This document shows positions 1 through 64,000 of a DNA stretch of 64,000 nucleotides, in pieces; the first letter of the stretch is position 1; every line of letters begins with the position of its first letter. Origin of the DNA: an uncultured Lachnospiraceae bacterium. GTDB lineage: Bacteria; Bacillota; Clostridia; Lachnospirales; Lachnospiraceae. A model generated the notes under the pieces. The model was given only the letters and a program-made list of their open reading frames with translations. It did no database searches and was not told the DNA's origin. Both the position numbers and the translations under genes were made by a program. The DNA lies in the NCBI GenBank assembly GCA_946558465.1, contig CAMNTM010000002.1:186001-250000 (forward strand), read 5' to 3'.

Positions 1-67
1 TTTTTCCGCATCCTGCCAGAATCACACAAAAAAGCAGCAGCATACAGATTCTTACAACATATTTCAT
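1..67 (-). CDS. lipoprotein, N-terminus only (cut by window edge)
   Basis: Only the first 22 codons are inside the window. They encode a typical lipoprotein signal peptide: Lys2 and Arg6, a hydrophobic core of Leu/Phe/Val, then a lipobox LAGC with the lipidated Cys at residue 20. A GGGAGGA ribosome binding site lies four bases upstream. The gene starts 28 bp after the P-type ATPase gene on the same strand, so it is probably the last or a later gene of the metal-efflux operon. A role in metal binding or sensing at the membrane is inference only; the mature protein is outside the window. Confidence 0.75.
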   Translation of the reverse strand, partial: MKYVVRICMLLLFCVILAGCGK

Positions 68-95
68 GATTCCTCCCAGGGTTCTGCACGATCTT

Positions 96-1958
96 TCATG
101 CCGCGTATTTGACAACCCATATTGCATTCAGCACTGCAATCATCATAACTCCTACTTCTGCAAGAATTGCCTCCCACATGCCAAAATAACCAACCACCGC
201 AAAAATCAAGACAACTATCTTTATAAATAATGCAAAAGAGATATTCTGTCCGACCACCCGAAGAGTTTCTTTTGCAATACGTATTGCGTCGATAATTTTC
301 GGGAGCTCATCCTCCATAAGAATTATATCTGCTGCCTCAATTGCCGCTGCCGAACCCAGATTTCCCATGGCGACACCCACATCTGCACGCGCAAGGATCG
401 GCGCATCATTAATTCCGTCGCCCACACACACCACTTTTTCTGTATCATCCTGAAGAAATAAGAAGTCCTCAAGCTTTTCAAGTTTATCCTTGGGCATCAG
501 ATTGGCATACACATAATCCATATCCAGCTCTTTTGCCACTTCTCGTCCTGCTTTCTCTGTATCACCGGTGAGCATTACGAGCACACCTCTGCACCTTTCT
601 TTCAGATAAGCAAGCGTACCTTTCGCATCTTCTTTTACTGCATCTTCAATGATAATATATCCTACATATCTTTTTCCTACGCAGACATGTACGGCTGTAT
701 CTAAAGCAGCCTCCTCAGCCGGCTTAAGATTTTTCATTTCCAGCATCCTTGTATTGCCGATATGAATTCTCTCTCCATTGTAGGTGCCGCTGATTCCATA
801 CCCTGGAAGCTCTCTTACCGCCCGCACCTTCATCCGGTCTATAACTCCTGAGTAAGCCTTCATAAGCGACTGTGCAATAGGATGATTCGAATAGCTTTCC
901 ACATGCGCCACTATCTCAAGAAGCTCCCGCTCCGTCATCCCTATAGCTTTTACTTTCCCTACCTTAAACACACCCTCCGTCAGCGTACCTGTCTTATCAA
1001 ACACAAAGGTATCGGCTTTCGCCAGAGCTTCCAGATAGTTGCCGCCCTTTACTACTATTCCCTGTCTCGCAGCAGACGCAATTCCGCCCAAAAATGCTAC
1101 CGGAACAGACATTACAAGACCGCAGGGGCACGCAACTACCATAAAAATCAACCCCCGGTAAATCCAGGTATCCCAGTTCCCAAAGGAAAACGTCATCGGC
1201 GGCACCGCCATAACAACAAGCGAAATAATAAACATAATCGGTGTATAAATTTTAGAAAATCTGCTGATGAATGCTTCACTTTCCGCTTTACTGTTCTGTG
1301 CCTCCTCTACAATCTCCATAACCTTAGACGCTGTGGAATCCTTATAAATTCTTGTGACACGAGCCTCAATCATTCCACTAAGATTAATACAGCCGCTGTA
1401 TATCTTATCTCCGCGCCCTGCAGACTGCGGCCTGGCCTCTCCCGTGAGCGCTTTCGTATCAATTGAAGTGGAACCTGACGTAACAACTGCATCCACCGGA
1501 ATTCTTTCACCCGGCTTTATTACAATAATATGATCCAGCTTAAGCTCCGACGGTTCAACCTGTATCTCCTCTGTACCTACCTTCTGAACCGCATAAGGCG
1601 GACGGATATCAATCATCTGAGCAATCGAACGCTTCGCCCTGTCCGTAGAAACTGCTTCAAATATCATTCCCAATTCAAAAAGCAGCATAACAAAAACACC
1701 CTCCACATACCTTCCTATGCCAAAGGAACCTATTGTCGCCAATATAATCATCAGATAGTCCGCCGGAATCTTCTTAGACAACAGCCTTTCGCTCACAGTT
1801 CGAAACGCATCAAAGCCTGTCACAAGATATGCCGCCAAAAACATAAAAAACTTATATCTATCCTCTATCGTATTCGCTTCTACCGCAAAGATGATGCAGA
1901 TATATATAAATACACCTGATAAAAAAATGACACTTCTTTGTTTTAACTGCTTTGCCAT
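96..1958 (-). CDS. P1B-type heavy-metal-translocating ATPase without N-terminal metal-binding domain
   Basis: This 620-residue protein is a heavy-metal efflux ATPase of the Zn/Cd/Pb (P1B-2) kind. Visible landmarks are the TGE actuator motif (about 172-174), the membrane CPC metal site (277-279) followed by SVP, the phosphorylated Asp321 in DKTGT, GDGIND in the hinge, and N-x7-K in TM7. It has no HMA or CxxC domain; the chain starts directly with membrane segments. The TM8 signature, normally DxG in this subclass, reads AEVG with Glu601, so specificity may differ from classic ZntA/CadA. It follows the ArsR regulator by 24 bp and should share its metal-controlled promoter. The ribosome binding site is weak (GGGGTATC). 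Confidence 0.93.
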   Translation of the reverse strand: MAKQLKQRSVIFLSGVFIYICIIFAVEANTIEDRYKFFMFLAAYLVTGFDAFRTVSERLLSKKIPADYLMIILATIGSFGIGRYVEGVFVMLLFELGMIFEAVSTDRAKRSIAQMIDIRPPYAVQKVGTEEIQVEPSELKLDHIIVIKPGERIPVDAVVTSGSTSIDTKALTGEARPQSAGRGDKIYSGCINLSGMIEARVTRIYKDSTASKVMEIVEEAQNSKAESEAFISRFSKIYTPIMFIISLVVMAVPPMTFSFGNWDTWIYRGLIFMVVACPCGLVMSVPVAFLGGIASAARQGIVVKGGNYLEALAKADTFVFDKTGTLTEGVFKVGKVKAIGMTERELLEIVAHVESYSNHPIAQSLMKAYSGVIDRMKVRAVRELPGYGISGTYNGERIHIGNTRMLEMKNLKPAEEAALDTAVHVCVGKRYVGYIIIEDAVKEDAKGTLAYLKERCRGVLVMLTGDTEKAGREVAKELDMDYVYANLMPKDKLEKLEDFLFLQDDTEKVVCVGDGINDAPILARADVGVAMGNLGSAAAIEAADIILMEDELPKIIDAIRIAKETLRVVGQNISFALFIKIVVLIFAVVGYFGMWEAILAEVGVMMIAVLNAIWVVKYAA

Positions 1959-1982
1959 ACTGATACCCCAAGTAGAAATATA

Positions 1983-2342
1983 TTACTCTGTAATATGCTC
2001 CATACCCTGACTGATAATTGACTGAATGTGGCCGTCTGCAAGTGAGTAAAAAATGGTTTTCCCTTCCCTCCGGTTCTTTACAAGCTTCATCTGCTTCAGA
2101 ACTCTAAGCTGATGAGAAATTGCAGACTGTGTCATATTCAAAACCTCTGCCAGATCGCAGACACACATCTCTGATTCCAACAGTACACACAGAATTCTGA
2201 TTCTGGTCATATCCGCAAATACCTTATAAAAATCTGCCAGATCACTCAGCAGATTCTCGGCCGGCATATGCTCCTGCACCTTTTTAACCACATGATCATG
2301 TACGCATACTACATCACAGCACTCTGCCTCTGTTTTTTTCAT
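1983..2342 (-). CDS. ArsR/SmtB-family metal-sensing repressor (CadC-like)
   Basis: A 119-residue winged-helix repressor of the ArsR/SmtB family. The recognition helix is about residues 70-83 (TQSAISHQL). It carries ligands for both classical metal sites: Cys8, Cys9 and Cys13 in the N-terminal arm with Cys60-x-Cys62 in helix 3 (alpha3N, Cd/Pb type), and Asp103, His105, Glu115 and His116 in the last helix (alpha5, Zn type). This two-site arrangement is known from CadC. It should leave its operator when metal binds and so induce itself and the downstream ATPase. It lies between the two ATPase genes, and matching operators sit upstream of itself and of the larger ATPase. Confidence 0.9.
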   Translation of the reverse strand: MKKTEAECCDVVCVHDHVVKKVQEHMPAENLLSDLADFYKVFADMTRIRILCVLLESEMCVCDLAEVLNMTQSAISHQLRVLKQMKLVKNRREGKTIFYSLADGHIQSIISQGMEHITE

Positions 2343-2361
2343 ACATTTCTTCCTTTCATAT

Positions 2362-2414
2362 ATATGAACAAGTGCTCATTTAATAATTATGCCAAATGGA
2401 AGGGGTAATTTCAA
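2362..2414 (-). promoter_or_regulatory. arsR promoter with ArsR-type operator
   Basis: On the minus strand a -35 TTGAAA (2414-2409), a 17 bp spacer and a -10 CATAAT (2391-2386) form a good sigma-A promoter. Directly downstream lies an ATGAACA / TGCTCAT dyad with a 2 bp centre (2364-2379), the usual 12-2-12 ArsR/SmtB operator with one mismatch. The position just after the -10 fits autorepression. Confidence 0.7.
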
Positions 2415-2424
2415 CCATTTGGCA
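2390..2424. repeat. perfect 10 bp inverted repeat across the arsR core promoter
   Basis: TGCCAAATGG (2390-2399) and CCATTTGGCA (2415-2424) are exact inverted copies separated by 15 bp. The arms bracket the -35 element and reach the -10 of the arsR promoter. No T-run follows on either strand, so it is not an obvious terminator. It could be a second regulator site or an mRNA hairpin at the 3' end of the large ATPase gene. Confidence 0.6.
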
Positions 2425-2454
2425 CAAAACTAAACAAAATTAACACTTTTGTAA

Positions 2455-4929
2455 TTATTTTTTCCACAATATACGTATAGAATTCAGCACACACAGCATA
2501 GCTACCCCTGTGTCGGCAAATACCGCCAGCCACATATTAGCATATCCCGCAAATCCCAGAACCATAACCAGAAGCTTAATAATCAATGCAAAAACCACGT
2601 TCTGCACAGCAATTCTTCCTGTCATCCTGGCAATATTTACAGAATCTGGAATCGCCTGTAAAGCCGAAGTCATAAAAACTACATCAGCTGCCTCGATAGC
2701 TGCATCTGCTCCGCTTCCCATAGCTGCCCCCACATCGGCTCCGGCCAGTACCGGGGCGTCATTGATTCCGTCACCTACAAACATAACTGCACCTCGTTTC
2801 TGTCTGATCTTCTGCAGATGCTCCAGCTTTTCCTGAGGCAGAAGCTGTGCATAGACCTCGTCAATTCCAGTTTCCTCTGCAACTGCTGCGGCACTGTCTT
2901 TTGCGTCTCCGGTCAGCATAGCAGTCACAAGTCCCTGCTGCTTCATCTGTGCAACGGAAGACTTTGCATCTTCCTTCAAAATATCTGCAATGTTCAAATA
3001 TCCTTCCAGCATACCATCTACGGCAATCAGTACCTCAGTTCCGTAGTCTGCCCTCTTATATCTGCTCATATCTACATGATACATTTCCATCAGTGCACAA
3101 TTTCCGCATAACACTGTCCCCTCCGGAAAAACAGCCCTTATTCCCTTACCGGAAATCTCTTCTGTCTCTTGTGCCCGCACAAGCTCAAGCTCCTGTGCTC
3201 TGGCCTCCTGTACGATACTGCAGCCGATTGGATGAGTTGAATCCAGCTCACAATCTGCCGCTATTGTAAGAATCTGCTTTTTTGTCAAGCTTCCTGCCGC
3301 CACTACTTTGTGAACAGCAAAATTTCCCTTCGTAATCGTCCCGGTCTTATCCATAACTACTGCTTTTATACCCTTTAATGCCTCTATCGCAATCCCGCCT
3401 TTAAAGAGGATTCCTTTCCGGGAGCCTGCGCCGATTCCTGAAAAAAAAGCAAGCGGTACGCTCAGCACCAGCGCACACGGACAGCTGATAACCAGGAAAG
3501 TAATCGCCGTGTAAATCCAATGATTCCAGTTACCAGTAACAAGTGACGGGAGAACTGCAGTTAAAACCGCTGCACCTACAACAATAGGAGTATAGATTCT
3601 TGCAAATCTTGTAATAAACTTATCAATCTTCGGCTTACTTGCCGCCGCATGTTCTACAGAATCCAGAATACGCGTCACCATAGACTCATTCAACGCCTTC
3701 CAGACTTCAACCTTGAGAACTCCCTGCTCATTTACACATCCAGATACTACCTCTTCTCCCGGCGAAACTCTTACCGGAACCGGTTCTCCGGTAACAGGAG
3801 AAGTATCAATTCTACTTTCCCCCTCCAGAACCCTGCCGTCAAGCGGAATCCGGTCTCCCGGTCTGATCAGGATAATATCTCCCGGCACTGCTTCCTCTGC
3901 CGGAATTTCCTCAGGCTCTCCTCCTCGAATCACATTCACCACTTCCGGCCGCATATCAACAGCCTCCATAATCTGGGAACGGCTTCTTTCTACCGCAGCA
4001 TTCTCAAAAAACTCTCCCACCCGGTAGAACAGCATCACTCCTACTGCCTCAGCAAAATCTCCGATTGCGAATGCTGCAATAGTAGCTGCGCTCATAAGAA
4101 AATTCTCATCGAATATATGTCCGTTCAACAAATTTTTTACTGCCTTCCACACAATTTCCAGACCCAGAATCAAATAAGCAGCAATAAAAACAGCTGTCTC
4201 TGCAATAAGAGAAATCTCCGCTCCTCCGGATATGTTTTCCAGCACAATACCCGCCGCGAAAAGAACTGCACCTGCACCGATTGTCAAGATATCTTTTCTA
4301 TTTGCCATAAAAAAGCTTATTTTTTCCTTCCCAGAAATCTTCTTTTCTTCCTGTGAAACAACAACCACTTCAGATTCTACCGATGCACAGATCTTCTGAA
4401 GAACCGGAAGAAGATTCTCCTGATGCCAGGAAGCAACCACCAGTTTCTTTGTGGCAAACGTAATCACAGCTGCCTCTACCTCCGGCAGATTGTTAATTTT
4501 TCTTTCCATCTTTGCTGCACAATTGGCACAGCCCAGATTTTCCAGGATATACGTCTTCTGCATAACACCTGCCGGCATTGTATGAGATTCGGTGCAAGAG
4601 GTATCCTCTTGACGATGACCACAGTCACAGACTTCTCCATGACTGTGATGATGCTCATGGCCGCAGCTGCAGGCTTCTCCGTGACCGTGCTCATGCTGTT
4701 GATGCTTATGGTACTTATGTTCACGATGATCTTGCTCAAGACAGTCCTTCCCTTCATGAGCCTCATGGAAGTCATTCTCTTGATGAGCCTCATGATAGTC
4801 CTTCTCTTGATGATGACTACAGACGCCGCCATGACAGCTATGGCTGCAGCCGCAGGCCTCCTCGTGACTATGGTATCCAGATTCGGCTATATTTTTCTCC
4901 TGCTTCCTGCTTTCCATTTTCTTCATCAT
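2455..4929 (-). CDS. P1B-type ATPase with His/Cys-rich N-terminal tail and HMA domain
   Basis: A heavy-metal efflux ATPase of about 824 residues. It begins with a long soluble tail (about residues 20-116) containing 24 His and 10 Cys in degenerate repeats of the CSCGHEH and HEAH types. An HMA ferredoxin-like domain with CxxC follows (about 134-137), then the membrane core with CPC (about 483-485) and SVP, the catalytic Asp of DKTGT (about 527), and an ADTG signature in TM8. This is a P1B-2 Zn/Cd/Pb exporter layout. An in-frame GTG exists at 4941, but a GGAGG site at 4939-4935 makes the ATG at 4929 or 4926 the likely start. Its promoter carries ArsR-type half-sites, so it is probably controlled by the neighbouring repressor. 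Confidence 0.93.
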   Translation of the reverse strand: MMKKMESRKQEKNIAESGYHSHEEACGCSHSCHGGVCSHHQEKDYHEAHQENDFHEAHEGKDCLEQDHREHKYHKHQQHEHGHGEACSCGHEHHHSHGEVCDCGHRQEDTSCTESHTMPAGVMQKTYILENLGCANCAAKMERKINNLPEVEAAVITFATKKLVVASWHQENLLPVLQKICASVESEVVVVSQEEKKISGKEKISFFMANRKDILTIGAGAVLFAAGIVLENISGGAEISLIAETAVFIAAYLILGLEIVWKAVKNLLNGHIFDENFLMSAATIAAFAIGDFAEAVGVMLFYRVGEFFENAAVERSRSQIMEAVDMRPEVVNVIRGGEPEEIPAEEAVPGDIILIRPGDRIPLDGRVLEGESRIDTSPVTGEPVPVRVSPGEEVVSGCVNEQGVLKVEVWKALNESMVTRILDSVEHAAASKPKIDKFITRFARIYTPIVVGAAVLTAVLPSLVTGNWNHWIYTAITFLVISCPCALVLSVPLAFFSGIGAGSRKGILFKGGIAIEALKGIKAVVMDKTGTITKGNFAVHKVVAAGSLTKKQILTIAADCELDSTHPIGCSIVQEARAQELELVRAQETEEISGKGIRAVFPEGTVLCGNCALMEMYHVDMSRYKRADYGTEVLIAVDGMLEGYLNIADILKEDAKSSVAQMKQQGLVTAMLTGDAKDSAAAVAEETGIDEVYAQLLPQEKLEHLQKIRQKRGAVMFVGDGINDAPVLAGADVGAAMGSGADAAIEAADVVFMTSALQAIPDSVNIARMTGRIAVQNVVFALIIKLLVMVLGFAGYANMWLAVFADTGVAMLCVLNSIRILWKK

Positions 4930-4955
4930 TATTACCTCCACATACCTAATCCTTT

Positions 4956-5017
4956 ATATGAATGATTGTTCATATGTTCATTAATATAATATAAACATAC
5001 AACTTACCATTTGTCAA
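4956..5017 (-). promoter_or_regulatory. promoter and ArsR-type operator of the large metal ATPase
   Basis: On the minus strand a perfect -35 TTGACA (5017-5012) is followed after about 18 bp by a -10 TATATT (4993-4988). Downstream is ATATGAA-6-TTCATAT (4956-4975), overlapping a second TGTTCAT half-site (4975-4981), so the half-site is tandemly repeated with 8 bp spacing. The half-sites match those at the arsR promoter, which suggests one shared repressor. Confidence 0.7.
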
Positions 5018-5054
5018 TACAAACTACAAATCATAGTAAAAAAATAATGCCTTC

Positions 5055-5083
5055 TTGATTTGCTTCTTCATGAATGATATGAT
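5055..5083 (+). promoter_or_regulatory. promoter of the malic enzyme gene
   Basis: TTGATT (5055-5060), a 17 bp spacer and TATGAT (5078-5083) form a sigma-A promoter 47 bp upstream of the malic enzyme start. Confidence 0.6.
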
Positions 5084-5129
5084 TGTAAGGAACTAAATGA
5101 AAACTTAAGAAACAGAAGGTGGTATCTCT

Positions 5130-6278
5130 ATGACAACGAATGAGAAAGCTCTTGAAATGCACGCAAAATGGCAGGGAAAGCTGGAAACCACAGCAAAATC
5201 GCACGTAAATTCCCGTGAAGACTTAGCAATTGCCTACACACCTGGCGTAGCAGAGCCATGCAGGGTCATCGCCCAGGATAAATCCGCTGCTTATACCTAT
5301 ACTATGAAGGCCAACACAGTCGCTGTCGTCTCTGACGGAAGCGCCGTATTAGGACTCGGCAATATCGGCGCCCATGCTGCCATACCGGTTATGGAGGGAA
5401 AAGCAGTATTATTCAAGGAATTCGGCGGTGTCAACGCAGTCCCTATCTGCCTAAATACTCAGGACACAGAAGAAATTATCAAAACTGTTGTAAATATTGC
5501 CCCGGCTTTCGGCGGAATCAACCTCGAAGATATAAGTGCACCACGCTGCTTTGAGATAGAAGAGCGATTAAAGGAGCTCCTTGATATTCCTGTCTTCCAT
5601 GATGATCAGCACGGAACGGCTATTGTAGTCCTGGCTGGAATTATCAATGCACTTAAAGTAACCGGAAAGAAAAAAGAGGCTGTTAAGATCGTTGTAAACG
5701 GCGCAGGCTCAGCCGGTGTCGCTATCACAAAGCTTCTCCTCACCTACGGATTTCCAAATATTACCATGTGCGATATTAATGGAATTATCAGTAAAAATTC
5801 ACCTAATTTAAATTGGATGCAGAAAAAGATGACAGATGTAACGAACCTGGACAATGCTTCAGGCACTCTAGCTGATGCTCTGAAAGGGGCGGACATTTTT
5901 GTCGGTGTGTCGGCTCCTAATATCGTAACAAAGGAAATGGTTGCTTCCATGAATCAGGATTCCATACTTTTTGCAATGGCAAATCCGGTGCCGGAGATTA
6001 TGCCGGACCTGGCCCGCAAGGCGGGAGCAAGGATTGTGGGAACCGGACGTTCTGATTTTCCGAATCAGGTAAATAACGTTGTCGCATTTCCCGGTATCTT
6101 CAAAGGAGCTCTGGAAGGACATGCCTCCCGGATCACAGAGGAGATGAAGCTTGCCACAGCCGAAGCGATAGCCGGACTTGTACCTGACGAGGAGCTGAAT
6201 GATGAAAATATACTTCCACAAGCCTTTGATCCTCGTGTCGCAGAGGCAGTAAGCCAGGCAGTAAGGAAGCTGATATAA
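5130..6278 (+). CDS. malic enzyme (malate dehydrogenase, decarboxylating)
   Basis: This 382-residue protein matches the short bacterial malic enzymes, which convert malate to pyruvate and CO2 with reduction of NAD(P) in the cytoplasm. Recognisable blocks are YTPGVAEPC near residue 30, the metal-binding region GGINLEDISAPRCFEIE around 130-145, HDDQHGTA near 160, and the GAGSAGVA Rossmann loop near 190. The length fits the stand-alone form without the phosphotransacetylase-like extension of MaeB. An AGGTGG site precedes the ATG. The stop codon is one base from the next start, so it heads a small plus-strand operon. The cofactor preference cannot be read with confidence. Confidence 0.93.
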   Translation: MTTNEKALEMHAKWQGKLETTAKSHVNSREDLAIAYTPGVAEPCRVIAQDKSAAYTYTMKANTVAVVSDGSAVLGLGNIGAHAAIPVMEGKAVLFKEFGGVNAVPICLNTQDTEEIIKTVVNIAPAFGGINLEDISAPRCFEIEERLKELLDIPVFHDDQHGTAIVVLAGIINALKVTGKKKEAVKIVVNGAGSAGVAITKLLLTYGFPNITMCDINGIISKNSPNLNWMQKKMTDVTNLDNASGTLADALKGADIFVGVSAPNIVTKEMVASMNQDSILFAMANPVPEIMPDLARKAGARIVGTGRSDFPNQVNNVVAFPGIFKGALEGHASRITEEMKLATAEAIAGLVPDEELNDENILPQAFDPRVAEAVSQAVRKLI

Positions 6279-6279
6279 T

Positions 6280-7221
6280 ATGCGCAGACGCTGGGGTGAA
6301 AAACGATATTATTCCCTTGATTATTATCTAAAACAGACCTGCGGAGAAAAGCTCTATAAGCTCTCCCTGAATGGAGGTATGACATGCCCGAACCGCGACG
6401 GCACTCTGGACAGCCGAGGCTGTATTTTCTGCAGTCAGGGAGGGTCGGGAGATTTTGCTCCGTCTGCTTCTCTGTCTGTTTCAGAGCAGATTGAACAGGG
6501 AAAACAGCTTGTGGCCGGCAAATACACCGGGAGCTCATATATTGCATATTTCCAAGCCTATACGAATACCTATGCTCCGTGTGCTTATCTGCGCAGATTA
6601 TTTACAGAGGCAGTCGAGCATCCTGACATTAGAATCCTCTCTATTGCAACAAGACCAGATTGCCTGGGGCAGGATATTTTAATGCTCCTAAAGGACCTGA
6701 ACACAAAAAAGCCGGTGTGGGTTGAGCTTGGGCTGCAGACTATCCATAAAGACAGTGCCGAATTCATCCGGCGGGGCTACAGTCTGTCTGTTTTTGAAAA
6801 TGCTGTAAATGCTCTTCGGACCGCCGGTATACCGGTAATCGTACATGTTATTTTAGGTCTCCCGGAAGAAAATACCGACAAAATGCTTGAGACAATTCAC
6901 TATTTGAACAGCATAGACATTCAAGGTGTAAAATTACAGCTGCTTCATATACTAAAAAATACCGATCTTGCCGATTATTATCAGAAAAAGCCTTTTCATG
7001 TACTGACTATGGACGAGTATATCTCTCTTCTTGGCAGATGTATCTCACATCTTCGGCCAGATATTGTAATCCACCGTCTCACGGGAGACGGACCTAAACC
7101 GCTTCTTATACAGCCGGTCTGGAGCAGCAGCAAACGCCGTGTTTTAAATCAGGTACAGGCTTACTTAAAAGAACATGATATTTGGCAGGGAAAGGAGCTG
7201 TATCATGACAGAAGCATTTAA
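6280..7221 (+). CDS. radical SAM protein, YhcC/TIGR01212 family
   Basis: A 313-residue radical SAM enzyme. The cluster-binding cysteines appear early in the family-specific form C-x11-C-x2-C (around residues 28-43), followed by a Gly-rich SAM segment. The opening WGEKRYYSLDYYLK and the block LGLQT are typical of the YhcC/YtqA group. The reaction of this widespread group is not settled. It starts one base after the malic enzyme stop and its last codons overlap the next gene by 17 bp, which suggests translational coupling. Confidence 0.88.
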   Translation: MRRRWGEKRYYSLDYYLKQTCGEKLYKLSLNGGMTCPNRDGTLDSRGCIFCSQGGSGDFAPSASLSVSEQIEQGKQLVAGKYTGSSYIAYFQAYTNTYAPCAYLRRLFTEAVEHPDIRILSIATRPDCLGQDILMLLKDLNTKKPVWVELGLQTIHKDSAEFIRRGYSLSVFENAVNALRTAGIPVIVHVILGLPEENTDKMLETIHYLNSIDIQGVKLQLLHILKNTDLADYYQKKPFHVLTMDEYISLLGRCISHLRPDIVIHRLTGDGPKPLLIQPVWSSSKRRVLNQVQAYLKEHDIWQGKELYHDRSI

Positions 7222-7717
7222 ACTCTACAAACTAATTATTCTGTATATGCTGAATAGAGTAGATTTTCCTCTGACGAATTCACAGATTTCTGAATTCATT
7301 TTAGAGGAAGGCTATACTAACTATTTTAAGCTTCAGCAGACAATTGCCGAGCTGACGGAATCTGGATTTATACGAGAAGAATCCACTCACAGCCGGACCT
7401 TTTATCATCTTACTGAAGAAGGCGCTGAAACTCTTCATTTTTTTAAAAATGATATTTCTGCGGCAATTCAAAAGGATATTGATACCTTCCTCAATCAAAA
7501 AAAATATGAATTGAAAAATGAAGTCTCTGTAAAATCAGACTACTACCGCAACACCTCCGGAGAATATTCTGTACACTGTCAGGTTATAGAGCATGAAACG
7601 CCTCTGATTGAGCTCACTCTGACTGTACCTTCCGAGACGGAGGCTCAAAAGCTTTCCAACAGCTGGCGCAGAAAAAACCAGGAAATTTATGCCATGCTTA
7701 TGTCAAGGCTTCTATAG
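7205..7717 (+). CDS. DUF4364 family winged-helix protein
   Basis: A protein of 170 residues typical of Clostridia (DUF4364). The N-terminal half (about 1-80) looks like a PadR-type winged helix: helices LYKLIILYML and NSQISEFILE, then a wing with FYHLTEEG. The C-terminal half is a small alpha/beta domain. The start is set by the AAAGGAG site at 7190-7196, eight bases before the ATG at 7205; an earlier in-frame ATG at 7175 has no such site. A role as a transcription factor is plausible from the fold but no target is visible. Confidence 0.85.
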   Translation: MTEAFKLYKLIILYMLNRVDFPLTNSQISEFILEEGYTNYFKLQQTIAELTESGFIREESTHSRTFYHLTEEGAETLHFFKNDISAAIQKDIDTFLNQKKYELKNEVSVKSDYYRNTSGEYSVHCQVIEHETPLIELTLTVPSETEAQKLSNSWRRKNQEIYAMLMSRLL

Positions 7718-7758
7718 TCTTTGTTTCACAAAATATAATGAATAAAGAGGGATAATGA

Positions 7759-8313
7759 ATGATGAATTTACAGAAATGTGGAGAGCTGTATATCAGCTTT
7801 TTTAAAATCGGCGGACTGACCTTCGGCGGAGGTCTTGCCATGCTTCCTATGCTCCAGCGCGAGGTCGTAACCGAACGCGGATGGTGTACAGAGGAAGAGA
7901 TTCTTGACATGTATGCTATCGGACAGTGCACACCCGGAATTATTGCCGTCAACACCGCCACCTATGTAGGCTACAGGCAGGCAGGCTTTATCGGGGGAGT
8001 ATCCGCAACACTTGGCGTTGTATCTCCGTCTGTTATTATTATCTGTCTGGTCGCCTCTATCCTGCAGAATTTTATACATCTTCCCGCTGTGCTCCATGCA
8101 CTTGCAGGAATCCGCATTATCGTATGCGCCCTTATGATGAATACGGTCGTCACAATGGCTAAAAAGGGAATTATTGACAAGCTCGGCGCTGTTCTTTTTG
8201 CCGGAGGCTTTATACTGGCCTGCTTTACCCCGATTCCGACCGCCCTTATAATAGTTGCTGCCGGCATCATCGGAGTTATCGCCAAGAGAATAGGAGGGAA
8301 GAAAACTTCATGA
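7759..8313 (+). CDS. chromate transporter family protein, first half-size subunit
   Basis: A 184-residue membrane protein equal to one half of a long-chain ChrA (CHR superfamily). Family blocks are FKIGGLTFGGGLAMLPML near the N-terminus, and CTPGIIAVNTATYVG and GGVSATLGVVSPS in the middle; about five to six membrane segments follow. It overlaps the next half-size gene by 4 bp (ATGA), so the two are almost certainly made together and work as a heterodimer. The substrate need not be chromate; many CHR proteins in anaerobes are untested. Confidence 0.9.
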   Translation: MMNLQKCGELYISFFKIGGLTFGGGLAMLPMLQREVVTERGWCTEEEILDMYAIGQCTPGIIAVNTATYVGYRQAGFIGGVSATLGVVSPSVIIICLVASILQNFIHLPAVLHALAGIRIIVCALMMNTVVTMAKKGIIDKLGAVLFAGGFILACFTPIPTALIIVAAGIIGVIAKRIGGKKTS

Positions 8314-8864
8314 TTTACCTGACATTAGCATTCGAATTTTTTAAAATCGGACTGTTTTCCATCGGCGGAGGCATGGCTACTCTTCCGTTCCTTATGGACC
8401 TGACTGCCAAATACGACTGGTACACTGCCAGCGAGCTGGCCAACATGATTGCTATCAGTGAAAGTACCCCCGGCCCTGTCGGAATCAATATGGCAACCTA
8501 CGCAGGCTACAATGCTGCAGGAATTCCCGGCGCCGTCGTCGCAACACTCTCTTTGACTGCACCTGCACTCATTATCATTATCGTAATTGCCAAATTTTTA
8601 GAAAACTTCAGTGAAAATCCTACTGTTAAGGCCGTTTTTTACGGTATCCGTCCTACTGTAGCCGCATTGATCGGCTATGCTGTCTGGGAGCTTCTGAAAA
8701 TCGCGCTTGTTATTACAGGCAGCGAAACAACACAGATTGCGTATACCAGTGTGTTTATCTTCCTTGGGGCATTTCTGCTCCTGCAGGTGAAAAGATTGAA
8801 AAAGCTTCATCCGCTTGTATGGATTATCGCAGGAGCAGTCATCGGTATTCTATTTAAAATATAG
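8310..8864 (+). CDS. chromate transporter family protein, second half-size subunit
   Basis: The partner of the upstream CHR half-protein, also 184 residues. It shows the same pattern: FKIGLFSIGGGMATLPF at the N-terminus and STPGPVGINMATYAGY centrally, then hydrophobic segments. Paired short CHR genes are known to give opposite membrane topology of the two halves. The gene overlaps the convergent alkyltransferase gene tail-to-tail by 11 bp. Confidence 0.9.
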   Translation: MIYLTLAFEFFKIGLFSIGGGMATLPFLMDLTAKYDWYTASELANMIAISESTPGPVGINMATYAGYNAAGIPGAVVATLSLTAPALIIIIVIAKFLENFSENPTVKAVFYGIRPTVAALIGYAVWELLKIALVITGSETTQIAYTSVFIFLGAFLLLQVKRLKKLHPLVWIIAGAVIGILFKI

Positions 8865-9357
8865 AACGGCCCTTTTCCAGCTTAAGAAGCTGTTCTTTTT
8901 TCTCAATTCCTCCGGCATATCCCGTAAGACTTCCGTCTGTTCCTATTACCCTATGGCAGGGAATCAGAAGCGAAACGGGATTATGCCCTACTGCTCCTCC
9001 TACCGCCTGGGCTGACATACTTAAGAGCCCTCTTTTTCCCGCAATTTTTTCCGCCAGTTTTTTATAGGTCGTCACTTCTCCGTATGGAATCTCTAAAAGC
9101 AGTTCCCACACCTCTCTTTGAAATGCAGTTCCCTTTGGTTTCAGCAAAAACTCTCTGCTTGGATTTTCTCCCCGGAAATATGCATCAAGCCAGTGCACTG
9201 CACTTTTCAGTACCGGGATCTCCCGCTTTATATTCTCTTTTTCTAATGAGGCCCCAAAATATTTCTGTCCGTAAAACCAAAGTCCGGTAACTGCATCCTC
9301 TCTCCCTGCAAGAAGAATCCGGCCCAGCACTGAATCGTAATCTGTAATATATTCCAT
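8854..9357 (-). CDS. ogt: methylated-DNA--protein-cysteine methyltransferase
   Basis: A 167-residue O6-alkylguanine-DNA alkyltransferase. It has the N-terminal RNase-H-like domain (about 1-85), the helix-turn-helix region (FQREVWELLLEIPYGEVTTY) and the suicide Cys in PCHRVI near residue 133, followed by GYAGGIEKKEQLL. It repairs O6-methylguanine by one-time transfer of the alkyl group. A second, shorter family member with only the C-terminal domain lies at 36147-36467. Confidence 0.93.
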   Translation of the reverse strand: MEYITDYDSVLGRILLAGREDAVTGLWFYGQKYFGASLEKENIKREIPVLKSAVHWLDAYFRGENPSREFLLKPKGTAFQREVWELLLEIPYGEVTTYKKLAEKIAGKRGLLSMSAQAVGGAVGHNPVSLLIPCHRVIGTDGSLTGYAGGIEKKEQLLKLEKGRSIF

Positions 9358-9515
9358 AATTTTTTACTCTCCTTGTACATCGTCTTTTGCAATATCTTTG
9401 AATTGTATACTTTCAGCAGCTGCAATTGCTACCATATTATACTCTATACACCACAGACAGCTCAATATATTTTCTCTGGAAAAATAACCGCTTTTTTACT
9501 TTTTCGATTCGCGTG

Positions 9516-9560
9516 TTGACATCACTACTTTATTATGTTATAACATAGTTATATAATAAC
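9516..9560 (+). promoter_or_regulatory. promoter overlaid by two palindromic operator candidates
   Basis: TTGACA (9516-9521), 17 bp and TATAAC (9539-9544) form a strong promoter for the three-gene operon that follows. A perfect 14 bp palindrome TATGTTATAACATA (9534-9547) covers the -10, and a second dyad GTTAT-3-ATAAC (9548-9560) abuts it. This is typical of repressor control, perhaps by a GntR-type protein, but no regulator is encoded nearby. The 220 bp gap between the flanking genes holds no other feature. Confidence 0.75.
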
Positions 9561-9586
9561 TTATTTACATAGAAAGGATGAAACCT

Positions 9587-10519
9587 ATGAATAATTATGA
9601 ACCGGCAGCAGCTCCTGCTTTTTATTTTATCGGAGTTACAACTTCTAAATCTTCTATCATGAACGTATTCCCAAAATGGGCAGAAGCACTAAATCTTAAA
9701 GCCCATATAAAGGGCTTCGATTTTGTACCTCATGCTCCTGCAAAGGAATACCGGGAGGTCGTAAGCTTTATCAAAAATGACCCAAATTCTCTTGGAGCGC
9801 TTGTAACTACCCATAAGATTGACCTCTATAATGCAGCAAAGGATTTGTTTGATTATCTCGACCCTTACGCATTGAAGCTAGGCGAGATTTCCTCTATCAG
9901 CAAAAAGGATGGAAAACTCTGCGGACATGCAAAAGACCCGATTTCCAGCGGACTGGCTCTGGAAAATTTCGTACCGGAGGGCTATTGGAGAAAATACGAC
10001 GGCGATGTTCTTCTTCTCGGCGCAGGCGGAAGCTCTCTTGCTATGTCTCTCTATCTGACCGACAAAAAACACGGAGACAATATTCCGGGCAGAATTATCA
10101 TCGCAAACCGAAGTGTTCCACGCCTGGAATCTGCAAAAAAACTTCTTAAGGATCTGGAAGCCGTAACACATATGGAATATATACATAATCCAACACCTTC
10201 CGACAACGATATAACTCTCGCCGGGCTCAAGCCCCATTCCCTGATTGTGAACGCAACAGGACTTGGGAAAGATGCGCCCGGCTCACCGCTTACAGATACC
10301 TGCAAATTCCCGAAGGACAGTCTTGTATGGGAGATCAATTACCGTGGAAATCTGATTTTTAAGAACCAGGCCGAAGCACAGATGACAGTAAAAAATCTAC
10401 ATATAGAGGATGGCTGGATTTATTTTATACATGGCTGGACACAGGTCATCTCTGAGGTATTCCACATCCCGATTGACGGTGAACTGATTCAGAAATTAAG
10501 CGAGATTGCACGCGCATAA
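9587..10519 (+). CDS. shikimate dehydrogenase-like oxidoreductase
   Basis: A protein of 310 residues with the AroE two-domain fold. The N-terminal half keeps the catalytic Lys (in VTTHK, about residue 72) and an Asp in GHAKD, but the shikimate hallmarks GAVNT and GxNTD are replaced (GEISS, GHAKD). The NAD(P) loop GAGGSSLAMS is near 145. It probably reduces or oxidises a different cyclic or hydroxy acid. An in-frame ATG at 9578 lies directly on the ribosome binding site, so 9587 is preferred (GAAAGG nine bases before). It is the first gene of a compact operon with a phosphotriesterase-like hydrolase and a D-2-hydroxyacid dehydrogenase. Confidence 0.8.
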   Translation: MNNYEPAAAPAFYFIGVTTSKSSIMNVFPKWAEALNLKAHIKGFDFVPHAPAKEYREVVSFIKNDPNSLGALVTTHKIDLYNAAKDLFDYLDPYALKLGEISSISKKDGKLCGHAKDPISSGLALENFVPEGYWRKYDGDVLLLGAGGSSLAMSLYLTDKKHGDNIPGRIIIANRSVPRLESAKKLLKDLEAVTHMEYIHNPTPSDNDITLAGLKPHSLIVNATGLGKDAPGSPLTDTCKFPKDSLVWEINYRGNLIFKNQAEAQMTVKNLHIEDGWIYFIHGWTQVISEVFHIPIDGELIQKLSEIARA

Positions 10520-10533
10520 TAAGGAGACTATTT

Positions 10534-11493
10534 ATGCCATACATTCAGACAATCACAGGCAGAATTTCTCCCGATAAGCTTACCTTCTGTCACTGTCATG
10601 AACATCTAATGCTCAGAAAAGGAAAATCCTTTGATGTTAATCAGGCGCTCTGTATTGACGATTATGACAAAACTCTTCGGGAGCTTTCGGATTTTTATTC
10701 TGCCGGCGGCAGCATGGTTGTAGATGCCCAGCCTGTAGGCTGCGGCAGAATGGAGGAAGAGCTGCAGGCTCTGTCCAGAGCATCCGGCGTTCATATTATT
10801 GCATCTACCGGCTTTCATAAGATGCTCTTCTACCCGGAAAATCACTGGATATTCCAGTATAGCTGCGAGGAATTGACTGCTTTGTTTCTACAGGAGCTTC
10901 GGACCGGAATGTACACCGAAAGTGATATTTCTGCCCCCTGCCGGCCTATCAAAGCCAAAGCCGGTATTATCAAATGTGCATGGGACGTCTGCGGGCTTAA
11001 CAGACAATATGAAAAGCTCTTTCGCGCTGCCTTAAATGCTGCAAAAAAGACAGGAGCCCCGCTTATGATTCATATTGAATCCGGCTCGGACCCCTTGACA
11101 CTGGCGGAATATTTGGACAAAAATCAGGTTCCTTTAGGCAGAGTCATCTTCTGCCATATGGACAGAGTATGCCACAGGCTGTCTATTCACAAGGAAGTCT
11201 GCAGCCGGGGCATCTACCTGGAATACGATACAATCGGGCGGGGAAAATACCACAGCGACGAACAGGAGGCCGATATCTTTTCCGAGCTGATACACGCCGG
11301 GTATGAAAATCAGCTTCTGTTTTCTCTCGATACTACCAGAGAACGCCTCAAAGCCTATAATCCGTCAGGTGTCGGACTGAAATATATTCTGCATACTTTT
11401 ATTCCCCTTTTGAAGACAAGAGGAATCACTGATACGCAGATTAAAAAAATATCCTGTATCAACTGCCGTCAAATATTATCGTTTAACTTATAA
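10534..11493 (+). CDS. phosphotriesterase-like metal-dependent hydrolase
   Basis: A 319-residue TIM-barrel hydrolase of the phosphotriesterase family. The binuclear metal ligands are all visible: the N-terminal HCHEHL motif (about 20-25), the Lys expected to be carboxylated in AGIIKCAW, His in MIHIESG, His in FCHMDR, and the catalytic Asp in FSLDTT. Members are lactonases, sugar-lactone or ester hydrolases. Between a dehydrogenase and a hydroxyacid dehydrogenase it may open a lactone made upstream, but this is inference. It starts 14 bp after the AroE-like gene. Confidence 0.82.
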   Translation: MPYIQTITGRISPDKLTFCHCHEHLMLRKGKSFDVNQALCIDDYDKTLRELSDFYSAGGSMVVDAQPVGCGRMEEELQALSRASGVHIIASTGFHKMLFYPENHWIFQYSCEELTALFLQELRTGMYTESDISAPCRPIKAKAGIIKCAWDVCGLNRQYEKLFRAALNAAKKTGAPLMIHIESGSDPLTLAEYLDKNQVPLGRVIFCHMDRVCHRLSIHKEVCSRGIYLEYDTIGRGKYHSDEQEADIFSELIHAGYENQLLFSLDTTRERLKAYNPSGVGLKYILHTFIPLLKTRGITDTQIKKISCINCRQILSFNL

Positions 11494-11541
11494 TCCATGA
11501 TATTGGGACAAAAAAATACATAACAAAGGAGTTTTTTGATT

Positions 11542-12492
11542 ATGAAGATTTTAGTTACCCCTACCTCCATGCAGCCTGGGAAATATTCAGAAGCCCTAAA
11601 AAAGTTATCGGATTATTGCAGTAATCTTGTCTTCAATCCTACCGGAAAGCCTCTGGAGGGGAACATACTTACCGGACTTTTGAAGGATTGTGACGGTTAT
11701 CTGGCCGGACTGGATTCCGTTACAAAAGAAGTTCTGGAACGCTGTCCAAAGCTTAGGGCAGTCTCCCGCTACGGCGCCGGATATGACCGAGTTGACACAA
11801 AAGCTGCACGCTCTCTAGGTATCTCTGTATCCAACACTCCCGGAGCAAACGCACAGGCAGTCGCCGAGCTGGCTTTCGGCATGCTTCTGTCCCTTGCAAG
11901 AAACATACCCTATCTTCACGAGGAGACACGAAACGGAAAATGGATTCGTTCTACCGGCACTGAGCTTTTCGGGAAAACAATCGGAATTATAGGTCTTGGT
12001 GCCATCGGGAAAAAACTGGCCCGCTGCTGCGGCGGCTTCAACATGCGAATCCTGGCCTACGATCCCTATATCCAGGAGGACTACTGTAAAAAGCACGGTA
12101 TTGAATCTGTATCTTTTCATACACTGCTTCGAGAATCTGATTTTATCACTCTGCATCTGCCGTTAAATGAATCAACCTACCATATAATTGATGCCGAAGC
12201 ATTTCAAAACATGAAGCATTCCGCTATCCTTGTCAATGCCTCAAGAGGCGGTATTATTGACGAGGAGACAGCATACCATGCATTGACCGCCGGAAAACTG
12301 GGAGGATTAGGTCTGGACGCTTTTGAAAAAGAGCCTCCGGAGGCTTCTGTACTTTTTAAGCTTCCAAATGTGATTGCAACCCCCCATGCCGGCGCACATA
12401 CACAGGAAGCTGCAAAGGCAATGGCAGATATGGCCGTAGATAATCTGATTCAGATGCTGGAAGGTGGAAGGTGCGGGTATATCGTAAACTAG
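11542..12492 (+). CDS. D-2-hydroxyacid dehydrogenase (SerA-like family)
   Basis: A 316-residue NAD-dependent D-2-hydroxyacid dehydrogenase. The Rossmann motif GLGAIG lies near 150. The catalytic triad is visible as Arg in NASRGG, Glu in FEKEPP and His in TPHAGAHT. There is no C-terminal ACT domain, so it is not a full-length regulated SerA. An upstream in-frame TTG at 11536 is only four bases from the AAAGGAG site, while ATG 11542 is ten bases away and is preferred. It is the last gene of the operon; the substrate is not evident. Confidence 0.88.
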   Translation: MKILVTPTSMQPGKYSEALKKLSDYCSNLVFNPTGKPLEGNILTGLLKDCDGYLAGLDSVTKEVLERCPKLRAVSRYGAGYDRVDTKAARSLGISVSNTPGANAQAVAELAFGMLLSLARNIPYLHEETRNGKWIRSTGTELFGKTIGIIGLGAIGKKLARCCGGFNMRILAYDPYIQEDYCKKHGIESVSFHTLLRESDFITLHLPLNESTYHIIDAEAFQNMKHSAILVNASRGGIIDEETAYHALTAGKLGGLGLDAFEKEPPEASVLFKLPNVIATPHAGAHTQEAAKAMADMAVDNLIQMLEGGRCGYIVN

Positions 12493-12511
12493 CCGTAAAC
12501 TGCAAATTAAG

Positions 12512-12582
12512 GACGGAGTATTTTTCCGCTGCTCATCTCTGAAAGATTCAGTGAGATTTTACAAACGGAAAAATACCCCGTC
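12512..12582. repeat. long imperfect palindrome at the end of the three-gene operon
   Basis: GACGGAGTATTTTTCCG (12512-12528) and CGGAAAAATACCCCGTC (12566-12582) are 17 bp inverted arms with one mismatch. The 37 bp between them hold a smaller ATCTC/GAGAT dyad. It lies between convergent genes and may end transcription in both directions, though no separate T-run follows. Its GACGG(A/G)GTA core recurs in the palindrome at 33681-33724. Confidence 0.75.
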
Positions 12583-12633
12583 TATCGACATGTCTTTTCT
12601 CAAGCTGCACATCCACAGTCCACGGCAAAAAGC

Positions 12634-14115
12634 TTATTTTGTCAGTATGGTTTCTATATTTTTCTTCCATCCCCGGTACTTTTTCTCCCTGACTGCTTTT
12701 TTCATTTCCGGCTTATATATTTTGCAGCTCAAATTTTCAAATACGGTTTCATCCCATACACCCAGTTCAATGCCCGCTGCGTATGCGGGGCCTATTCCTG
12801 ATAATTCTTCTGAATCCGGCACCCGAATATCTACTTCTGCAATATCACTCTGGAACTGCATGAGGTAAGCATTTTTAGTCGGTCCTCCATCTACTCGAAG
12901 CTCCTTAACAATTATATCCGTGTCTTTACTCATTGCCTTCATAATATCTGTAATCTGATAAGCAATACATTCTATACCCGCTCTTACAATTTCAGCTTTT
13001 CCGGTTGCTCTTGTCATTCCTACAATAGCTGCCGCAGCGTGACTGTCCCAGTAGGGTGCTCCGAGTCCTGAAAAGGCAGGTATCAAATACAGATTGTCGT
13101 CTTTCAACGCACTTTCTGCAAGGCTTTCGGTTTCGACCGGAGACTGAATCAGATTAAGCTCATTTTTCATCCAGCTTATAACGGCACCTGTGTAGTTCAG
13201 ATTCCCTTCCAGAACATAATTTACTCTGCCGTTCATGCTCCATGCCAGAGATGTGACTACTCCATGTGTGCTTAAGACAGGGGTTTCCCCAATATTCATC
13301 ATAATAGACGATCCTGTTCCGTATGTAGCTTTCATCATGCCGGGTTCTAAACAGCCCTGCCCGAATAAGGCGCCGTGAGAATCCCCCAGTACACTGTGAA
13401 TCGGCACAGGCTTCGAAAGCAAGCCTTCAAAATCCGTCTCCCCATAAAAAGCATTTGAATCACAGACTTCAGCAAGATTGCTTATATCTACCCCAAATAG
13501 TCCGCAGAGCTCCCTGTCCCATTTTAATTCAAAAATATTGAAAAGCTGCGTGCGGGAAGCATTCGAATAGTCTGTTTTATAAGACTTTCCTTTAGTCAGC
13601 TTAAATACGATCCAGCTGTCAATAGTTCCATGACAGATCCTTCCTTTGTCTGATTTCTCCCTGGCCCCCTTCACATTTTCCAGAATCCAGGCAATCTTAG
13701 CTGCCGGGAAATAAGGAGACAGCCTCATGCCGGTTTTCTTTCGGACAGCTTCTGCCTCTCCTTTTCTTTCTATGCGGCTGCAGATTTCTGCAGCCCGTGC
13801 GCACTGCCATACGATTGCATTCCCAACTGGTTCTCCCGTAAATCTGTCCCATGCCAGAGAAGTTTCTCTCTGGTTACAGATTCCCACGCCCGCAATATTT
13901 ACTTTTTCAATCCCTGATTCTTCTATCACACGTCTGACTGCTTCTATCGTATTGGCATAAATCTCAGATGGATTGTGTGAAATCCACCCTTTTCCATTAA
14001 CAATCTGTTCATGCATTTTATCCGCTCGTTTTACCAGCTTTCCTTTTTCGTTAAAAAGAAGCGCTTTTGTCCCCTGTGTACTCTGGTCGATGCTGATAAT
14101 ATATTTTTCTTTCAT
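12634..14115 (-). CDS. FGGY-family carbohydrate kinase, glycerol kinase-like
   Basis: A 493-residue kinase most like glycerol kinase. It keeps NQRETS (glycerol-contact Arg/Glu), SPYF (contact Tyr), the catalytic Asp in GDSHGALFG, GTGSS and GGPTKN. The residue after the catalytic Asp is Ser where GlpK has Gln (GDQ), a position that contacts glycerol, so another polyol or ketose may be the substrate. The start is ATG 14115, which just precedes the transketolase stop; upstream in-frame codons lie inside that gene. It is the last gene of sugar cluster 1 and ends against the palindrome at 12512-12582. Confidence 0.88.
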   Translation of the reverse strand: MKEKYIISIDQSTQGTKALLFNEKGKLVKRADKMHEQIVNGKGWISHNPSEIYANTIEAVRRVIEESGIEKVNIAGVGICNQRETSLAWDRFTGEPVGNAIVWQCARAAEICSRIERKGEAEAVRKKTGMRLSPYFPAAKIAWILENVKGAREKSDKGRICHGTIDSWIVFKLTKGKSYKTDYSNASRTQLFNIFELKWDRELCGLFGVDISNLAEVCDSNAFYGETDFEGLLSKPVPIHSVLGDSHGALFGQGCLEPGMMKATYGTGSSIMMNIGETPVLSTHGVVTSLAWSMNGRVNYVLEGNLNYTGAVISWMKNELNLIQSPVETESLAESALKDDNLYLIPAFSGLGAPYWDSHAAAAIVGMTRATGKAEIVRAGIECIAYQITDIMKAMSKDTDIIVKELRVDGGPTKNAYLMQFQSDIAEVDIRVPDSEELSGIGPAYAAGIELGVWDETVFENLSCKIYKPEMKKAVREKKYRGWKKNIETILTK

Positions 14116-14116
14116 A

Positions 14117-15046
14117 CTATATAAACTCCATCGCTTTTCTGGCGATCCCTTCACCGTTCATCCCATAATAATCAAAAACCTCTCCTGAGGTCCCTGTAAT
14201 TACCGGCGCGTCTGGAAGTGCGATATTCATCACCCTCCGGGGACACCTTCTTCCTATCACCTGACTCACTAAAGCTCCAAGTCCTCCATACGGCGCATGC
14301 TCTTCTACTGTAATTACTGCCGATACCTTCTGAGCTGCTGCTGCAACTGCCTCCTCATCCAGCGGTTTTATACAATACATGTCAAGTACGGAGGCTTTAA
14401 TTCCCTTTTTCCTTAAAATATCCGCAGCTTCCACTGACGGTTTTACCATCTCTCCGCACGCAATAATTGCTACATCGTCCCCTTCACAGACCGTCACTGC
14501 CTTATCCATTTCAAAAGGCACATTCCCTTCATTATAGACATCATCCACCGCGTTCCTTCCCACACGGATATATGCCGGCTTTTCATCCATAATAAGCGCC
14601 TCCATCAGACACCTTGTCAGAAACCGGTCGCTGGGAAGATATACTCTCATATTGGGCACCGCGCACATAGCTGCAATATACTGTGCCGAGTGATGACTCA
14701 TACCTAGAGCTCCATAGCTTATTCCTCCGGAAATACCAATCAATTTTACATTTGTATTAGAATAGGCCACATCCACTTTGCACTGCTCATAGCTCCTTGT
14801 TGATAAAAAGCTTGCCGGTGAAGCTGCATATGGCTTCTTCCCGCATCTGGCCAGACCTGCGGAAATACTAACTAAATTCTGTTCTGCAATCCCGGTTTCT
14901 ATAAACTGTCCCGGCAGTTCATCGGCAAATTTTGTAAAGGAAGCGCTCCCTCTGGAATCACTGCAGAGTACTACGATATCTTTGTCCTTCTTCCCTGCCT
15001 CTGCCAGCACGTCACAGATTACCTGTTTGTTTGCAATTCTTTTCAT
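14117..15046 (-). CDS. transketolase, C-terminal subunit
   Basis: A 309-residue protein corresponding to the pyrimidine-binding (Pyr) and C-terminal domains of transketolase. Recognisable features are the catalytic Glu in ETGIAEQNLVS (about 50), the PP-Pyr interface, and the C-terminal block with TVEEHAPYGGLG. It pairs with the N-terminal subunit just upstream, with one shared base at the stop/start junction. Together they transfer two-carbon ketol units using thiamine diphosphate. Dedicated split transketolases inside sugar operons have been linked to pentose and branched-pentose routes. Confidence 0.93.
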   Translation of the reverse strand: MKRIANKQVICDVLAEAGKKDKDIVVLCSDSRGSASFTKFADELPGQFIETGIAEQNLVSISAGLARCGKKPYAASPASFLSTRSYEQCKVDVAYSNTNVKLIGISGGISYGALGMSHHSAQYIAAMCAVPNMRVYLPSDRFLTRCLMEALIMDEKPAYIRVGRNAVDDVYNEGNVPFEMDKAVTVCEGDDVAIIACGEMVKPSVEAADILRKKGIKASVLDMYCIKPLDEEAVAAAAQKVSAVITVEEHAPYGGLGALVSQVIGRRCPRRVMNIALPDAPVITGTSGEVFDYYGMNGEGIARKAMEFI

Positions 15047-15873
15047 TACTGCACCGCCTCCTTTCTTTTCCTTAAATCGTCCCTGATCTGCTCCAGCTCC
15101 TTTTCATCCGGAACCCTATGATGCCATTCTGCCTTATTTTCCATCACGGAAGAACCCTTTCCCTTTACGGTATCGGCAATCAGTACGGTGGGCTTTCCTT
15201 TCACTGTCTTCGCCTCTTCAAAAGCCTCTCTTAATCTGTCTGTATTATTACCGTCTAAGACATGGATCACATGCCAGCCAAAAGCTGCAAACCGTTCATC
15301 CAGACTATCCTGAGCCATTATATCCTCCGTATTTCCGGAAATCTGCAGATGGTTTCTGTCAATCACTGCACATAAATTATCCAGTCTGTAATGACTTCCG
15401 GCCATTACCCCTTCCCACACAGAACCTTCTGCTAATTCTCCATCCCCCATCACCGTATAAACCCTGTAATCTTTATGATTCATTTTTCCGGCCAGCGCCA
15501 TTCCTATGCATACTGGAAGTCCATGACCCAGAGAACCGGAATTCATCTCAATCCCCGGCAGTTTATTGTTCGGGTGTCCGACATATTCAGACCCAAATCT
15601 GCTGAAATTTTTCAAAATATCCCTAAGCTCTAGAAAACCTTTTCTGGCAAGTACAGCGTAATAGGCTTCCATAGAATGTCCTTTGCTCATTACAAATCGG
15701 TCACGGTCAGGGTTATCCTTATCCTCGGCACTTATATTCATCTGATCAAAATACAATTCCGTCAAAATCTCCATCACACTCATATCCCCGCCGATATGAC
15801 CGGCTCTCCCGGACATAATAATGTCGATTGTGTCTTCTCTTAACTCATATGCCAGCAATTTTAAATTTTTCAT
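15046..15873 (-). CDS. transketolase, N-terminal subunit
   Basis: A 275-residue thiamine-diphosphate-binding half of transketolase. The motif GDGELAEGSVWE (about 142-153) followed by DRNHLQISG is the ThDP/Mg site; SKGHSMEAYY and GHGLPVCIGMA are also family blocks. It overlaps the C-terminal subunit gene by 1 bp. Its ribosome binding site (AGAAGG) is the last unit of the 18 bp tandem repeat array that separates it from the permease gene. Confidence 0.93.
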   Translation of the reverse strand: MKNLKLLAYELREDTIDIIMSGRAGHIGGDMSVMEILTELYFDQMNISAEDKDNPDRDRFVMSKGHSMEAYYAVLARKGFLELRDILKNFSRFGSEYVGHPNNKLPGIEMNSGSLGHGLPVCIGMALAGKMNHKDYRVYTVMGDGELAEGSVWEGVMAGSHYRLDNLCAVIDRNHLQISGNTEDIMAQDSLDERFAAFGWHVIHVLDGNNTDRLREAFEEAKTVKGKPTVLIADTVKGKGSSVMENKAEWHHRVPDEKELEQIRDDLRKRKEAVQ

Positions 15874-15888
15874 ATGTTTTTCCTTCTA

Positions 15889-16078
15889 TCTGCTCTTATG
15901 ATTTCATCTATGTTTACCGCTTCCTCTACCCTTACGATTTCATCTGCGTTTACCGCTTCCTTTACGCTTACGATTCCATCTGCGTTTACTTTTTTGTCTA
16001 TGCTTACGATTTCACCTGCGTTTACCGCTTCCTTTACACTTACGGTTTTACCTATGCTTACAGCCTCACTTACGTTTA
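15889..16078. repeat. 18 bp tandem repeat array, about 10 units
   Basis: On the minus strand the units read roughly GTAARCGYAGATGAAATC alternating with GTAAGCGTAAAGGAAGCG, giving an 18 bp period and a stronger 36 bp period (copies at 15901, 15937, 15973, 16009 and 16045). The array begins in the last codons of the permease (CGTAAG TGA) and ends at the ribosome binding site of the transketolase gene. Because 18 is divisible by three, several frames are open through it, including an 86-codon minus-strand frame at 15870-16130 that ends in ATGA with the transketolase start. It is treated here as a repeat, not a gene. Confidence 0.9.
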
Positions 16079-17049
16079 AATACGCGGATAACCTTGTCAC
16101 GCATAACAGAGTTTTCCTTAACTGCGTCAATAGTTACTGCCACAAGTACAACTCCGCCCGTAACAATTGTCTCCCAATATGAGGATACCCGCAGAAGTGT
16201 AATAGATGTTGATACTGTGCTGTTCAAAAGACCGCCAAGTACAGTTCCCACAACCCCTCCGATACCGCCTGTCATCGAGGTGCCCCCAAGTACCGATGCC
16301 GCAATCGTCGGGTTGACCCAGTTTGCACCTATAGAGGCCTGGAAGGAGGCCAGCTTACAGGTCATCATAACCCCGGCGACAGAAGCCAGCAGTCCGCTTA
16401 AGCTATATACAAGCACTTCGACTTTCTCCGTTTTGATGCCTACAATCTTGGCACAATTTCGATTACCGCCCAGTGCATAGACATGCCGTCCAAATTTTGT
16501 ATATTTTAATACAACTGCAAGCACTGTACAGATGACCAGCATAATAATAACAATGGTCGGAAGAAATCCGCCGATCACTCCATTTGCCACAAACTGTGCT
16601 TTTTCCGGAACTCCTACAATCGGGCTTCCTTTTGTTACGATATATACAATACCCTTATATATTTCACCTGTCGCCAATGTCACAATGAACGGAGTCAGAC
16701 GTAAATAAGCAATAAAAAGACCATTTATCATACCGAGTAAAAAACCGACGATACAGGAAATCAAAACAGCAGTCCAAAGACTCATTCCCTGCTCAATCAT
16801 AAGCTTTGCCGCACACATACTGGATACGGAGCCAACTGCTGCTACAGACAGATCAACACCTCCTGTCAGCAGGACAAGCGTCTGTCCGAAGCTGACAATG
16901 ATAATAAAGGAGGCCGCTCTTGTCAGTGTACTGATATTGTATGCTGTCCAGAAATTGCCTGTCACAGCATGCACTGCAATACCTGTCAAAATTGTTACAA
17001 TCAAAACCATCCCTGCAGTCGATTTAAAGAAATCTATTATCTTTTTCAT
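16066..17049 (-). CDS. ribose-type sugar ABC transporter permease
   Basis: A 327-residue membrane protein of the RbsC/AraH type with about eight to ten hydrophobic segments. Family marks are LTGGVDLSVAAVGSVSS near 60-76, TPFIVTLATGEIYKG, GGNRNCAKIVGI and LGGTSMTGGIGG. It forms the membrane channel for the sugar delivered by the binding protein at 18679 and is driven by the ATPase at 17060, 10 bp upstream. Its last codons (FKRK-stop) run into the 18 bp repeat array. Confidence 0.94.
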   Translation of the reverse strand: MKKIIDFFKSTAGMVLIVTILTGIAVHAVTGNFWTAYNISTLTRAASFIIIVSFGQTLVLLTGGVDLSVAAVGSVSSMCAAKLMIEQGMSLWTAVLISCIVGFLLGMINGLFIAYLRLTPFIVTLATGEIYKGIVYIVTKGSPIVGVPEKAQFVANGVIGGFLPTIVIIMLVICTVLAVVLKYTKFGRHVYALGGNRNCAKIVGIKTEKVEVLVYSLSGLLASVAGVMMTCKLASFQASIGANWVNPTIAASVLGGTSMTGGIGGVVGTVLGGLLNSTVSTSITLLRVSSYWETIVTGGVVLVAVTIDAVKENSVMRDKVIRVFKRK

Positions 17050-17059
17050 GATATACCTC

Positions 17060-18556
17060 CTACTGAAATGCCACCTTCAGAACATCCTCTTCTGTGGTCA
17101 TGTCTACTTCCTCTATATAGCCCTTAATACGTCCTTGATGAACAATCATTACACGGTCTGCCAGTGCCAATACCTCCTCCATTTCCGAAGAAATGACTAC
17201 CACAGCTACTCCATTATCTGCAAGCTCTCTTACAAGAGCATGAATCTCCGCTTTTGCATTAACATCTATTCCCCGGGTAGGCTCATCCATAATCAGCATT
17301 TTGACTCCCTTTGCTATCCAGCGTGCTACAATAACCTTCTGTTGATTACCTCCGGACAGATTCTTAATAAGCGCGTCTCTTCCTGCTGTCTTGATTCTGA
17401 ATCTCCTGATATATTCGTCCGTAATTTTACCTGCCTGCTTAAAATTAATGAATCCTTTCTTCTTTAATTGGTCATAAGATGGAAGCATCATATTTTCCAT
17501 CACAGACATTCCCGGAGTAATCCCGTCATGACGTCTCTCCTCCGATATATAACCCATGCCAAGTTTGATTGCCGCACGGGGATCTGTAATATCAATTTCC
17601 TGCCCGGATACATACATTTTTCCTCCTGACTCCGGGCGGGTAATACCAAACACACTTTTAAAGATCTCGGTCCTTCCTGCTCCTACAAGCCCTGCTACAC
17701 AAAGAATTTCACCTTTTCTCACCTGAAAATTTATATCCTGAAATTCACCTTCCCGGTTTAGATTTTCCGCCTCAAAGAAAATCTCATCAGATACATTTCG
17801 CTTTATATGTCTGGACTCTATAACCTTTCTTCCCGCCATATTGGTAATAATTTCTTCCTTCGTGATATCTTTAATCTCCGTTACCTTCACAATCTGTCCA
17901 TCCCGCATAATCGTCGCCCGGTCTGCCTGTTCCATAACCTCATCTAAGTGATGCGTAATAAATATCATGGATGTGCCTGCCTTTTTCAGCCTCTGCATTG
18001 ATGCAAACAAAGATTCTGACTCCCTGTTCGTCAATACAGCGGTAGGCTCATCTAAAATCAACACTCTTGGAGAATATGCAAGTGCTCTTGCAATAGATAC
18101 AAGTTGCTGATAGGCTGCCGAAAGATGCTTTACCTTCTGCAGTACATCTATTTCCACATCCAGCAGCTCCAAAAGCTTCGCCGCCTCTTTCTCAGCTTTC
18201 TTCCAATCTATTTTTATTCCTTTTCCTCTCTCATTTCCTAAAAAGATATTTTCTGCAATTGTCGCCTCAGGAATTAAGTTTAATTCCTGTGGTACAATCA
18301 CGATATGCTTTTTGGAAGCCTCCTTCGGAGAAGAAATATAAACAGGCTGCCCATCCATAAATATTTCTCCTTCATCCATGAGATACTGACCTACCAGACA
18401 GTTCATTAAAGTGCTTTTTCCGGCCCCGTTCTCTCCCAAAAGTGCATGAATCTCTCCCGGCCTGATACTTAAATCCACATTGTCCAGCGCCCTTGTCCCC
18501 GGAAATCTTTTTGTAATTCCCTTCATTTCTACTACAAATCCGCTCAATTCCTTCAC
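17060..18556 (-). CDS. ribose-type sugar ABC transporter ATP-binding protein (tandem ATPase)
   Basis: A 498-residue RbsA/MglA-type ATPase with two fused nucleotide-binding domains. The first has GENGAGKST (Walker A, about 41-49), the signature LSAAYQQL and LILDEPTA. The second has GLVGAGRTE in place of a canonical Walker A, LSGGNQQKV and LIMDEPTRGID. The degenerate second domain is normal for this family. The first codon used is GTG with a close GAGG site; an internal ATG ten codons later is an alternative. A hairpin (18585-18624) lies between it and the binding-protein gene. Confidence 0.94.
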   Translation of the reverse strand: MKELSGFVVEMKGITKRFPGTRALDNVDLSIRPGEIHALLGENGAGKSTLMNCLVGQYLMDEGEIFMDGQPVYISSPKEASKKHIVIVPQELNLIPEATIAENIFLGNERGKGIKIDWKKAEKEAAKLLELLDVEIDVLQKVKHLSAAYQQLVSIARALAYSPRVLILDEPTAVLTNRESESLFASMQRLKKAGTSMIFITHHLDEVMEQADRATIMRDGQIVKVTEIKDITKEEIITNMAGRKVIESRHIKRNVSDEIFFEAENLNREGEFQDINFQVRKGEILCVAGLVGAGRTEIFKSVFGITRPESGGKMYVSGQEIDITDPRAAIKLGMGYISEERRHDGITPGMSVMENMMLPSYDQLKKKGFINFKQAGKITDEYIRRFRIKTAGRDALIKNLSGGNQQKVIVARWIAKGVKMLIMDEPTRGIDVNAKAEIHALVRELADNGVAVVVISSEMEEVLALADRVMIVHQGRIKGYIEEVDMTTEEDVLKVAFQ

Positions 18557-18584
18557 TTCCTCTACTTTTCTTCAGATGATATTT

Positions 18585-18624
18585 TAAAAAATCCCGCGTG
18601 ACCATGCAGCTTACAATCACGCGG
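18585..18624 (-). terminator. intra-operon stem-loop after the binding-protein gene
   Basis: Perfect 8 bp arms CCGCGTGA (18594-18601) and TCACGCGG (18617-18624) are followed on the minus strand by GATTTTTTAAAA. It lies 55 bp after the binding-protein stop, the usual place for a partial terminator or 3' stabiliser that keeps binding protein in excess over the membrane components. Confidence 0.7.
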
Positions 18625-18678
18625 AATCCACTTAACCAGCCAGGGAGCTTTATGTTTTCACTCCAGCGAAAGTCTTTC

Positions 18679-19764
18679 TTACATATCGCCAAACAAAATA
18701 TCAATATACTCCTGTGCGTCATCCTTATATGCAGATGTAGATCCCACATCTGTTATCTCATCTACTTCTTCTCCGTCCACGGTTTTTACTGCATTATATA
18801 TAAGCTTATATCCCATATCGTAGCAGTTCTGAATTTGAGCAATATATAAGGTGCCATCCTTTAGGTATTCTAATGTACGAAGGTCGTGGTCCATACCTCC
18901 AATAATAATTTCTCCCGATTTACCTGCATCCTTTACCGCTTGACAGGCTCCGATCGGATTGGACATATTATTGCATAAAATACCGCCCAGATTTGGATTT
19001 GCCTGCAGCCATGCCTCTGTAATCTGTATTGCCTTCTCTACAAAGTCGTTGTCTCTCTGCTCATCTACCACCTTGATATCTGGATATTTTGCTATTGTGT
19101 CATAAAACGCTTCCAGCCTCTGTTCGTGTGACGATGCTCCAATCGTCCCTGATAAAATAGCAATCTCTGTCTTTCCTTCCTCCTGCATCTTTTTGCAGAC
19201 TGCATCCGCTATTGCCGCGCCGTCTCCGTAGTTATCATTATTTCCTACAAAAAATGCTCTTTTTGAATCTGGAATATCAGAAGATGCATACAGCGCAATC
19301 TTCACACCCGCATCCACTGCGTCGTCAACCGCCTTCTGTGTAGTCTCTATCTGGTTGACATCTATAGCAATTAAATCGTAGCCCTGTCCGGCCGCCGATT
19401 CTACAGAATTCACCTGGTCAACTGCGTCAGGTTCCACCGGTGCATACCATTCATAATCAATCGTCACACCTTTTTCCTTCATATCTTCAACAGCTGCCTT
19501 TATTCCCACCTCAATTGCATCATACCAGGCATGTACAACCTTATTGGAAAAATAGAATTTATATTCATCCTTTTTGGGCTCGTAGCTCGTGTCAAAGTTC
19601 TTATCTGCCAATGACGTTGCATTTTTAGGCTTTACTGATTCATTTACCTCCTCTTTCTTCTCCTCATCCCCACCAGCATTATCCTGTGCATTATCCTTCC
19701 CGCAGCCGGCCATAGTCAACAACATTGCCGTTACCAGTAACATACTAAGTATTCTCTTTTTCAT
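18679..19764 (-). CDS. sugar ABC transporter substrate-binding lipoprotein
   Basis: A 361-residue periplasmic-binding-type lipoprotein (RbsB family). The signal peptide has a lipobox LTMAGC with Cys near residue 21, then an acidic, low-complexity linker rich in Asp, Glu and Lys. The binding fold follows, with segments such as DLIAIDVNQ and GGILCNNMSNP. ATG 19764 is chosen because the signal peptide starts there; the GGAG is 11 bases upstream. It feeds the adjacent ATPase and permease. The 231 bp gap to the upstream kinase gene holds no gene or clear hairpin. Confidence 0.92.
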   Translation of the reverse strand: MKKRILSMLLVTAMLLTMAGCGKDNAQDNAGGDEEKKEEVNESVKPKNATSLADKNFDTSYEPKKDEYKFYFSNKVVHAWYDAIEVGIKAAVEDMKEKGVTIDYEWYAPVEPDAVDQVNSVESAAGQGYDLIAIDVNQIETTQKAVDDAVDAGVKIALYASSDIPDSKRAFFVGNNDNYGDGAAIADAVCKKMQEEGKTEIAILSGTIGASSHEQRLEAFYDTIAKYPDIKVVDEQRDNDFVEKAIQITEAWLQANPNLGGILCNNMSNPIGACQAVKDAGKSGEIIIGGMDHDLRTLEYLKDGTLYIAQIQNCYDMGYKLIYNAVKTVDGEEVDEITDVGSTSAYKDDAQEYIDILFGDM

Positions 19765-19995
19765 ACTTTGGTATTCTCCTTTCGTTTTTTCAGGCATTTG
19801 CGATACGCCTGTTCATTTTTTATTTAATAGAAGAAGCTCTTTTATTCATTTTCTTAAAATACAGAATTATCACGGTCTAAAAACACACCTCCTTCCTGCA
19901 CGCACATCTTACCGGAAACGTACTTCCTGTATCTATATAGAATTCTCCTTCTATTAAGTTACGTCTGAGACTGAAGCTCTCTATTCAACCTCCAC

Positions 19996-21534
19996 TCAGC
20001 TTCTTATTTCTTTCAATGTTTTGAAATCTTCTTTCACGTGACTGTAAAGCTTCTTATATAGTTCATAATATTTCATGTAAGTGCCGTGATTCTGCTCGAC
20101 AGGCTCCAGATAATCTATATATTTTGCCTTTTTCTTTGCGATACTGAAATCGTCAAAATGCCTGACTGCCACTGCTGCGAGAATGGCATCTCCATATGGA
20201 ACGCCTACTCTGTTTTCCACCATTACCGTCGGAACATTCAGTACATCTGTTATAATTCTTCTCCACAGTCTGCTCTTCGCTCCGCCCTCATTCATAACAA
20301 GGGGATAGTTTATCCTTATACCGCCTTCTTTGAGAATTATAAAGGAATCATATAACGCATATGCTACACCCTCCATTACTGCACGTACCAGATGGGCTTT
20401 TGTATGATGCAGGGACAGGCCGAATACGACTCCTCTTGCATCGTTATCCCAAATGGGCGTCCTTTCACCCATCAAATAAGGCAAAACCAACAGTCCCTCA
20501 CTTCCGGGCCGAATCTTCTCTGCCTCCATGTTCAGATAATCAAACGCATCAAATCCGGGAACCAATGCTTCCATAGCCGTTTCTATCTGTGAAAAATTTT
20601 CCTTAATATACCTTAAACTCTGACCTCCGGTCTGAGTAGTCGTGGCTGTGATATATGTGTGCATGCAGTCTGTAGTATATCTAAAGTTAAACATATCTTT
20701 AAAGGGACTGCTTGTATCACGAATAACACCTATGTTGCCGCAGGTACCCAGGTTCATCTGTATATCCCCCACCTCAACGGCGCCGGCGCCAACCCATCCG
20801 GCATTACAGTCAACCTGGCCTCCGGCAACGGCTGTTCCTTGCCTCAATCCGGTTTCTGCCGCTGCGGATTTAGAGAGATATCCTATTACATCCTCACACC
20901 TGTAAAAATCCGGCAGAATTTCTTTTGAAATCCCTATTTTCTCTAAAATGCTTTCCTCAAACCGGCCTTCGGCCAGATTATAAGCTACTCCATAATAGGT
21001 TCCTGCTGAATGGTGCGCCGTCATATTTCCTGTCAGCTTCATACGTATATAGCCGTCAATTGTAAGCGCCTTATATATTTTTTCGTATTCAGCCGGTCTG
21101 TTTTCCTTTTCCCACAAAAGCTTCACCAGAATCGGATGATCTTCAATCCGATTCCCGGTCAGCTTAAAAATAGCCTCTTCTCCTAGCTTTTCTTTTAACC
21201 ACTGCTCCTGTCTGCGCGCGCGTCTGTCCATCAGATTATAAGCATTGTGAAGCACCTGCCCCTCTCTATCCACCATTACTAAAGACGGCAGTGCAGAAGA
21301 GGTTCCGATACTTAATATACTTTCCGCATCAATTCCTGCCTTGCTTACGCATTCTTGAATCATACTACAGGTTAAAGGCCAGTACTCCTTCGCATCATGT
21401 TCCGAAAAATCCTCCTGATTTGTAATAATCTTATATTGTCTGTACGCATAAGATAAAACTTGTGCATTTTCATCTATAATGCACGCCTTACAGCCTCCTG
21501 TTCCATAATCTATCCCTATAAAATAAGCTCCCAT
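19996..21534 (-). CDS. FGGY-family carbohydrate kinase, xylulokinase-like
   Basis: A 512-residue sugar kinase. Motifs are GIDYGTGGCKACI at the N-terminus (phosphate 1), GGQVDCNAGW with the catalytic Asp (about 248), LGTCGN, and NEGGAKSRLW for adenosine binding near 415. It most likely phosphorylates the ketose made by the adjacent zinc dehydrogenase, giving the substrate of the class II aldolase/epimerase encoded 17 bp upstream. The exact sugar cannot be read from sequence. Confidence 0.9.
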   Translation of the reverse strand: MGAYFIGIDYGTGGCKACIIDENAQVLSYAYRQYKIITNQEDFSEHDAKEYWPLTCSMIQECVSKAGIDAESILSIGTSSALPSLVMVDREGQVLHNAYNLMDRRARRQEQWLKEKLGEEAIFKLTGNRIEDHPILVKLLWEKENRPAEYEKIYKALTIDGYIRMKLTGNMTAHHSAGTYYGVAYNLAEGRFEESILEKIGISKEILPDFYRCEDVIGYLSKSAAAETGLRQGTAVAGGQVDCNAGWVGAGAVEVGDIQMNLGTCGNIGVIRDTSSPFKDMFNFRYTTDCMHTYITATTTQTGGQSLRYIKENFSQIETAMEALVPGFDAFDYLNMEAEKIRPGSEGLLVLPYLMGERTPIWDNDARGVVFGLSLHHTKAHLVRAVMEGVAYALYDSFIILKEGGIRINYPLVMNEGGAKSRLWRRIITDVLNVPTVMVENRVGVPYGDAILAAVAVRHFDDFSIAKKKAKYIDYLEPVEQNHGTYMKYYELYKKLYSHVKEDFKTLKEIRS

Positions 21535-21551
21535 AATATATCCTCTTTCTT

Positions 21552-22229
21552 TTATGTTCCGATATTTTCCGGCACTATTTCATCTGGATTCTCTCCTGCA
21601 GCCAGACGCACTGCCTTATCCAGCTGTTCCGTATTCAAATATCTGGTATTGCCCAGAACCTTAGAAACCAAATTCGCTTTGGCGTACATTTCCAGCGTCT
21701 CCATCTGATAAAAAGCATCATAAACATTATCGCTCATAGTCAGCGCCCCATGGTTAGAACAAATAATAGCCCGGCAGTCCTTTTTATTCCTCAAAACCCG
21801 TCTTATTTCTTCTGGAACTTCGATTGTAGTAGGAGTAGAATATTCTGCGACTGCAATCTCTTTTAATGTAAACAGTACCTCCGGCAGTGCAATCCTGTCA
21901 TATGAGACCTCCGACATCGCGTACCCTGTAATTACCGGAGGATGTGCATGTACCACAGCAGAAATCTCCGGACGTTCCTCATATACCGCAAGATGCATCC
22001 GCAAATCACGCGCCGGCTTCAGCCCTCTTATTAAATTTCCATGCATATCTACCTTTGAAATACATTTTCTCTCCAGCCTGCCTTTGCAGAATCCCGAAGC
22101 CGTAACATATACCATATCGTCACTTGTTTTTATACTTATGTTTCCATCTTTTCCTACCAGTAATCCTTTTTCATACAACATTCTTCCGATTTCTATAATA
22201 TCCTCTATTATCTGTTCTTCTTTATGCAT
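21552..22229 (-). CDS. class II aldolase/adducin family protein (fuculose-P aldolase or ribulose-P 4-epimerase type)
   Basis: A 225-residue zinc enzyme. The metal ligands His94 and His96 (HAHPP) and His160 (SNHG) are present. At the place of the catalytic Glu73 of FucA there is Asp75 (PARDLRMH); the 4-epimerase AraD also has Asp there. The protein may therefore be a 4-epimerase rather than an aldolase. An epimerase would fit a route from a ketopentose phosphate to xylulose 5-phosphate and then to the transketolase pair of this operon. The alignment was made by eye. Confidence 0.85.
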   Translation of the reverse strand: MHKEEQIIEDIIEIGRMLYEKGLLVGKDGNISIKTSDDMVYVTASGFCKGRLERKCISKVDMHGNLIRGLKPARDLRMHLAVYEERPEISAVVHAHPPVITGYAMSEVSYDRIALPEVLFTLKEIAVAEYSTPTTIEVPEEIRRVLRNKKDCRAIICSNHGALTMSDNVYDAFYQMETLEMYAKANLVSKVLGNTRYLNTEQLDKAVRLAAGENPDEIVPENIGT

Positions 22230-22259
22230 CTCTCACCACCGTACCTTTTATTTTAAATA

Positions 22260-23351
22260 TTAAGGAATCAAGATAACCTTTAAGGAATCCTTTGCTTCTT
22301 TTGCTGTATTAAACGCTTTCTCCCACTCGGACAGTCTGAATTTGTGTGTCACGATTTTATCAACCTTTATCTTCTGCTTATTCAACAAATCAATGGCTAA
22401 TGAATATCCGTTCTGACCGCTTATATGTGAACCGTATATTGTCAATTCCTTCCTGTCTCCTATGACACTCCAGTCCAGACTTGTCTCCTTCGAAAATACA
22501 CTAAATTCGACAAATTTTCTCTTTTTCCGCAGCATATCAAGCCCCTGATATACACCCTCCGGGCTTCCCGAATTATGGATGTACACGTCGCAGCCATATC
22601 CGTCCGTCAGCTTTTTTATCTCTTCAACTACGTTACATTTCAATGGGTTAAATACAAAATCTGCCCCTAATTCTTTTGCAAGCTGCAGTCTATTTTCCTT
22701 TATATCCAATCCGATTAACAGCCTGGGACTTTTTAATTTTGCTAACTGCAGCTTGCAGAGTCCTATCGGGCCAAGCCCGGCAATCACGACGACATCTTGT
22801 AATTCAATTCCGGCACGCTCAATCGTATGTACCGAGCACGAAACCGGCTCTATCATTGCGGCCGCTTCAATGGGAAGCTCCTCAGGAACTTTATGTACGA
22901 TATCATTCGGACCATAGAGCATGTATTCCGCCATTCCACCGTCTGCCACGCCTTTTTGATGTCCATGAATATGCGCCTCTTCACACATCCACCACTCTCC
23001 CGTAAGACAGAATCTACATCTGCCGCAGGGAACAATTTGTTCTGCAATTGCTCTGTCTCCTACCTTTAATCCCCGCCTCTTTTTTGCTTTTTCACCTATA
23101 GCCGCTACTGTCCCCACAAATTCATGTCCCGGCACTACCGGCGGATCGTTCCATCTTGGCAGCAATTTCCCGTCGCCCCAGAACATCGCCGCTCCCTGAA
23201 AACTCTTAATATCACCGGCGCAGATACCGCATGCTTCGACCTTAATCAATATATCCTCTTCTCCTGCTTCATACATAGGACGCTCTTCATACCTATAATC
23301 GTGCGGGCCGTAGCATACAAGCGCCTTCATAGTTGACGGTATCTTTTCCAT
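22260..23351 (-). CDS. zinc-dependent medium-chain alcohol/polyol dehydrogenase
   Basis: A 363-residue MDR-family dehydrogenase. It has the catalytic zinc Cys in CGICAGD (about 39-42), GHEFVGTV, a structural-zinc cysteine set (CGRCRFC...C, about 105-120), and the Rossmann loop GLGPIG near 190. It likely oxidises a sugar alcohol to a ketose with NAD. It is the first gene of sugar cluster 1 and directly faces the DeoR gene. A clear paralogue, sharing GICAGD and the order of motifs, lies at 61397-62461 beside an arabinofuranosidase. Confidence 0.92.
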   Translation of the reverse strand: MEKIPSTMKALVCYGPHDYRYEERPMYEAGEEDILIKVEACGICAGDIKSFQGAAMFWGDGKLLPRWNDPPVVPGHEFVGTVAAIGEKAKKRRGLKVGDRAIAEQIVPCGRCRFCLTGEWWMCEEAHIHGHQKGVADGGMAEYMLYGPNDIVHKVPEELPIEAAAMIEPVSCSVHTIERAGIELQDVVVIAGLGPIGLCKLQLAKLKSPRLLIGLDIKENRLQLAKELGADFVFNPLKCNVVEEIKKLTDGYGCDVYIHNSGSPEGVYQGLDMLRKKRKFVEFSVFSKETSLDWSVIGDRKELTIYGSHISGQNGYSLAIDLLNKQKIKVDKIVTHKFRLSEWEKAFNTAKEAKDSLKVILIP

Positions 23352-23386
23352 TTCTTCAATTCCTCCCTTCTTTCTTGCTTGTTTAC

Positions 23387-23462
23387 TTGTTGTTTATTTT
23401 TGTTGTATTATACTATATTTATTTCTGTTTGTAAATATTTTTATTCTGTTTTTGTTGTTTTA
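23387..23462 (-). promoter_or_regulatory. promoter of sugar cluster 1 with TTGTTGT repeats
   Basis: On the minus strand TTTACA (23435-23430), 17 bp and TATAAT (23412-23407) form the promoter of the dehydrogenase-led operon. On the plus strand TTGTTGT(A/T)TTA-like repeats occur at 23387, 23400 and 23452, overlapping the promoter and its start site. Repeated TG-rich half-sites are typical of DeoR/GlpR-family operators, and the divergent gene encodes such a regulator. The 250 bp intergenic region is very AT-rich and otherwise empty. Confidence 0.65.
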
Positions 23463-23601
23463 TTTGTTTTTATTTGGTTTTATATCAATTTTTGCGAATA
23501 AAAATTGACTAATCTCATATTTTTATATATTTTTTATTGCTATTATGATATACTTAGCTTGCAAAATTACAGAAAAACCACATAAAACAAAGGAGTAAAT
23601 G

Positions 23602-24423
23602 ATGTTTTCGGTTACACGTAGAGAGGAAATAGCAAAAAAAGTGCATGAAAAAAAGCACGTAACAGTAAATGAACTGGCAAAGCATTATAATGTCACAGAG
23701 GAGACCATCCGAAGGGATTTAAAAGTATTGGAAGCAGAAGGACTTCTGACAAGAACCTACGGGGGAGCCTATGTCAGCTATGTAGGGGAATATAACGTAA
23801 GAGACGAACTAGATTTTTCTTTTCGTAAAAAGGCAGGAGTAGCCAGCAAAAAAAAGATTGCTAAGTCTTGCAGGCAATTACTTCAAAACGGCAATACCGT
23901 TTTTTTAGATGCTTCTACCACGGCTTATTATGTAGCACAGGAAATTTCAAATATGACCATAACCGTTGTAACAACATCTATGTTGATTTTTAATTATCTA
24001 TCAGCCTTTAAAAATATTACTTTAATTTCTACAGGAGGGGTTTATGATAAGACGTGTGACTGTCTGGATGGTATATTAATACAGGAAGCTCTGAAAATAT
24101 ATTCTTTTGATAAAGCTTTTATCTCCTGCAATTCTATATCCATTGAAAAAGGAATTACCGATTCCAGAGAAGAAAGCGCTATCATCAGAAAACTGGTTCT
24201 TGACAGGAGTAAAACTGTCTACTGCATCGCAGACTATACAAAATTTGATACCTTTTCTTTGATAAAAATATGTGATGTTCTCGACGTGTCCGGACTGATT
24301 ACCGACAAATCGCTTGATGAAAAATGGCAGACTTTTTTTAAACTGAACGGCTATACTACAGAAAGCTCGGAGGAAAACTGCTGTATTGTTACAAAAACAG
24401 GAAAAAACCAGGTGAATCTGTGA
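23602..24423 (+). CDS. DeoR/GlpR-family transcriptional regulator
   Basis: A regulator of about 273 residues. The N-terminal winged helix (about 1-57) has the family signature ETIRRDLKVLEAEGLL and RTYGGA. The C-terminal sugar-phosphate sensor domain (about 75-235) has FLDASTTAYYVAQ and ISTGG. ATG 23599 lies only three bases from GGAG, so ATG 23602 is taken as the start. It is divergent from sugar cluster 1 and very probably represses it until a pathway phosphate accumulates. Confidence 0.9.
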   Translation: MFSVTRREEIAKKVHEKKHVTVNELAKHYNVTEETIRRDLKVLEAEGLLTRTYGGAYVSYVGEYNVRDELDFSFRKKAGVASKKKIAKSCRQLLQNGNTVFLDASTTAYYVAQEISNMTITVVTTSMLIFNYLSAFKNITLISTGGVYDKTCDCLDGILIQEALKIYSFDKAFISCNSISIEKGITDSREESAIIRKLVLDRSKTVYCIADYTKFDTFSLIKICDVLDVSGLITDKSLDEKWQTFFKLNGYTTESSEENCCIVTKTGKNQVNL

Positions 24424-24451
24424 CTTATATAAGTCCCGGATTTACCTGGTT
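24406..24451. terminator. bidirectional terminator between the DeoR gene and glmM
   Basis: Arms AACCAGGTGAATC (24406-24418) and GATTTACCTGGTT (24439-24451) pair with one mismatch. CTTTATTT follows on the plus strand and a run of six T on the minus strand. The left arm overlaps the last codons of the regulator gene. It serves two convergent genes. Confidence 0.8.
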
Positions 24452-24513
24452 CTTTATTTCTGCAAAGCTACAAGCCATTCCTGCATACATTCTGACTCAT
24501 TCTTCTTTTTGCT

Positions 24514-25863
24514 CTATGCTTCCACAACCAGCCCTTCAGCCTTAATCACATCAATAACCTGTGAGACGTATTCCGCACAAAGTTCATCCGTAGAAGCCTC
24601 CACCATAACACGGATAACCGGCTCAGTACCGCTTTCTCTCACCAGAATACGACCATCGTCTCCAAGCACCTCGGCCACCTTATCAACAGCCTTCATTACC
24701 TCTGGATTCTCCCGCGCTGTTTTTTTATCCACAACCCTTACATTTTTCAAAAGCTGCGGATAGATCTTTACCGGCTCGGCCAGCTTTGCCAGAGACATCT
24801 TTTTCTCCAGCATAACTTCCATGACCATAAGAGAGGTAAGAATTCCGTCTCCTGTTGTCGCATGCTTGCTGAAAATAATATGACCAGACTGCTCCCCGCC
24901 AAGGCAGAAGTTATTCCGTACCATATTTTCATACACATATTTATCACCGACTGCAGTCTTTTCATATCTTATACCGGCTTTATCACACGCCTTATACAGG
25001 CCTAAGTTGGACATAATCGTAGTGACAATCGTATCTCCATTAAGACGGCCGTTTTCCTTAAGATATTTCCCGCAGATATAGAGAATCAAGTCTCCGTCAA
25101 CTACCTCTCCGTTTTCATCAACAGCAATACAGCGGTCCGCATCTCCGTCAAAGGCAAACCCTGCGTCTAATTTCTTCTCCTTCACATATTTTTGCAGCAC
25201 TTCAATATGTGTAGAACCGCAGTTTGTATTGATGTTTGTCCCATCCGGCTCACAGTTGATTACATAGGTCTTCGCCCCAAGTGCATCATACACACTCTTT
25301 GCAATGGCAAATGCACTTCCGTTAGAGCAGTCAAGACCGATTCTCTTTCCTTCAAAGGAACGGGTAGCAAGGGAAATCAGATAACCAATATAGCGGTTTC
25401 TTCCCGCTGCATAGTCAATCGTACGTCCAATATTCTCTTTCTTAGCCAGCGGAAGCTCCTCACTCTCTCCGTCTATATATTTCTCGATTTTTTCCTCTAC
25501 CTCGGCCTCCATCTTATGTCCCTTTCCATTGATAATCTTAATTCCGTTATCATAAAAAGGATTGTGGCTTGCCGAAATCATAATTCCACAGTCAAAGTCT
25601 TCGGTTCTGACTACATAGGATACACTTGGCGTGGTCGTTACATGCAGAAGATATGCATTCGCTCCGGAAGCTGTAAGTCCTGCTGCCAGGGCATATTCGA
25701 ACATGTAGCTGCTGCGCCTTGTATCCTTGCCGATGACGATTCTTGCCTTATGCTCCTGACTATAGTACCAGCCCAGATAGCGTCCTACCTTAAACGCATG
25801 CTCAACGGTCAATATTTCATTTGCCTCTCCGCGAAATCCGTCTGTTCCAAAATATTTGCCCAT
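24514..25863 (-). CDS. glmM: phosphoglucosamine mutase
   Basis: A 449-residue GlmM that interconverts glucosamine 6-phosphate and glucosamine 1-phosphate for cell-wall UDP-GlcNAc. Marks are FGTDGFRGEAN at the N-terminus, the phosphoserine in ISASHNPFYDNGIK (about 100), the metal loop FDGDADRC (about 240), GEQSGHIIF (about 325) and RESGTEP at the phosphate-binding end (about 415). The length is normal. The 201 bp gap upstream is AT-rich and holds no gene. Confidence 0.97.
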   Translation of the reverse strand: MGKYFGTDGFRGEANEILTVEHAFKVGRYLGWYYSQEHKARIVIGKDTRRSSYMFEYALAAGLTASGANAYLLHVTTTPSVSYVVRTEDFDCGIMISASHNPFYDNGIKIINGKGHKMEAEVEEKIEKYIDGESEELPLAKKENIGRTIDYAAGRNRYIGYLISLATRSFEGKRIGLDCSNGSAFAIAKSVYDALGAKTYVINCEPDGTNINTNCGSTHIEVLQKYVKEKKLDAGFAFDGDADRCIAVDENGEVVDGDLILYICGKYLKENGRLNGDTIVTTIMSNLGLYKACDKAGIRYEKTAVGDKYVYENMVRNNFCLGGEQSGHIIFSKHATTGDGILTSLMVMEVMLEKKMSLAKLAEPVKIYPQLLKNVRVVDKKTARENPEVMKAVDKVAEVLGDDGRILVRESGTEPVIRVMVEASTDELCAEYVSQVIDVIKAEGLVVEA

Positions 25864-26064
25864 ACTTTAATTCTCCTTTAAATCTGTCATTATTTCTACT
25901 GATTTACTTGTATTGTCAATTTTTACACCTTTACTATTATATAAGCTTTTTTTTCATTATACAACCTAAATTTTAAAGTAATGGACATTTTTTGTAATCT
26001 TTTCGTAACTTTTTCGTAATGTTTTGTACTCAGACAAGTATAGAATCCAGTTAACTTGATGATG

Positions 26065-27255
26065 TTATACTAGTTTCTCCAAAAGCGACGTCCCGATTGT
26101 TCCCTTTGGCATTTCAACTTCAAAATTATCCGCAATCGTCGCGCCGATAACTGCAAAAGTATCTGCCTCCTTTAACGCCCCATTTCCCTTCATAGACTTC
26201 GAATAGGCCAGGAGCGGCACCTTCTCCCTGGTATGGTCTGTTCCGGTATAGGTAGGATCATTACCGTGGTCCGCCGTGATAATCAGCAGGTCATTTTCTC
26301 GAAGTTCCTTAAGAAGCTCCCCAAGCTTCACATCGAATCTTTCGATTTCCTTTGCATATCCTGCCGGGTCCCTCCGGTGCCCCCATAAGGCATCAAAATC
26401 AACCAGATTCACAAAGCAGAGACCTTCAAAATTCTCTCCTGCCGCCTCAATCGTCTGCTCCATGCCGTTTACAGAGCTTGCTGATTTTATTGCTCTTGTG
26501 ATTCCTTCTCCCACGAATATATCATTAATCTTTCCAATGGAAATCACATCATATCCCTGCTCTTTTAATACATTCAGAACGGTTCTTCCGAATGGCTTCA
26601 ATGCATAATCATGCCGGTTACTCGTTCTGACAAACTCGCCCTTTTTCTTCCCCACATAGGGTCTTGCAATCACACGTCCTACCTTCCACTCATCGCGCAT
26701 GGTGAGCTCTCTGGCAATCTCACAGCAGCGGTACAGCTCCTCAAGGCCGAAGGTCTCCTCATTTCCGCATATCTGCAGTACGGAATCTGCCGATGTGTAC
26801 ACAATCATATGACCCGTCGCAATCTCTTCCTCCGCCAGCTCCTCTAAAATCTTGGTTCCGCTGGCGCTTTTATTGCCTATAATCGTACGGCCGGTTCTTC
26901 TTTCAAGCTCAGCTATCAGCTTGGGCGGAAATCCTGTCTCGGTAAATGTCTGAAATGGCTTTGTGACCTCCAGCCCCATCATTTCCCAATGTCCGGTCAT
27001 CGTATCCTTCCCCAGACTCTGTTCTCTTAATACCGCGTGGTATCCAAGCGGCTCTTTTTCCGGAGCTGCCTGCCTGATTGGACAGAGATTCACAAGTCCC
27101 AGCTTACGCAGGTTGGGAATCGTAAGATTCTCCACTGATTCTGAAATATGAAGGAGCGTATTTACCCCGACATCTCCGAATTTTTCAGAATCCGGCATTG
27201 CTCCGATTCCCAGCGAATCCATAACAATAACAAATATACGCTGATATTTTTTCAT
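26065..27255 (-). CDS. deoB: phosphopentomutase
   Basis: A 396-residue alkaline-phosphatase-fold mutase that interconverts ribose/deoxyribose 1- and 5-phosphates in nucleoside salvage. Metal-site blocks are [11 protein letters not shown] at the N-terminus, [13 protein letters not shown] with the nucleophilic Thr (about 90), and the C-terminal [16 protein letters not shown]. The start is ATG 27255, six bases after GGGAGGGAAA; a longer in-frame extension has no homology. It follows a truncated nucleotidyltransferase gene by 28 bp. Confidence 0.96.
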
Positions 27256-27283
27256 AGCCCTTTCCCTCCCCGATCTTATATAC

Positions 27284-27553
27284 TTAAACTTTCTTTTTGA
27301 ACATAATATAATAATACGCAGGCTTTTCTTCCGGGTCGAATTTTTCAACATAGAGATCAATATCACTAGCGCTGCTGCATCGAAATTCCAGAGAGCTTCC
27401 GAACAATACCGGCCGGCGGATATTTCTGTCTTTGTAAAATTCCTGAATTAGTTTTTCCACTCTATGCTGCATAAACGGATGCACACGATTTGCGTTTGCA
27501 AAGGAAACGCCTTCTATAACAGGATAATCCCACATATTTTGTACGTTATTCAT
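27284..27553 (-). pseudogene. short, probably truncated nucleotidyltransferase-fold protein
   Basis: An 89-residue frame with a good ribosome binding site (GAGG, six bases before ATG 27553). It contains the minimal nucleotidyltransferase signature: [20 protein letters not shown] with the GS pair and the two Asp residues. The chain ends only 18 residues after DIDLYV (…FKKKV-stop), before the third catalytic Asp strand of complete MNT domains. It may be a degraded gene or a tiny inactive binding protein. It sits between a lipoprotein gene and deoB. Confidence 0.6.
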
Positions 27554-27608
27554 ATGGTTCCTCTTCTTCTGCAATTTTTTACTGGTCCGCAGACTTACAC
27601 AAAAGCTT

Positions 27609-28700
27609 TTATTCCGCAGGAACCAGAATAATATCGGCCAGCTTTGAAAGCTCTGAATCATTGGCATTTGCGTTAAACAAAGAATCCAGATTCAAAGTTA
27701 CTGTAACAACAGTCTCCTCTCCAAAGGACGGAGCTTCGGCATATCTTTCCAGAATTTCAACCAGCCCCTGAGATACGGCGTCTATAGAATAATATGTACC
27801 GCCCTCAAGCTCTGCCATAGCATCTACCAGACTGTTATTCGGAACAACCGTAACATCAATTGTATAGTTGTAGATGCCGCTTTCCTTTTTCGGCATACCT
27901 ACCGTATACTGGCACTGCTTAACAATCTCCTTCAATGCTGCCTTATACCGGTCCACATAAGATGCGCTTAAATCATAGGGTGCATCAAAGGCCTCTGCCT
28001 CATACCAGGCAGCGGCCTCCTCCTCCGTACGATCCGTATGCTTTGCAAATTGCGCAACCTCACCTTTGTAGGAGGCATCCAGATAGGCCTTCAGAAAATC
28101 CTGCACATCTAAAATCTCACACACTGAATCATATGGGGCCATACTGCCTTCAAAAGCCTGTCTGAGAAGCTCCTGCACATCTTCCTCTTTTACCTTAAAC
28201 CCGTCTCCGTCTTTTTCCACCTCAATCGTCACAAATGTCTCAGGATCATAAACCGGGGAATCTGCAACAATGTCCTTGAGCTGCTCAAGAAGCTCTCCGA
28301 CCTCCACTGTAAGATCATTAGAGGCAATAGCAGTTAAATACAGTTCCCTTGCATCCTGTGTAGTATTTCCGATGTTCAGCGGAGTAAATCCAACTCGTAC
28401 GCTGAATTTATCATCTCCGTCTTTTTTCGCCTTCTGTACTTCAAATTCAATATTTTTAAATGATGCCTGAAGAAATTCAAGATAAGACTCTTTCAACTCT
28501 TCCGGAAACTGCAGAATATATGTCTCATTACTCTCTGCAATCCCTTCATCCAGAATGACTGAAAGACCGGAAGCACCGTCTTCCTTTAGCTTTGTAATCT
28601 GCTCGCCGACATAAGCGTCTGCAGATTCTTTACCGCTGCATCCAACAAGAACAAAGGCTAAAAACAGGGATGTCATCACCAATAAAATCATTTTCTTCAT
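27609..28700 (-). CDS. lipoprotein of unknown function (DUF5105-like)
   Basis: A 363-residue exported lipoprotein: signal peptide with lipobox LVGC (Cys21), then a mostly acidic soluble part. Two similar alpha/beta segments are suggested (about 30-170 and 180-330), each with a Tyr-rich helix and strands such as VRVGFTPL and IDVTVVP. This resembles the clostridial DUF5105 lipoproteins; no function is known. GGAGG lies eight bases before the ATG. Confidence 0.75.
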   Translation of the reverse strand: MKKMILLVMTSLFLAFVLVGCSGKESADAYVGEQITKLKEDGASGLSVILDEGIAESNETYILQFPEELKESYLEFLQASFKNIEFEVQKAKKDGDDKFSVRVGFTPLNIGNTTQDARELYLTAIASNDLTVEVGELLEQLKDIVADSPVYDPETFVTIEVEKDGDGFKVKEEDVQELLRQAFEGSMAPYDSVCEILDVQDFLKAYLDASYKGEVAQFAKHTDRTEEEAAAWYEAEAFDAPYDLSASYVDRYKAALKEIVKQCQYTVGMPKKESGIYNYTIDVTVVPNNSLVDAMAELEGGTYYSIDAVSQGLVEILERYAEAPSFGEETVVTVTLNLDSLFNANANDSELSKLADIILVPAE

Positions 28701-28874
28701 AGTTCTTTCCTCCGTTATTTTATTAAATATATTTTAACATAAATATTGCTGGAAAAACACGTTTATTTTATATATAATGAGAAAGACGGCAGGTGCTAAA
28801 TTGGTCCCTGCAAAAGGAATATAACTAGTAATCAATATGTAACGGAGACAATATTAGGAGGAGGAAAAGTATTC

Positions 28875-29588
28875 ATGGAAATGCTGAATCTTGAAAAGGA
28901 ATTACAGGATAATTCTTACCCCGGCCGCGGAATCATTATTGGAAAGAGCGCGGACGGAACTAAAGCCGTAACTGCCTATTTTATTATGGGAAGAAGTGAA
29001 AACAGCCGAAACCGTATCTTTGTGGAGGATGGCAGAGGAATCCGCACACAGGCATATGACCCGGCAAAGCTGTCGGACCCTAGTCTTATTATCTATGCGC
29101 CGGTCCGTGTACTTGGAAATAAGACAATCGTAACCAACGGAGATCAGACAGATACCATTTACGAGGGAATGGATAAACAGCTGACATTTGAGCAGTCCTT
29201 AAGAACCAGAGAGTTTGAGCCGGACGGACCAAACTATACTCCGAGAATTTCTGGAATCCTTCATATTGAAAACGGAACCTATAATTACGCCATGTCTATT
29301 TTAAAGAGTAATCATGGAAATCCCGACAGCTGCAGTCGCTATACTTTTGCATATGAAAACCCTGCAGCAGGGGAAGGACACTTTATCCATACCTACAAAT
29401 GCGACGGAGACCCTCTTCCAAGCTTTGAAGGAGAACCTAAGCTCGTGGCAGTCCCCGATGACATAGAAATGTTTACGGACACATTGTGGAGCAGTTTGAA
29501 TCAGGACAACAAGGTCTCTCTTTTTGTACGTTATATCAGTATTGCCGACGGCACCTATGAGACAAGAATTGTGAATAAAAATCAATAA
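28875..29588 (+). CDS. purO: IMP cyclohydrolase, PurO-type
   Basis: A 237-residue protein resembling the single-domain IMP cyclohydrolase family first described in archaea, which closes the ring of FAICAR to give IMP. Characteristic segments are NSYPGRGIIIGKSADG and YFIMGRSENSRNR near the N-terminus and APVRVLGN near residue 75. A strong GGAGGAGG site lies upstream. It is 24 bp before a stand-alone AICAR formyltransferase, so the two steps usually joined in bifunctional PurH are carried here by separate neighbouring proteins. Confidence 0.88.
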   Translation: MEMLNLEKELQDNSYPGRGIIIGKSADGTKAVTAYFIMGRSENSRNRIFVEDGRGIRTQAYDPAKLSDPSLIIYAPVRVLGNKTIVTNGDQTDTIYEGMDKQLTFEQSLRTREFEPDGPNYTPRISGILHIENGTYNYAMSILKSNHGNPDSCSRYTFAYENPAAGEGHFIHTYKCDGDPLPSFEGEPKLVAVPDDIEMFTDTLWSSLNQDNKVSLFVRYISIADGTYETRIVNKNQ

Positions 29589-29612
29589 AACAGCAGGAGG
29601 AAATGAAAAATT

Positions 29613-30791
29613 ATGAAGGAATTAGAACTTAAATACGGCTGCAACCCGAACCAGAAGCCTTCCAAAATTTATATGACAGACAGCAAAGAGCTCCCAATCG
29701 AAGTGCTCAACGGAAAACCCGGTTATATTAATTTTCTGGATGCTTTTAACGGCTGGCAGCTTGTCAGCGAACTAAAGAGGGCTGCAGGACTTCCGGCTGC
29801 AACCTCCTTCAAGCATGTATCACCTGCAGGCGCGGCAGTGGGGCTTCCTCTCAGTGATACTCTTGCTAAAATTTACTGGGTAGATGATTTGGGCAGCCTG
29901 TCACCGCTCGCATGTGCGTATGCCAGAGCAAGGGGAGCAGACCGTATGTCATCCTTTGGTGATTTTATCTCTCTGTCCGACATCTGTGACGCAGATACTG
30001 CAAGACTGATTAAGCGAGAGGTATCTGACGGGGTCATCGCACCAGGATATACCGATGAAGCACTTGAAATTCTGAAGCAGAAAAAAAACGGTAATTATAA
30101 TGTTATTAAAATTGATGAAAATTATAAGCCTGAGCCTCTTGAACGCAAGGAGGTATTCGGCATTACTTTTGAACAAGGGAGAAATGAGCTGAAAATTGAC
30201 GAAGAATTCTTCTCTAATATTGTCACAGAAAACAAAGAGCTGACTGAACAGGCAAAGATTGATCTGGCGATTTCCATGATTACCTTAAAGTATACTCAGT
30301 CTAATTCCGTATGTTATGTAAAAGATGGACAGGCTATCGGTATCGGAGCAGGACAGCAGTCCAGAATCCACTGCACACGTCTGGCCGGACAAAAAGCTGA
30401 CAACTGGTGGCTGAGACAGTCTCCTCAGGTAATGAACCTGCCGTTTGTAGATTCTATCCGCCGCGCAGACAGAGACAACGCAATCGACTTATACATCGGT
30501 GAGGATTATATGGACGTACTGGCAGATGACGCATGGCCGGGCATATTTACAGAAAAACCGGAAGTGTTTACAAGAGAGGCAAAGCGTGAATGGCTGGATA
30601 AGATGACTGATGTATCTCTTGGTTCTGATGCCTTTTTCCCATTCGGGGACAATATCGAACGGGCACATAAGAGCGGTGTAAGATACGTAGCACAGCCGGG
30701 AGGCTCCGTGCGGGACGACAACGTGATTGCCACATGCAATAAATACGGCATGGTGATGGCTTTTACAGGACTTCGTCTCTTCCATCATTAA
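29613..30791 (+). CDS. AICAR formyltransferase (stand-alone)
   Basis: A 392-residue phosphoribosylaminoimidazolecarboxamide formyltransferase, equal to the transformylase part of PurH without the cyclohydrolase domain. The active-site block SFKHVSPAGAAVG (about 66-78) contains the catalytic Lys-His pair; KYTQSNSVCYVKDGQAIGIGAGQQ and FFPFGDNIERA are further family marks. It uses 10-formyltetrahydrofolate to make FAICAR, which the upstream PurO then closes to IMP. Confidence 0.94.
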   Translation: MKELELKYGCNPNQKPSKIYMTDSKELPIEVLNGKPGYINFLDAFNGWQLVSELKRAAGLPAATSFKHVSPAGAAVGLPLSDTLAKIYWVDDLGSLSPLACAYARARGADRMSSFGDFISLSDICDADTARLIKREVSDGVIAPGYTDEALEILKQKKNGNYNVIKIDENYKPEPLERKEVFGITFEQGRNELKIDEEFFSNIVTENKELTEQAKIDLAISMITLKYTQSNSVCYVKDGQAIGIGAGQQSRIHCTRLAGQKADNWWLRQSPQVMNLPFVDSIRRADRDNAIDLYIGEDYMDVLADDAWPGIFTEKPEVFTREAKREWLDKMTDVSLGSDAFFPFGDNIERAHKSGVRYVAQPGGSVRDDNVIATCNKYGMVMAFTGLRLFHH

Positions 30792-30805
30792 TTTCTTAAC
30801 AATAC

Positions 30806-30846
30806 ATTAGGGGACACAGCAATGACAGCCAGCCGTATCCCCTAAT
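30806..30846. repeat. inverted repeat after the purine genes
   Basis: ATTAGGGGA (30806-30814) and TCCCCTAAT (30838-30846) are perfect 9 bp inverted arms around a 23 bp loop. It lies between convergent genes. There is no T-run, so it is at best a weak terminator. Confidence 0.6.
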
Positions 30847-30868
30847 CATCCGAACGTCTTGTACTTTG

Positions 30869-31507
30869 TTAATATTTTCTTCCAGATCCGCTTCTCCTAC
30901 ATCGAAGCATAATTCCCGCTGCAATCAAAAGCAGAGCCCCTGCAGACAGCCATACCTTCTCCGTATAACTTCCCGCCGTCATAGAAAATGGGTACCAAAC
31001 TCCCAAATGTTTCCTTCCGCTCCCGACTGCTAAAATAAAATAAACTGCCGGCATCATATACCCAATAATCAAATTGTCGGAAAGCCCATAAAAAAATAAC
31101 CCCATACCTCCCAGAAATAATATTTCTGCCAGCGTTCCCAGATAATATCTTATTTCCGGAAACTCACATAAGTTATGTGAAAGCATAAATACATATCCGC
31201 CGAGAACTAAAGCAAGCACTGCAATATTTCCAAAAAGCCGTACCAAATACACAATATGGCTTCCTGTATACCTCGAAGAAACCAGCTCGCGGATCTCCTG
31301 GCTCTGCTCCGGCAGAAAGACCGGGGGAATCAGTATGATTCCAATAAGAGCCACATACATTTCCAGTACCTTTGCAGTGTCCTGAGCTCCCAGATTCTCC
31401 ACTCCCATAAGAAACGGAGACAACCCAAGAAGCGCCAGACTCACCAGCACATGGAGTAAAATATTATGCTTTAGATTTATCTTTTCGATCTGCCATAATC
31501 TTTCCAC
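30869..31507 (-). CDS. membrane protein of an ABC export system
   Basis: A protein of about 212 residues with six hydrophobic segments and a basic C-terminal tail. No family motif is recognised with certainty; size and context fit the second membrane subunit of an ABC-2-like exporter. GTG 31507 is chosen because GGGAGG lies ten bases upstream; in-frame ATGs at 31546 and 31540 lack a site. It overlaps the preceding permease gene by 44 bp, which suggests coupling. Confidence 0.7.
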   Translation of the reverse strand: MERLWQIEKINLKHNILLHVLVSLALLGLSPFLMGVENLGAQDTAKVLEMYVALIGIILIPPVFLPEQSQEIRELVSSRYTGSHIVYLVRLFGNIAVLALVLGGYVFMLSHNLCEFPEIRYYLGTLAEILFLGGMGLFFYGLSDNLIIGYMMPAVYFILAVGSGRKHLGVWYPFSMTAGSYTEKVWLSAGALLLIAAGIMLRCRRSGSGRKY

Positions 31508-32681
31508 GAATTTGAAACCTCCCTTTTCTTTTTTGTCCATATACAAATACCGTCAACGCCAGAATAAGAACTGCCAAAGAAGCGTAAAAGATTCGATTCG
31601 ATGCAAGCTGTGAAAAGCCATCTTGAAAACCAGTATAATTAAATTCTGTGTTATGTCTAGGCATCAGATTCCAGCCATATAAGCCCCCCTGAATTCTCAT
31701 GATTCCGGCACTAAATATAGAAACAAACCACCAAATTCCCTGTATCAGCACTGCAAGTGCTGTATCCGTAAGCTCTGTAAGGAGCATTCCTACTGCAGAT
31801 GATACCATAATTGTCGGCAGAAGCCAGCCTAAAATATATTTTACAAAAGCCAGTATATCTACTGTAATGTCTATCCCTTTTGCAAATTGCACGCATTCTA
31901 TCAGAAGCGGCATAGATAAAAGAAATACAGGAATTATAAGCATGATAAGTATCGACAGATAACGGCTTACAATAATCATCCATGCCGGAGCACGCCGGCA
32001 GTAGATAAGCTCCTGCATCTTGGCCCGCCTGTCCCGCATACACCTCGTTACTGCAAGAAATACCGGTATGAACCCAAGCGCAATGACCATATAATCTGAA
32101 AACAATCTTGCATAACCGCCGCTTAATCTGTCCTTCTCCACCAAAAACTGATATTCCTCTACAGCTTCTTCATAGGTCATCTCCTCTTGAGCATTTGCCA
32201 GGCGGTAGTCCGCGGCATAGCTGGAGCCACCGCCCAGTATATCGTCTGCCTCATCCATCAATTCTTCAAATTTTTCATAGGTGAGATCAGCCGCTGGACC
32301 TATATCTATGTCCGCGTCAGACATACTCTTCTGCTCCTTTAACTCCTTTTCACTGACCCCCGCAGCCTCCTTTAGAATCTCACCAATACGCGCTTCTTCC
32401 TTTTCATTTAGGGTAACAGATTTATAAAAACCGATAGGGTAGGTGGTATAACTTCCCCTCTCATATTCCAGAATAAGGTTTTCCAGTGTCCTTTTCATAA
32501 TAAATGCTCTATCGTTACTTACACGAGTTCCATAGGACTCCTGGCCCCTTTCCGGCATCTTCTTTATGTTCGTATTTCCCAGCTGAGTAGAAAAATCCAA
32601 AATCAATATGATAACGATCAGCCAATAAATCAAACTCTTAGCTGTCTGTACACATTCCTTCCAAAATAGCTGTCCAAACAT
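31464..32681 (-). CDS. ABC-2-type transporter permease
   Basis: A 405-residue membrane protein: one N-terminal segment (about 15-30), a long acidic extracytoplasmic region (about 35-185), then five to six segments (about 190-390). This is the usual layout of ABC-2 permeases with a large outer loop. It overlaps the ATPase gene by one base (TGATG). The substrate is unknown; the neighbouring two-component system suggests antimicrobial-peptide or envelope-stress export. Confidence 0.78.
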   Translation of the reverse strand: MFGQLFWKECVQTAKSLIYWLIVIILILDFSTQLGNTNIKKMPERGQESYGTRVSNDRAFIMKRTLENLILEYERGSYTTYPIGFYKSVTLNEKEEARIGEILKEAAGVSEKELKEQKSMSDADIDIGPAADLTYEKFEELMDEADDILGGGSSYAADYRLANAQEEMTYEEAVEEYQFLVEKDRLSGGYARLFSDYMVIALGFIPVFLAVTRCMRDRRAKMQELIYCRRAPAWMIIVSRYLSILIMLIIPVFLLSMPLLIECVQFAKGIDITVDILAFVKYILGWLLPTIMVSSAVGMLLTELTDTALAVLIQGIWWFVSIFSAGIMRIQGGLYGWNLMPRHNTEFNYTGFQDGFSQLASNRIFYASLAVLILALTVFVYGQKRKGRFQIRGKIMADRKDKSKA

Positions 32682-33559
32682 CAGATCTCCCCCCTCTTTT
32701 CGTGCATCAGATACATATATGCATCCTCCACGCCCGCTTCACAGAGCTTTGCAGATGCAAAAGGAGCTTTTTCGGCAATAAATCTTGCTGTTACATTATT
32801 TCCCATTGTCATCATACTGGTAACCAGATATTTCTGCTTCAGCAGGTCCAGCTCCTTCTTGCTGATTTCTGCTGTATAAACCTTACCTTCCGCCATCTCG
32901 ATAAGCCCTTCCGTAGAGCCATTATAAATGATTTTCCCTTCATCAAGAACTGCAATTTTTTCACAGGCCGCTTCTATATCTCCCACAATATGTGTCGATA
33001 ATATGACAATTCTATCTTCTGCGATCTCACACAAAAGATTCCGGAATCGGACCCGCTCCTCCGGATCAAGTCCCGCTGTCGGTTCATCTACAATTAAAAC
33101 CTTTGGATTATGAAGAATTGCCTGTGCAATGCCAAGTCTCCGCTTCATTCCTCCTGACAGAGCTTTTACTTTTTTCCTCTGTTCTCCCTTAAGATTCACC
33201 CTTTCCAAAAGTTCCGGAATCCTCTGTCTTCTTACAGATTTACTCAATCCTGAAAGAACACCCAGATAATCCATTGCTTCATATACCGTTATATTCGGGT
33301 ACATGGAAAAATCCTGAGGAAGATATCCGGTAATCTTTCGTATCTCCTGTGCATACTCTATTCTTCTTCCGCACACTGACACATCTCCTTCTGATTTTGG
33401 AAGCAGGGCCGCCAACACCCTCATAAGCGTCGTCTTTCCTGCACCATTCCTCCCCAAGAGACCGAACATTCCGATTTCTATCGTAAGATTCAAATCCTTT
33501 AGTGCCTGTTTCTTTCCGTAATATTGACTTAAACCGCGGATTTTAATTACTTCAGACAT
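32681..33559 (-). CDS. ABC transporter ATP-binding protein
   Basis: A 292-residue ABC ATPase with Walker A GRNGAGKTT (about 37-45), Q-loop YLPQDF, signature LSGGMKRRLG (about 130) and Walker B VLIVDEPTAGLD. The C-terminal 80 residues resemble the extension of drug and peptide exporters. It is the first gene of a three-gene exporter operon that lies downstream of a two-component system on the same strand. Confidence 0.92.
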   Translation of the reverse strand: MSEVIKIRGLSQYYGKKQALKDLNLTIEIGMFGLLGRNGAGKTTLMRVLAALLPKSEGDVSVCGRRIEYAQEIRKITGYLPQDFSMYPNITVYEAMDYLGVLSGLSKSVRRQRIPELLERVNLKGEQRKKVKALSGGMKRRLGIAQAILHNPKVLIVDEPTAGLDPEERVRFRNLLCEIAEDRIVILSTHIVGDIEAACEKIAVLDEGKIIYNGSTEGLIEMAEGKVYTAEISKKELDLLKQKYLVTSMMTMGNNVTARFIAEKAPFASAKLCEAGVEDAYMYLMHEKRGEI

Positions 33560-33680
33560 TATTCTCTTCCCTTCCTGTTCATATATTTTGTAAATATATA
33601 ATAGGATGGAAATCTCTACATTTTCTCTACGAAATATTAAGAAATTCTGGTATTATTTCTAAAGTTTTTCTGTATTACCT

Positions 33681-33724
33681 AAATTGGGGACGGGGTAAAA
33701 TGAATTTTACCCCGTCCCCAATTT
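33681..33724. repeat. perfect 20 bp palindrome overlapping the histidine kinase stop codon
   Basis: Two perfect 20 bp arms (33681-33700 and 33705-33724) surround a TGAA loop; the core is GGGGACGGGGTAAAA. The right arm encodes the last kinase residues KLGTG and its TAA stop. No T-run follows. The core resembles that of the palindrome at 12512-12582, which suggests a repeated palindromic element. Confidence 0.9.
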
Positions 33725-34837
33725 AAAGGAAGCCGTCACTACTGCTCCTCCGTGTATACTATCTGCAATACTCAATGTCCCGCCATGTCTTCTGCACAAC
33801 TCCCTGCTGATATGAAGTCCGATTCCAAAATGCTCGCTGCCTGCCTCTCCCTTATATTCCTGATAATAAGGTTTCAGTGCCTTTTCCTTCTGTTCACTCG
33901 AAAATCCCGGTCCGTCATCTCGGACCGTAAGGAGCAGCTCATTATTTTTATAATCCACATATACCTCTATGGAGGTTCTCGCATACCGGATTGCATTTGA
34001 GAGAAGATTTTCCAGCACTTCCGTAAACAAATTATCGTCCAGTGCAAGCTTTTGATTTTCCCCGCATACCTTGCACTGTATCTGAATATCTCCTATCTGA
34101 TTCAGTGCAAAAATAATCTCCTCAATTTTCTTTTGTATGCTTTCAAGTTCTGTGTTCTCAGGACTAAACGGGATCTCTTCAATGCTTTGGACTCCCTTCA
34201 TCGTACGGCTGTATTCCTCCAGACGTTTTAAATGATCCGCCATAAGAGCCAATGTATCCTGCATCTTTTCCTTACTCACTTTTCCCTCCGGAATATATCT
34301 CGCAAGAAAATCTGTATAACCCTTAAGGACCGTAAGAGGAGTGCGCAAATCATGAGCGAAGGCTGCATTCAGCTCTTTTTGCCGCTCCACGAGACGCCAC
34401 AGCTCTTCCTTATCCCTGACAAGCTCCCGGCGCATCTCATCAAAAGAGCCGCAGAGTCTTCCCATCTCATCAAGACTCTCATATTCCACCTGGAAATCTA
34501 GATCGTTTTCCTTTATCTTTTTCATGCTTTTTTCTAAGATAAGAAGAGGTGTCTTAAGTCTCCTGTCATAAAAGAGAAAAATCAAAAGAATCATTCCTGC
34601 AAATGCATATAAGAATGGACCCCATACCCGCACATATCTAAGCACACGGCATAGTACCTCTGTATGTGCGTGAAATTCTGCCGCCAGCTCCCAATGCCTG
34701 CAGACTGCCATCGTTATATAGGACAGCCCCCATACAACGACTGCAAGCAGAAGCACATATGCTGTCATCGCCTTCCGAAAGGAAAGATTATGAATATACC
34801 TCCACAGATTCACAAATCTTTCATTTACCCAATCCAT
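33707..34837 (-). CDS. sensor histidine kinase
   Basis: A 376-residue membrane kinase with two transmembrane segments (about 24-45 and 70-90), a HAMP-like linker, the H-box FAHDLRTPLTVLKGY (His near 158), the N-box LLSNAIRYA, and the G-boxes DDGPGFS and GIGLHISREL. The short outer loop suggests sensing in or near the membrane. ATG 34837 is used (GGGGAG ten bases upstream), overlapping the response regulator gene by 13 bp. The last codons and stop lie within a perfect palindrome, so the C-terminus may have been altered by that element. Confidence 0.9.
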   Translation of the reverse strand: MDWVNERFVNLWRYIHNLSFRKAMTAYVLLLAVVVWGLSYITMAVCRHWELAAEFHAHTEVLCRVLRYVRVWGPFLYAFAGMILLIFLFYDRRLKTPLLILEKSMKKIKENDLDFQVEYESLDEMGRLCGSFDEMRRELVRDKEELWRLVERQKELNAAFAHDLRTPLTVLKGYTDFLARYIPEGKVSKEKMQDTLALMADHLKRLEEYSRTMKGVQSIEEIPFSPENTELESIQKKIEEIIFALNQIGDIQIQCKVCGENQKLALDDNLFTEVLENLLSNAIRYARTSIEVYVDYKNNELLLTVRDDGPGFSSEQKEKALKPYYQEYKGEAGSEHFGIGLHISRELCRRHGGTLSIADSIHGGAVVTASFKLGTG

Positions 34838-35505
34838 CGATATCCAACTCCCCACACTGTTTCAATATACTGTGTCTTCGTGTATCTTCCAAGCTTTGAG
34901 CGGATTCTGCGTACATGCTCCATCACAATACTACTGTCTGCACTTCCGTCAAATCCCCGCACCCTCTCATACAGCTGTTCTTTGCTGAAAATCTGTCCTG
35001 GATTAAGAGACAGCAGCTCTACAATCCCATATTCTGTCTTTGTAAAATTTACTGCTTTTTCTTCATAATAAACGCACCTGTCTCCATAATGGACGACAAG
35101 ATGTCCATATACCTTTATCGCTTTGTCAGTCTTTTTGCGCTCCTCCCGCCTCAGATGAGCTTCAACTCTGGCACCCAGCTCGTCAATACTAAAGGGCTTC
35201 AGAATATAATCGTCTCCTCCGGACATAAAACCTTTAATTCTGTCTGCCTCCTCTATCTTTGCCGTCAGAAACAAAATCGGACAGGAAACATGTGCCCGTA
35301 TCCGTTCACACACCTCAAACCCATTCAATGCCGGCATATTCACATCCAGAAGAATCAAATCCGGCCCCTGGCACAGCTTTTTAAGAACCTCCGCCCCGTT
35401 TTCTGCCTTTATGATCTGATAGTCCTGCATTTCAAAATAATCTGTCAAAAGCTGTACAATTCCCGGCTCATCATCTGCTATTAGTATCTTTTTCCTGATA
35501 TCCAT
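34825..35505 (-). CDS. OmpR-family response regulator
   Basis: A 226-residue DNA-binding response regulator. The receiver domain (about 5-118) has the acidic pair DDE, the phospho-acceptor Asp in LLDVNMP (about 54), Thr in FLTAK and Lys in LKPFS. The winged helix (about 130-226) ends with TVWGVGYRW. It pairs with the kinase downstream and may control the ABC exporter beyond it. Confidence 0.93.
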   Translation of the reverse strand: MDIRKKILIADDEPGIVQLLTDYFEMQDYQIIKAENGAEVLKKLCQGPDLILLDVNMPALNGFEVCERIRAHVSCPILFLTAKIEEADRIKGFMSGGDDYILKPFSIDELGARVEAHLRREERKKTDKAIKVYGHLVVHYGDRCVYYEEKAVNFTKTEYGIVELLSLNPGQIFSKEQLYERVRGFDGSADSSIVMEHVRRIRSKLGRYTKTQYIETVWGVGYRWIG

Positions 35506-35520
35506 AAAAATACCGCCGGT

Positions 35521-36144
35521 CTACCGTATAAAGTTGGTATGTACCTTTGCGCCCGGCTCCGGATGTACAAGCCCCTCAGCCTCTCCATTTTGAATAAGCT
35601 TTAAGAGCCATGCCATATTTTTTCCTATAGTCCTCATGATGAAAAGACCTTCTTCATCCTGTCTTACCTCATCCGGCGTATTACCGTGCACCATATTCCA
35701 ATACGGCGCCGGCACCATAATCATATTGTTGATGCCGATATACTTGTTCAACTGATCATAAGCCGCTGTTGTCCCGGCTCTTCTTGCCGACACAATGCAG
35801 GCCGCCGGCTTATAGGCAAATGCACTGTTGCCAGAATAAAACATCCGGTCCATAAGACTAGTCATAGCTCCGCTTGCAGCGGCATAATGAACCGGCGAAC
35901 CAAAAATAAAACCATCGGCCTCCCGCGCTTTTTGAACAGCCTCATTTACCATATCGTCCTCGAACACACAGCTTCCTTTTTTCCGGCATGTACCACAGCC
36001 GATACAGCCTCTTACAGCTCCTGTACCCACTTGGACAATTTCCGTTTCGATTTTCTCCTTTCTAAGCTCTTCTGCTATCTCGCACAATGCTGTGTAGGTG
36101 CAGCCCTCCTTGTGCGGACTTCCGTTAAATAACAATACCTTCAT
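35521..36144 (-). CDS. flavodoxin-like NAD(P)H-dependent FMN oxidoreductase with Cys cluster
   Basis: A 207-residue flavodoxin-fold protein. The FMN phosphate loop GSPHKEGCTYTAL is at residues 8-20. An insertion with GCIGCGTCRKKGSC (about 54-66) has the Cys spacing seen in iron-sulfur flavoproteins. FGSPVHYAAASG contacts the flavin ring. Probably a redox enzyme; the partner is unknown. ATG 36144 is preferred over the upstream in-frame ATG 36168. A related protein is encoded at 37995-38585. Confidence 0.85.
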   Translation of the reverse strand: MKVLLFNGSPHKEGCTYTALCEIAEELRKEKIETEIVQVGTGAVRGCIGCGTCRKKGSCVFEDDMVNEAVQKAREADGFIFGSPVHYAAASGAMTSLMDRMFYSGNSAFAYKPAACIVSARRAGTTAAYDQLNKYIGINNMIMVPAPYWNMVHGNTPDEVRQDEEGLFIMRTIGKNMAWLLKLIQNGEAEGLVHPEPGAKVHTNFIR

Positions 36145-36146
36145 CT

Positions 36147-36467
36147 TTAAAACACTCTCCTTTTCCATTGGTATTTTTTCATATCTACGTAACCGTCTGT
36201 GAACTCTATGCCTTCTGCCTTAAGAAGCTCCGTCTGACGATTGCATACCCCACTTCCAAATGCAGCAGATACCCGGCCCTCCTTTGTCACGACCCGATGG
36301 CAGGGAAGCGGACTTCCCTGTGGTACTGCATGAAGGGCATAACCTACCACTCTGGCCCATCGGCGATTTCCTGCAAGCTCTGCAATCTGCCCGTAAGAGG
36401 CCACCCGGCCTCTGGGAATCTGTGCAATTACCTCATAGATTCTTTCAAAGCTCGTTCTTCCTTCCAT
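36147..36467 (-). CDS. MGMT-family DNA alkyltransferase domain protein
   Basis: A 106-residue protein equal to the C-terminal DNA-binding and active-site domain of O6-alkylguanine transferases. The helix-turn-helix part IPRGRVASYGQIA and the reactive site PCHRVV (Cys about 55) are intact, so this is not the Trp-containing inactive ATL form. The ending EGIEFTDGYVDMKKYQW is typical of the short family. It may repair or flag alkylated guanines. It follows rarA by one base. Confidence 0.9.
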   Translation of the reverse strand: MEGRTSFERIYEVIAQIPRGRVASYGQIAELAGNRRWARVVGYALHAVPQGSPLPCHRVVTKEGRVSAAFGSGVCNRQTELLKAEGIEFTDGYVDMKKYQWKRRVF

Positions 36468-36468
36468 C

Positions 36469-37899
36469 TCACACCTCTGTCCTTTTCTCCCCTGTTCTTT
36501 TTTCCTCTGGCAATGTCTTCTCTGAGCTTTTCTCCTCTGGCAATACCTTTTCTGAGCTTTCCTCCTCTGGAAATGTCTCCTGGTGAGACAACTTCCGGAA
36601 ACGCTCTATTTCCTCCAAGCGTCTTTTTACCGCCTCTTCCTCTCCACTCACCGTTGGATGATAGTATTTTCTGTCCTTCAGGGAATCCGGCATACACTGC
36701 ATATGAGTCAGTTTTTCCTCTGTATCATGGGCATACTCATACCCCTTTCCATAATTTAATTCTTTCATAAGTTTTGTAGGCGCATTACGCAGGTTCAGCG
36801 GAACCGGCTCTGCCCGCTGCCGCTTTACATCCTCCTTACACGCCTCACATGCCATATAAAGCGAATTGGACTTGGGCGCCATAGAAAGATACGCCACCGC
36901 ATGTGTCAAATGTACGTCACATTCCGGCATTCCAAGAAAATGACACGCCTGATAAGCTGCCACCGCAACCTGAAGCGCTCTGCTGTCTGCCATACCCACA
37001 TCTTCACTGGCAAAGCGAATCAGCCTCCTTGCAATATACAGCGGGTTCTCGCCGCCCTCCAGCATCCGGCACATCCAGTAAATGGCAGCGTCCGGATCAC
37101 TGTTGCGCATGGACTTATGAAGCGCCGAGATGAGATTATAATGCTCTTCACCATTCTTATCATAAAGCAGGGATTTTCTGCTGATACACTGCATAAGCCC
37201 CTCGTCTGTAACCGTAATCCCCTCCGCACTGATTTCCCCGTTTAAAACCGCTGTTTCCAGTGTATTTAACGCTGTCCTGGCATCTCCGCTTGAAAATGCT
37301 GCAATTGCCCCAAGCTGTTTTTCACTGATTTTTACATGCTGTTCTTTAAAGCCGGCCGGATTTTCAAGTGCACTTTTTAAGAGACGTATAATATCCTTTT
37401 CCTCCAGCGCCTTCAAAACGAACACTCTGCATCGGGATAAAAGCGCAGCATTTACCTCAAAAGAGGGATTTTCCGTCGTTGCACCGATTAAAATTATACT
37501 TCCCTTTTCCACAAATGGTAGAAATGCATCCTGCTGAGCCTTATTAAATCTGTGAATCTCATCCACAAAGAGAACTGTACGAATTCCCAGTCTCCGGCTG
37601 TTCTCTGCCTGGTTCATCACATTCTTGATTTCTTTAATTCCGCTGGTGACAGCACTAAAATTGATAAAATCCGCCTTCGTACTCCCTGCAATAATACTGG
37701 CAAGCGTTGTCTTTCCCACTCCCGGCGGCCCCCAGAAAATCATGGAGGATATCTGATCCTTCTCAATCAGCTGGCGAAGCATCCGGCCCTTTCCCAGCAA
37801 ATGCTCCTGGCCTGCGAAAGCCTCCAGACTATCTGGGCGTACACGGCTCGCAAGCGGAGCAGTGTACCTTCTGTCATCAAATAAAGTCAGCTGTTCCAT
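36469..37899 (-). CDS. rarA: replication-associated recombination protein A (AAA+ ATPase)
   Basis: A 476-residue RarA/MgsA clamp-loader-like ATPase acting at stalled replication forks. It shows FAGQEHLLGKG, Walker A GPPGVGKTT (about 56-64), Walker B LFVDEIHRF, sensor 1 IGATTENPSF, and the C-terminal block with NYGKGYEYAHD. The last 40 residues are a charged tail of about three 10-residue repeats (LPEEKSSEKT type) that is not part of the conserved family core and is encoded by a 30 bp tandem repeat. Confidence 0.95.
   Translation of the reverse strand: MEQLTLFDDRRYTAPLASRVRPDSLEAFAGQEHLLGKGRMLRQLIEKDQISSMIFWGPPGVGKTTLASIIAGSTKADFINFSAVTSGIKEIKNVMNQAENSRRLGIRTVLFVDEIHRFNKAQQDAFLPFVEKGSIILIGATTENPSFEVNAALLSRCRVFVLKALEEKDIIRLLKSALENPAGFKEQHVKISEKQLGAIAAFSSGDARTALNTLETAVLNGEISAEGITVTDEGLMQCISRKSLLYDKNGEEHYNLISALHKSMRNSDPDAAIYWMCRMLEGGENPLYIARRLIRFASEDVGMADSRALQVAVAAYQACHFLGMPECDVHLTHAVAYLSMAPKSNSLYMACEACKEDVKRQRAEPVPLNLRNAPTKLMKELNYGKGYEYAHDTEEKLTHMQCMPDSLKDRKYYHPTVSGEEEAVKRRLEEIERFRKLSHQETFPEEESSEKVLPEEKSSEKTLPEEKRTGEKRTEV
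36500..36595. repeat. 30 bp tandem repeat in the rarA 3' end
   Basis: The plus strand shows a CCTCTGG core at 36504, 36534 and 36564, a 30 bp period with small changes. In the rarA frame the units read FPEEESSEKV, LPEEKSSEKT and LPEEKRTGEK, lengthening the C-terminal tail just before the stop. Confidence 0.85.
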
Positions 37900-37945
37900 A
37901 GATGGCCTCCTTGCTATTCCGTTTTATTATAGCATATATTTTTGC

Positions 37946-37983
37946 AAAAATAAAATCTGCTTTGAACCTGGTTCAAAACAGAT
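37946..37983 (-). terminator. terminator of the flavoprotein gene at 37995
   Basis: ATCTGcTTTGAACC and GGTTCAAAaCAGAT pair across a single central T (37955-37983), with one mismatch. On the minus strand TTTTATTTTT follows. It sits between the flavoprotein gene and rarA. Confidence 0.85.
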
Positions 37984-37994
37984 ACATCTTTTAC

Positions 37995-38585
37995 TTATTC
38001 ATAAATCCTTTTTCCAAAGTCATATGCTTCTTTTAAATGAATGGTCTTTGAAATCTGAGGCTTCCCATTTGTATCACCACAGCCGCCGGCAAGCAGCATA
38101 CCTTTATCATGAAAACCGATATAATTTATCAATGTAAAATTATAGTAAGAAACAGCCTGCTCAAACGTCCAGAAAAAATTATCAGCTGAGGTCATAAGCA
38201 AAGCGCAGTCATGTATCGGATATTTCTCATACCTCCCTAAAGGCGGATTTTCGTCTTTCTCTGCTATACAGTAAAAACGCTCAATAAATGCTTTGATTTT
38301 TGATGATATAGTCCAGAAATATAAGGGCGAAGCAAATACGATTAAATCTGCAGTTTTTATCTTTGGAATAAGTAAATGAAAGTCATCTTTTTGTACACAA
38401 GGTTTCCCATAACGGCAAGCATTACAGCCTATACAGCCATTCACATTCAGTTTATTCAATGATACAAGCTCTGCCTGATGTCCGGCTTCTGCAGCTCCCT
38501 TCATAAATGCTTCTACTAACTGTGCTGTATTTCCATTTGTACGCCCGCCGCCTAAAATAACTACTACTTTTTTCAAATTTTTCAC
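37995..38585 (-). CDS. flavodoxin-like NADPH-dependent FMN reductase
   Basis: A 196-residue flavodoxin-fold oxidoreductase. The FMN loop GGGRTNGNTAQL is at residues 12-23, a Cys-rich insertion GCIGCNACRYGKPC at about 51-64, and FASPLYFWTISS at the flavin. It resembles the protein at 35521, sharing the Cys spacing, so the window holds two such proteins flanking rarA. It is a single-gene unit with its own terminator. The substrate is unknown. Confidence 0.87.
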   Translation of the reverse strand: MKNLKKVVVILGGGRTNGNTAQLVEAFMKGAAEAGHQAELVSLNKLNVNGCIGCNACRYGKPCVQKDDFHLLIPKIKTADLIVFASPLYFWTISSKIKAFIERFYCIAEKDENPPLGRYEKYPIHDCALLMTSADNFFWTFEQAVSYYNFTLINYIGFHDKGMLLAGGCGDTNGKPQISKTIHLKEAYDFGKRIYE

Positions 38586-38756
38586 TCTCTTTTCTAATGT
38601 CGTTCTTTATACTATTCTATACCTGCAATACCACAAAGACAAGTACACACTTTTTCGACATATACTATCTTTAATGAAAGTATCTGTCAACAGGAAACAA
38701 AGTGCTGTGAAAAATCATTTCATACTGCAGTTCATCCATACGATATCAATACACAG

Positions 38757-38808
38757 CAGTTTGAAGCAGCGACATCTCTTTAAGCAAACAATTCGCTGCT
38801 TCGAACTG
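38757..38808. repeat. long hairpin after sugar cluster 2
   Basis: Arms of 16 bp (38757-38772 and 38793-38808; core GAAGCAGCGA) pair with one G-T position around a 20 bp loop, 27 bp after the last gene of cluster 2. No T-run is seen. The rest of the 249 bp gap (38586-38834) holds no gene. Confidence 0.7.
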
Positions 38809-38834
38809 CGTCCTCCGAACAGACTAAACTGTAT

Positions 38835-39440
38835 TTACCCCCATTTCGGATTATCCAATATCTCCGGCCTTCCCTCCTTCTCGACAAGAAGCTTCCGATA
38901 CCCCTTAGTCTCTATCGTTCCATAATCATGTCCCGCATCTGCACGGAATACAAAGAAAGTACGAAGCGGCTCCTTTGGATCTACGTTGATGCTTCTGTGT
39001 GCATATCGCTCCGGCACATATAATGCCTTTCCCGGAGTCATCTCGTATGCAAGCCAGTCTCCTTCCGGGCTTTCCATCAGCATATATCCGTGGCCGCTCA
39101 GACAATAATACACCTCTGCGGTTTCCAGAATCGTATGAAAGTGTCCCTTTGTCATAAAATATTCATTGCCGACCTTGCCAGGATATGTAATACTGCAACC
39201 AAAGGCCAGATTTCCTGCTTCCTCCGGGACTCCCATCTCATGGAATTCGTATACCAGTACATCTCCCTTCTCCTTCAGCATTTTTTCATATGCTTCATCA
39301 TCCGCGAACATCCCCTTCATCTGACTTAAATATCTCTTCGACGTCTCCTTCATCTTGGACATTCCAGTCTTTAAATCAAGGTCTATAGTATATCCTCTGA
39401 TATAATCAAATTTGTTTTCCTTTACATTAAAATCTGCCAT
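38835..39440 (-). CDS. cupin-type glucose-6-phosphate isomerase family protein
   Basis: A 201-residue cupin protein of the archaeal-type phosphoglucose isomerase family. The metal motif is visible: HFHT…E…Y (about 95-105) and a later His in PERYAHRSIN (about 147). True family members isomerise glucose 6-phosphate and fructose 6-phosphate. In this operon it may act on another sugar phosphate. ATG 39440 is chosen by the AGGAG site just upstream. It is the last gene of sugar cluster 2. Confidence 0.87.
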   Translation of the reverse strand: MADFNVKENKFDYIRGYTIDLDLKTGMSKMKETSKRYLSQMKGMFADDEAYEKMLKEKGDVLVYEFHEMGVPEEAGNLAFGCSITYPGKVGNEYFMTKGHFHTILETAEVYYCLSGHGYMLMESPEGDWLAYEMTPGKALYVPERYAHRSINVDPKEPLRTFFVFRADAGHDYGTIETKGYRKLLVEKEGRPEILDNPKWG

Positions 39441-39480
39441 CTCTTCTCCTCTGCTACATAATTCTTTTCGTTTCATATGT

Positions 39481-39600
39481 CATATATGCTATGGGAGTTC
39501 CGTTATTCCATATATCATATATGCTATAGGAGCTATAGGATTCCCTTTATTCCATATACCATATATGCTATAGGAGCTACAGGATTCCCGTTATTTCATA
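39481..39600. repeat. tandem repeat of about 44 bp spanning the HAD gene stop
   Basis: On the minus strand three copies of a unit begin TATATGGAATAA and contain GGGAATCCTATAG and GCATATATG; lengths are about 43, 44 and 35 bp. The first copy contains the last codons of the HAD gene (ITGIL) and its TAG stop; the others fill the gap to the cupin gene. Confidence 0.88.
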
Positions 39601-40230
39601 CAACCGCTCCACTATATAAGTCGGTTTCAGAACACTGACTGTATAATCTTTACGCCGGCACCATGACAAGGGTGTATCTGCAAAACAGCCGTCATACCCC
39701 ATACTGTCCGCCAGAACTATATCACTTTCTGCATCACCTACATAGAGAACCTTCTCCTTCTCTGCTCCCAGTCTTTTTCTTACGGTCTCGCAGCGCTGAT
39801 TCTTATTTAAGGATGTTATATCGGCACCTGATACGGCAGAAAAATGATTTGTCAAATCATGCAGCTTCAGTATTCTGTCGGCAACACACTGCATCGAATT
39901 TGTAACAACCGCTGTTTTAATCCCGCATTGTTCTACTATTTCCAATGTTTTCCTGATATCTTCTGCAATATATATTTCCTTAATCAGATCATCTATCCTT
40001 GTAAGGCAGAATACCTCCAGTTCCCCAAACAGCTTCGTAAACTCCCTTTCATCAAGGCCCATGCTTTGAAAAATATCTCTTACCGTATTTCCGATTCCTG
40101 CCGCTACTTTCTCCATAGTAACCGGCATAACACATTCGTTAAAAAATCTATAGAACACTTTTTCATGAAAGCTTCTGGAATCTATGAATGTTCCGTCCAT
40201 ATCAAACATAATTAATTTATATCTATACAT
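39577..40230 (-). CDS. HAD-superfamily sugar-phosphate phosphatase
   Basis: A 217-residue HAD hydrolase of the phosphoglycolate phosphatase/beta-phosphoglucomutase subgroup. Motifs are the nucleophile FDMDGTFID (Asp9, Asp11), Ser/Thr in VVTNSM, and the acidic pair in YVGDAESDIVLA near 155-165. A helical cap lies between. It likely dephosphorylates or isomerises a phosphosugar of cluster 2. Its last codons form part of a tandem repeat. Confidence 0.88.
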   Translation of the reverse strand: MYRYKLIMFDMDGTFIDSRSFHEKVFYRFFNECVMPVTMEKVAAGIGNTVRDIFQSMGLDEREFTKLFGELEVFCLTRIDDLIKEIYIAEDIRKTLEIVEQCGIKTAVVTNSMQCVADRILKLHDLTNHFSAVSGADITSLNKNQRCETVRKRLGAEKEKVLYVGDAESDIVLADSMGYDGCFADTPLSWCRRKDYTVSVLKPTYIVERLYEITGIL

Positions 40231-40245
40231 TTCATCCTCATAATA

Positions 40246-40320
40246 AATCTACCAGCACACCAACACCCATCATGCGGATCTATCAGCACGCTAACACTCA
40301 TCATACGAATCTATCAGCAT
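40246..40320. repeat. 31 bp tandem repeat spanning a DeoC-like gene stop
   Basis: On the minus strand GTGCTGATAGATYCG followed by ATGATGRGTGTTRG occurs twice with a 31 bp period, plus a partial third copy. The first unit encodes the last residues (MLIDSYDEC) and the TAG stop of the DeoC-like gene; the others lie before the HAD gene. Confidence 0.88.
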
Positions 40321-40965
40321 ATTGATCCCATTAAGTATAAGCTTATCTGCACCTGCCTCCAGCGCCTCTTCTGCCTTTCCGACTGTATCAAATACGCCAA
40401 ATGCTATCACTTCCAAGTCCCGCCCTGCATATTTTTTAAGTCTTTTTACCTCCTCCGCCGTTCCTCTTTTTATGTCATAAGGCATAAAGGCTGTCGAGAT
40501 TACAATTCCTGCTGCCCGGGCATTTCTTGCTGTACGGCAGACCTTCTCTAAATGGTCATCTTCCATCTCCGCAGCCTCAATAAAAAAATATACCGGTTTT
40601 TCTGCCGCACTGACGCACATCTCCATTTCTGCTTTTAGATTATCCTCGTGCCCGCTCATAAAGTATCCGACTGCCGCCGTAACATAATATGCGTCAGCAC
40701 CTCCATTTTCCCTTTCAAAGGATCTGATTTCCTCTGCCTTAATCTCCGGGTAGGCCGTACCCGCCGGATATGATATGGAAATTCCGGTTTTTATATCCTT
40801 TTTTACAAATTTCTTTGCTGTCTTATAGCTGGAGGGGCCTATCAAAACCTCCTTTACATGATTTGCCGCAGCCTTATAATATAAATTTTCACAATCCTCA
40901 TCCGTCACATAATAATTCGGGATATTGGTCGCAATTGTCCTTCGTAATATTTCTTCTTTAAGCAT
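40291..40965 (-). CDS. divergent DeoC-fold protein without catalytic lysines
   Basis: A 224-residue TIM-barrel protein that can be aligned by eye with deoxyribose-phosphate aldolase: the ISYPAGTAYPEIK strand, ETA-like FIEAAEMEDDHLE, and GIVISTAF at the place of FIKTSTG. The Schiff-base Lys is replaced by Val (about 154), the second Lys (KPAGG in DeoC) is lost, and the Asp of the triad is Tyr. It is thus unlikely to be a normal aldolase. It lies two bases after a second DeoC-like gene, with an excellent GGAGGG site eight bases before the ATG, so it is expressed. Confidence 0.7.
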   Translation of the reverse strand: MLKEEILRRTIATNIPNYYVTDEDCENLYYKAAANHVKEVLIGPSSYKTAKKFVKKDIKTGISISYPAGTAYPEIKAEEIRSFERENGGADAYYVTAAVGYFMSGHEDNLKAEMEMCVSAAEKPVYFFIEAAEMEDDHLEKVCRTARNARAAGIVISTAFMPYDIKRGTAEEVKRLKKYAGRDLEVIAFGVFDTVGKAEEALEAGADKLILNGINMLIDSYDEC

Positions 40966-40967
40966 CT

Positions 40968-41720
40968 CTATATCCCTCCGTATTCTTTCAGCCTTTTCAC
41001 AATAAAGGCATCTGTAATCTCAAGAGCCGCCGCCGTATGGATGTTATTACAGCCCATCTCGCGGTAGCGGAGTACATCTGCCAGTGTCCGGATATTCCCT
41101 GACGGATGGATGTCAAAGCGATTCGGGAACATCCTCTTAATCAGCGCAACCTCCTCAAATGTTACTCCCAGCGTTGCACCCGGATTGACTTTAATAGAAA
41201 CGGTCCCCGCATTATCCAGCGCCCTGCACGTCTCAATAATCTTTGTATCACTCATAAGCGTTGCCGGAATGACAAATGCCAGCCGGTAAAAATCACTTTG
41301 AAACTCATTTACCATCGCATACGCTTCATCCTCGACATCCTGATACCGTCCTGAGAAAACAGCCTGCCAGTCAAGACATACACACACATCGTCCACACCC
41401 ATGCTTCTTAGCTTCTCCAAAGTATTCATCTTTGAGCTAAGCGTAAGTCTCCCCATAGGATAGGATACTGCGCAGTGCAGTTTTACATCACAGCAGTAAT
41501 CACTGAACAGCTCCCTTACCATCGGCACAAATTCCATCTCTGTATCAAATGCCAGCGGCGCCATCTTTGTAGCCTTTAATTTCTCAACGATTTTTATTAC
41601 ATCCTTCTCAGTTCTTGTAATTCCCTGCAGTCCAAAATGGCACAAGGAGAGAAAATCCTTCGCCTCCTGAAATACTTTATCTGCTATTTTCTGGTCCTTA
41701 ACTGTACTAAAATCAAACAT
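40968..41720 (-). CDS. DeoC-like class I aldolase, atypical active site
   Basis: A 250-residue protein of the DeoC/LacD-like aldolase superfamily. The probable Schiff-base Lys177 (VSIKVNPG) is kept. The second DeoC lysine is His205 (DIHPSGNIRT), and the Asp of the DeoC triad appears to be Cys113. This suggests a Schiff-base enzyme with a different substrate. ATG 41720 has AAAGG 11 bases upstream; longer in-frame starts (to 41783) have no site. It is paired with the lysine-free paralogue just downstream. Confidence 0.75.
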   Translation of the reverse strand: MFDFSTVKDQKIADKVFQEAKDFLSLCHFGLQGITRTEKDVIKIVEKLKATKMAPLAFDTEMEFVPMVRELFSDYCCDVKLHCAVSYPMGRLTLSSKMNTLEKLRSMGVDDVCVCLDWQAVFSGRYQDVEDEAYAMVNEFQSDFYRLAFVIPATLMSDTKIIETCRALDNAGTVSIKVNPGATLGVTFEEVALIKRMFPNRFDIHPSGNIRTLADVLRYREMGCNNIHTAAALEITDAFIVKRLKEYGGI

Positions 41721-41793
41721 ATTCCAGTCTACCTTTCTTTTTAACTCCTGTTTCATTTTTCTTAAAATGTGCATAATGTACATGTAAATCTTA

Positions 41794-42555
41794 CTACTTA
41801 CACAAGTACCCGCCGTCTACCGGAATCGTCACGCCGCACAAATAATCCGATGCAGCTGAACACAAAAACAATAGTGTTCCTGTCAAATCATCTGGCGTCC
41901 CCCATCTGCCATAGGGAATTCTTCCCCTTTTATACTCGTAAATCTCCTTATTCTCCTTCATATCACTTGTCATAGGCGTCTCTATAAATCCCGGCGCAAT
42001 TGCGTTTGCATTGATTCCATATCTGCTCCACTCATTCGCAATTGCTTTCGTAAGCTGTACAATTGCACCTTTGGAACTGGCATAAGCCGGAACGTTCGTA
42101 CCTCCGAAATAACTATTCATAGAGGCAATATTGATAATCTTGCCGTATCTGGCTGGAATCATATATTTACCCGCCATTCTTGTCATTGAGAATACGGCGT
42201 TCAGATTGATCTCAAGCACAAACTCCCACATCTCATCCGTAAATTCTTCTATATGTCCTCTTCTCTGCACTCCTGCGGAGTTGACTAGTATGTCCAATCC
42301 TCCTCCAAGCTTTGCTGCGGCTTCCTCAAACGCCCTTTCTCTGTCACCTTTCTCCAACAGATTACAGGAAACCGAAAATGCATTCTCATAACCGCCGAAT
42401 ACCTGCCTAAGCCCAGACATCTGATTATCCATATCTAACATCGCAACAGATGCTCCTGCTTCCAGAAGCGCCCTGGTAAACACACTTCCAATTCCTCCTG
42501 CCGCTCCTGTCACAATCGCCCGTTTTCCTGAAACGGTAAATAAATCCTGCATCAT
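41794..42555 (-). CDS. short-chain dehydrogenase/reductase
   Basis: A 253-residue classical SDR. The cofactor loop GAAGGIGS is at 17-24, NSAG near 92, the catalytic Ser/Tyr/Lys as NIASMNS and YASSKG (about 140-160), and PGFIETPM near 185. It resembles gluconate 5-dehydrogenase and 3-keto sugar reductases. It probably interconverts a keto sugar and its alcohol in the cluster 2 route. Asp at the end of the second strand (MLDMDN) favours NAD(H). Confidence 0.9.
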   Translation of the reverse strand: MMQDLFTVSGKRAIVTGAAGGIGSVFTRALLEAGASVAMLDMDNQMSGLRQVFGGYENAFSVSCNLLEKGDRERAFEEAAAKLGGGLDILVNSAGVQRRGHIEEFTDEMWEFVLEINLNAVFSMTRMAGKYMIPARYGKIINIASMNSYFGGTNVPAYASSKGAIVQLTKAIANEWSRYGINANAIAPGFIETPMTSDMKENKEIYEYKRGRIPYGRWGTPDDLTGTLLFLCSAASDYLCGVTIPVDGGYLCK

Positions 42556-42561
42556 TTCCTC

Positions 42562-45090
42562 CTATTGACTTGCTGTTAAAATCGAACGCTCCATAATCAT
42601 ATCCTGTGTCGCCTCTGCGGAAGTAAAATATCCTGTTTCTGTACCTTCCCGCAGCACTACAATATTGTCTGCGCATCCCAAAAGTTCAGGAAGCTCCGAG
42701 GATATCAGGATAACTGCCATCCCCTTTTTGGCTATTTCTCCGATCAGCTGATGAATCTCTGCTTTAGCTCCTACATCAATCCCCCGCGTAGGCTCATCTA
42801 ATATCAGCACCTTCGGATGCACCGCCATCCATTTTCCAAGAATAACCTTCTGCTGATTTCCTCCTGAGAGCTCAATTACATTCTTTTCATCAGAAACCGT
42901 CTTTACATTCAATCTCTTAATATAAGCATCCGAAAGCATGCTTTCCTCTTTTTTACTGTAAATTCCCAGCCTGCTGATTCTTCGGTAGGAGGGGCATGCA
43001 ATATTCTTTTTAATCGACATATAGGGAATAAATCCTTCTGCCTTTCTGTCCTCTGATACATATACAATTCCTGCATCAATGGCATCCTTAGGTGTTCGAA
43101 TAGAAAGCCTCTTACCTTCTACCGTAATCGTCCCCTCCGATGCTTTGTCAAGACCGAAGATACATTTCATAACCTCCGTTCTTCCTGCTCCTATCAGTCC
43201 GCTGAAACCCAGCACCTCCCCTGCTCTTACTTTAAAGGAAATATTCTGGAATTTTCCCGGACAGGACAGACCGTCTACCTCCATTACTACACCGCCCAGC
43301 TCATTTTTTTCTCTGTCGAATATATTATTTAACTCTCTCCCGACCATCATCTGGATGATCTCTGTTTCACTGATAGCTGCCGTACTTCTGCCGCCTGCAT
43401 ATCTGCCATCCCGCAATACAACTACCCGGTCCGTAATCTCAAAGATTTCCTGCATCTTATGTGAAATATAAATAACAGCCGTTCCTTTATCTTTCAACTG
43501 GCGGATAATTTTAAACAGTCTTTCTTTTTCATTTTCTGTCAAAGAGGAGGTGGGTTCGTCCATAATAATAAGCCATGCATCTGTAGATATTACTTTCGCA
43601 ATCTCTACCATCTGCTGCTCACTGACTGTCAGGTCCTTCACCGGCCTCTTAATATCAATATCTGTAATTCCTATACTTCCTAGAACTTCTTTTGCTTTTT
43701 TCTGCATCTTTTTTGCATCTACGATTCCTGGAATCTTGGACTTTAATTCTTTTCCTAAAAATACATTCTGATATACACTCAGCTCCGGCACCAGCGAGAA
43801 CTCCTGGTGAATCAGTGCGATTCCTGCATCTGCCGCCTTCTGCGTACTGTCTATATTTATTGCTTTTCCGTTTACAGTAATCTGTCCGCCGTCCTTTTTA
43901 TACTCACCTGCCAGTATTTTCATCAGAGTCGATTTGCCGGCTCCATTTTCACCCATAAGTGCCAGAACCTCTCCTTTTTTTACAGACAGCGATACCCTGT
44001 CAAGCGCAATCATACCTGGAAAAGCTTTTATAATCCCCTCCATTTTCAATGATAATTCTTTTGTATTTTTACAATATTCTGTGATGTTACTTTCTTCCTT
44101 CTCTGTGCCGTCCTCTGCTACTATCTGCGGTGTCAGTCTCTTTTCCTTCATAAATACAAAAATTACGTCTACCCCTACTGCAATAAGAATCAAACCGCCC
44201 TTTACCAGATAATCCATAAAGGTTGACACCGACATCAGAGACAATCCGTTTGAAATCTCCCCTACAAGGATAACTCCTAATACGGTCCCTCCTAATGAGC
44301 CGATTCCTCCTACCAGGCTGGTTCCTCCTAGAACAACCGCCGTAATTGCATCAAATTCCAGGTTCTTTCCCGCATAAGGCTGGGCACTGCCCAGCCTTCC
44401 CATTGTAATCAGCGAACCGATACCGACACAGAAGCCTGTGATTGCATATACAGCCATCAAATTCCCTTTCACATGAATTCCCATAGCCCCTGCAGCTCGT
44501 TCATTTCCTCCGATTGCATATAAATACTGGCCGAAGACTGTATTATTCAGCACCTGCCAGCCCGCTATATATAACAGGAGCACGACCCAGAATACAGCAG
44601 GTACACCTAATAACTCGTCTGCACTTAAGGCCTTTACTGCAGGAATCTCCACCTTAACTGCCGCCGCACCAGAAAGCATCATAGCCGCTCCGCCGGCAAC
44701 GGACTGCATGGCCAGAGTCGCAATAAAAGGCGGCATTTTCATATACCCTATTAAAAAGCCATCGCAGACACCGACCAGGATTCCTGTCAAAAGGGCGGCA
44801 CAGATTCCGGCAGCTGCATTCTGTGTAGCTTCTATTACCTTAGCAGTAACAATCCCACATAATGCAACATTTGTACTAACAGACAGATCTATCCCGCCTG
44901 TGAGAATTACGCCTGTCATTCCGATTGCAACAATAGCTAGTACACAGGTTTGTCTGATAATATTCATAAAGTTTGCACTCATTGCAAAATTCGGATTTGC
45001 ACCGGTGAAAAAGATCCCTACTGCCAGAATAATAATAAGCAGCGCAGCATACCTGATATATTTTAATAAGATGCCTTTTGCTTTTCCCAT
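42562..45090 (-). CDS. fused sugar ABC permease and tandem ATPase
   Basis: An 842-residue fusion. Residues about 1-325 are an RbsC-type permease (LTGGIDLSVSTN, MPPFIATLAMQS, GGNERAAGAMGI, LGGTSLVGGIG); a hydrophilic linker (about 326-348) follows; about 350-842 are an RbsA-type double ATPase with GENGAGKST, SEQQMVEIA, IIMDEPTSS, GLIGAGRTE, LSGGNQQKV and LILDEPTRGID. There is no frameshift or stop between the parts. In ribose-type systems these are normally separate genes, as in sugar cluster 1. With the separate permease at 46306, one fusion and one lone permease would give a complete 2 TMD + 2 NBD transporter. Confidence 0.93.
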   Translation of the reverse strand: MGKAKGILLKYIRYAALLIIILAVGIFFTGANPNFAMSANFMNIIRQTCVLAIVAIGMTGVILTGGIDLSVSTNVALCGIVTAKVIEATQNAAAGICAALLTGILVGVCDGFLIGYMKMPPFIATLAMQSVAGGAAMMLSGAAAVKVEIPAVKALSADELLGVPAVFWVVLLLYIAGWQVLNNTVFGQYLYAIGGNERAAGAMGIHVKGNLMAVYAITGFCVGIGSLITMGRLGSAQPYAGKNLEFDAITAVVLGGTSLVGGIGSLGGTVLGVILVGEISNGLSLMSVSTFMDYLVKGGLILIAVGVDVIFVFMKEKRLTPQIVAEDGTEKEESNITEYCKNTKELSLKMEGIIKAFPGMIALDRVSLSVKKGEVLALMGENGAGKSTLMKILAGEYKKDGGQITVNGKAINIDSTQKAADAGIALIHQEFSLVPELSVYQNVFLGKELKSKIPGIVDAKKMQKKAKEVLGSIGITDIDIKRPVKDLTVSEQQMVEIAKVISTDAWLIIMDEPTSSLTENEKERLFKIIRQLKDKGTAVIYISHKMQEIFEITDRVVVLRDGRYAGGRSTAAISETEIIQMMVGRELNNIFDREKNELGGVVMEVDGLSCPGKFQNISFKVRAGEVLGFSGLIGAGRTEVMKCIFGLDKASEGTITVEGKRLSIRTPKDAIDAGIVYVSEDRKAEGFIPYMSIKKNIACPSYRRISRLGIYSKKEESMLSDAYIKRLNVKTVSDEKNVIELSGGNQQKVILGKWMAVHPKVLILDEPTRGIDVGAKAEIHQLIGEIAKKGMAVILISSELPELLGCADNIVVLREGTETGYFTSAEATQDMIMERSILTASQ

Positions 45091-45142
45091 GCGCGTGCTC
45101 CTTTCTAAAAATCTTACCTATCACAATTCTTATACATGCTTA

Positions 45143-46213
45143 TTATTTAAAGTAATCTGCAAATTCCTCTTTATAACCGTCACAAAGCGCGATTGCCTCA
45201 TCCGGAGTTGCAAGCGGTATCCATGACAGATCTATATTACTGGATTCCAGTTTATCTAATACCTCCTGACTGGATACAAGGTGAGACGGAATATAAATCA
45301 GATCATCAACTTCATTTCCCTTCAAAATCTGGTCTACATACAACATACTGAGCCATGCGCCGCGCTTGGAGCCCAGCAGAGTATCTGCCGCCACCTGTCC
45401 TTCATTCATCAGCTCCAATACTTCCAGCTCACCGTCATTACCGCCTACCAGAATATCCTTACCTGAAGCATTAATAACTTCAGCCACACTTGGCGTAGCG
45501 CCGTCTGTCATGCAGATAACTGCATCAATATCATCATAGGCTGTAAGCCAGTTCTGCGTAATCTCTACTGCTTTGGAAGGGTCCCAGTCACATGCCTGAA
45601 CATCAACCAGCTCCACATCTGGGTAATCCTTTAAAGCTTCTTCCATACCTATCGTTCTCTCATCGCTTGCATAATTTCCGGGACTTCCTTGAATTGCACA
45701 GATCTTTCCTTTTCCTCCAAGCTGTTCACAGATGGAAAGTGTAACTCCTTTAAACCCAATCTTGTGCTCATAGGAACATGCATACACCCCTTCTGCTTCT
45801 GTAGGATTAAATATAGACATTGTAGGGATACCCGCTTCTGCTGCCTTTTCTGCTACGTCAATTACTCCTTTGGCATCAACTGCATCAAACAATATTGCAT
45901 CTACACCCTGCTGAATATAGTTTTCAATAATCGCAACTTCATTTTCCAGGCTGTCCTCTGCACTGTTCTTAATGATCTCATAGCCCAGCTCCTCTGCTGC
46001 CTCTTCTGCCACATCCAGATATGTTGTATAAAACGGATTGACATAATTTATCATACATACTCCTATTTTCAGTTTGTCCGAATCTGATTTGCCGGTGCTC
46101 TCCTGTGTGTTTTCCTTAGATTCGGATTTCTCCTCACTTCCCGATGAACAGCCGGCGAGACAGCCAATCATCATCATCGCTGCAGCAATTGCTGCAATCA
46201 CTCTTCTCTTCAT
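45143..46213 (-). CDS. sugar ABC transporter substrate-binding lipoprotein
   Basis: A 356-residue RbsB-type lipoprotein. The signal peptide has a basic start (KRR) and lipobox GCLAGC, then a Ser/Glu/Lys-rich linker. The mature part begins KIGVCMINYVNPFY and has DAILFDAVDAKG and GGNDGELEVL. The start is ATG 46213, placed by AAAGGAG; an in-frame upstream stretch is basic and unlike a signal peptide. It delivers the substrate of sugar cluster 2. Confidence 0.92.
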   Translation of the reverse strand: MKRRVIAAIAAAMMMIGCLAGCSSGSEEKSESKENTQESTGKSDSDKLKIGVCMINYVNPFYTTYLDVAEEAAEELGYEIIKNSAEDSLENEVAIIENYIQQGVDAILFDAVDAKGVIDVAEKAAEAGIPTMSIFNPTEAEGVYACSYEHKIGFKGVTLSICEQLGGKGKICAIQGSPGNYASDERTIGMEEALKDYPDVELVDVQACDWDPSKAVEITQNWLTAYDDIDAVICMTDGATPSVAEVINASGKDILVGGNDGELEVLELMNEGQVAADTLLGSKRGAWLSMLYVDQILKGNEVDDLIYIPSHLVSSQEVLDKLESSNIDLSWIPLATPDEAIALCDGYKEEFADYFK

Positions 46214-46249
46214 ACTTTTTTTCTCCTTTATCTTTTTATTTTTAGGCAT

Positions 46250-46323
46250 TTTCTGCCTGGCGCCCGTTTTATCCGCCGCTGCCTTCGTTTTTCTCACTGC
46301 TGCGTCTACTTTTCTGCCTTCTT
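46250..46323. repeat. degenerate direct repeat at the permease gene end
   Basis: On the minus strand the permease end (AGAAGGCAG … AAAAGTAGACG) is followed about 35 bp later by a diverged copy (CGAAGGCAG … GATAAAACG). The first copy includes the TAG stop. Similarity is weaker than in the other arrays. Confidence 0.45.
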
Positions 46324-47298
46324 TATATTTCTTTTTTGTATCAACGTGCTGAGCAGACTTAACGCTAAAGCCAGAATGATGACAAGACCCTTAAAAAAAT
46401 CCTGTGCAACAGTGGGAATTTTCAAAAGCGTAAGCATATTTCCTATCATTCCTAAAAGAATCACCCCAAGAAATGTTCCGGATATCTTTCCAGAGCCCCC
46501 TGACATACTGGTTCCGCCGATTACTACTGCCGCAATACAATCCATCAGCTGGGCGGAACCGGCGCTGCTCTGCATCACAAGTGTCAGTTTGCTCCCCAGA
46601 AGAATGGAGGCCAGTCCCACACACAGCCCGCCTGCTGTGTAAGTGGCGACCTTATATCTGTCCACATTAATTCCTGCAAGACGTGCATTCTTCTCGTCTG
46701 AGCCAATGGCATAAATATAGGCTCCAAATCTTGTCTTATTCAGTACAACTGAACCTATTATCATAACCACTGCCATAATAATAGTTTCTGTAGAAATACC
46801 AAGAACATCGCTTTTTCCTATGATATTAAACACCTCATGGTTCAGCATCAGCCGAAGTCCTGAGCCTACCATATTCAGCGCTCCCTGGGTAAGCGACATC
46901 GTAGCCAGCGTCGCTATAAATGGCGCAATCCGCATCCTGGTGATAATCATCCCATTTATAAAACCAATCAAAGTACAGGACAGTATCGCTGCTGCTATCG
47001 CAGCCCAGACATATCCCGTATTCGTAAATATGGTTCCGCATACAACAGCTCCAAATGCGACGGAATATCCCATAGACAAATCAATCCCTCCTGTAATAAT
47101 AATCATCATCATTCCGACAGCCATCACGCCCACTACAGAATACTGATACAAAATATTAATAATATTGGCAGCCGTCAGAAATTTCGGATTGATTACATTT
47201 GCGGCTGCGGCAAACACAGCCATAATAACAAGCAGCATAATTCCTTTCATGTCTGTACTGCTTAAGCCTCTTTTCGTCTTTATCACTCCCACCTGCAC
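46306..47298 (-). CDS. ribose-type sugar ABC transporter permease
   Basis: A 330-residue RbsC-type permease with about nine hydrophobic segments and the marks ITGGIDLSMGYSVAFG, APFIATLATMSLTQG, GSDEKNARLAGI and IGGTSMSGGSG. It is probably the partner of the permease half of the fusion at 42562, since no other ATPase is present in the cluster. It starts seven bases after the FGGY kinase gene. Confidence 0.94.
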   Translation of the reverse strand: MQVGVIKTKRGLSSTDMKGIMLLVIMAVFAAAANVINPKFLTAANIINILYQYSVVGVMAVGMMMIIITGGIDLSMGYSVAFGAVVCGTIFTNTGYVWAAIAAAILSCTLIGFINGMIITRMRIAPFIATLATMSLTQGALNMVGSGLRLMLNHEVFNIIGKSDVLGISTETIIMAVVMIIGSVVLNKTRFGAYIYAIGSDEKNARLAGINVDRYKVATYTAGGLCVGLASILLGSKLTLVMQSSAGSAQLMDCIAAVVIGGTSMSGGSGKISGTFLGVILLGMIGNMLTLLKIPTVAQDFFKGLVIILALALSLLSTLIQKRNIKKAEK

Positions 47299-47305
47299 CC
47301 CTCCT

Positions 47306-48829
47306 TCATCTTATCTTTGACATTTTCTGAAATGGTTTTTTAAGCGCTTGATTTATTTCCTTAAATACCTCGAACATTTCGCGGTATCTGCTTTGTGTAT
47401 CCTTAAAGGGCTCATACCTTTCCTTATATTTTCCGACAGTGATCTTTGCGGCTTCTATCTCATTTTTGTATACTCCTGTACCTGTCATGGCCAGCATGGC
47501 CGCGCCCAGCGCGGTACACTCGTCATGAATTGGAACTACGATTTCTTTGTCATAGATATCTGCCTTTATCTGGGACCAGAGCGGACTGTTTGAAGCTCCC
47601 CCTGTATGAATAACCGTATTGATTACATCATATTTTTCAAATTCTTCGTAATACCTTTGATGCTCAAAAGCTACACCTTCCATCACTGCCCGAATCAAAT
47701 GCTCTGTACTTGTCGCCGGCGTTATTCCAAAAAATACACCCTTCGCATGATTAAGCTCCATCTGTCTGAGTCCCTGCAGATACGGAAAAAACAATACTCC
47801 CTCCGCGCCATGAGGAACTCTTCCGGCCTGCTCGCTCAGATATTCATAGCCGTCTCCGTCTATTCCTTCTATCTCCTTTTTACATAGAACATCTCTTGCC
47901 CACCGAAGTCCGCCTCCCGACGAGTCAATACAACAATACGGTGTCCATCCCTTTATTACATGACGTACATTCGTAATATCTGTATTCAGAACAGGCTCCT
48001 GATTGTAAAAACCTACGATCGAACCGGTTCCTGTTACATCAAAGCCGAAGCCCTTCTTCACCATCCCGGACCCATAGAGAGCACACAGCATATCACCGCC
48101 TCCGCAGACTACCTTTATCCCGGCAGGAAGTCCCGTCTCGTCTGCGGCTTCTGCCGTAATGGTTCCAATTACCGCGTGGCTTTCGTATATATGCGGAAGC
48201 TTCTCCTTATCGAGCCCCAGAAGACTTACCGCCTCTTCAGACCAGTCAGCCTTTTTTCTGTCAAATACACCCGTTCCGGAAGCTTCCGAATAATCTGTAG
48301 CTATCTCGCCAGTAAGCCTGTAATTGATATAGTCTTTTGCACTGACAAACTTACAGGTCTTTTCATATTTTTCAGGACAATGCTCTTTTATCCATTTTAT
48401 TTTGATACCCATAAGGTGCGGAGCAAAGGGATTCCCCGTAAGATTCTGATACCAGGCGGAAGCATATTCTTTTCCCAAATCTTCTACAAGTCCGCCTGTC
48501 CGCTTATCACAGTACAGCTGAACCTCTTCTTCCACCAGATTTCCGTCCGGCCCGACTGCCACCGGTGAATGCATCACTGCGTCAACTCCGACAGCCCGAA
48601 TCTGATTCAGTGAAACAGCCGGGTTTTTCCCAAGCTCACAGATACTTTTTACAATCAGATCCCACCAAAGTCCGGGACTCTCTACCGCCCATCCGGAAGC
48701 AGGCACATGCATATACTGTCTTTCCGAATGCTTCGCAAGCATCATTCCCTCTGAATCAAAGATACAGACCTTCACGCTCTGTGTCCCTATATCAACCCCC
48801 ATAAATAACGGCTTCCAAAACTCTTTCAT
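47306..48829 (-). CDS. FGGY-family carbohydrate kinase, xylulokinase-like
   Basis: A 507-residue sugar kinase with GVDIGTQSVKVCIFD at the N-terminus, the catalytic Asp in GGGDMLCALYGSG (about 246), TGTGS and HTGGASNSPLW (about 410). It most resembles xylulose/gluconate-type FGGY kinases. It is the second gene of sugar cluster 2, after the GldA-like dehydrogenase, and probably phosphorylates the ketose or keto acid made by one of the two dehydrogenases of the cluster. Confidence 0.9.
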   Translation of the reverse strand: MKEFWKPLFMGVDIGTQSVKVCIFDSEGMMLAKHSERQYMHVPASGWAVESPGLWWDLIVKSICELGKNPAVSLNQIRAVGVDAVMHSPVAVGPDGNLVEEEVQLYCDKRTGGLVEDLGKEYASAWYQNLTGNPFAPHLMGIKIKWIKEHCPEKYEKTCKFVSAKDYINYRLTGEIATDYSEASGTGVFDRKKADWSEEAVSLLGLDKEKLPHIYESHAVIGTITAEAADETGLPAGIKVVCGGGDMLCALYGSGMVKKGFGFDVTGTGSIVGFYNQEPVLNTDITNVRHVIKGWTPYCCIDSSGGGLRWARDVLCKKEIEGIDGDGYEYLSEQAGRVPHGAEGVLFFPYLQGLRQMELNHAKGVFFGITPATSTEHLIRAVMEGVAFEHQRYYEEFEKYDVINTVIHTGGASNSPLWSQIKADIYDKEIVVPIHDECTALGAAMLAMTGTGVYKNEIEAAKITVGKYKERYEPFKDTQSRYREMFEVFKEINQALKKPFQKMSKIR

Positions 48830-48865
48830 CTCATATCACCTCTCTGCTGCCTGTGACCTTCCTCT

Positions 48866-48913
48866 GTTATTTTCATTTATTATTTTCATCTACTTTTTTT
48901 CATCTACTTTTTT
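48866..48913. repeat. 14 bp tandem repeat spanning the GldA-like gene stop
   Basis: On the minus strand AAAAAAGTAGATGA occurs at 48913-48900 and 48899-48886, followed by a decayed 13 bp copy. As 14 is not a multiple of three, the same bases read as Val-Asp-Glu in the first copy and give the TAG stop in the second. Confidence 0.8.
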
Positions 48914-50005
48914 CTTCGTCTCATTCCCCAGTCTGTCAACCGTTAAAATTGCTTCTCGAATATTCGGAACGGATATTTCCATAGGTTCCGAATCCCAGAA
49001 TTTGTCGAACGAAGCTTCTGCAATCCTTTCTGCCGCCTGTTCCTTATCTTCTGTTATACCCAAATCCTCTAAGGTAACCGGAAGCTTTAGTTCATAACAG
49101 AACCGAAACAGCTCTCTTAACAGCCCGCCGCCCAGACATTCCAAATACACCTGGCACAGTGTTCCAAATGCAACTTTCTCGCCATGCAGAATATCTTTAC
49201 ATGCTTCCACTGCACCAATTCCACTGCTGACAGAATGTGCTCCGGCACAGCCTGTATTTTCAAATCCCAGCCCGCTTAGCAATATGTTCGCTTCAATAAT
49301 ATACTCAAGCTCCTGTGTAACCTGATGTCTTTCGGCATCCCTTACTGCCTGTACGGCATACCTTCGCAGAGTCTCATAGCATGTCTGGGCAATGCACATA
49401 GATAAACGTGTCCTGACACAATTTTTACCCGCAAAATTATCTGTACCTGCTCTTTCATTTGCTCTGGCTTCAAAATATGTAGCCAGAGCGTCCCCTATCC
49501 CGGCACGAAGGAACCGTATCGGCGCATCCGCAATAATCTGGCTGTCTACCAGCACCAGACTGGGATTCTGTGCGCATCGAATGACTTTTCGCTCATTATC
49601 TGCTCCGTCATAGACAATTGTTAAAGCGCTGCAGGGGGCATCTGTAGAGGCAGTCGTCGGTATACTGATAAACGGAAGATGCATCAGGTGGGCAATATAT
49701 TTTCCGCAGTCTAATGTCTTTCCGCCGCCAAATGCGATTACATAATCTGCTCCATGCTGCTTTACTAAAAAGCAGCACCGTTCTACCTCTTTGTGGTTAT
49801 TTTCTCCTCCAAAATATGCCAATATACACTTTGCATTTTTTTGAAGAAATTCTTTTTTCAATTTTTCCGAATATGTATCCCTGAAAAAAACATCCATTAA
49901 AATAAATGCAGCCTTTCCATATTGTCTCGTATATTCAGGCAGCTCTTCAATAATCCCAGCTGCCTGAATATACTTTCCAGGACTCACATAGCCGATCTTC
50001 TTCAT
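48890..50005 (-). CDS. glycerol dehydrogenase-like (GldA family) polyol dehydrogenase
   Basis: A 371-residue metal-dependent polyol dehydrogenase of the GldA/DHQ-synthase-like superfamily. Marks are FGGGKTLDCGKYIA (NAD pyrophosphate, about 93-106), PTTASTDAPCSAL (about 117), the metal Asp in GDALATYFEARA, and His in GAHSVSSGIG and LHGEKVAFG. It is the first gene of sugar cluster 2 and probably oxidises a polyol with NAD. Its C-terminal residues (VDEKK) come from a short tandem repeat. Confidence 0.9.
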   Translation of the reverse strand: MKKIGYVSPGKYIQAAGIIEELPEYTRQYGKAAFILMDVFFRDTYSEKLKKEFLQKNAKCILAYFGGENNHKEVERCCFLVKQHGADYVIAFGGGKTLDCGKYIAHLMHLPFISIPTTASTDAPCSALTIVYDGADNERKVIRCAQNPSLVLVDSQIIADAPIRFLRAGIGDALATYFEARANERAGTDNFAGKNCVRTRLSMCIAQTCYETLRRYAVQAVRDAERHQVTQELEYIIEANILLSGLGFENTGCAGAHSVSSGIGAVEACKDILHGEKVAFGTLCQVYLECLGGGLLRELFRFCYELKLPVTLEDLGITEDKEQAAERIAEASFDKFWDSEPMEISVPNIREAILTVDRLGNETKKKVDEKK

Positions 50006-50048
50006 TCACATCAATCCTCAATTCGTTTAATATTTCGTAATATAATGA

Positions 50049-50096
50049 TGTTGTATTGTTATGACATATAATAGCACAAAAAAAAGCGTCTGTCAA
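50049..50096 (-). promoter_or_regulatory. promoter of sugar cluster 2
   Basis: On the minus strand a perfect TTGACA (50096-50091), 17 bp and TATTAT (50073-50068) lie about 65 bp before the GldA-like start. Downstream, on the plus strand, TGTTGTATT (50049-50057) is identical to a site at the cluster 1 promoter (23401-23409), and GTTATGACATA (50058-50068) differs by one base from a site at 9537-9547. A shared regulator is possible. Confidence 0.65.
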
Positions 50097-50149
50097 TTCA
50101 GGATTCAGACTATCGGGAAAAATTGTTGAAAGAATATGAATTATAAAGC

Positions 50150-50189
50150 TTGCTTTTTCATTCCATGTGGATGTATAATAATCACATGG
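50150..50189 (+). promoter_or_regulatory. tRNA-Gly promoter with inverted repeat around the -10
   Basis: TTGCTT (50150-50155), 18 bp and TATAAT (50174-50179) precede the tRNA gene. CCATGTG (50163-50169) and CACATGG (50183-50189) form perfect 7 bp inverted arms that bracket the -10. Confidence 0.55.
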
Positions 50190-50197
50190 AAAAACTG

Positions 50198-50268
50198 GCA
50201 GATATGGTTCATCGGTAGAACACTGGCTTCCCAAGCCGGAGAGGCGGGTTCGACTCCCGTTATCTGCT
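50198..50268 (+). tRNA. tRNA-Gly (anticodon CCC)
   Basis: The acceptor stem GCAGATA/TATCTGC pairs fully. The anticodon arm CTGGC-TTCCCAA-GCCGG places CCC at 34-36, so it reads GGG codons. The T-arm CGGGT-TCGACTC closes normally. The length is 71 nt with discriminator U and no encoded CCA. Confidence 0.95.
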
Positions 50269-50274
50269 TATATT

Positions 50275-50308
50275 AAAACCGTCAGTTTTACGGCGGTTTT
50301 AATTTTTT
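50275..50308 (+). terminator. terminator of the tRNA-Gly gene
   Basis: AAAACCG (50275-50281) and CGGTTTT (50294-50300) form a stem followed by AATTTTTT, seven bases after the tRNA. Confidence 0.8.
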
Positions 50309-50356
50309 ATGACAAATTTCATGGTGTATAAAACCAGATAAGACCCAACAAAAGCA

Positions 50357-50393
50357 AAAACCCGTCAAAGGAATCTTTCTTTGACGAGTTTTT
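50357..50393. terminator. bidirectional terminator between tRNA-Gly and ung
   Basis: CGTCAAAG (50363-50370) and CTTTGACG (50379-50386) pair perfectly. The flanks are A-rich on the left and AGTTTTT on the right, giving T-runs on both strands. It ends ung and backs up the tRNA terminator. Confidence 0.85.
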
Positions 50394-50442
50394 ATTATCT
50401 AAATTCCAAAAAAGCTCTCACTGCTTTATCTATATGATCTAT

Positions 50443-51111
50443 CTATACAATCTGCCAATCCACAGCTTCTGCTCCGTGCGCCTCCAAAAATGCATTTGCC
50501 TGGCTGAAAGGTCTGCTGCCGAAAAATCCTCTGTAGGCCGACAGAGGACTTGGATGCGGAGCCTTCAAAATCAAATGATTTGGATTATTCAGCATCTTTT
50601 CCTTACGCTGCGCCGGAGCTCCCCACAGAATAAATACAATCGGCCGATTTTGTCCGTTAAGTGCCGTAATAGCTGCGTCAGTAAACTCTTCCCAGCCAAT
50701 TCCGCGGTGGGAATTCGCCTGATGGGCCCGGACAGTCAAAACCGTATTCAGCATCAGCACGCCCTGCTCGGCCCATTTGGTCAGACAGCCATGATTTGGA
50801 ATCGTACAGCCAAGATCATCATGAAGCTCCTGATAAATATTTACAAGAGACGGCGGAATATCTACCCCCTTCTGAACAGAAAAACACAGTCCATGCGCCT
50901 GCCCATGATTGTGGTATGGATCCTGTCCCAGTATAACCACCTTAACCGCATGCAGCGGTGTCAGATGAAAAGCATTGAAGATATCGTCAGACGGCGGAAA
51001 TATCAGTCTTGTACTGTACTCCTGTTTTACTGTCTCAAATAGTTTTTTATAATACGGCTTTCTGAACTCATCCTTCAAGGCATCAAGCCAGTCATTATTT
51101 ATCGCTGCCAT
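50443..51111 (-). CDS. ung: uracil-DNA glycosylase
   Basis: A 222-residue family 1 uracil-DNA glycosylase that removes uracil from DNA. The water-activating loop GQDPYHNHGQAHGLCFSV (about 62-79) and the DNA-intercalation loop HPSPLSAYRGF (about 185-195) are both intact, and the length is normal. It is an isolated gene between the tRNA unit and hisF. Confidence 0.97.
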   Translation of the reverse strand: MAAINNDWLDALKDEFRKPYYKKLFETVKQEYSTRLIFPPSDDIFNAFHLTPLHAVKVVILGQDPYHNHGQAHGLCFSVQKGVDIPPSLVNIYQELHDDLGCTIPNHGCLTKWAEQGVLMLNTVLTVRAHQANSHRGIGWEEFTDAAITALNGQNRPIVFILWGAPAQRKEKMLNNPNHLILKAPHPSPLSAYRGFFGSRPFSQANAFLEAHGAEAVDWQIV

Positions 51112-51158
51112 GTATATTCCTCCTAAACATTTATCACTAGTTCATAATTCCTATATCC

Positions 51159-51920
51159 CTACAGTCTCACAGACACTCCCTGCTTTTGCAGGAATTCCTT
51201 CACCTGACGTATTTCCAGCTCTTTGTAGTGGAATAAGGAAGCGGCAAGCGCTGCATCTGCGCCGCCTTCTGTCAGCGCATCATAAAAATGCTCCAAAGTC
51301 CCTGCTCCGCCTGAGGCTATCACTGGAATCGACACGGCCTCTGCAATTGTCTTCGTAAGCCCCAGGTCATAGCCTGCTTTTGTTCCGTCACAATCCATGC
51401 TGGTCAGAAGAATCTCGCCGGCTCCCAGCCTTTCAGCCTTCTCTGCCCACTCTACTGCGTCGATCCCCACATCAATTCTTCCCCCGTTTTTATAAATATT
51501 CCAGCCATTTCCATCTGCCCGCTTCTTAGCGTCAATCGCCACTACCACACACTGACTGCCAAATTTATCTGCCGCATCAGAGATCAGCTCCGGCGTGTTT
51601 ATAGCCGAGGAATTAATTGATATCTTATCTGCCCCTTCTCGCAAAAGTGTCCGAAAATCCTCTACCGTACGTATGCCTCCGCCCACTGTAAATGGAATAA
51701 ATACGGTTTCCGCCACTTTCCGCACCATATCCACCACAGTCTCTCTCGCATCAGATGAGGCCGTAATATCAAGAAACACCAGCTCATCTGCCCCAGCACT
51801 GTCATAGGCCTTTCCGATCTCCACCGGATCACCTGCATCTCTTAAATCTACAAAATTCACACCCTTTACTACTCTGCCGTTATTTACATCTAAGCAAGGG
51901 ATTATCCTTTTCGTATGCAT
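51159..51920 (-). CDS. hisF: imidazole glycerol phosphate synthase, cyclase subunit
   Basis: A 253-residue TIM-barrel cyclase that makes imidazole glycerol phosphate and AICAR. Marks are [18 protein letters not shown] with the catalytic Asp11, FTVGGGIRT (about 79), AIDAKK and the second catalytic Asp in [13 protein letters not shown] (about 130), and IASGGAG. AICAR made here feeds the formyltransferase at 29613. It lies after hisH, but no other his genes are in the window. Confidence 0.97.
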
Positions 51921-51968
51921 CCTTTTTTCTGCCTTTCTGTTTTTCTGTTCTCTGCATTCCTGTACATT

Positions 51969-52024
51969 TTCTATACAGTAAGCTTCTATACAGCAAACTT
52001 CTATACAATAAACTTTTATATATC
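51969..52024. repeat. 15 bp tandem repeat spanning the hisH stop
   Basis: TTCTATACAGTAAGC, TTCTATACAGCAAAC and TTCTATACAATAAAC follow one another at 51969, 51984 and 51999, then a diverged copy from 52014 that contains the hisH stop codon and last codons. The array fills the 95 bp gap before hisF. Confidence 0.9.
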
Positions 52025-52621
52025 AACAAAGTTCTTTAATATCTGAATTCCCACATCGCTGCTCTTCTCCGGATGAAACTGGCAGGCGAATATATTTTCT
52101 TTCTCTACAGAAGCATGAATCTGTACGCCATATTCACTGACTGCAGTAACAATAGAGGTATCCTCAGCCTGAAGATAATAGGAATGCACAAAATACACAT
52201 ACGACTCCTCCGGAATTCCCTGAAAAAGCTTTCCCCTGCGGGGCAGCTTAAGCGAATTCCAGCCCATATGCGGTATCTTTAGGCCGGGTGACTCCGGAAA
52301 TCTGACAATCTCCCCCTTCAGGACTCCAAGTCCCTGTACTCCTAAAGACTCCTCACTTCGTTCAAATAAAAGCTGCAGACCTAGACAGATTCCAAGAAGT
52401 GGAGTTCCGTTTTCTGCCACCTCATAGATAACCTCCTTAAGACCGTACCGGCAAAGCTTTTCCATCGCGTCTCCAAATGCTCCCACTCCCGGAAGAATCA
52501 CTTTATCCGCCTGAATAATCTCCTGTCTGTTTCTTGTAACAACAGTCTTCTGTCCTAGAAAATGCAGTGCCTTTTCTACACTTTTTATATTCCCCGCATC
52601 ATAATCAATTATCGCTATCAT
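52016..52621 (-). CDS. hisH: imidazole glycerol phosphate synthase, glutaminase subunit
   Basis: A 201-residue class I glutamine amidotransferase. The nucleophile Cys lies in [13 protein letters not shown] (about 80), and the catalytic His and Glu in CQFHPEKSS (about 182-184). It supplies ammonia to HisF. The last codons (VDI) grade into a 15 bp tandem repeat that separates the two subunit genes. Confidence 0.97.
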
Positions 52622-52663
52622 ATTCCCTGCTCCGTATTCCTCTTTTGTCTCGTCCTACACACA

Positions 52664-54127
52664 TCATACATCAAGTTCAAACCAGAATTCAACACCATTA
52701 TCATAATTTCTGACACCATATTCCTGATGAAAGGATTCCATAATCGCTTTCACAATAGAAAGTCCGATTCCATTACCTCCGTATTCTCTCGTATGCGCTT
52801 TATCCACTTTATAAAATTTATCCCAGATATATGCAAGAGACTCCTCCGGAATCGGAGTCCCTGTGTTAAATACAGATATTCTCGCTTTCCCCTCCCCGGC
52901 TGCAATCTTCACCTCCACCACATGCTCGCCGGACAAATGGTTAAAGGCATTGCTGATATAGTTTTTCACTACCTGCTCCGCTTTGAACTCATCTGCCCAC
53001 ACGTATACAGGAGAATCTGCACGTAAGATAACCTCCGCCTGCTTTTGCCGTGCAAGAATATCCATACTCTGCAGAACTCCTGATATCATCGCAGTAATAT
53101 CAAAGCGCTCAAATTCGATCTCTTCATTTCCAAACTCCAGCTGATTTAATGTCATCAGATTTTTTACCATCTGATTCATCTTCGCAGCCTCATCAATAAT
53201 TACGTCACAATAAAATTCTCTGCTTTCCGAATCCTCCCTTACTCCTTCCTTAAGGCCTTCTGCATATCCTTGAATCAGTGCAATCGGTGTCTTCAGCTCA
53301 TGCGATACATTTCCCATAAATTCACTCCGCATCTGTTCAAGTCTGTCTTTTTTCTCTATATCCTTTTTCAAACTGTTATTTGCCCTCTTAAGCTCTGATA
53401 TGGTACACTCAAGCTTCTCTGACATACGATTAAAATTTTCTCCAAGCTCCCCGATTTCATCAACACCGCCGCTTGTATATTTCACCTCAAAATCCAGGTC
53501 AGCCATCTTATCTGACAGCCGGGCAAGCTCCCGGATAGGCTCTGTCAGCTTCCTGGAAAAATACCATACAAGGCAGACACAGATTCCTATCATAATACAG
53601 CCGATATAGATTAAAAAGCGATTTGAGACCGCCGCGCTCTCACGGATGCTTTCCAAAGGACTTCTTAACAGAAACTGGCTTCCGTCGTCAAAGCTTCCCC
53701 ACATCTCTATATACTCTCTTTGATTCCACGGATCTATTGTCTGTCCAAGCTGATAATTCTCTGTACTCTCCAGCACCTTCCCGCCCTTTTGTGCTTTATT
53801 TAAAAGATATCCGAGAAGCTGATTTTTCAGCATATCTCTGTCATGTACATTTGTTATCACCTGACTGTACTGATTATCTATTACCAGATAAGAGATATTA
53901 TTCATCTCCGCTGTCCGGTGAACCTCTGACATAACCGATGTATCTTCAAATTTCTCCTCTTCAACTGCCTCCTTCAGCCCTTCATACATGGAGACAAATT
54001 CTGAGGCCTTATTATGCACGTAATAAGATTCAAGAAAATTTACATTGATTATAAACATCCCCAGTATCAGACACACGCCAAGTCCGATAAAAACTACGGT
54101 CATCTGCCTTTTTATTGAATACTTCAT
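52664..54127 (-). CDS. sensor histidine kinase
   Basis: A 487-residue membrane kinase: TM1 about 10-30, an extracytoplasmic sensor region (about 31-165), TM2 about 170-190, HAMP (about 190-245), a coiled segment, the H-box VSHELKTPIALIQGYAEG (His near 273), an N-box with NYISNAFNH, and a G-box with YGGNGIGLSIV. It follows its response regulator by one base. The signal is unknown; the layout is of the VanS/PhoR type. Confidence 0.93.
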   Translation of the reverse strand: MKYSIKRQMTVVFIGLGVCLILGMFIINVNFLESYYVHNKASEFVSMYEGLKEAVEEEKFEDTSVMSEVHRTAEMNNISYLVIDNQYSQVITNVHDRDMLKNQLLGYLLNKAQKGGKVLESTENYQLGQTIDPWNQREYIEMWGSFDDGSQFLLRSPLESIRESAAVSNRFLIYIGCIMIGICVCLVWYFSRKLTEPIRELARLSDKMADLDFEVKYTSGGVDEIGELGENFNRMSEKLECTISELKRANNSLKKDIEKKDRLEQMRSEFMGNVSHELKTPIALIQGYAEGLKEGVREDSESREFYCDVIIDEAAKMNQMVKNLMTLNQLEFGNEEIEFERFDITAMISGVLQSMDILARQKQAEVILRADSPVYVWADEFKAEQVVKNYISNAFNHLSGEHVVEVKIAAGEGKARISVFNTGTPIPEESLAYIWDKFYKVDKAHTREYGGNGIGLSIVKAIMESFHQEYGVRNYDNGVEFWFELDV

Positions 54128-54128
54128 C

Positions 54129-54806
54129 CTATTCTACCTCGAATTTATACCCCATTCCCCAGATCGTCCTGATATAATTCCCCTTATCTCCCAGTTTGCT
54201 CCTGAGCTTTTTTACATGGGTGTCAATCGTACGGGCATCGCCAAAATAATCATAATTCCACACATTATTCAATATCTTCTCCCTGGAAAGTGCAATTCCC
54301 TGATTTTCGACAAAATATGACAAAAGCTCAAACTCCTTGTAGCTTAGCTCAATATCCTGCCCTGATACCGTCACTCTATGTGCCGCTTTGTCGATCACAA
54401 TTCCTCCGGCGTCTATCGCTTCTCCCGGTTCTAAAGCCCTGAAACGCCGCAGCACTGCCTCTACTCTGGCGACAAGAATTCTGGGGCTGAACGGCTTCGA
54501 GATATATTCATCTACCCCAAGCTCAAACCCTTGCAGTTCATCCCTCTCATCTGCTCTTGCCGTCAGCATTATAATCGGCACCTTTGATGACTGCCGTACT
54601 TCACGGCACACCTGCCAGCCATCCATCTTAGGCATCATCACATCCAGGATCAAAAGACCAATATCTCTATCCTTATAAAACAGCTCCATTGCCTCTTCAC
54701 CGTCTCCTGCCTCAAGGACAATAAAACCTTCCCGCTCCAGGAAATCCCTGACCAGTTTGCGCATTCTGCTCTCGTCATCTACAAGCAGTACCTTAATTCT
54801 CTCCAT
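54129..54806 (-). CDS. OmpR-family response regulator
   Basis: A 225-residue response regulator. The receiver (about 5-120) has DDE, phospho-Asp in LILDVMMPKMDGW (about 54), Thr in MLTARADE and Lys in SKPFSP. The winged helix (about 130-225) has NQGIALSREKILNNVW and ends IRTIWGMGYKFE. It is the partner of the kinase immediately downstream. Confidence 0.95.
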   Translation of the reverse strand: MERIKVLLVDDESRMRKLVRDFLEREGFIVLEAGDGEEAMELFYKDRDIGLLILDVMMPKMDGWQVCREVRQSSKVPIIMLTARADERDELQGFELGVDEYISKPFSPRILVARVEAVLRRFRALEPGEAIDAGGIVIDKAAHRVTVSGQDIELSYKEFELLSYFVENQGIALSREKILNNVWNYDYFGDARTIDTHVKKLRSKLGDKGNYIRTIWGMGYKFEVE

Positions 54807-54890
54807 CTGACTTTCCTACTCTCTTTTTTCTTTATCCTATCAAAGAAATATGTCCGTTTTGTGAAAAAAAATACAGCTGTATATATCATT

Positions 54891-54934
54891 AAAGCCCAAG
54901 ATGTAAGCAATAACCTGCCTTCATCCCGGGCTTT
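54891..54934. terminator. stem-loop after the purine permease gene
   Basis: AAAGCCC (54891-54897) and GGGCTTT (54928-54934), extended inward by GATG/CATC, form a hairpin 26 bp after the permease stop. Only a short T-run is present. Confidence 0.45.
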
Positions 54935-54959
54935 TACCCTCAGATAAACGATACTTCTT

Positions 54960-56342
54960 CTATAAGAAGATATATTTCAATATGAACAACACCGCCAGCA
55001 CATACATAAGAACGCTGATCTTCTTCTCCTTTACCTTACCCGTGATAAGATTAAGTGCCACATAAGAGATAACGCCCATAGAAATACCTTCAGAGATACT
55101 ATAAAAGAACGGCATTGCAAGAATACAAATATAGCAAGGAAGCGCCTCTGCTACGTCACTGAAATCAATATTTACTACATTTGTCAGCATATAGAATCCT
55201 ACCACTACAAGAGCCGGAGCCGTCGCAAAGGAAGGAATCGCAAGAAATATCGGCGACAGGAACAAAGCAAGTCCGAAAAGAACTGCCGTAGTGACTGCTG
55301 TAAGACCAGTACGTCCTCCCTCGGATACACCTGATGCACTCTCAACAAATGTAGTCGTCGTTGTCGTTCCAAGCGCAGCACCTACAGTCGTTGCAACCGC
55401 ATCTGCAAGAAGTGCTCCCTTAATGCGCGGAAGCCTTCCCTCCTTATCCAGCATTCCGGCCTTCGAAGATACACCAATCAAGGTCCCGATAGTATCAAAC
55501 ATATCGACAAATAAAAATGCGAAAATGACTACAATAAAATTCAGAGAAAATACACCGTCAAAATCAAGCTTAAAAAGCACCGGCGCCAGACTTGGAATAG
55601 ACAGCCCATTGCTGAAATCCGGAAGAAGACCATAAAATCCAAGCTCTGGATTCGGAACGTAAAGTCCGGCAAGCTGGCAGATAATTCCAAGAATCCATGT
55701 TATTAAAATACCCCACAGTATGTTTCCCTTTATATTTTTTATAACTAGTATTCCTGTAATTATAATACCGACAATTGCAAGGAGCACTGTTATACCTGCA
55801 TCTTGAAAAGACGCCTCCACTCCATTTACTAAATTATAATTTTCTACGGAAAATAACTGAATTAAAGTAGATCCGCCAATCACAATCTTGGCATTCTGCA
55901 GACCGATAAACGCAATAAACAGACCAATTCCCACACTGACCGCTGCCTTTAGATTCAAAGGAATAGCATTAAAGATTGCTTCACGAACATTTGTAAGAGA
56001 AAGTACAATGAATACAATACCTTCCACAAATACCGCAGTCAGAGCCACCTCCCAGCTGTACCCCATACCCAGAACTACGGTATATGCAAAATACGCATTC
56101 AGTCCCATACCTGGAGCAAGTGCAAAGGGATAATTCGCAAAGACTGCCATCAGCAGCGTACCTATCAGAGAGGCAAGCGCTGTCGCTGTAAAGACCGCCC
56201 CCTGATCCATCCCTGCTGCTGCAAGAATGCTTGGATTTACTGCCAGAATATAGGCCATCGTCATAAATGTCGTAATTCCGGCTACAACTTCAGTCTTTAC
56301 ATCCGTGCCGTTGTCACTCAGCTTAAAAAACTTTTCTAACAT
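54960..56342 (-). CDS. AzgA/PbuG-type (NCS2-related) purine permease
   Basis: A 460-residue permease with about 12 membrane segments, of the adenine/guanine/hypoxanthine family. Family blocks are the start EKFFKLSDNGTDVKTEVVAGITTFMTMAYI (seen here in the first 35 residues), PGMGLNAYFAYTV near 75, the second-repeat acidic site FLFVDMFDTIGT near 285 and ESASGVSEGGRTG near 325. It imports purine bases by proton symport. GGAGG precedes the ATG. No purine riboswitch fits in the 66 bp leader. Confidence 0.93.
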   Translation of the reverse strand: MLEKFFKLSDNGTDVKTEVVAGITTFMTMAYILAVNPSILAAAGMDQGAVFTATALASLIGTLLMAVFANYPFALAPGMGLNAYFAYTVVLGMGYSWEVALTAVFVEGIVFIVLSLTNVREAIFNAIPLNLKAAVSVGIGLFIAFIGLQNAKIVIGGSTLIQLFSVENYNLVNGVEASFQDAGITVLLAIVGIIITGILVIKNIKGNILWGILITWILGIICQLAGLYVPNPELGFYGLLPDFSNGLSIPSLAPVLFKLDFDGVFSLNFIVVIFAFLFVDMFDTIGTLIGVSSKAGMLDKEGRLPRIKGALLADAVATTVGAALGTTTTTTFVESASGVSEGGRTGLTAVTTAVLFGLALFLSPIFLAIPSFATAPALVVVGFYMLTNVVNIDFSDVAEALPCYICILAMPFFYSISEGISMGVISYVALNLITGKVKEKKISVLMYVLAVLFILKYIFL

Positions 56343-56408
56343 CTTCGTTCCTCCTCATTTTATCTCTCATGTAACTGATTACTATAACATCTTTATTTTA
56401 GCAAATTA

Positions 56409-57299
56409 CTATTCTAAAGTAAATAAATTTTTATTTTCCTTCCTTCCAATCCTCTCTCCCAATCTAACCTGTGTCTCGATTCCCCGTCTGGAGTTTTCCA
56501 GAATATCCTTATCCGGCTGTACTCTTCCGCTCTGGGTTATAAGAATAACAGTGGAACCGCCAAATGCAAAATTCCCCTTTTCCTGTCCCCTTCTTACACT
56601 TTTTTCTCCGCGGCGGTTTTCGATTCTGCCAACGAAAAGAGCACCCACCTCCATCTGCAGCACTGTTCCAAAATTTTCTGATCTAAGAAGTGAATATTCC
56701 CTGGTGTTTTCCTTGTAAATCGGCATTCTGTCTCCTGCCGCCGGATTTACCGTGTGAAAAACGCCGGGAATATAAAAACCTTCCGACTCACTTCCGCAGT
56801 CTACATACACATATCGGTGATAGTCCTTTACGCGCAGCCGGAATATCCATACATATCCGCCGGAATACCTTTCAGCCAGCTTTGTGCTGCGCAGAAGTCC
56901 GGCAGCCGTATATCTTGTATGCTTTACAGAAAATGAACACTCCCTGCTCAGTTTCCAGACACTGAGACAGCCGTCACAAGGACTTATGAACACTTCGGGA
57001 GCCCACTCCATTTTCCGGGCTCCCGAAATCAGCTTTCTTGTAAAAAAATCATTGTAAGAACTATAGTTTTTCTTTTCATATTCCGTCATGTCAATACCAT
57101 GCCTGCGGATAAAGGGACGAATCAAAATCTTCGATACCCCGGACTCAAGAACCCTTCCTCCAGTCTTTGACACTATGGGCAGAATCAACGGCTTTAAAAT
57201 CAGTCTCCCAAGCTTATGTGTATACATCCATTCCAGGAAACGGTCCTGCATCGTATTCTCCTGTATAATATTCCCTTCCCTGTCTGCAATCAAATGCAT
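56409..57299 (-). CDS. psd: phosphatidylserine decarboxylase proenzyme
   Basis: A 296-residue enzyme that makes phosphatidylethanolamine. The self-cleavage site is GGST in FAFGGSTVIL (about 254-257), giving the pyruvoyl group; the His in YHRYVYVD is the conserved His of the family, and SPCDG is an upstream mark. It follows the synthase pssA by 22 bp, so the two consecutive steps CDP-DAG to PS to PE are encoded together. Confidence 0.95.
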   Translation of the reverse strand: MHLIADREGNIIQENTMQDRFLEWMYTHKLGRLILKPLILPIVSKTGGRVLESGVSKILIRPFIRRHGIDMTEYEKKNYSSYNDFFTRKLISGARKMEWAPEVFISPCDGCLSVWKLSRECSFSVKHTRYTAAGLLRSTKLAERYSGGYVWIFRLRVKDYHRYVYVDCGSESEGFYIPGVFHTVNPAAGDRMPIYKENTREYSLLRSENFGTVLQMEVGALFVGRIENRRGEKSVRRGQEKGNFAFGGSTVILITQSGRVQPDKDILENSRRGIETQVRLGERIGRKENKNLFTLE

Positions 57300-57321
57300 C
57301 CCTTTTCTCCTCTCTTAAGCT

Positions 57322-57981
57322 CTATCTTTTATAGAAATGCAGAAAGCTCCACCAGCTCCGCCATACAAAAACAATTACGGCCACTGCCGCCGCCACTACT
57401 GCAACTAAAAGAAACAGCTCCTTTGTAGTCAGTTTACGCAGTTTAAAATCTGTAACAAACAAAATTCCCACCGCTGCAACCAATATATGAAGTATAACTA
57501 AAAATGCCTGATGCCCTGGAAGCAGCGGAGATACAACAAATAAAAGCGGAAGTGCAATCGCCATAGAAGTAATCGGCAGTCCCTGATAATATTTTCTATT
57601 TTCACTGGTTTCAGCCTGTCTCTTTGCCTCCATCACATTAAAATACCCAAGACGGATTACACCCGCCAGACCGTACAAAACTAGAATCACCATACTGTAG
57701 ACATGACGCATCCCAAGCTTATAGCAGATTAACACCGGCAATACTCCGAAGCAGACCATATCACAGAGAGAATCTATCTGAATTCCAAAGCTCTTTTCAT
57801 CCTCTGTACGATTTTTCTTCGTCCGCGCAATTTTTCCGTCAAACATATCACAGAGTCCGGAAAATGCCAAAAAAAACACTGCAAGCCTCAGATGCCTTGT
57901 TGCTGCACAGAACATTCCTGCCATCCCTGAAGCAAATCCAATATATGTAAGAATTACCGTATAATCATAAAACCCTATCAT
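57322..57981 (-). CDS. pssA: CDP-diacylglycerol--serine O-phosphatidyltransferase
   Basis: A 219-residue CDP-alcohol phosphatidyltransferase with about six to seven membrane segments. The catalytic motif is DG-x2-AR (about 48-53), then G-x3-D-x3-D in GIQIDSLCD (about 66-74), with a slightly longer insertion (12 residues) as often seen in clostridial PssA. It condenses CDP-diacylglycerol with serine. Downstream psd uses the product. Confidence 0.94.
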   Translation of the reverse strand: MIGFYDYTVILTYIGFASGMAGMFCAATRHLRLAVFFLAFSGLCDMFDGKIARTKKNRTEDEKSFGIQIDSLCDMVCFGVLPVLICYKLGMRHVYSMVILVLYGLAGVIRLGYFNVMEAKRQAETSENRKYYQGLPITSMAIALPLLFVVSPLLPGHQAFLVILHILVAAVGILFVTDFKLRKLTTKELFLLVAVVAAAVAVIVFVWRSWWSFLHFYKR

Positions 57982-58002
57982 CTCTCATGTAACCTCCTCT
58001 TG

Positions 58003-59034
58003 TCAACTCTGCCCCGCCGCACGCAGTGTATAATAAAGCTGCGCCGCTCCTGTAAAAACTGCACTGATAAGAAGCTCGCTGTAATACCCAAGCCCCCTCG
58101 AAAGTACCATACCCGGTAAAAGTAAAGGGCCAAAAACCGGAACAAATATTTTTAGGAATAATGTCTCACTGATCCCCATCCCGCCCGGAAGCGGAAGCAT
58201 ATCGACAGCCACAGCTATAATCGCCTGCAGAAGCACTACATCTGCCATACTTGTACCGGACAGTCCGAAAGCCAGGTATACCATGAGGGTTACTGCAAAC
58301 AGCGCCAGCCGCTGGGCAAAAGTAATTAAAATAACAACTATAATTACCTTTTTCTGCTCCTTAAGATATTGTGCCGTCTCCCTATATACCTGCATTCCGT
58401 CCAAAAGTTTTTTCCTGCGTGACGCCCTGCGTTTCATAAGACGAAGCTTTTCAAACCACGTTTCTCCCTTTACCAGAATTCTCTCAGCCAGGAGTGGATG
58501 AAAAACCAAAATCGTCATAAAACATACACAGAAAATATTCAAAATCAATCCAAGATAATAAACCGGAAGAATCCTGCTTAGATAATGCCTGGTAAACCCT
58601 CTTCCAAATATGAGAACTCCAAGCCCGATTACTACCAATACTAGTTTATACGTAATTGTTACAATCATAAGAATCACAGTAGACACCGGGATGGGAATAT
58701 CCTCCTTTTTCATATAATAGATCTGCATGGGCTGCCCGCCGCTTGCCGACGGCGTAATGCAGCTGAAGAAAAAGCCCACTGAGGAAAACAAAAAACAAGT
58801 CCTTCTTTTTAAAAAAATGTGGAAAGATCTCATCATATACCAAATAATCGTAGATTCTCCCCAGATAAAGAATATTACCAAAACCACACCTGCAAGCAGC
58901 CATCGGATATCGGCTTTTTTCATTGCCGCCGCCAGCTCATCCAGATCCTCACCGTGAAACACACCGTATATCGTAAGCAGGAAAAGCACAATCAGAAATA
59001 TACCATTTCCAATTACCTTCTTTTTATTCTGCAT
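58003..59034 (-). CDS. lysylphosphatidylglycerol synthase TM-region / UPF0104 membrane protein
   Basis: A 343-residue protein with about eight membrane segments, matching the flippase-like part of MprF (UPF0104, AglD-like) without the synthase domain. Marks are SASGGQPMQIYYM near 96 and LPLPGGMGISETLFL near 282. Members are thought to move lipids or lipid-linked sugars across the membrane. The setting between a PAP2 phosphatase and pssA/psd supports a lipid role. Confidence 0.87.
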   Translation of the reverse strand: MQNKKKVIGNGIFLIVLFLLTIYGVFHGEDLDELAAAMKKADIRWLLAGVVLVIFFIWGESTIIWYMMRSFHIFLKRRTCFLFSSVGFFFSCITPSASGGQPMQIYYMKKEDIPIPVSTVILMIVTITYKLVLVVIGLGVLIFGRGFTRHYLSRILPVYYLGLILNIFCVCFMTILVFHPLLAERILVKGETWFEKLRLMKRRASRRKKLLDGMQVYRETAQYLKEQKKVIIVVILITFAQRLALFAVTLMVYLAFGLSGTSMADVVLLQAIIAVAVDMLPLPGGMGISETLFLKIFVPVFGPLLLPGMVLSRGLGYYSELLISAVFTGAAQLYYTLRAAGQS

Positions 59035-59727
59035 CTAAGCTTCTCCTCTTCCTCTGAAAATGCCGCTTATTCTGTCAGAGCATCTCTCATAGACTTTCCA
59101 CGTCACTGTCCTCTTTCCAATATAAAAGCAAAGTTCAGCTAAGAGAACTCCCCCTGCCACATCTACAAGCACATGCTGTTTCGTCAAAAGTGTAGAGGCA
59201 CAGACCATAAGCGCCATGGCACAAGAAAATGCTCTGTACCAGCGCGGAATCTCCCGTTTATTTCGAATTCCGATATAACAGAACCAGCTTACCAGGCAGT
59301 GAATTGAAGGAAACAGATTATCCGCTGCATCTGTAGAATACAGAAAACACATCATCTGATTCCAAAACCCGTCCGGAGCTACTATAGGGCGATGATTCGT
59401 TGTCGGAAATAAAAGGAAAAACGCCAGGCAGACCATTCTAGAAAGCAAATCTCCTGCAAAAAACTGACAGACCTCTATTTTTCTCTGCCTGGCAATTATA
59501 ATATAATTTACTATCCAGAATACATAACATCCCAAATAAACTGTTATTGCCGGAGGCCAGAAAGGTATCATCTTATCAAGACTGCTTTCAATATTATAGT
59601 GATACCAGTTTCCGGCTATCAGCCTCGACCCCTCATAAACTGCCAGATTAAAAAAAACAGCCAGAATGAGCGGAAATAAACTATATTCCGGAATCACTCC
59701 AGCCACTATTTTTCGTACTTTACTCAT
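59035..59727 (-). CDS. PAP2-family membrane phosphatase
   Basis: A 230-residue membrane protein with about six segments. The PAP2 catalytic signature is present in parts: SIHCLVSWFCYIG (motif 2, with Ser-x-His) and TLLTKQHVLVDVAGG (motif 3, with His and Asp). Motif 1 (KxxxxxxRP) is reduced to NHRPIVAP. Such proteins dephosphorylate lipid phosphates or act as inositolphosphotransferases. ATG 59727 is chosen by AGGTG seven bases upstream. It is the first gene of the phospholipid cluster. Confidence 0.85.
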   Translation of the reverse strand: MSKVRKIVAGVIPEYSLFPLILAVFFNLAVYEGSRLIAGNWYHYNIESSLDKMIPFWPPAITVYLGCYVFWIVNYIIIARQRKIEVCQFFAGDLLSRMVCLAFFLLFPTTNHRPIVAPDGFWNQMMCFLYSTDAADNLFPSIHCLVSWFCYIGIRNKREIPRWYRAFSCAMALMVCASTLLTKQHVLVDVAGGVLLAELCFYIGKRTVTWKVYERCSDRISGIFRGRGEA

Positions 59728-59766
59728 GTTTATCACCTGCTGCATTATTTTTTACGTATATTGTAG

Positions 59767-59795
59767 ATTATAACAAGATACATTATGATACTCAA
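59767..59795 (-). promoter_or_regulatory. promoter of the phospholipid cluster
   Basis: On the minus strand TTGAGT (59795-59790), 17 bp and TATAAT (59772-59767) precede the PAP2 gene by about 40 bp. Confidence 0.65.
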
Positions 59796-59864
59796 GAATC
59801 TTTTACATATCTTTAGAAAATTTCAGAAAACATTAAGAAACCATTTTTACAATACACCTGCTTC

Positions 59865-59893
59865 TTGTTTTTCAGAACATTTTCGTGTAGTAT
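59865..59893 (+). promoter_or_regulatory. promoter of the LysR gene
   Basis: TTGTTT (59865-59870), 17 bp and TAGTAT (59888-59893) lie 33 bp before the LysR start. Confidence 0.5.
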
Positions 59894-59926
59894 AGTAGTT
59901 ACGCATTACAAAAGGAGGCCGCCACA

Positions 59927-60796
59927 ATGGATTTAAAAAAGTTAAATGTACTGCTGTCTGTTGTTGACTACGGCAGCTTTACACGTGCCGGTGAAAATCT
60001 TGGATATACTCAGTCCGGCATTACGCAGATGATGAAATCTCTGGAACAGGAGATTGGCTTTCCGCTCTTTATCAAGGGACATCACGGCGTAACTCTCACA
60101 AAAGAGGGAAATTCCCTGCTTCCCGCAATACAAAATCTGCTCTCCGCCAACGAAACACTGAATCAGGAAATTTCTTTTCTGAAGGGCGCAAAAAAGGGGA
60201 CAATAAGGGTCGGTACTTTTATCAGCTGCGCTATCCACTGGATTCCGGAAATTATCTACAAATTTCAGAAGGAATATCCTGAAATTCTTTTTGAGATTAT
60301 CGAAGGAGATGAGCGTGACCTCGCCGACTGGGTCGGTAATCACAAGGTAGATATCGGCTTTACAAATTATCAAAAAAACCAAAGCTACGAATTCATTCCC
60401 GTTTATGACGATCCCATGATGGCGGCAATACCGAAAGAGCATCCTTTTGCTCAGTATGATGAAATTCCAATTGAATGGTATGAAAATGCGCCGTTTGTGG
60501 AATCCAGATATACCTATGTCAATGAAGTACACCGTCTTCTGAACAGTTATAATATAAAACCTGATATAAAATATACTCTGAGCAATGACCTTTCCATTCT
60601 GTCTATGGTGGAACACAATCTCGGCATCAGTATTCTTCCCGGCCTCGTTTTACGCGGACAGACAGGTAATTTTGAAGTACGGCCGCTTAAGCCCCGTGCC
60701 TTTCGAAAGCTTGGCATGGCAATATCCTCACATGAGACATTATCTCCTGCTTTGAAGATATTTATTAAATATGCCAGAGATTATTTACTGGAATAA
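59927..60796 (+). CDS. LysR-family transcriptional regulator
   Basis: A 289-residue LysR regulator. The N-terminal winged helix (about 1-60) shows LLSVVDYGSFTRAGENLGYTQSG and the EQEIGFPLFIK end. The effector domain (about 88-289) has GTIRVGTF and NDLSILSMVEHNLGISILPG. It faces away from the phospholipid cluster, with about 200 bp between starts; whether it controls that cluster is not shown. GGAGG precedes the ATG. Confidence 0.93.
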   Translation: MDLKKLNVLLSVVDYGSFTRAGENLGYTQSGITQMMKSLEQEIGFPLFIKGHHGVTLTKEGNSLLPAIQNLLSANETLNQEISFLKGAKKGTIRVGTFISCAIHWIPEIIYKFQKEYPEILFEIIEGDERDLADWVGNHKVDIGFTNYQKNQSYEFIPVYDDPMMAAIPKEHPFAQYDEIPIEWYENAPFVESRYTYVNEVHRLLNSYNIKPDIKYTLSNDLSILSMVEHNLGISILPGLVLRGQTGNFEVRPLKPRAFRKLGMAISSHETLSPALKIFIKYARDYLLE

Positions 60797-60806
60797 GCTT
60801 TTTCCC

Positions 60807-60835
60807 TTGACATAAAGTTTTTATATTCATATAAT
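60807..60835 (+). promoter_or_regulatory. strong promoter of the tmRNA gene
   Basis: Consensus TTGACA (60807-60812), exactly 17 bp and consensus TATAAT (60830-60835) fit a highly expressed RNA. The start near 60842 would give about 47 nt of 5' leader to be cut off. Confidence 0.9.
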
Positions 60836-60888
60836 AGTAAGGAATCGGCAAGGGCTTTATCTGTGCACCGGTAAAAGGCCGAGACTCA

Positions 60889-61237
60889 GGGCTTGTACTG
60901 GTTTCGACGGGGGTCTGGAAGTTGAAGAAGCCATCCGTAGCGGGACACTACGTTAAAAGTTCCAAATTAAATATAAACGCAGACAATAGAGAATTAGCGT
61001 ACGCTGCCTAATACGGCGGCAGTCGGCCTCAGGTTATCCGCTGCTTGAGCAGCCGGCTTCAAACAGGCGGAGCACTTCGTTTTCAAAGCTTTGAGGAGAC
61101 GGAAGAATTTATGAAGCTACTGAAATCAGCAGCCTGTCATTAGGCGGCTGACGGAGGGAATGCCAGTATAATGACTGTGATGGGAGATGCTTTGATGGAT
61201 GGGCTTTCGGACGCGGGTTCAACTCCCGCCAGGTCCA
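60889..61237 (+). ncRNA. ssrA: transfer-messenger RNA
   Basis: The 5' end GGGCTTG followed by TGGTTTCGACGGGG is the tmRNA hallmark, and the 3' end GCGGGTTCAACTCCCGC-CAGGTCCA gives the T-arm and pairs with the 5' end as the tRNA-like acceptor. The tag frame, read from GCA at 60979, gives ADNRELAYAA before TAA (61009-61011). It ends in YAA rather than the common LAA. It rescues stalled ribosomes with SmpB. CCA is not encoded. Confidence 0.95.
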
Positions 61238-61240
61238 CTT

Positions 61241-61282
61241 AAAAACCGCTTGGAATCCTTAATATGGTTTCCGCGGTTTTTT
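61241..61282 (+). terminator. terminator of the tmRNA gene
   Basis: AAAACCGC with inner GGAA pairs with TTCC-GCGGTTTT, followed by a run of T ending at 61282. Confidence 0.85.
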
Positions 61283-61340
61283 CATTTTATAAATTGCAAA
61301 AACTCAAAGATATATTTACTATAAGAAGAATTTTAATTAT

Positions 61341-61377
61341 TGAAAACAAAATCAGGCAGTAATATCACTGCCTGATT
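61341..61377 (-). terminator. terminator of the arabinofuranosidase-dehydrogenase operon
   Basis: AATCAGGCAG (61350-61359) and CTGCCTGATT (61368-61377) are perfect arms around an 8 bp loop; TTTTGTTTTC follows on the minus strand. It lies 20 bp after the dehydrogenase stop. Confidence 0.9.
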
Positions 61378-61396
61378 AAAAACATATATATTATTC

Positions 61397-62461
61397 TTAT
61401 GGAACCAGCATAACCTTAAATGCATCCGGATCCTTTTCTGCCACTTCAAAGGCTTCCTGCCAGTTTTCCATTTTAAAGGAGTGTGAAATCAGCCCGTCTG
61501 TGTAGATGGAACCGTCTGCCATACCCTTCATTACCGGACCATAGCAGTATGGTCCCAGATGCGCGCCGTAGATTTCAATTTCTTTCCCATCACCGATATC
61601 GTTCCAGTCTACGGTAATCGCCTTCGGAAATACACCGAACTGCACATATCTTCCGCAGAAACGAATAGCATCCATGCCCTGGAGCACGCTCTTCTCACTG
61701 CCGGAGGCTTCAATATACACATCACAGCCATATCCTTCTGTCAGCTCGCGGATCTTATCTCCCACGTTTACTTCCATCGGGTTCAGAACGATATCTGCCC
61801 CGCATTTCATCGCCATATCCATGCGCTTTTGTCTCAGGTCCAAGCCGATAATCAGCTTCGGCTGCATTTTTCTCGCTACACTTATCATCCCCAGGCCGAT
61901 CGCTCCTAAGCCGCTTATAACAACTACGTCATTGTGCTGAATCTTTGCCCTTTCCACTGCATGCATTGCGCAGGCCATCGGCTCAATCAAAACAGACTGT
62001 TCCAAAGACAGTTCATCCGGTACATGATGATGTATCCCCTGTTTATTAAACTTCATATATTCTGCAAAACCACCCTGCGTGTCCTCTTTAAAGCCATATA
62101 TATAATGTCTCTGGCACATGGAATAGTACCCTGCCCTGCAGAAGCGGCATTCGCCGCACGGCACAATCTGCTCGGAAACCATGCGGTCTCCTTCTTTTAC
62201 ACCTTCCACGTTCTTTCCATATTTGACAACACGCCCCACAAACTCGTGTCCGCCGATAACCGGTGCTTCTATATACCTCTTCTCTGGTACTGCTCCCCAG
62301 ATACGCACGCCCCCATGAAGAGTTTTTACGTCACCTGCACAGATTCCGCATCCCTCAATTTTTACAAGAATCTCATCGTCGTCGATCTTCGGCACTGGTA
62401 CATCCTCATAGCGGAAATCACCGGGTGCATACATTCTTAATGCTTTCATTGTCTTTTCCAT
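61397..62461 (-). CDS. zinc-dependent medium-chain alcohol/polyol dehydrogenase
   Basis: A 354-residue MDR dehydrogenase: catalytic zinc Cys in CGICAGD (about 38-42), GHEFVGRV, structural cysteines CGECRFC…C (about 101-115), Rossmann loop GLGAIG (about 182). It is a close relative of the dehydrogenase at 22260. Being 18 bp downstream of an arabinofuranosidase gene, it may act on arabinose-derived polyols such as arabinitol; this is inference. Confidence 0.92.
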   Translation of the reverse strand: MEKTMKALRMYAPGDFRYEDVPVPKIDDDEILVKIEGCGICAGDVKTLHGGVRIWGAVPEKRYIEAPVIGGHEFVGRVVKYGKNVEGVKEGDRMVSEQIVPCGECRFCRAGYYSMCQRHYIYGFKEDTQGGFAEYMKFNKQGIHHHVPDELSLEQSVLIEPMACAMHAVERAKIQHNDVVVISGLGAIGLGMISVARKMQPKLIIGLDLRQKRMDMAMKCGADIVLNPMEVNVGDKIRELTEGYGCDVYIEASGSEKSVLQGMDAIRFCGRYVQFGVFPKAITVDWNDIGDGKEIEIYGAHLGPYCYGPVMKGMADGSIYTDGLISHSFKMENWQEAFEVAEKDPDAFKVMLVP

Positions 62462-62479
62462 TATCTTTTCTGCCTCCTG

Positions 62480-64000
<1,521 letters not shown>

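Follow-up and report, generated by a model that had tools for sequence, protein, structure and literature searches.

Tandem arrays at gene ends of an uncultured Lachnospiraceae bacterium are best explained by local duplications in short operon gaps

Six minus-strand genes in the window, that is, the whole 64,000 nt stretch of DNA analysed here, carry a short tandem array at their end. We consider it very probable that these arrays go back to independent local tandem duplications constrained by short operon gaps, with no process directed at stop codons. The stop-spanning geometry of the arrays is largely imposed by the short gaps. A local cluster of such arrays in the window is left unexplained by the neutral placement model described below.

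Tandem arrays of the window, which comes from a draft genome of 3.12 Mb in 34 contigs, were listed with Tandem Repeats Finder (TRF), and the self-alignment score of each array named in the first-pass annotation was compared with the scores of 300 base-composition shuffles. That annotation had counted at least six and probably seven gene-end arrays, and six of the seven scored above all their shuffles. The seventh, a claimed diverged array on the minus strand after a second permease gene (46250..46323), was not told apart from shuffled sequence and is dropped: its score of 10 was reached by 7% of the 300 shuffles (P 0.07), and TRF gave no entry for it at score 30. The next open frame at this place starts 8 bp past the permease stop.

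Five of the arrays overlap a stop codon and run on from it in the direction of the next gene. They belong to genes for a sugar ABC permease, a HAD phosphatase, a DeoC-like aldolase and a GldA-like dehydrogenase, and to hisH; all lie on the minus strand. The permease array (15883..16068) consists of about 5 copies of a 36-bp unit, which is 2 x 18 bp, with a 76% match. From the stop (16066-16068) it extends to within about 10 bp of the start of the next gene (15873); its self-match score was 64 (shuffle maximum 14), and the self-match spans -8 to beyond +150 relative to the stop. The HAD array (39474..39616; 44-bp unit, 2.6 copies) covers the stop at 39577-39579 of the gene 39577-40230, takes up most of a 136-bp gap and scored 49.5 (shuffle maximum 14.5). 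The DeoC-like array (40246..40319; 31-bp unit, 2.4 copies; score 27, shuffle maximum 13) lies over the stop at 40291-40293 of the gene 40291-40965. It sits in a gap of 60 bp, as does the GldA-like array (48859..48914; 14-bp unit, 3-4 copies; score 17.5, shuffle maximum 13), which lies over the stop at 48890-48892 of the gene 48890-50005. The hisH array (51969..52020; 15-bp unit, 3.5 copies) covers the hisH stop at 52016-52018 and scored 24.5 against a shuffle maximum of 13. A second small array on the minus strand (51924..51949; 8-bp unit, 3.2 copies, score 38) is present in the gap after hisH. When 1194 gene ends were dinucleotide-shuffled (one shuffle each), none reached score 16, and all five stop-overlapping arrays were above this value.

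The first unit had been described as containing the last codons and the stop of each gene except rarA. All five arrays do overlap the stop, but the number of bases within the self-match up to and including the stop was only 8 for the permease and only 5 for hisH, compared to 24 to 29 for the HAD, DeoC and GldA genes. The exception made for rarA was correct, as its array (36497..36578, minus strand; 30-bp unit) lies wholly within the coding frame (rarA 36469-37899); it scored 36 against a shuffle maximum of 12. A 27-bp array at 4735-4813 was rejected as a non-coding array and is absent from the non-coding counts used, since it is part of the coding sequence for a metal-transporting ATPase. The unit consensus sequences of the window arrays, compared by eye, differ in length and sequence, and the copies within an array have diverged from one another by 10-24% (TRF). 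The earlier view that the units are unrelated and stem from local duplication, and not from one mobile repeat, was borne out.

The hisH and rarA sites could be compared with related genomes. In five species of the same genus the gap downstream of hisH measures 15, 18, 13, 18 and 6 bp, compared to 95 bp here, and the ribosome-binding site in these relatives lies beside or over the hisH stop. We take the next gene to be hisF on account of its N-terminus. RarA of five same-genus species ends 34-38 residues earlier than the protein encoded here. The extra C-terminal tail is mostly the 30-bp repeat read in frame, and contains a 10-residue repeat. Judged from this comparison, the hisH and rarA arrays are lineage-specific insertions that are absent from the same ends in the five relatives. 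The idea of variable C-termini applies to rarA only and not to the other arrays, and substitutions in the rarA tail were spread over codon positions as 14, 10 and 9, which shows no codon-position constraint.

The comparison is confined to these two ends, because the HAD, DeoC, GldA and permease sites have no close gene relatives or have different upstream sequence. For the HAD, DeoC and GldA genes, the five genomes of the same genus yielded no close relative, identities reaching 22-31% at best. Besides this genome, a relative of DeoC was detected (E 1e-20 or better) in one of 298 genomes of the family, and the comparable gap there is on the other side of DeoC only. The transketolase half adjoining the permease has a 75% relative in two species, but the 300 bp upstream of it differ there from those here. 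The permease-ATPase fusion, used as query against the genome contigs, returned 7 distant loci and no relative within the genus.

We compared the positions of arrays in a larger part of the genome with those expected from neutral placement. The sample comprised 1.636 Mb of the 3.12 Mb, window included, and arrays with a TRF score of 50 or more. Genes came from a simple hexamer-based caller with frames of 50 codons or more, which leaves starts and small genes uncertain and stops firmer. In the 1.64 Mb, 45 arrays touch non-coding DNA, and 12 of these lie over a stop. Outside the window the share is 7 of 38; three of these seven are an unrelated dispersed palindrome, and without it the share is 4 of 35. 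The neutral model enumerates all single duplications that harm neither the upstream protein nor the last 15 bp ahead of the downstream gene, which stand for the ribosome-binding zone. This zone and the 26 unit lengths, drawn from the lists of arrays, were our own choice. For 1547 neighbouring gene pairs, a stop was covered in 14.5% of the permitted duplications when duplications of the start were forbidden and in 16% when they were allowed, and in 15-17% in a sampled version of the model. At a rate of 17% there was no excess over stops outside the window, neither for 7 of 38 (P = 0.47) nor for 4 of 35 (P = 0.87), since the observed shares match the neutral placement model. With the window included, 12 of 45 gave P 0.07 at the same rate.

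Coverage of the stop depended on the length of the gap. Where genes on the same strand would be at most 60 bp apart without the array, the stop is covered in 7 of 8 cases, compared to 4 of 24 in larger gaps. Five of the eight short-gap arrays belong to the window; without it the contrast is 2 of 3 versus 4 of 23. In the neutral model, 53-56% of the duplications cover the stop when genes on the same strand are separated by no more than 100 bp. For the eight short-gap arrays, 31-100% of the permitted positions do so, when the ancestral gap is reconstructed by adding one unit to what remains of the gap and start duplications are forbidden. With gap lengths found in relatives, 15 or 18 bp, a hisH unit covers the stop at 100% of the permitted positions. 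A very short gap mostly leaves a harmless duplication no other place than over the stop. A recurrent process directed at or enriched at stops, as suggested in the first-pass annotation, is not borne out by these data: in the 1.64 of 3.12 Mb sampled, the 7 of 38 outside the window stand against an expectation of 14.5-17%, and stops are covered most often where the operon gap is short.

We therefore propose the following course of events. Each array would have started independently, when the sequence that happened to be present at an operon junction underwent a short tandem duplication. Slippage or unequal pairing may then have added copies, and point mutations would have produced the divergence of 10-24%. 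Selection would purge duplications within genes unless the frame is kept, as with the 30 bp of rarA, and would also purge those that harm the ribosome-binding site and start of the downstream gene. Where the operon gap is very short, the harmless positions that remain would mostly or without exception cover the stop. A duplication covering the stop can be harmless, since the first copy preserves the upstream protein and its stop and the sequence before the next start is unchanged. We infer slippage as the mutational step and the neutrality of the arrays.

A mutational process acting at operon stop codons, such as duplication where ribosomes or polymerase pause, is an unlikely alternative. In its favour, stop-overlapping arrays occur at 5 of the window's 61 gene ends versus 7 of 1496 outside (post hoc Fisher P 5e-5, based on 60 ends), and in the array table stop overlaps outnumber start overlaps by 12 to 3. 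However, the share over stops outside the window, with or without the palindrome, is that of random harmless placement. The related genomes point in both directions. In 200 kb of each of four relatives (TRF score 50), stop-overlapping arrays numbered 4 in G003 (161 genes) and 1 in G002 (181 genes), but 0 in both G004 (188 genes) and G005 (201 genes). Furthermore, G003 has six over-stop rows whose self-match score is at least 15, and the dispersed palindrome accounts for four of them (at three places).

The window nevertheless stands out. Of the 12 stop-overlapping arrays of the 1.64 Mb, 5 fall in its 64 kb (scan statistic on the concatenated stretches, compared with random gene ends, P = 0.0075). 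It holds 7 non-coding arrays versus 1.2 expected (Poisson P 0.0003, uncorrected), and 5 of the 7 lie over a stop, compared to 19-21% modelled for the 61 gene pairs of the window (binomial P 0.002 at 17% and 0.03 at 30%). These P values for clustering are post hoc, since the window was chosen for study because of the pattern. When all 45 non-coding arrays were considered, the densest 64 kb contained 8 arrays, which is unremarkable (P = 0.11). A regional hot spot, where a locally raised rate of tandem duplication at operon junctions would let gene ends keep gaining copies of their last codons and stop, and not a genome-wide effect, is in our view also improbable.

The arrays could also be kept for the spacing, insulation or translational coupling of neighbouring genes, with a frame ending in ATGA at the permease, similar to that of MIRUs. 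This is very unlikely, although two observations fit it. Gene calling and translation revealed a 76-codon open frame through the permease array (15870..16100, minus strand), in a frame other than that of the permease, with a TGA that shares bases with the start codon ATG of the gene that follows (ATGA). Substitutions between the copies at lag 36 were even over the codon positions (13/10/9), 4 changed codons were synonymous and 20 were not, and a tiled permease unit was still open after random substitution in 53% of cases. The frame had no Pfam match at E 0.01. A coding role was rejected, as neither a codon-position bias nor a Pfam match supported it, and the frame is probably an accident of the 36-bp period. 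The second observation concerns folding. The HAD and hisH arrays, two of six, fold better than shuffles, with a z-score of -2.7 for each; the values for the others were -0.7 (DeoC), 1.2 (GldA) and 0.3 for both permease and rarA. A common RNA structure was rejected, as no fold is common to the six arrays, and both units and folds differ among them. Five relatives have the same hisH gene pair with a gap of only 6-18 bp, which also speaks against this reading. We found no evidence for the spacing or insulating role that had been considered before, even with these two arrays folding better than shuffles.

That the arrays are artefacts of assembly or binning can practically be dismissed: nothing direct speaks for it except that the genome is a 34-contig draft, while the copies are diverged by 10-24% and comparable arrays occur elsewhere in sister species. 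To our knowledge, assemblers do not invent diverged copies.

Independent duplication in short gaps, as favoured here, also agrees with an array elsewhere in two sister species, which has closely similar 33-bp units in 2.4 versus 3.4 copies. This is the difference that gain or loss of a copy within this genus would give. The results call for caution in reading repeats that hold the last codons and the stop of a gene: in short operon gaps they need no special mechanism, because there are few other harmless places for a duplication. They also show that operon gaps and C-terminal tails can lengthen within one genus, by about 80 bp for the hisH gap and by 34-38 residues for RarA.

Bacterial minisatellites, or VNTR loci, occur in intergenic DNA, and the arrays of the window are ordinary members of this known kind, namely small local minisatellites. 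They share with it short, unrelated tandem units in several diverged copies, a mostly non-coding location and a length of 3n inside a gene (rarA). As in VNTR loci, the copy number differs at one other locus, here between two sister species; the divergence of 10-24% between copies sets the window arrays apart. Among open-licence papers, judged by their titles and the opening of their abstracts, our search found none devoted to stop-codon arrays in bacteria. Slippage is discussed for tandem repeats in a paper on the archaeal Borg elements (PMC9879509). According to the same paper, the first unit of a Borg repeat may lie within or partly within a gene end. The window arrays resemble Borg repeats in that units arise independently, are intergenic or have a first unit partly within a gene end, and are divisible by three when in frame; in contrast to the Borg repeats, described there as perfect, A-rich and pervasive, they are diverged and few. 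Intergenic direct repeats of TAACTGA in Beggiatoaceae also lie between genes with a unit that contains stop codons, but, as far as the start of the abstract goes (PMC4679880), one heptamer is used at many sites, whereas each window array has its own unit. Mycobacterial interspersed repetitive units (MIRUs), as portrayed in a review (PMC12548453), are repeats adjacent to genes. They carry an internal frame that is coupled at -4 nt to the gene that follows, and the frame in the permease array would be coupled likewise. They are described as mobile and as inserting at start codons, whereas the units of the window are mutually unrelated, with no dispersed family common to the loci, and a frame of this type was seen only in the permease array.

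The sugar operon at window positions 39577-50005 comprises genes for a DeoC-like protein, a HAD protein, a GldA-like protein, an FGGY kinase and a fused transporter. Close relatives of its DeoC, HAD and GldA genes were found in none of five genomes of the same genus, and a relative of DeoC (58%) was present in one of 298 other genomes of the family. This distribution may be due to gain or to repeated loss. The transporter (42562-45090) is a permease-ATPase fusion protein of 842 residues, with a sugar ABC permease at about residues 10-308 and a double ATPase at about residues 344-839. A relative from Runella defluvii matched both halves, with 47% in its best segment, as did one from a Clostridiales MAG (39%).

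A heavy-metal P-type ATPase carries an in-frame repeat of 27 bp (2.9 copies, 4735-4813) in its N-terminus, which is rich in histidine. Elsewhere in G000, the draft genome that contains the window, units of 66 bp make up two tandem arrays, at C1:193130-193331 and C6:56019-56151. The copies match by 97-98% inside each array. The units of the two arrays look related and perhaps represent a second dispersed repeat family.

We also observed a dispersed palindrome at gene ends, composed of GGGGACGGGG, 6-24 bases and CCCCGTCCC, with GGGACAGGG as half-units. Its copy in the window (33686-33718) overlaps the stop codon of the gene for a histidine kinase (33707-34837). In 1.64 Mb of G000 we counted 43 full palindromes, 32 of them with a stop at a distance of ≤40 bp and 9 overlapping a stop, as raw counts uncorrected for placement. 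Of the GGGACNGGG sites, likewise as a raw count, 110 of 177 lay within 60 bp of a stop; four sampled relatives (G002-G005) had 5-28.5 such sites per 100 kb.

The Y1 transposase family PF01797 had a single match in G000 (C6:140831-141736), the frame of which appears to be divided over two reading frames. GGGAC motifs of the dispersed palindrome flank this match on both sides, an arrangement as in REP/RAYT systems (PMC2817692).
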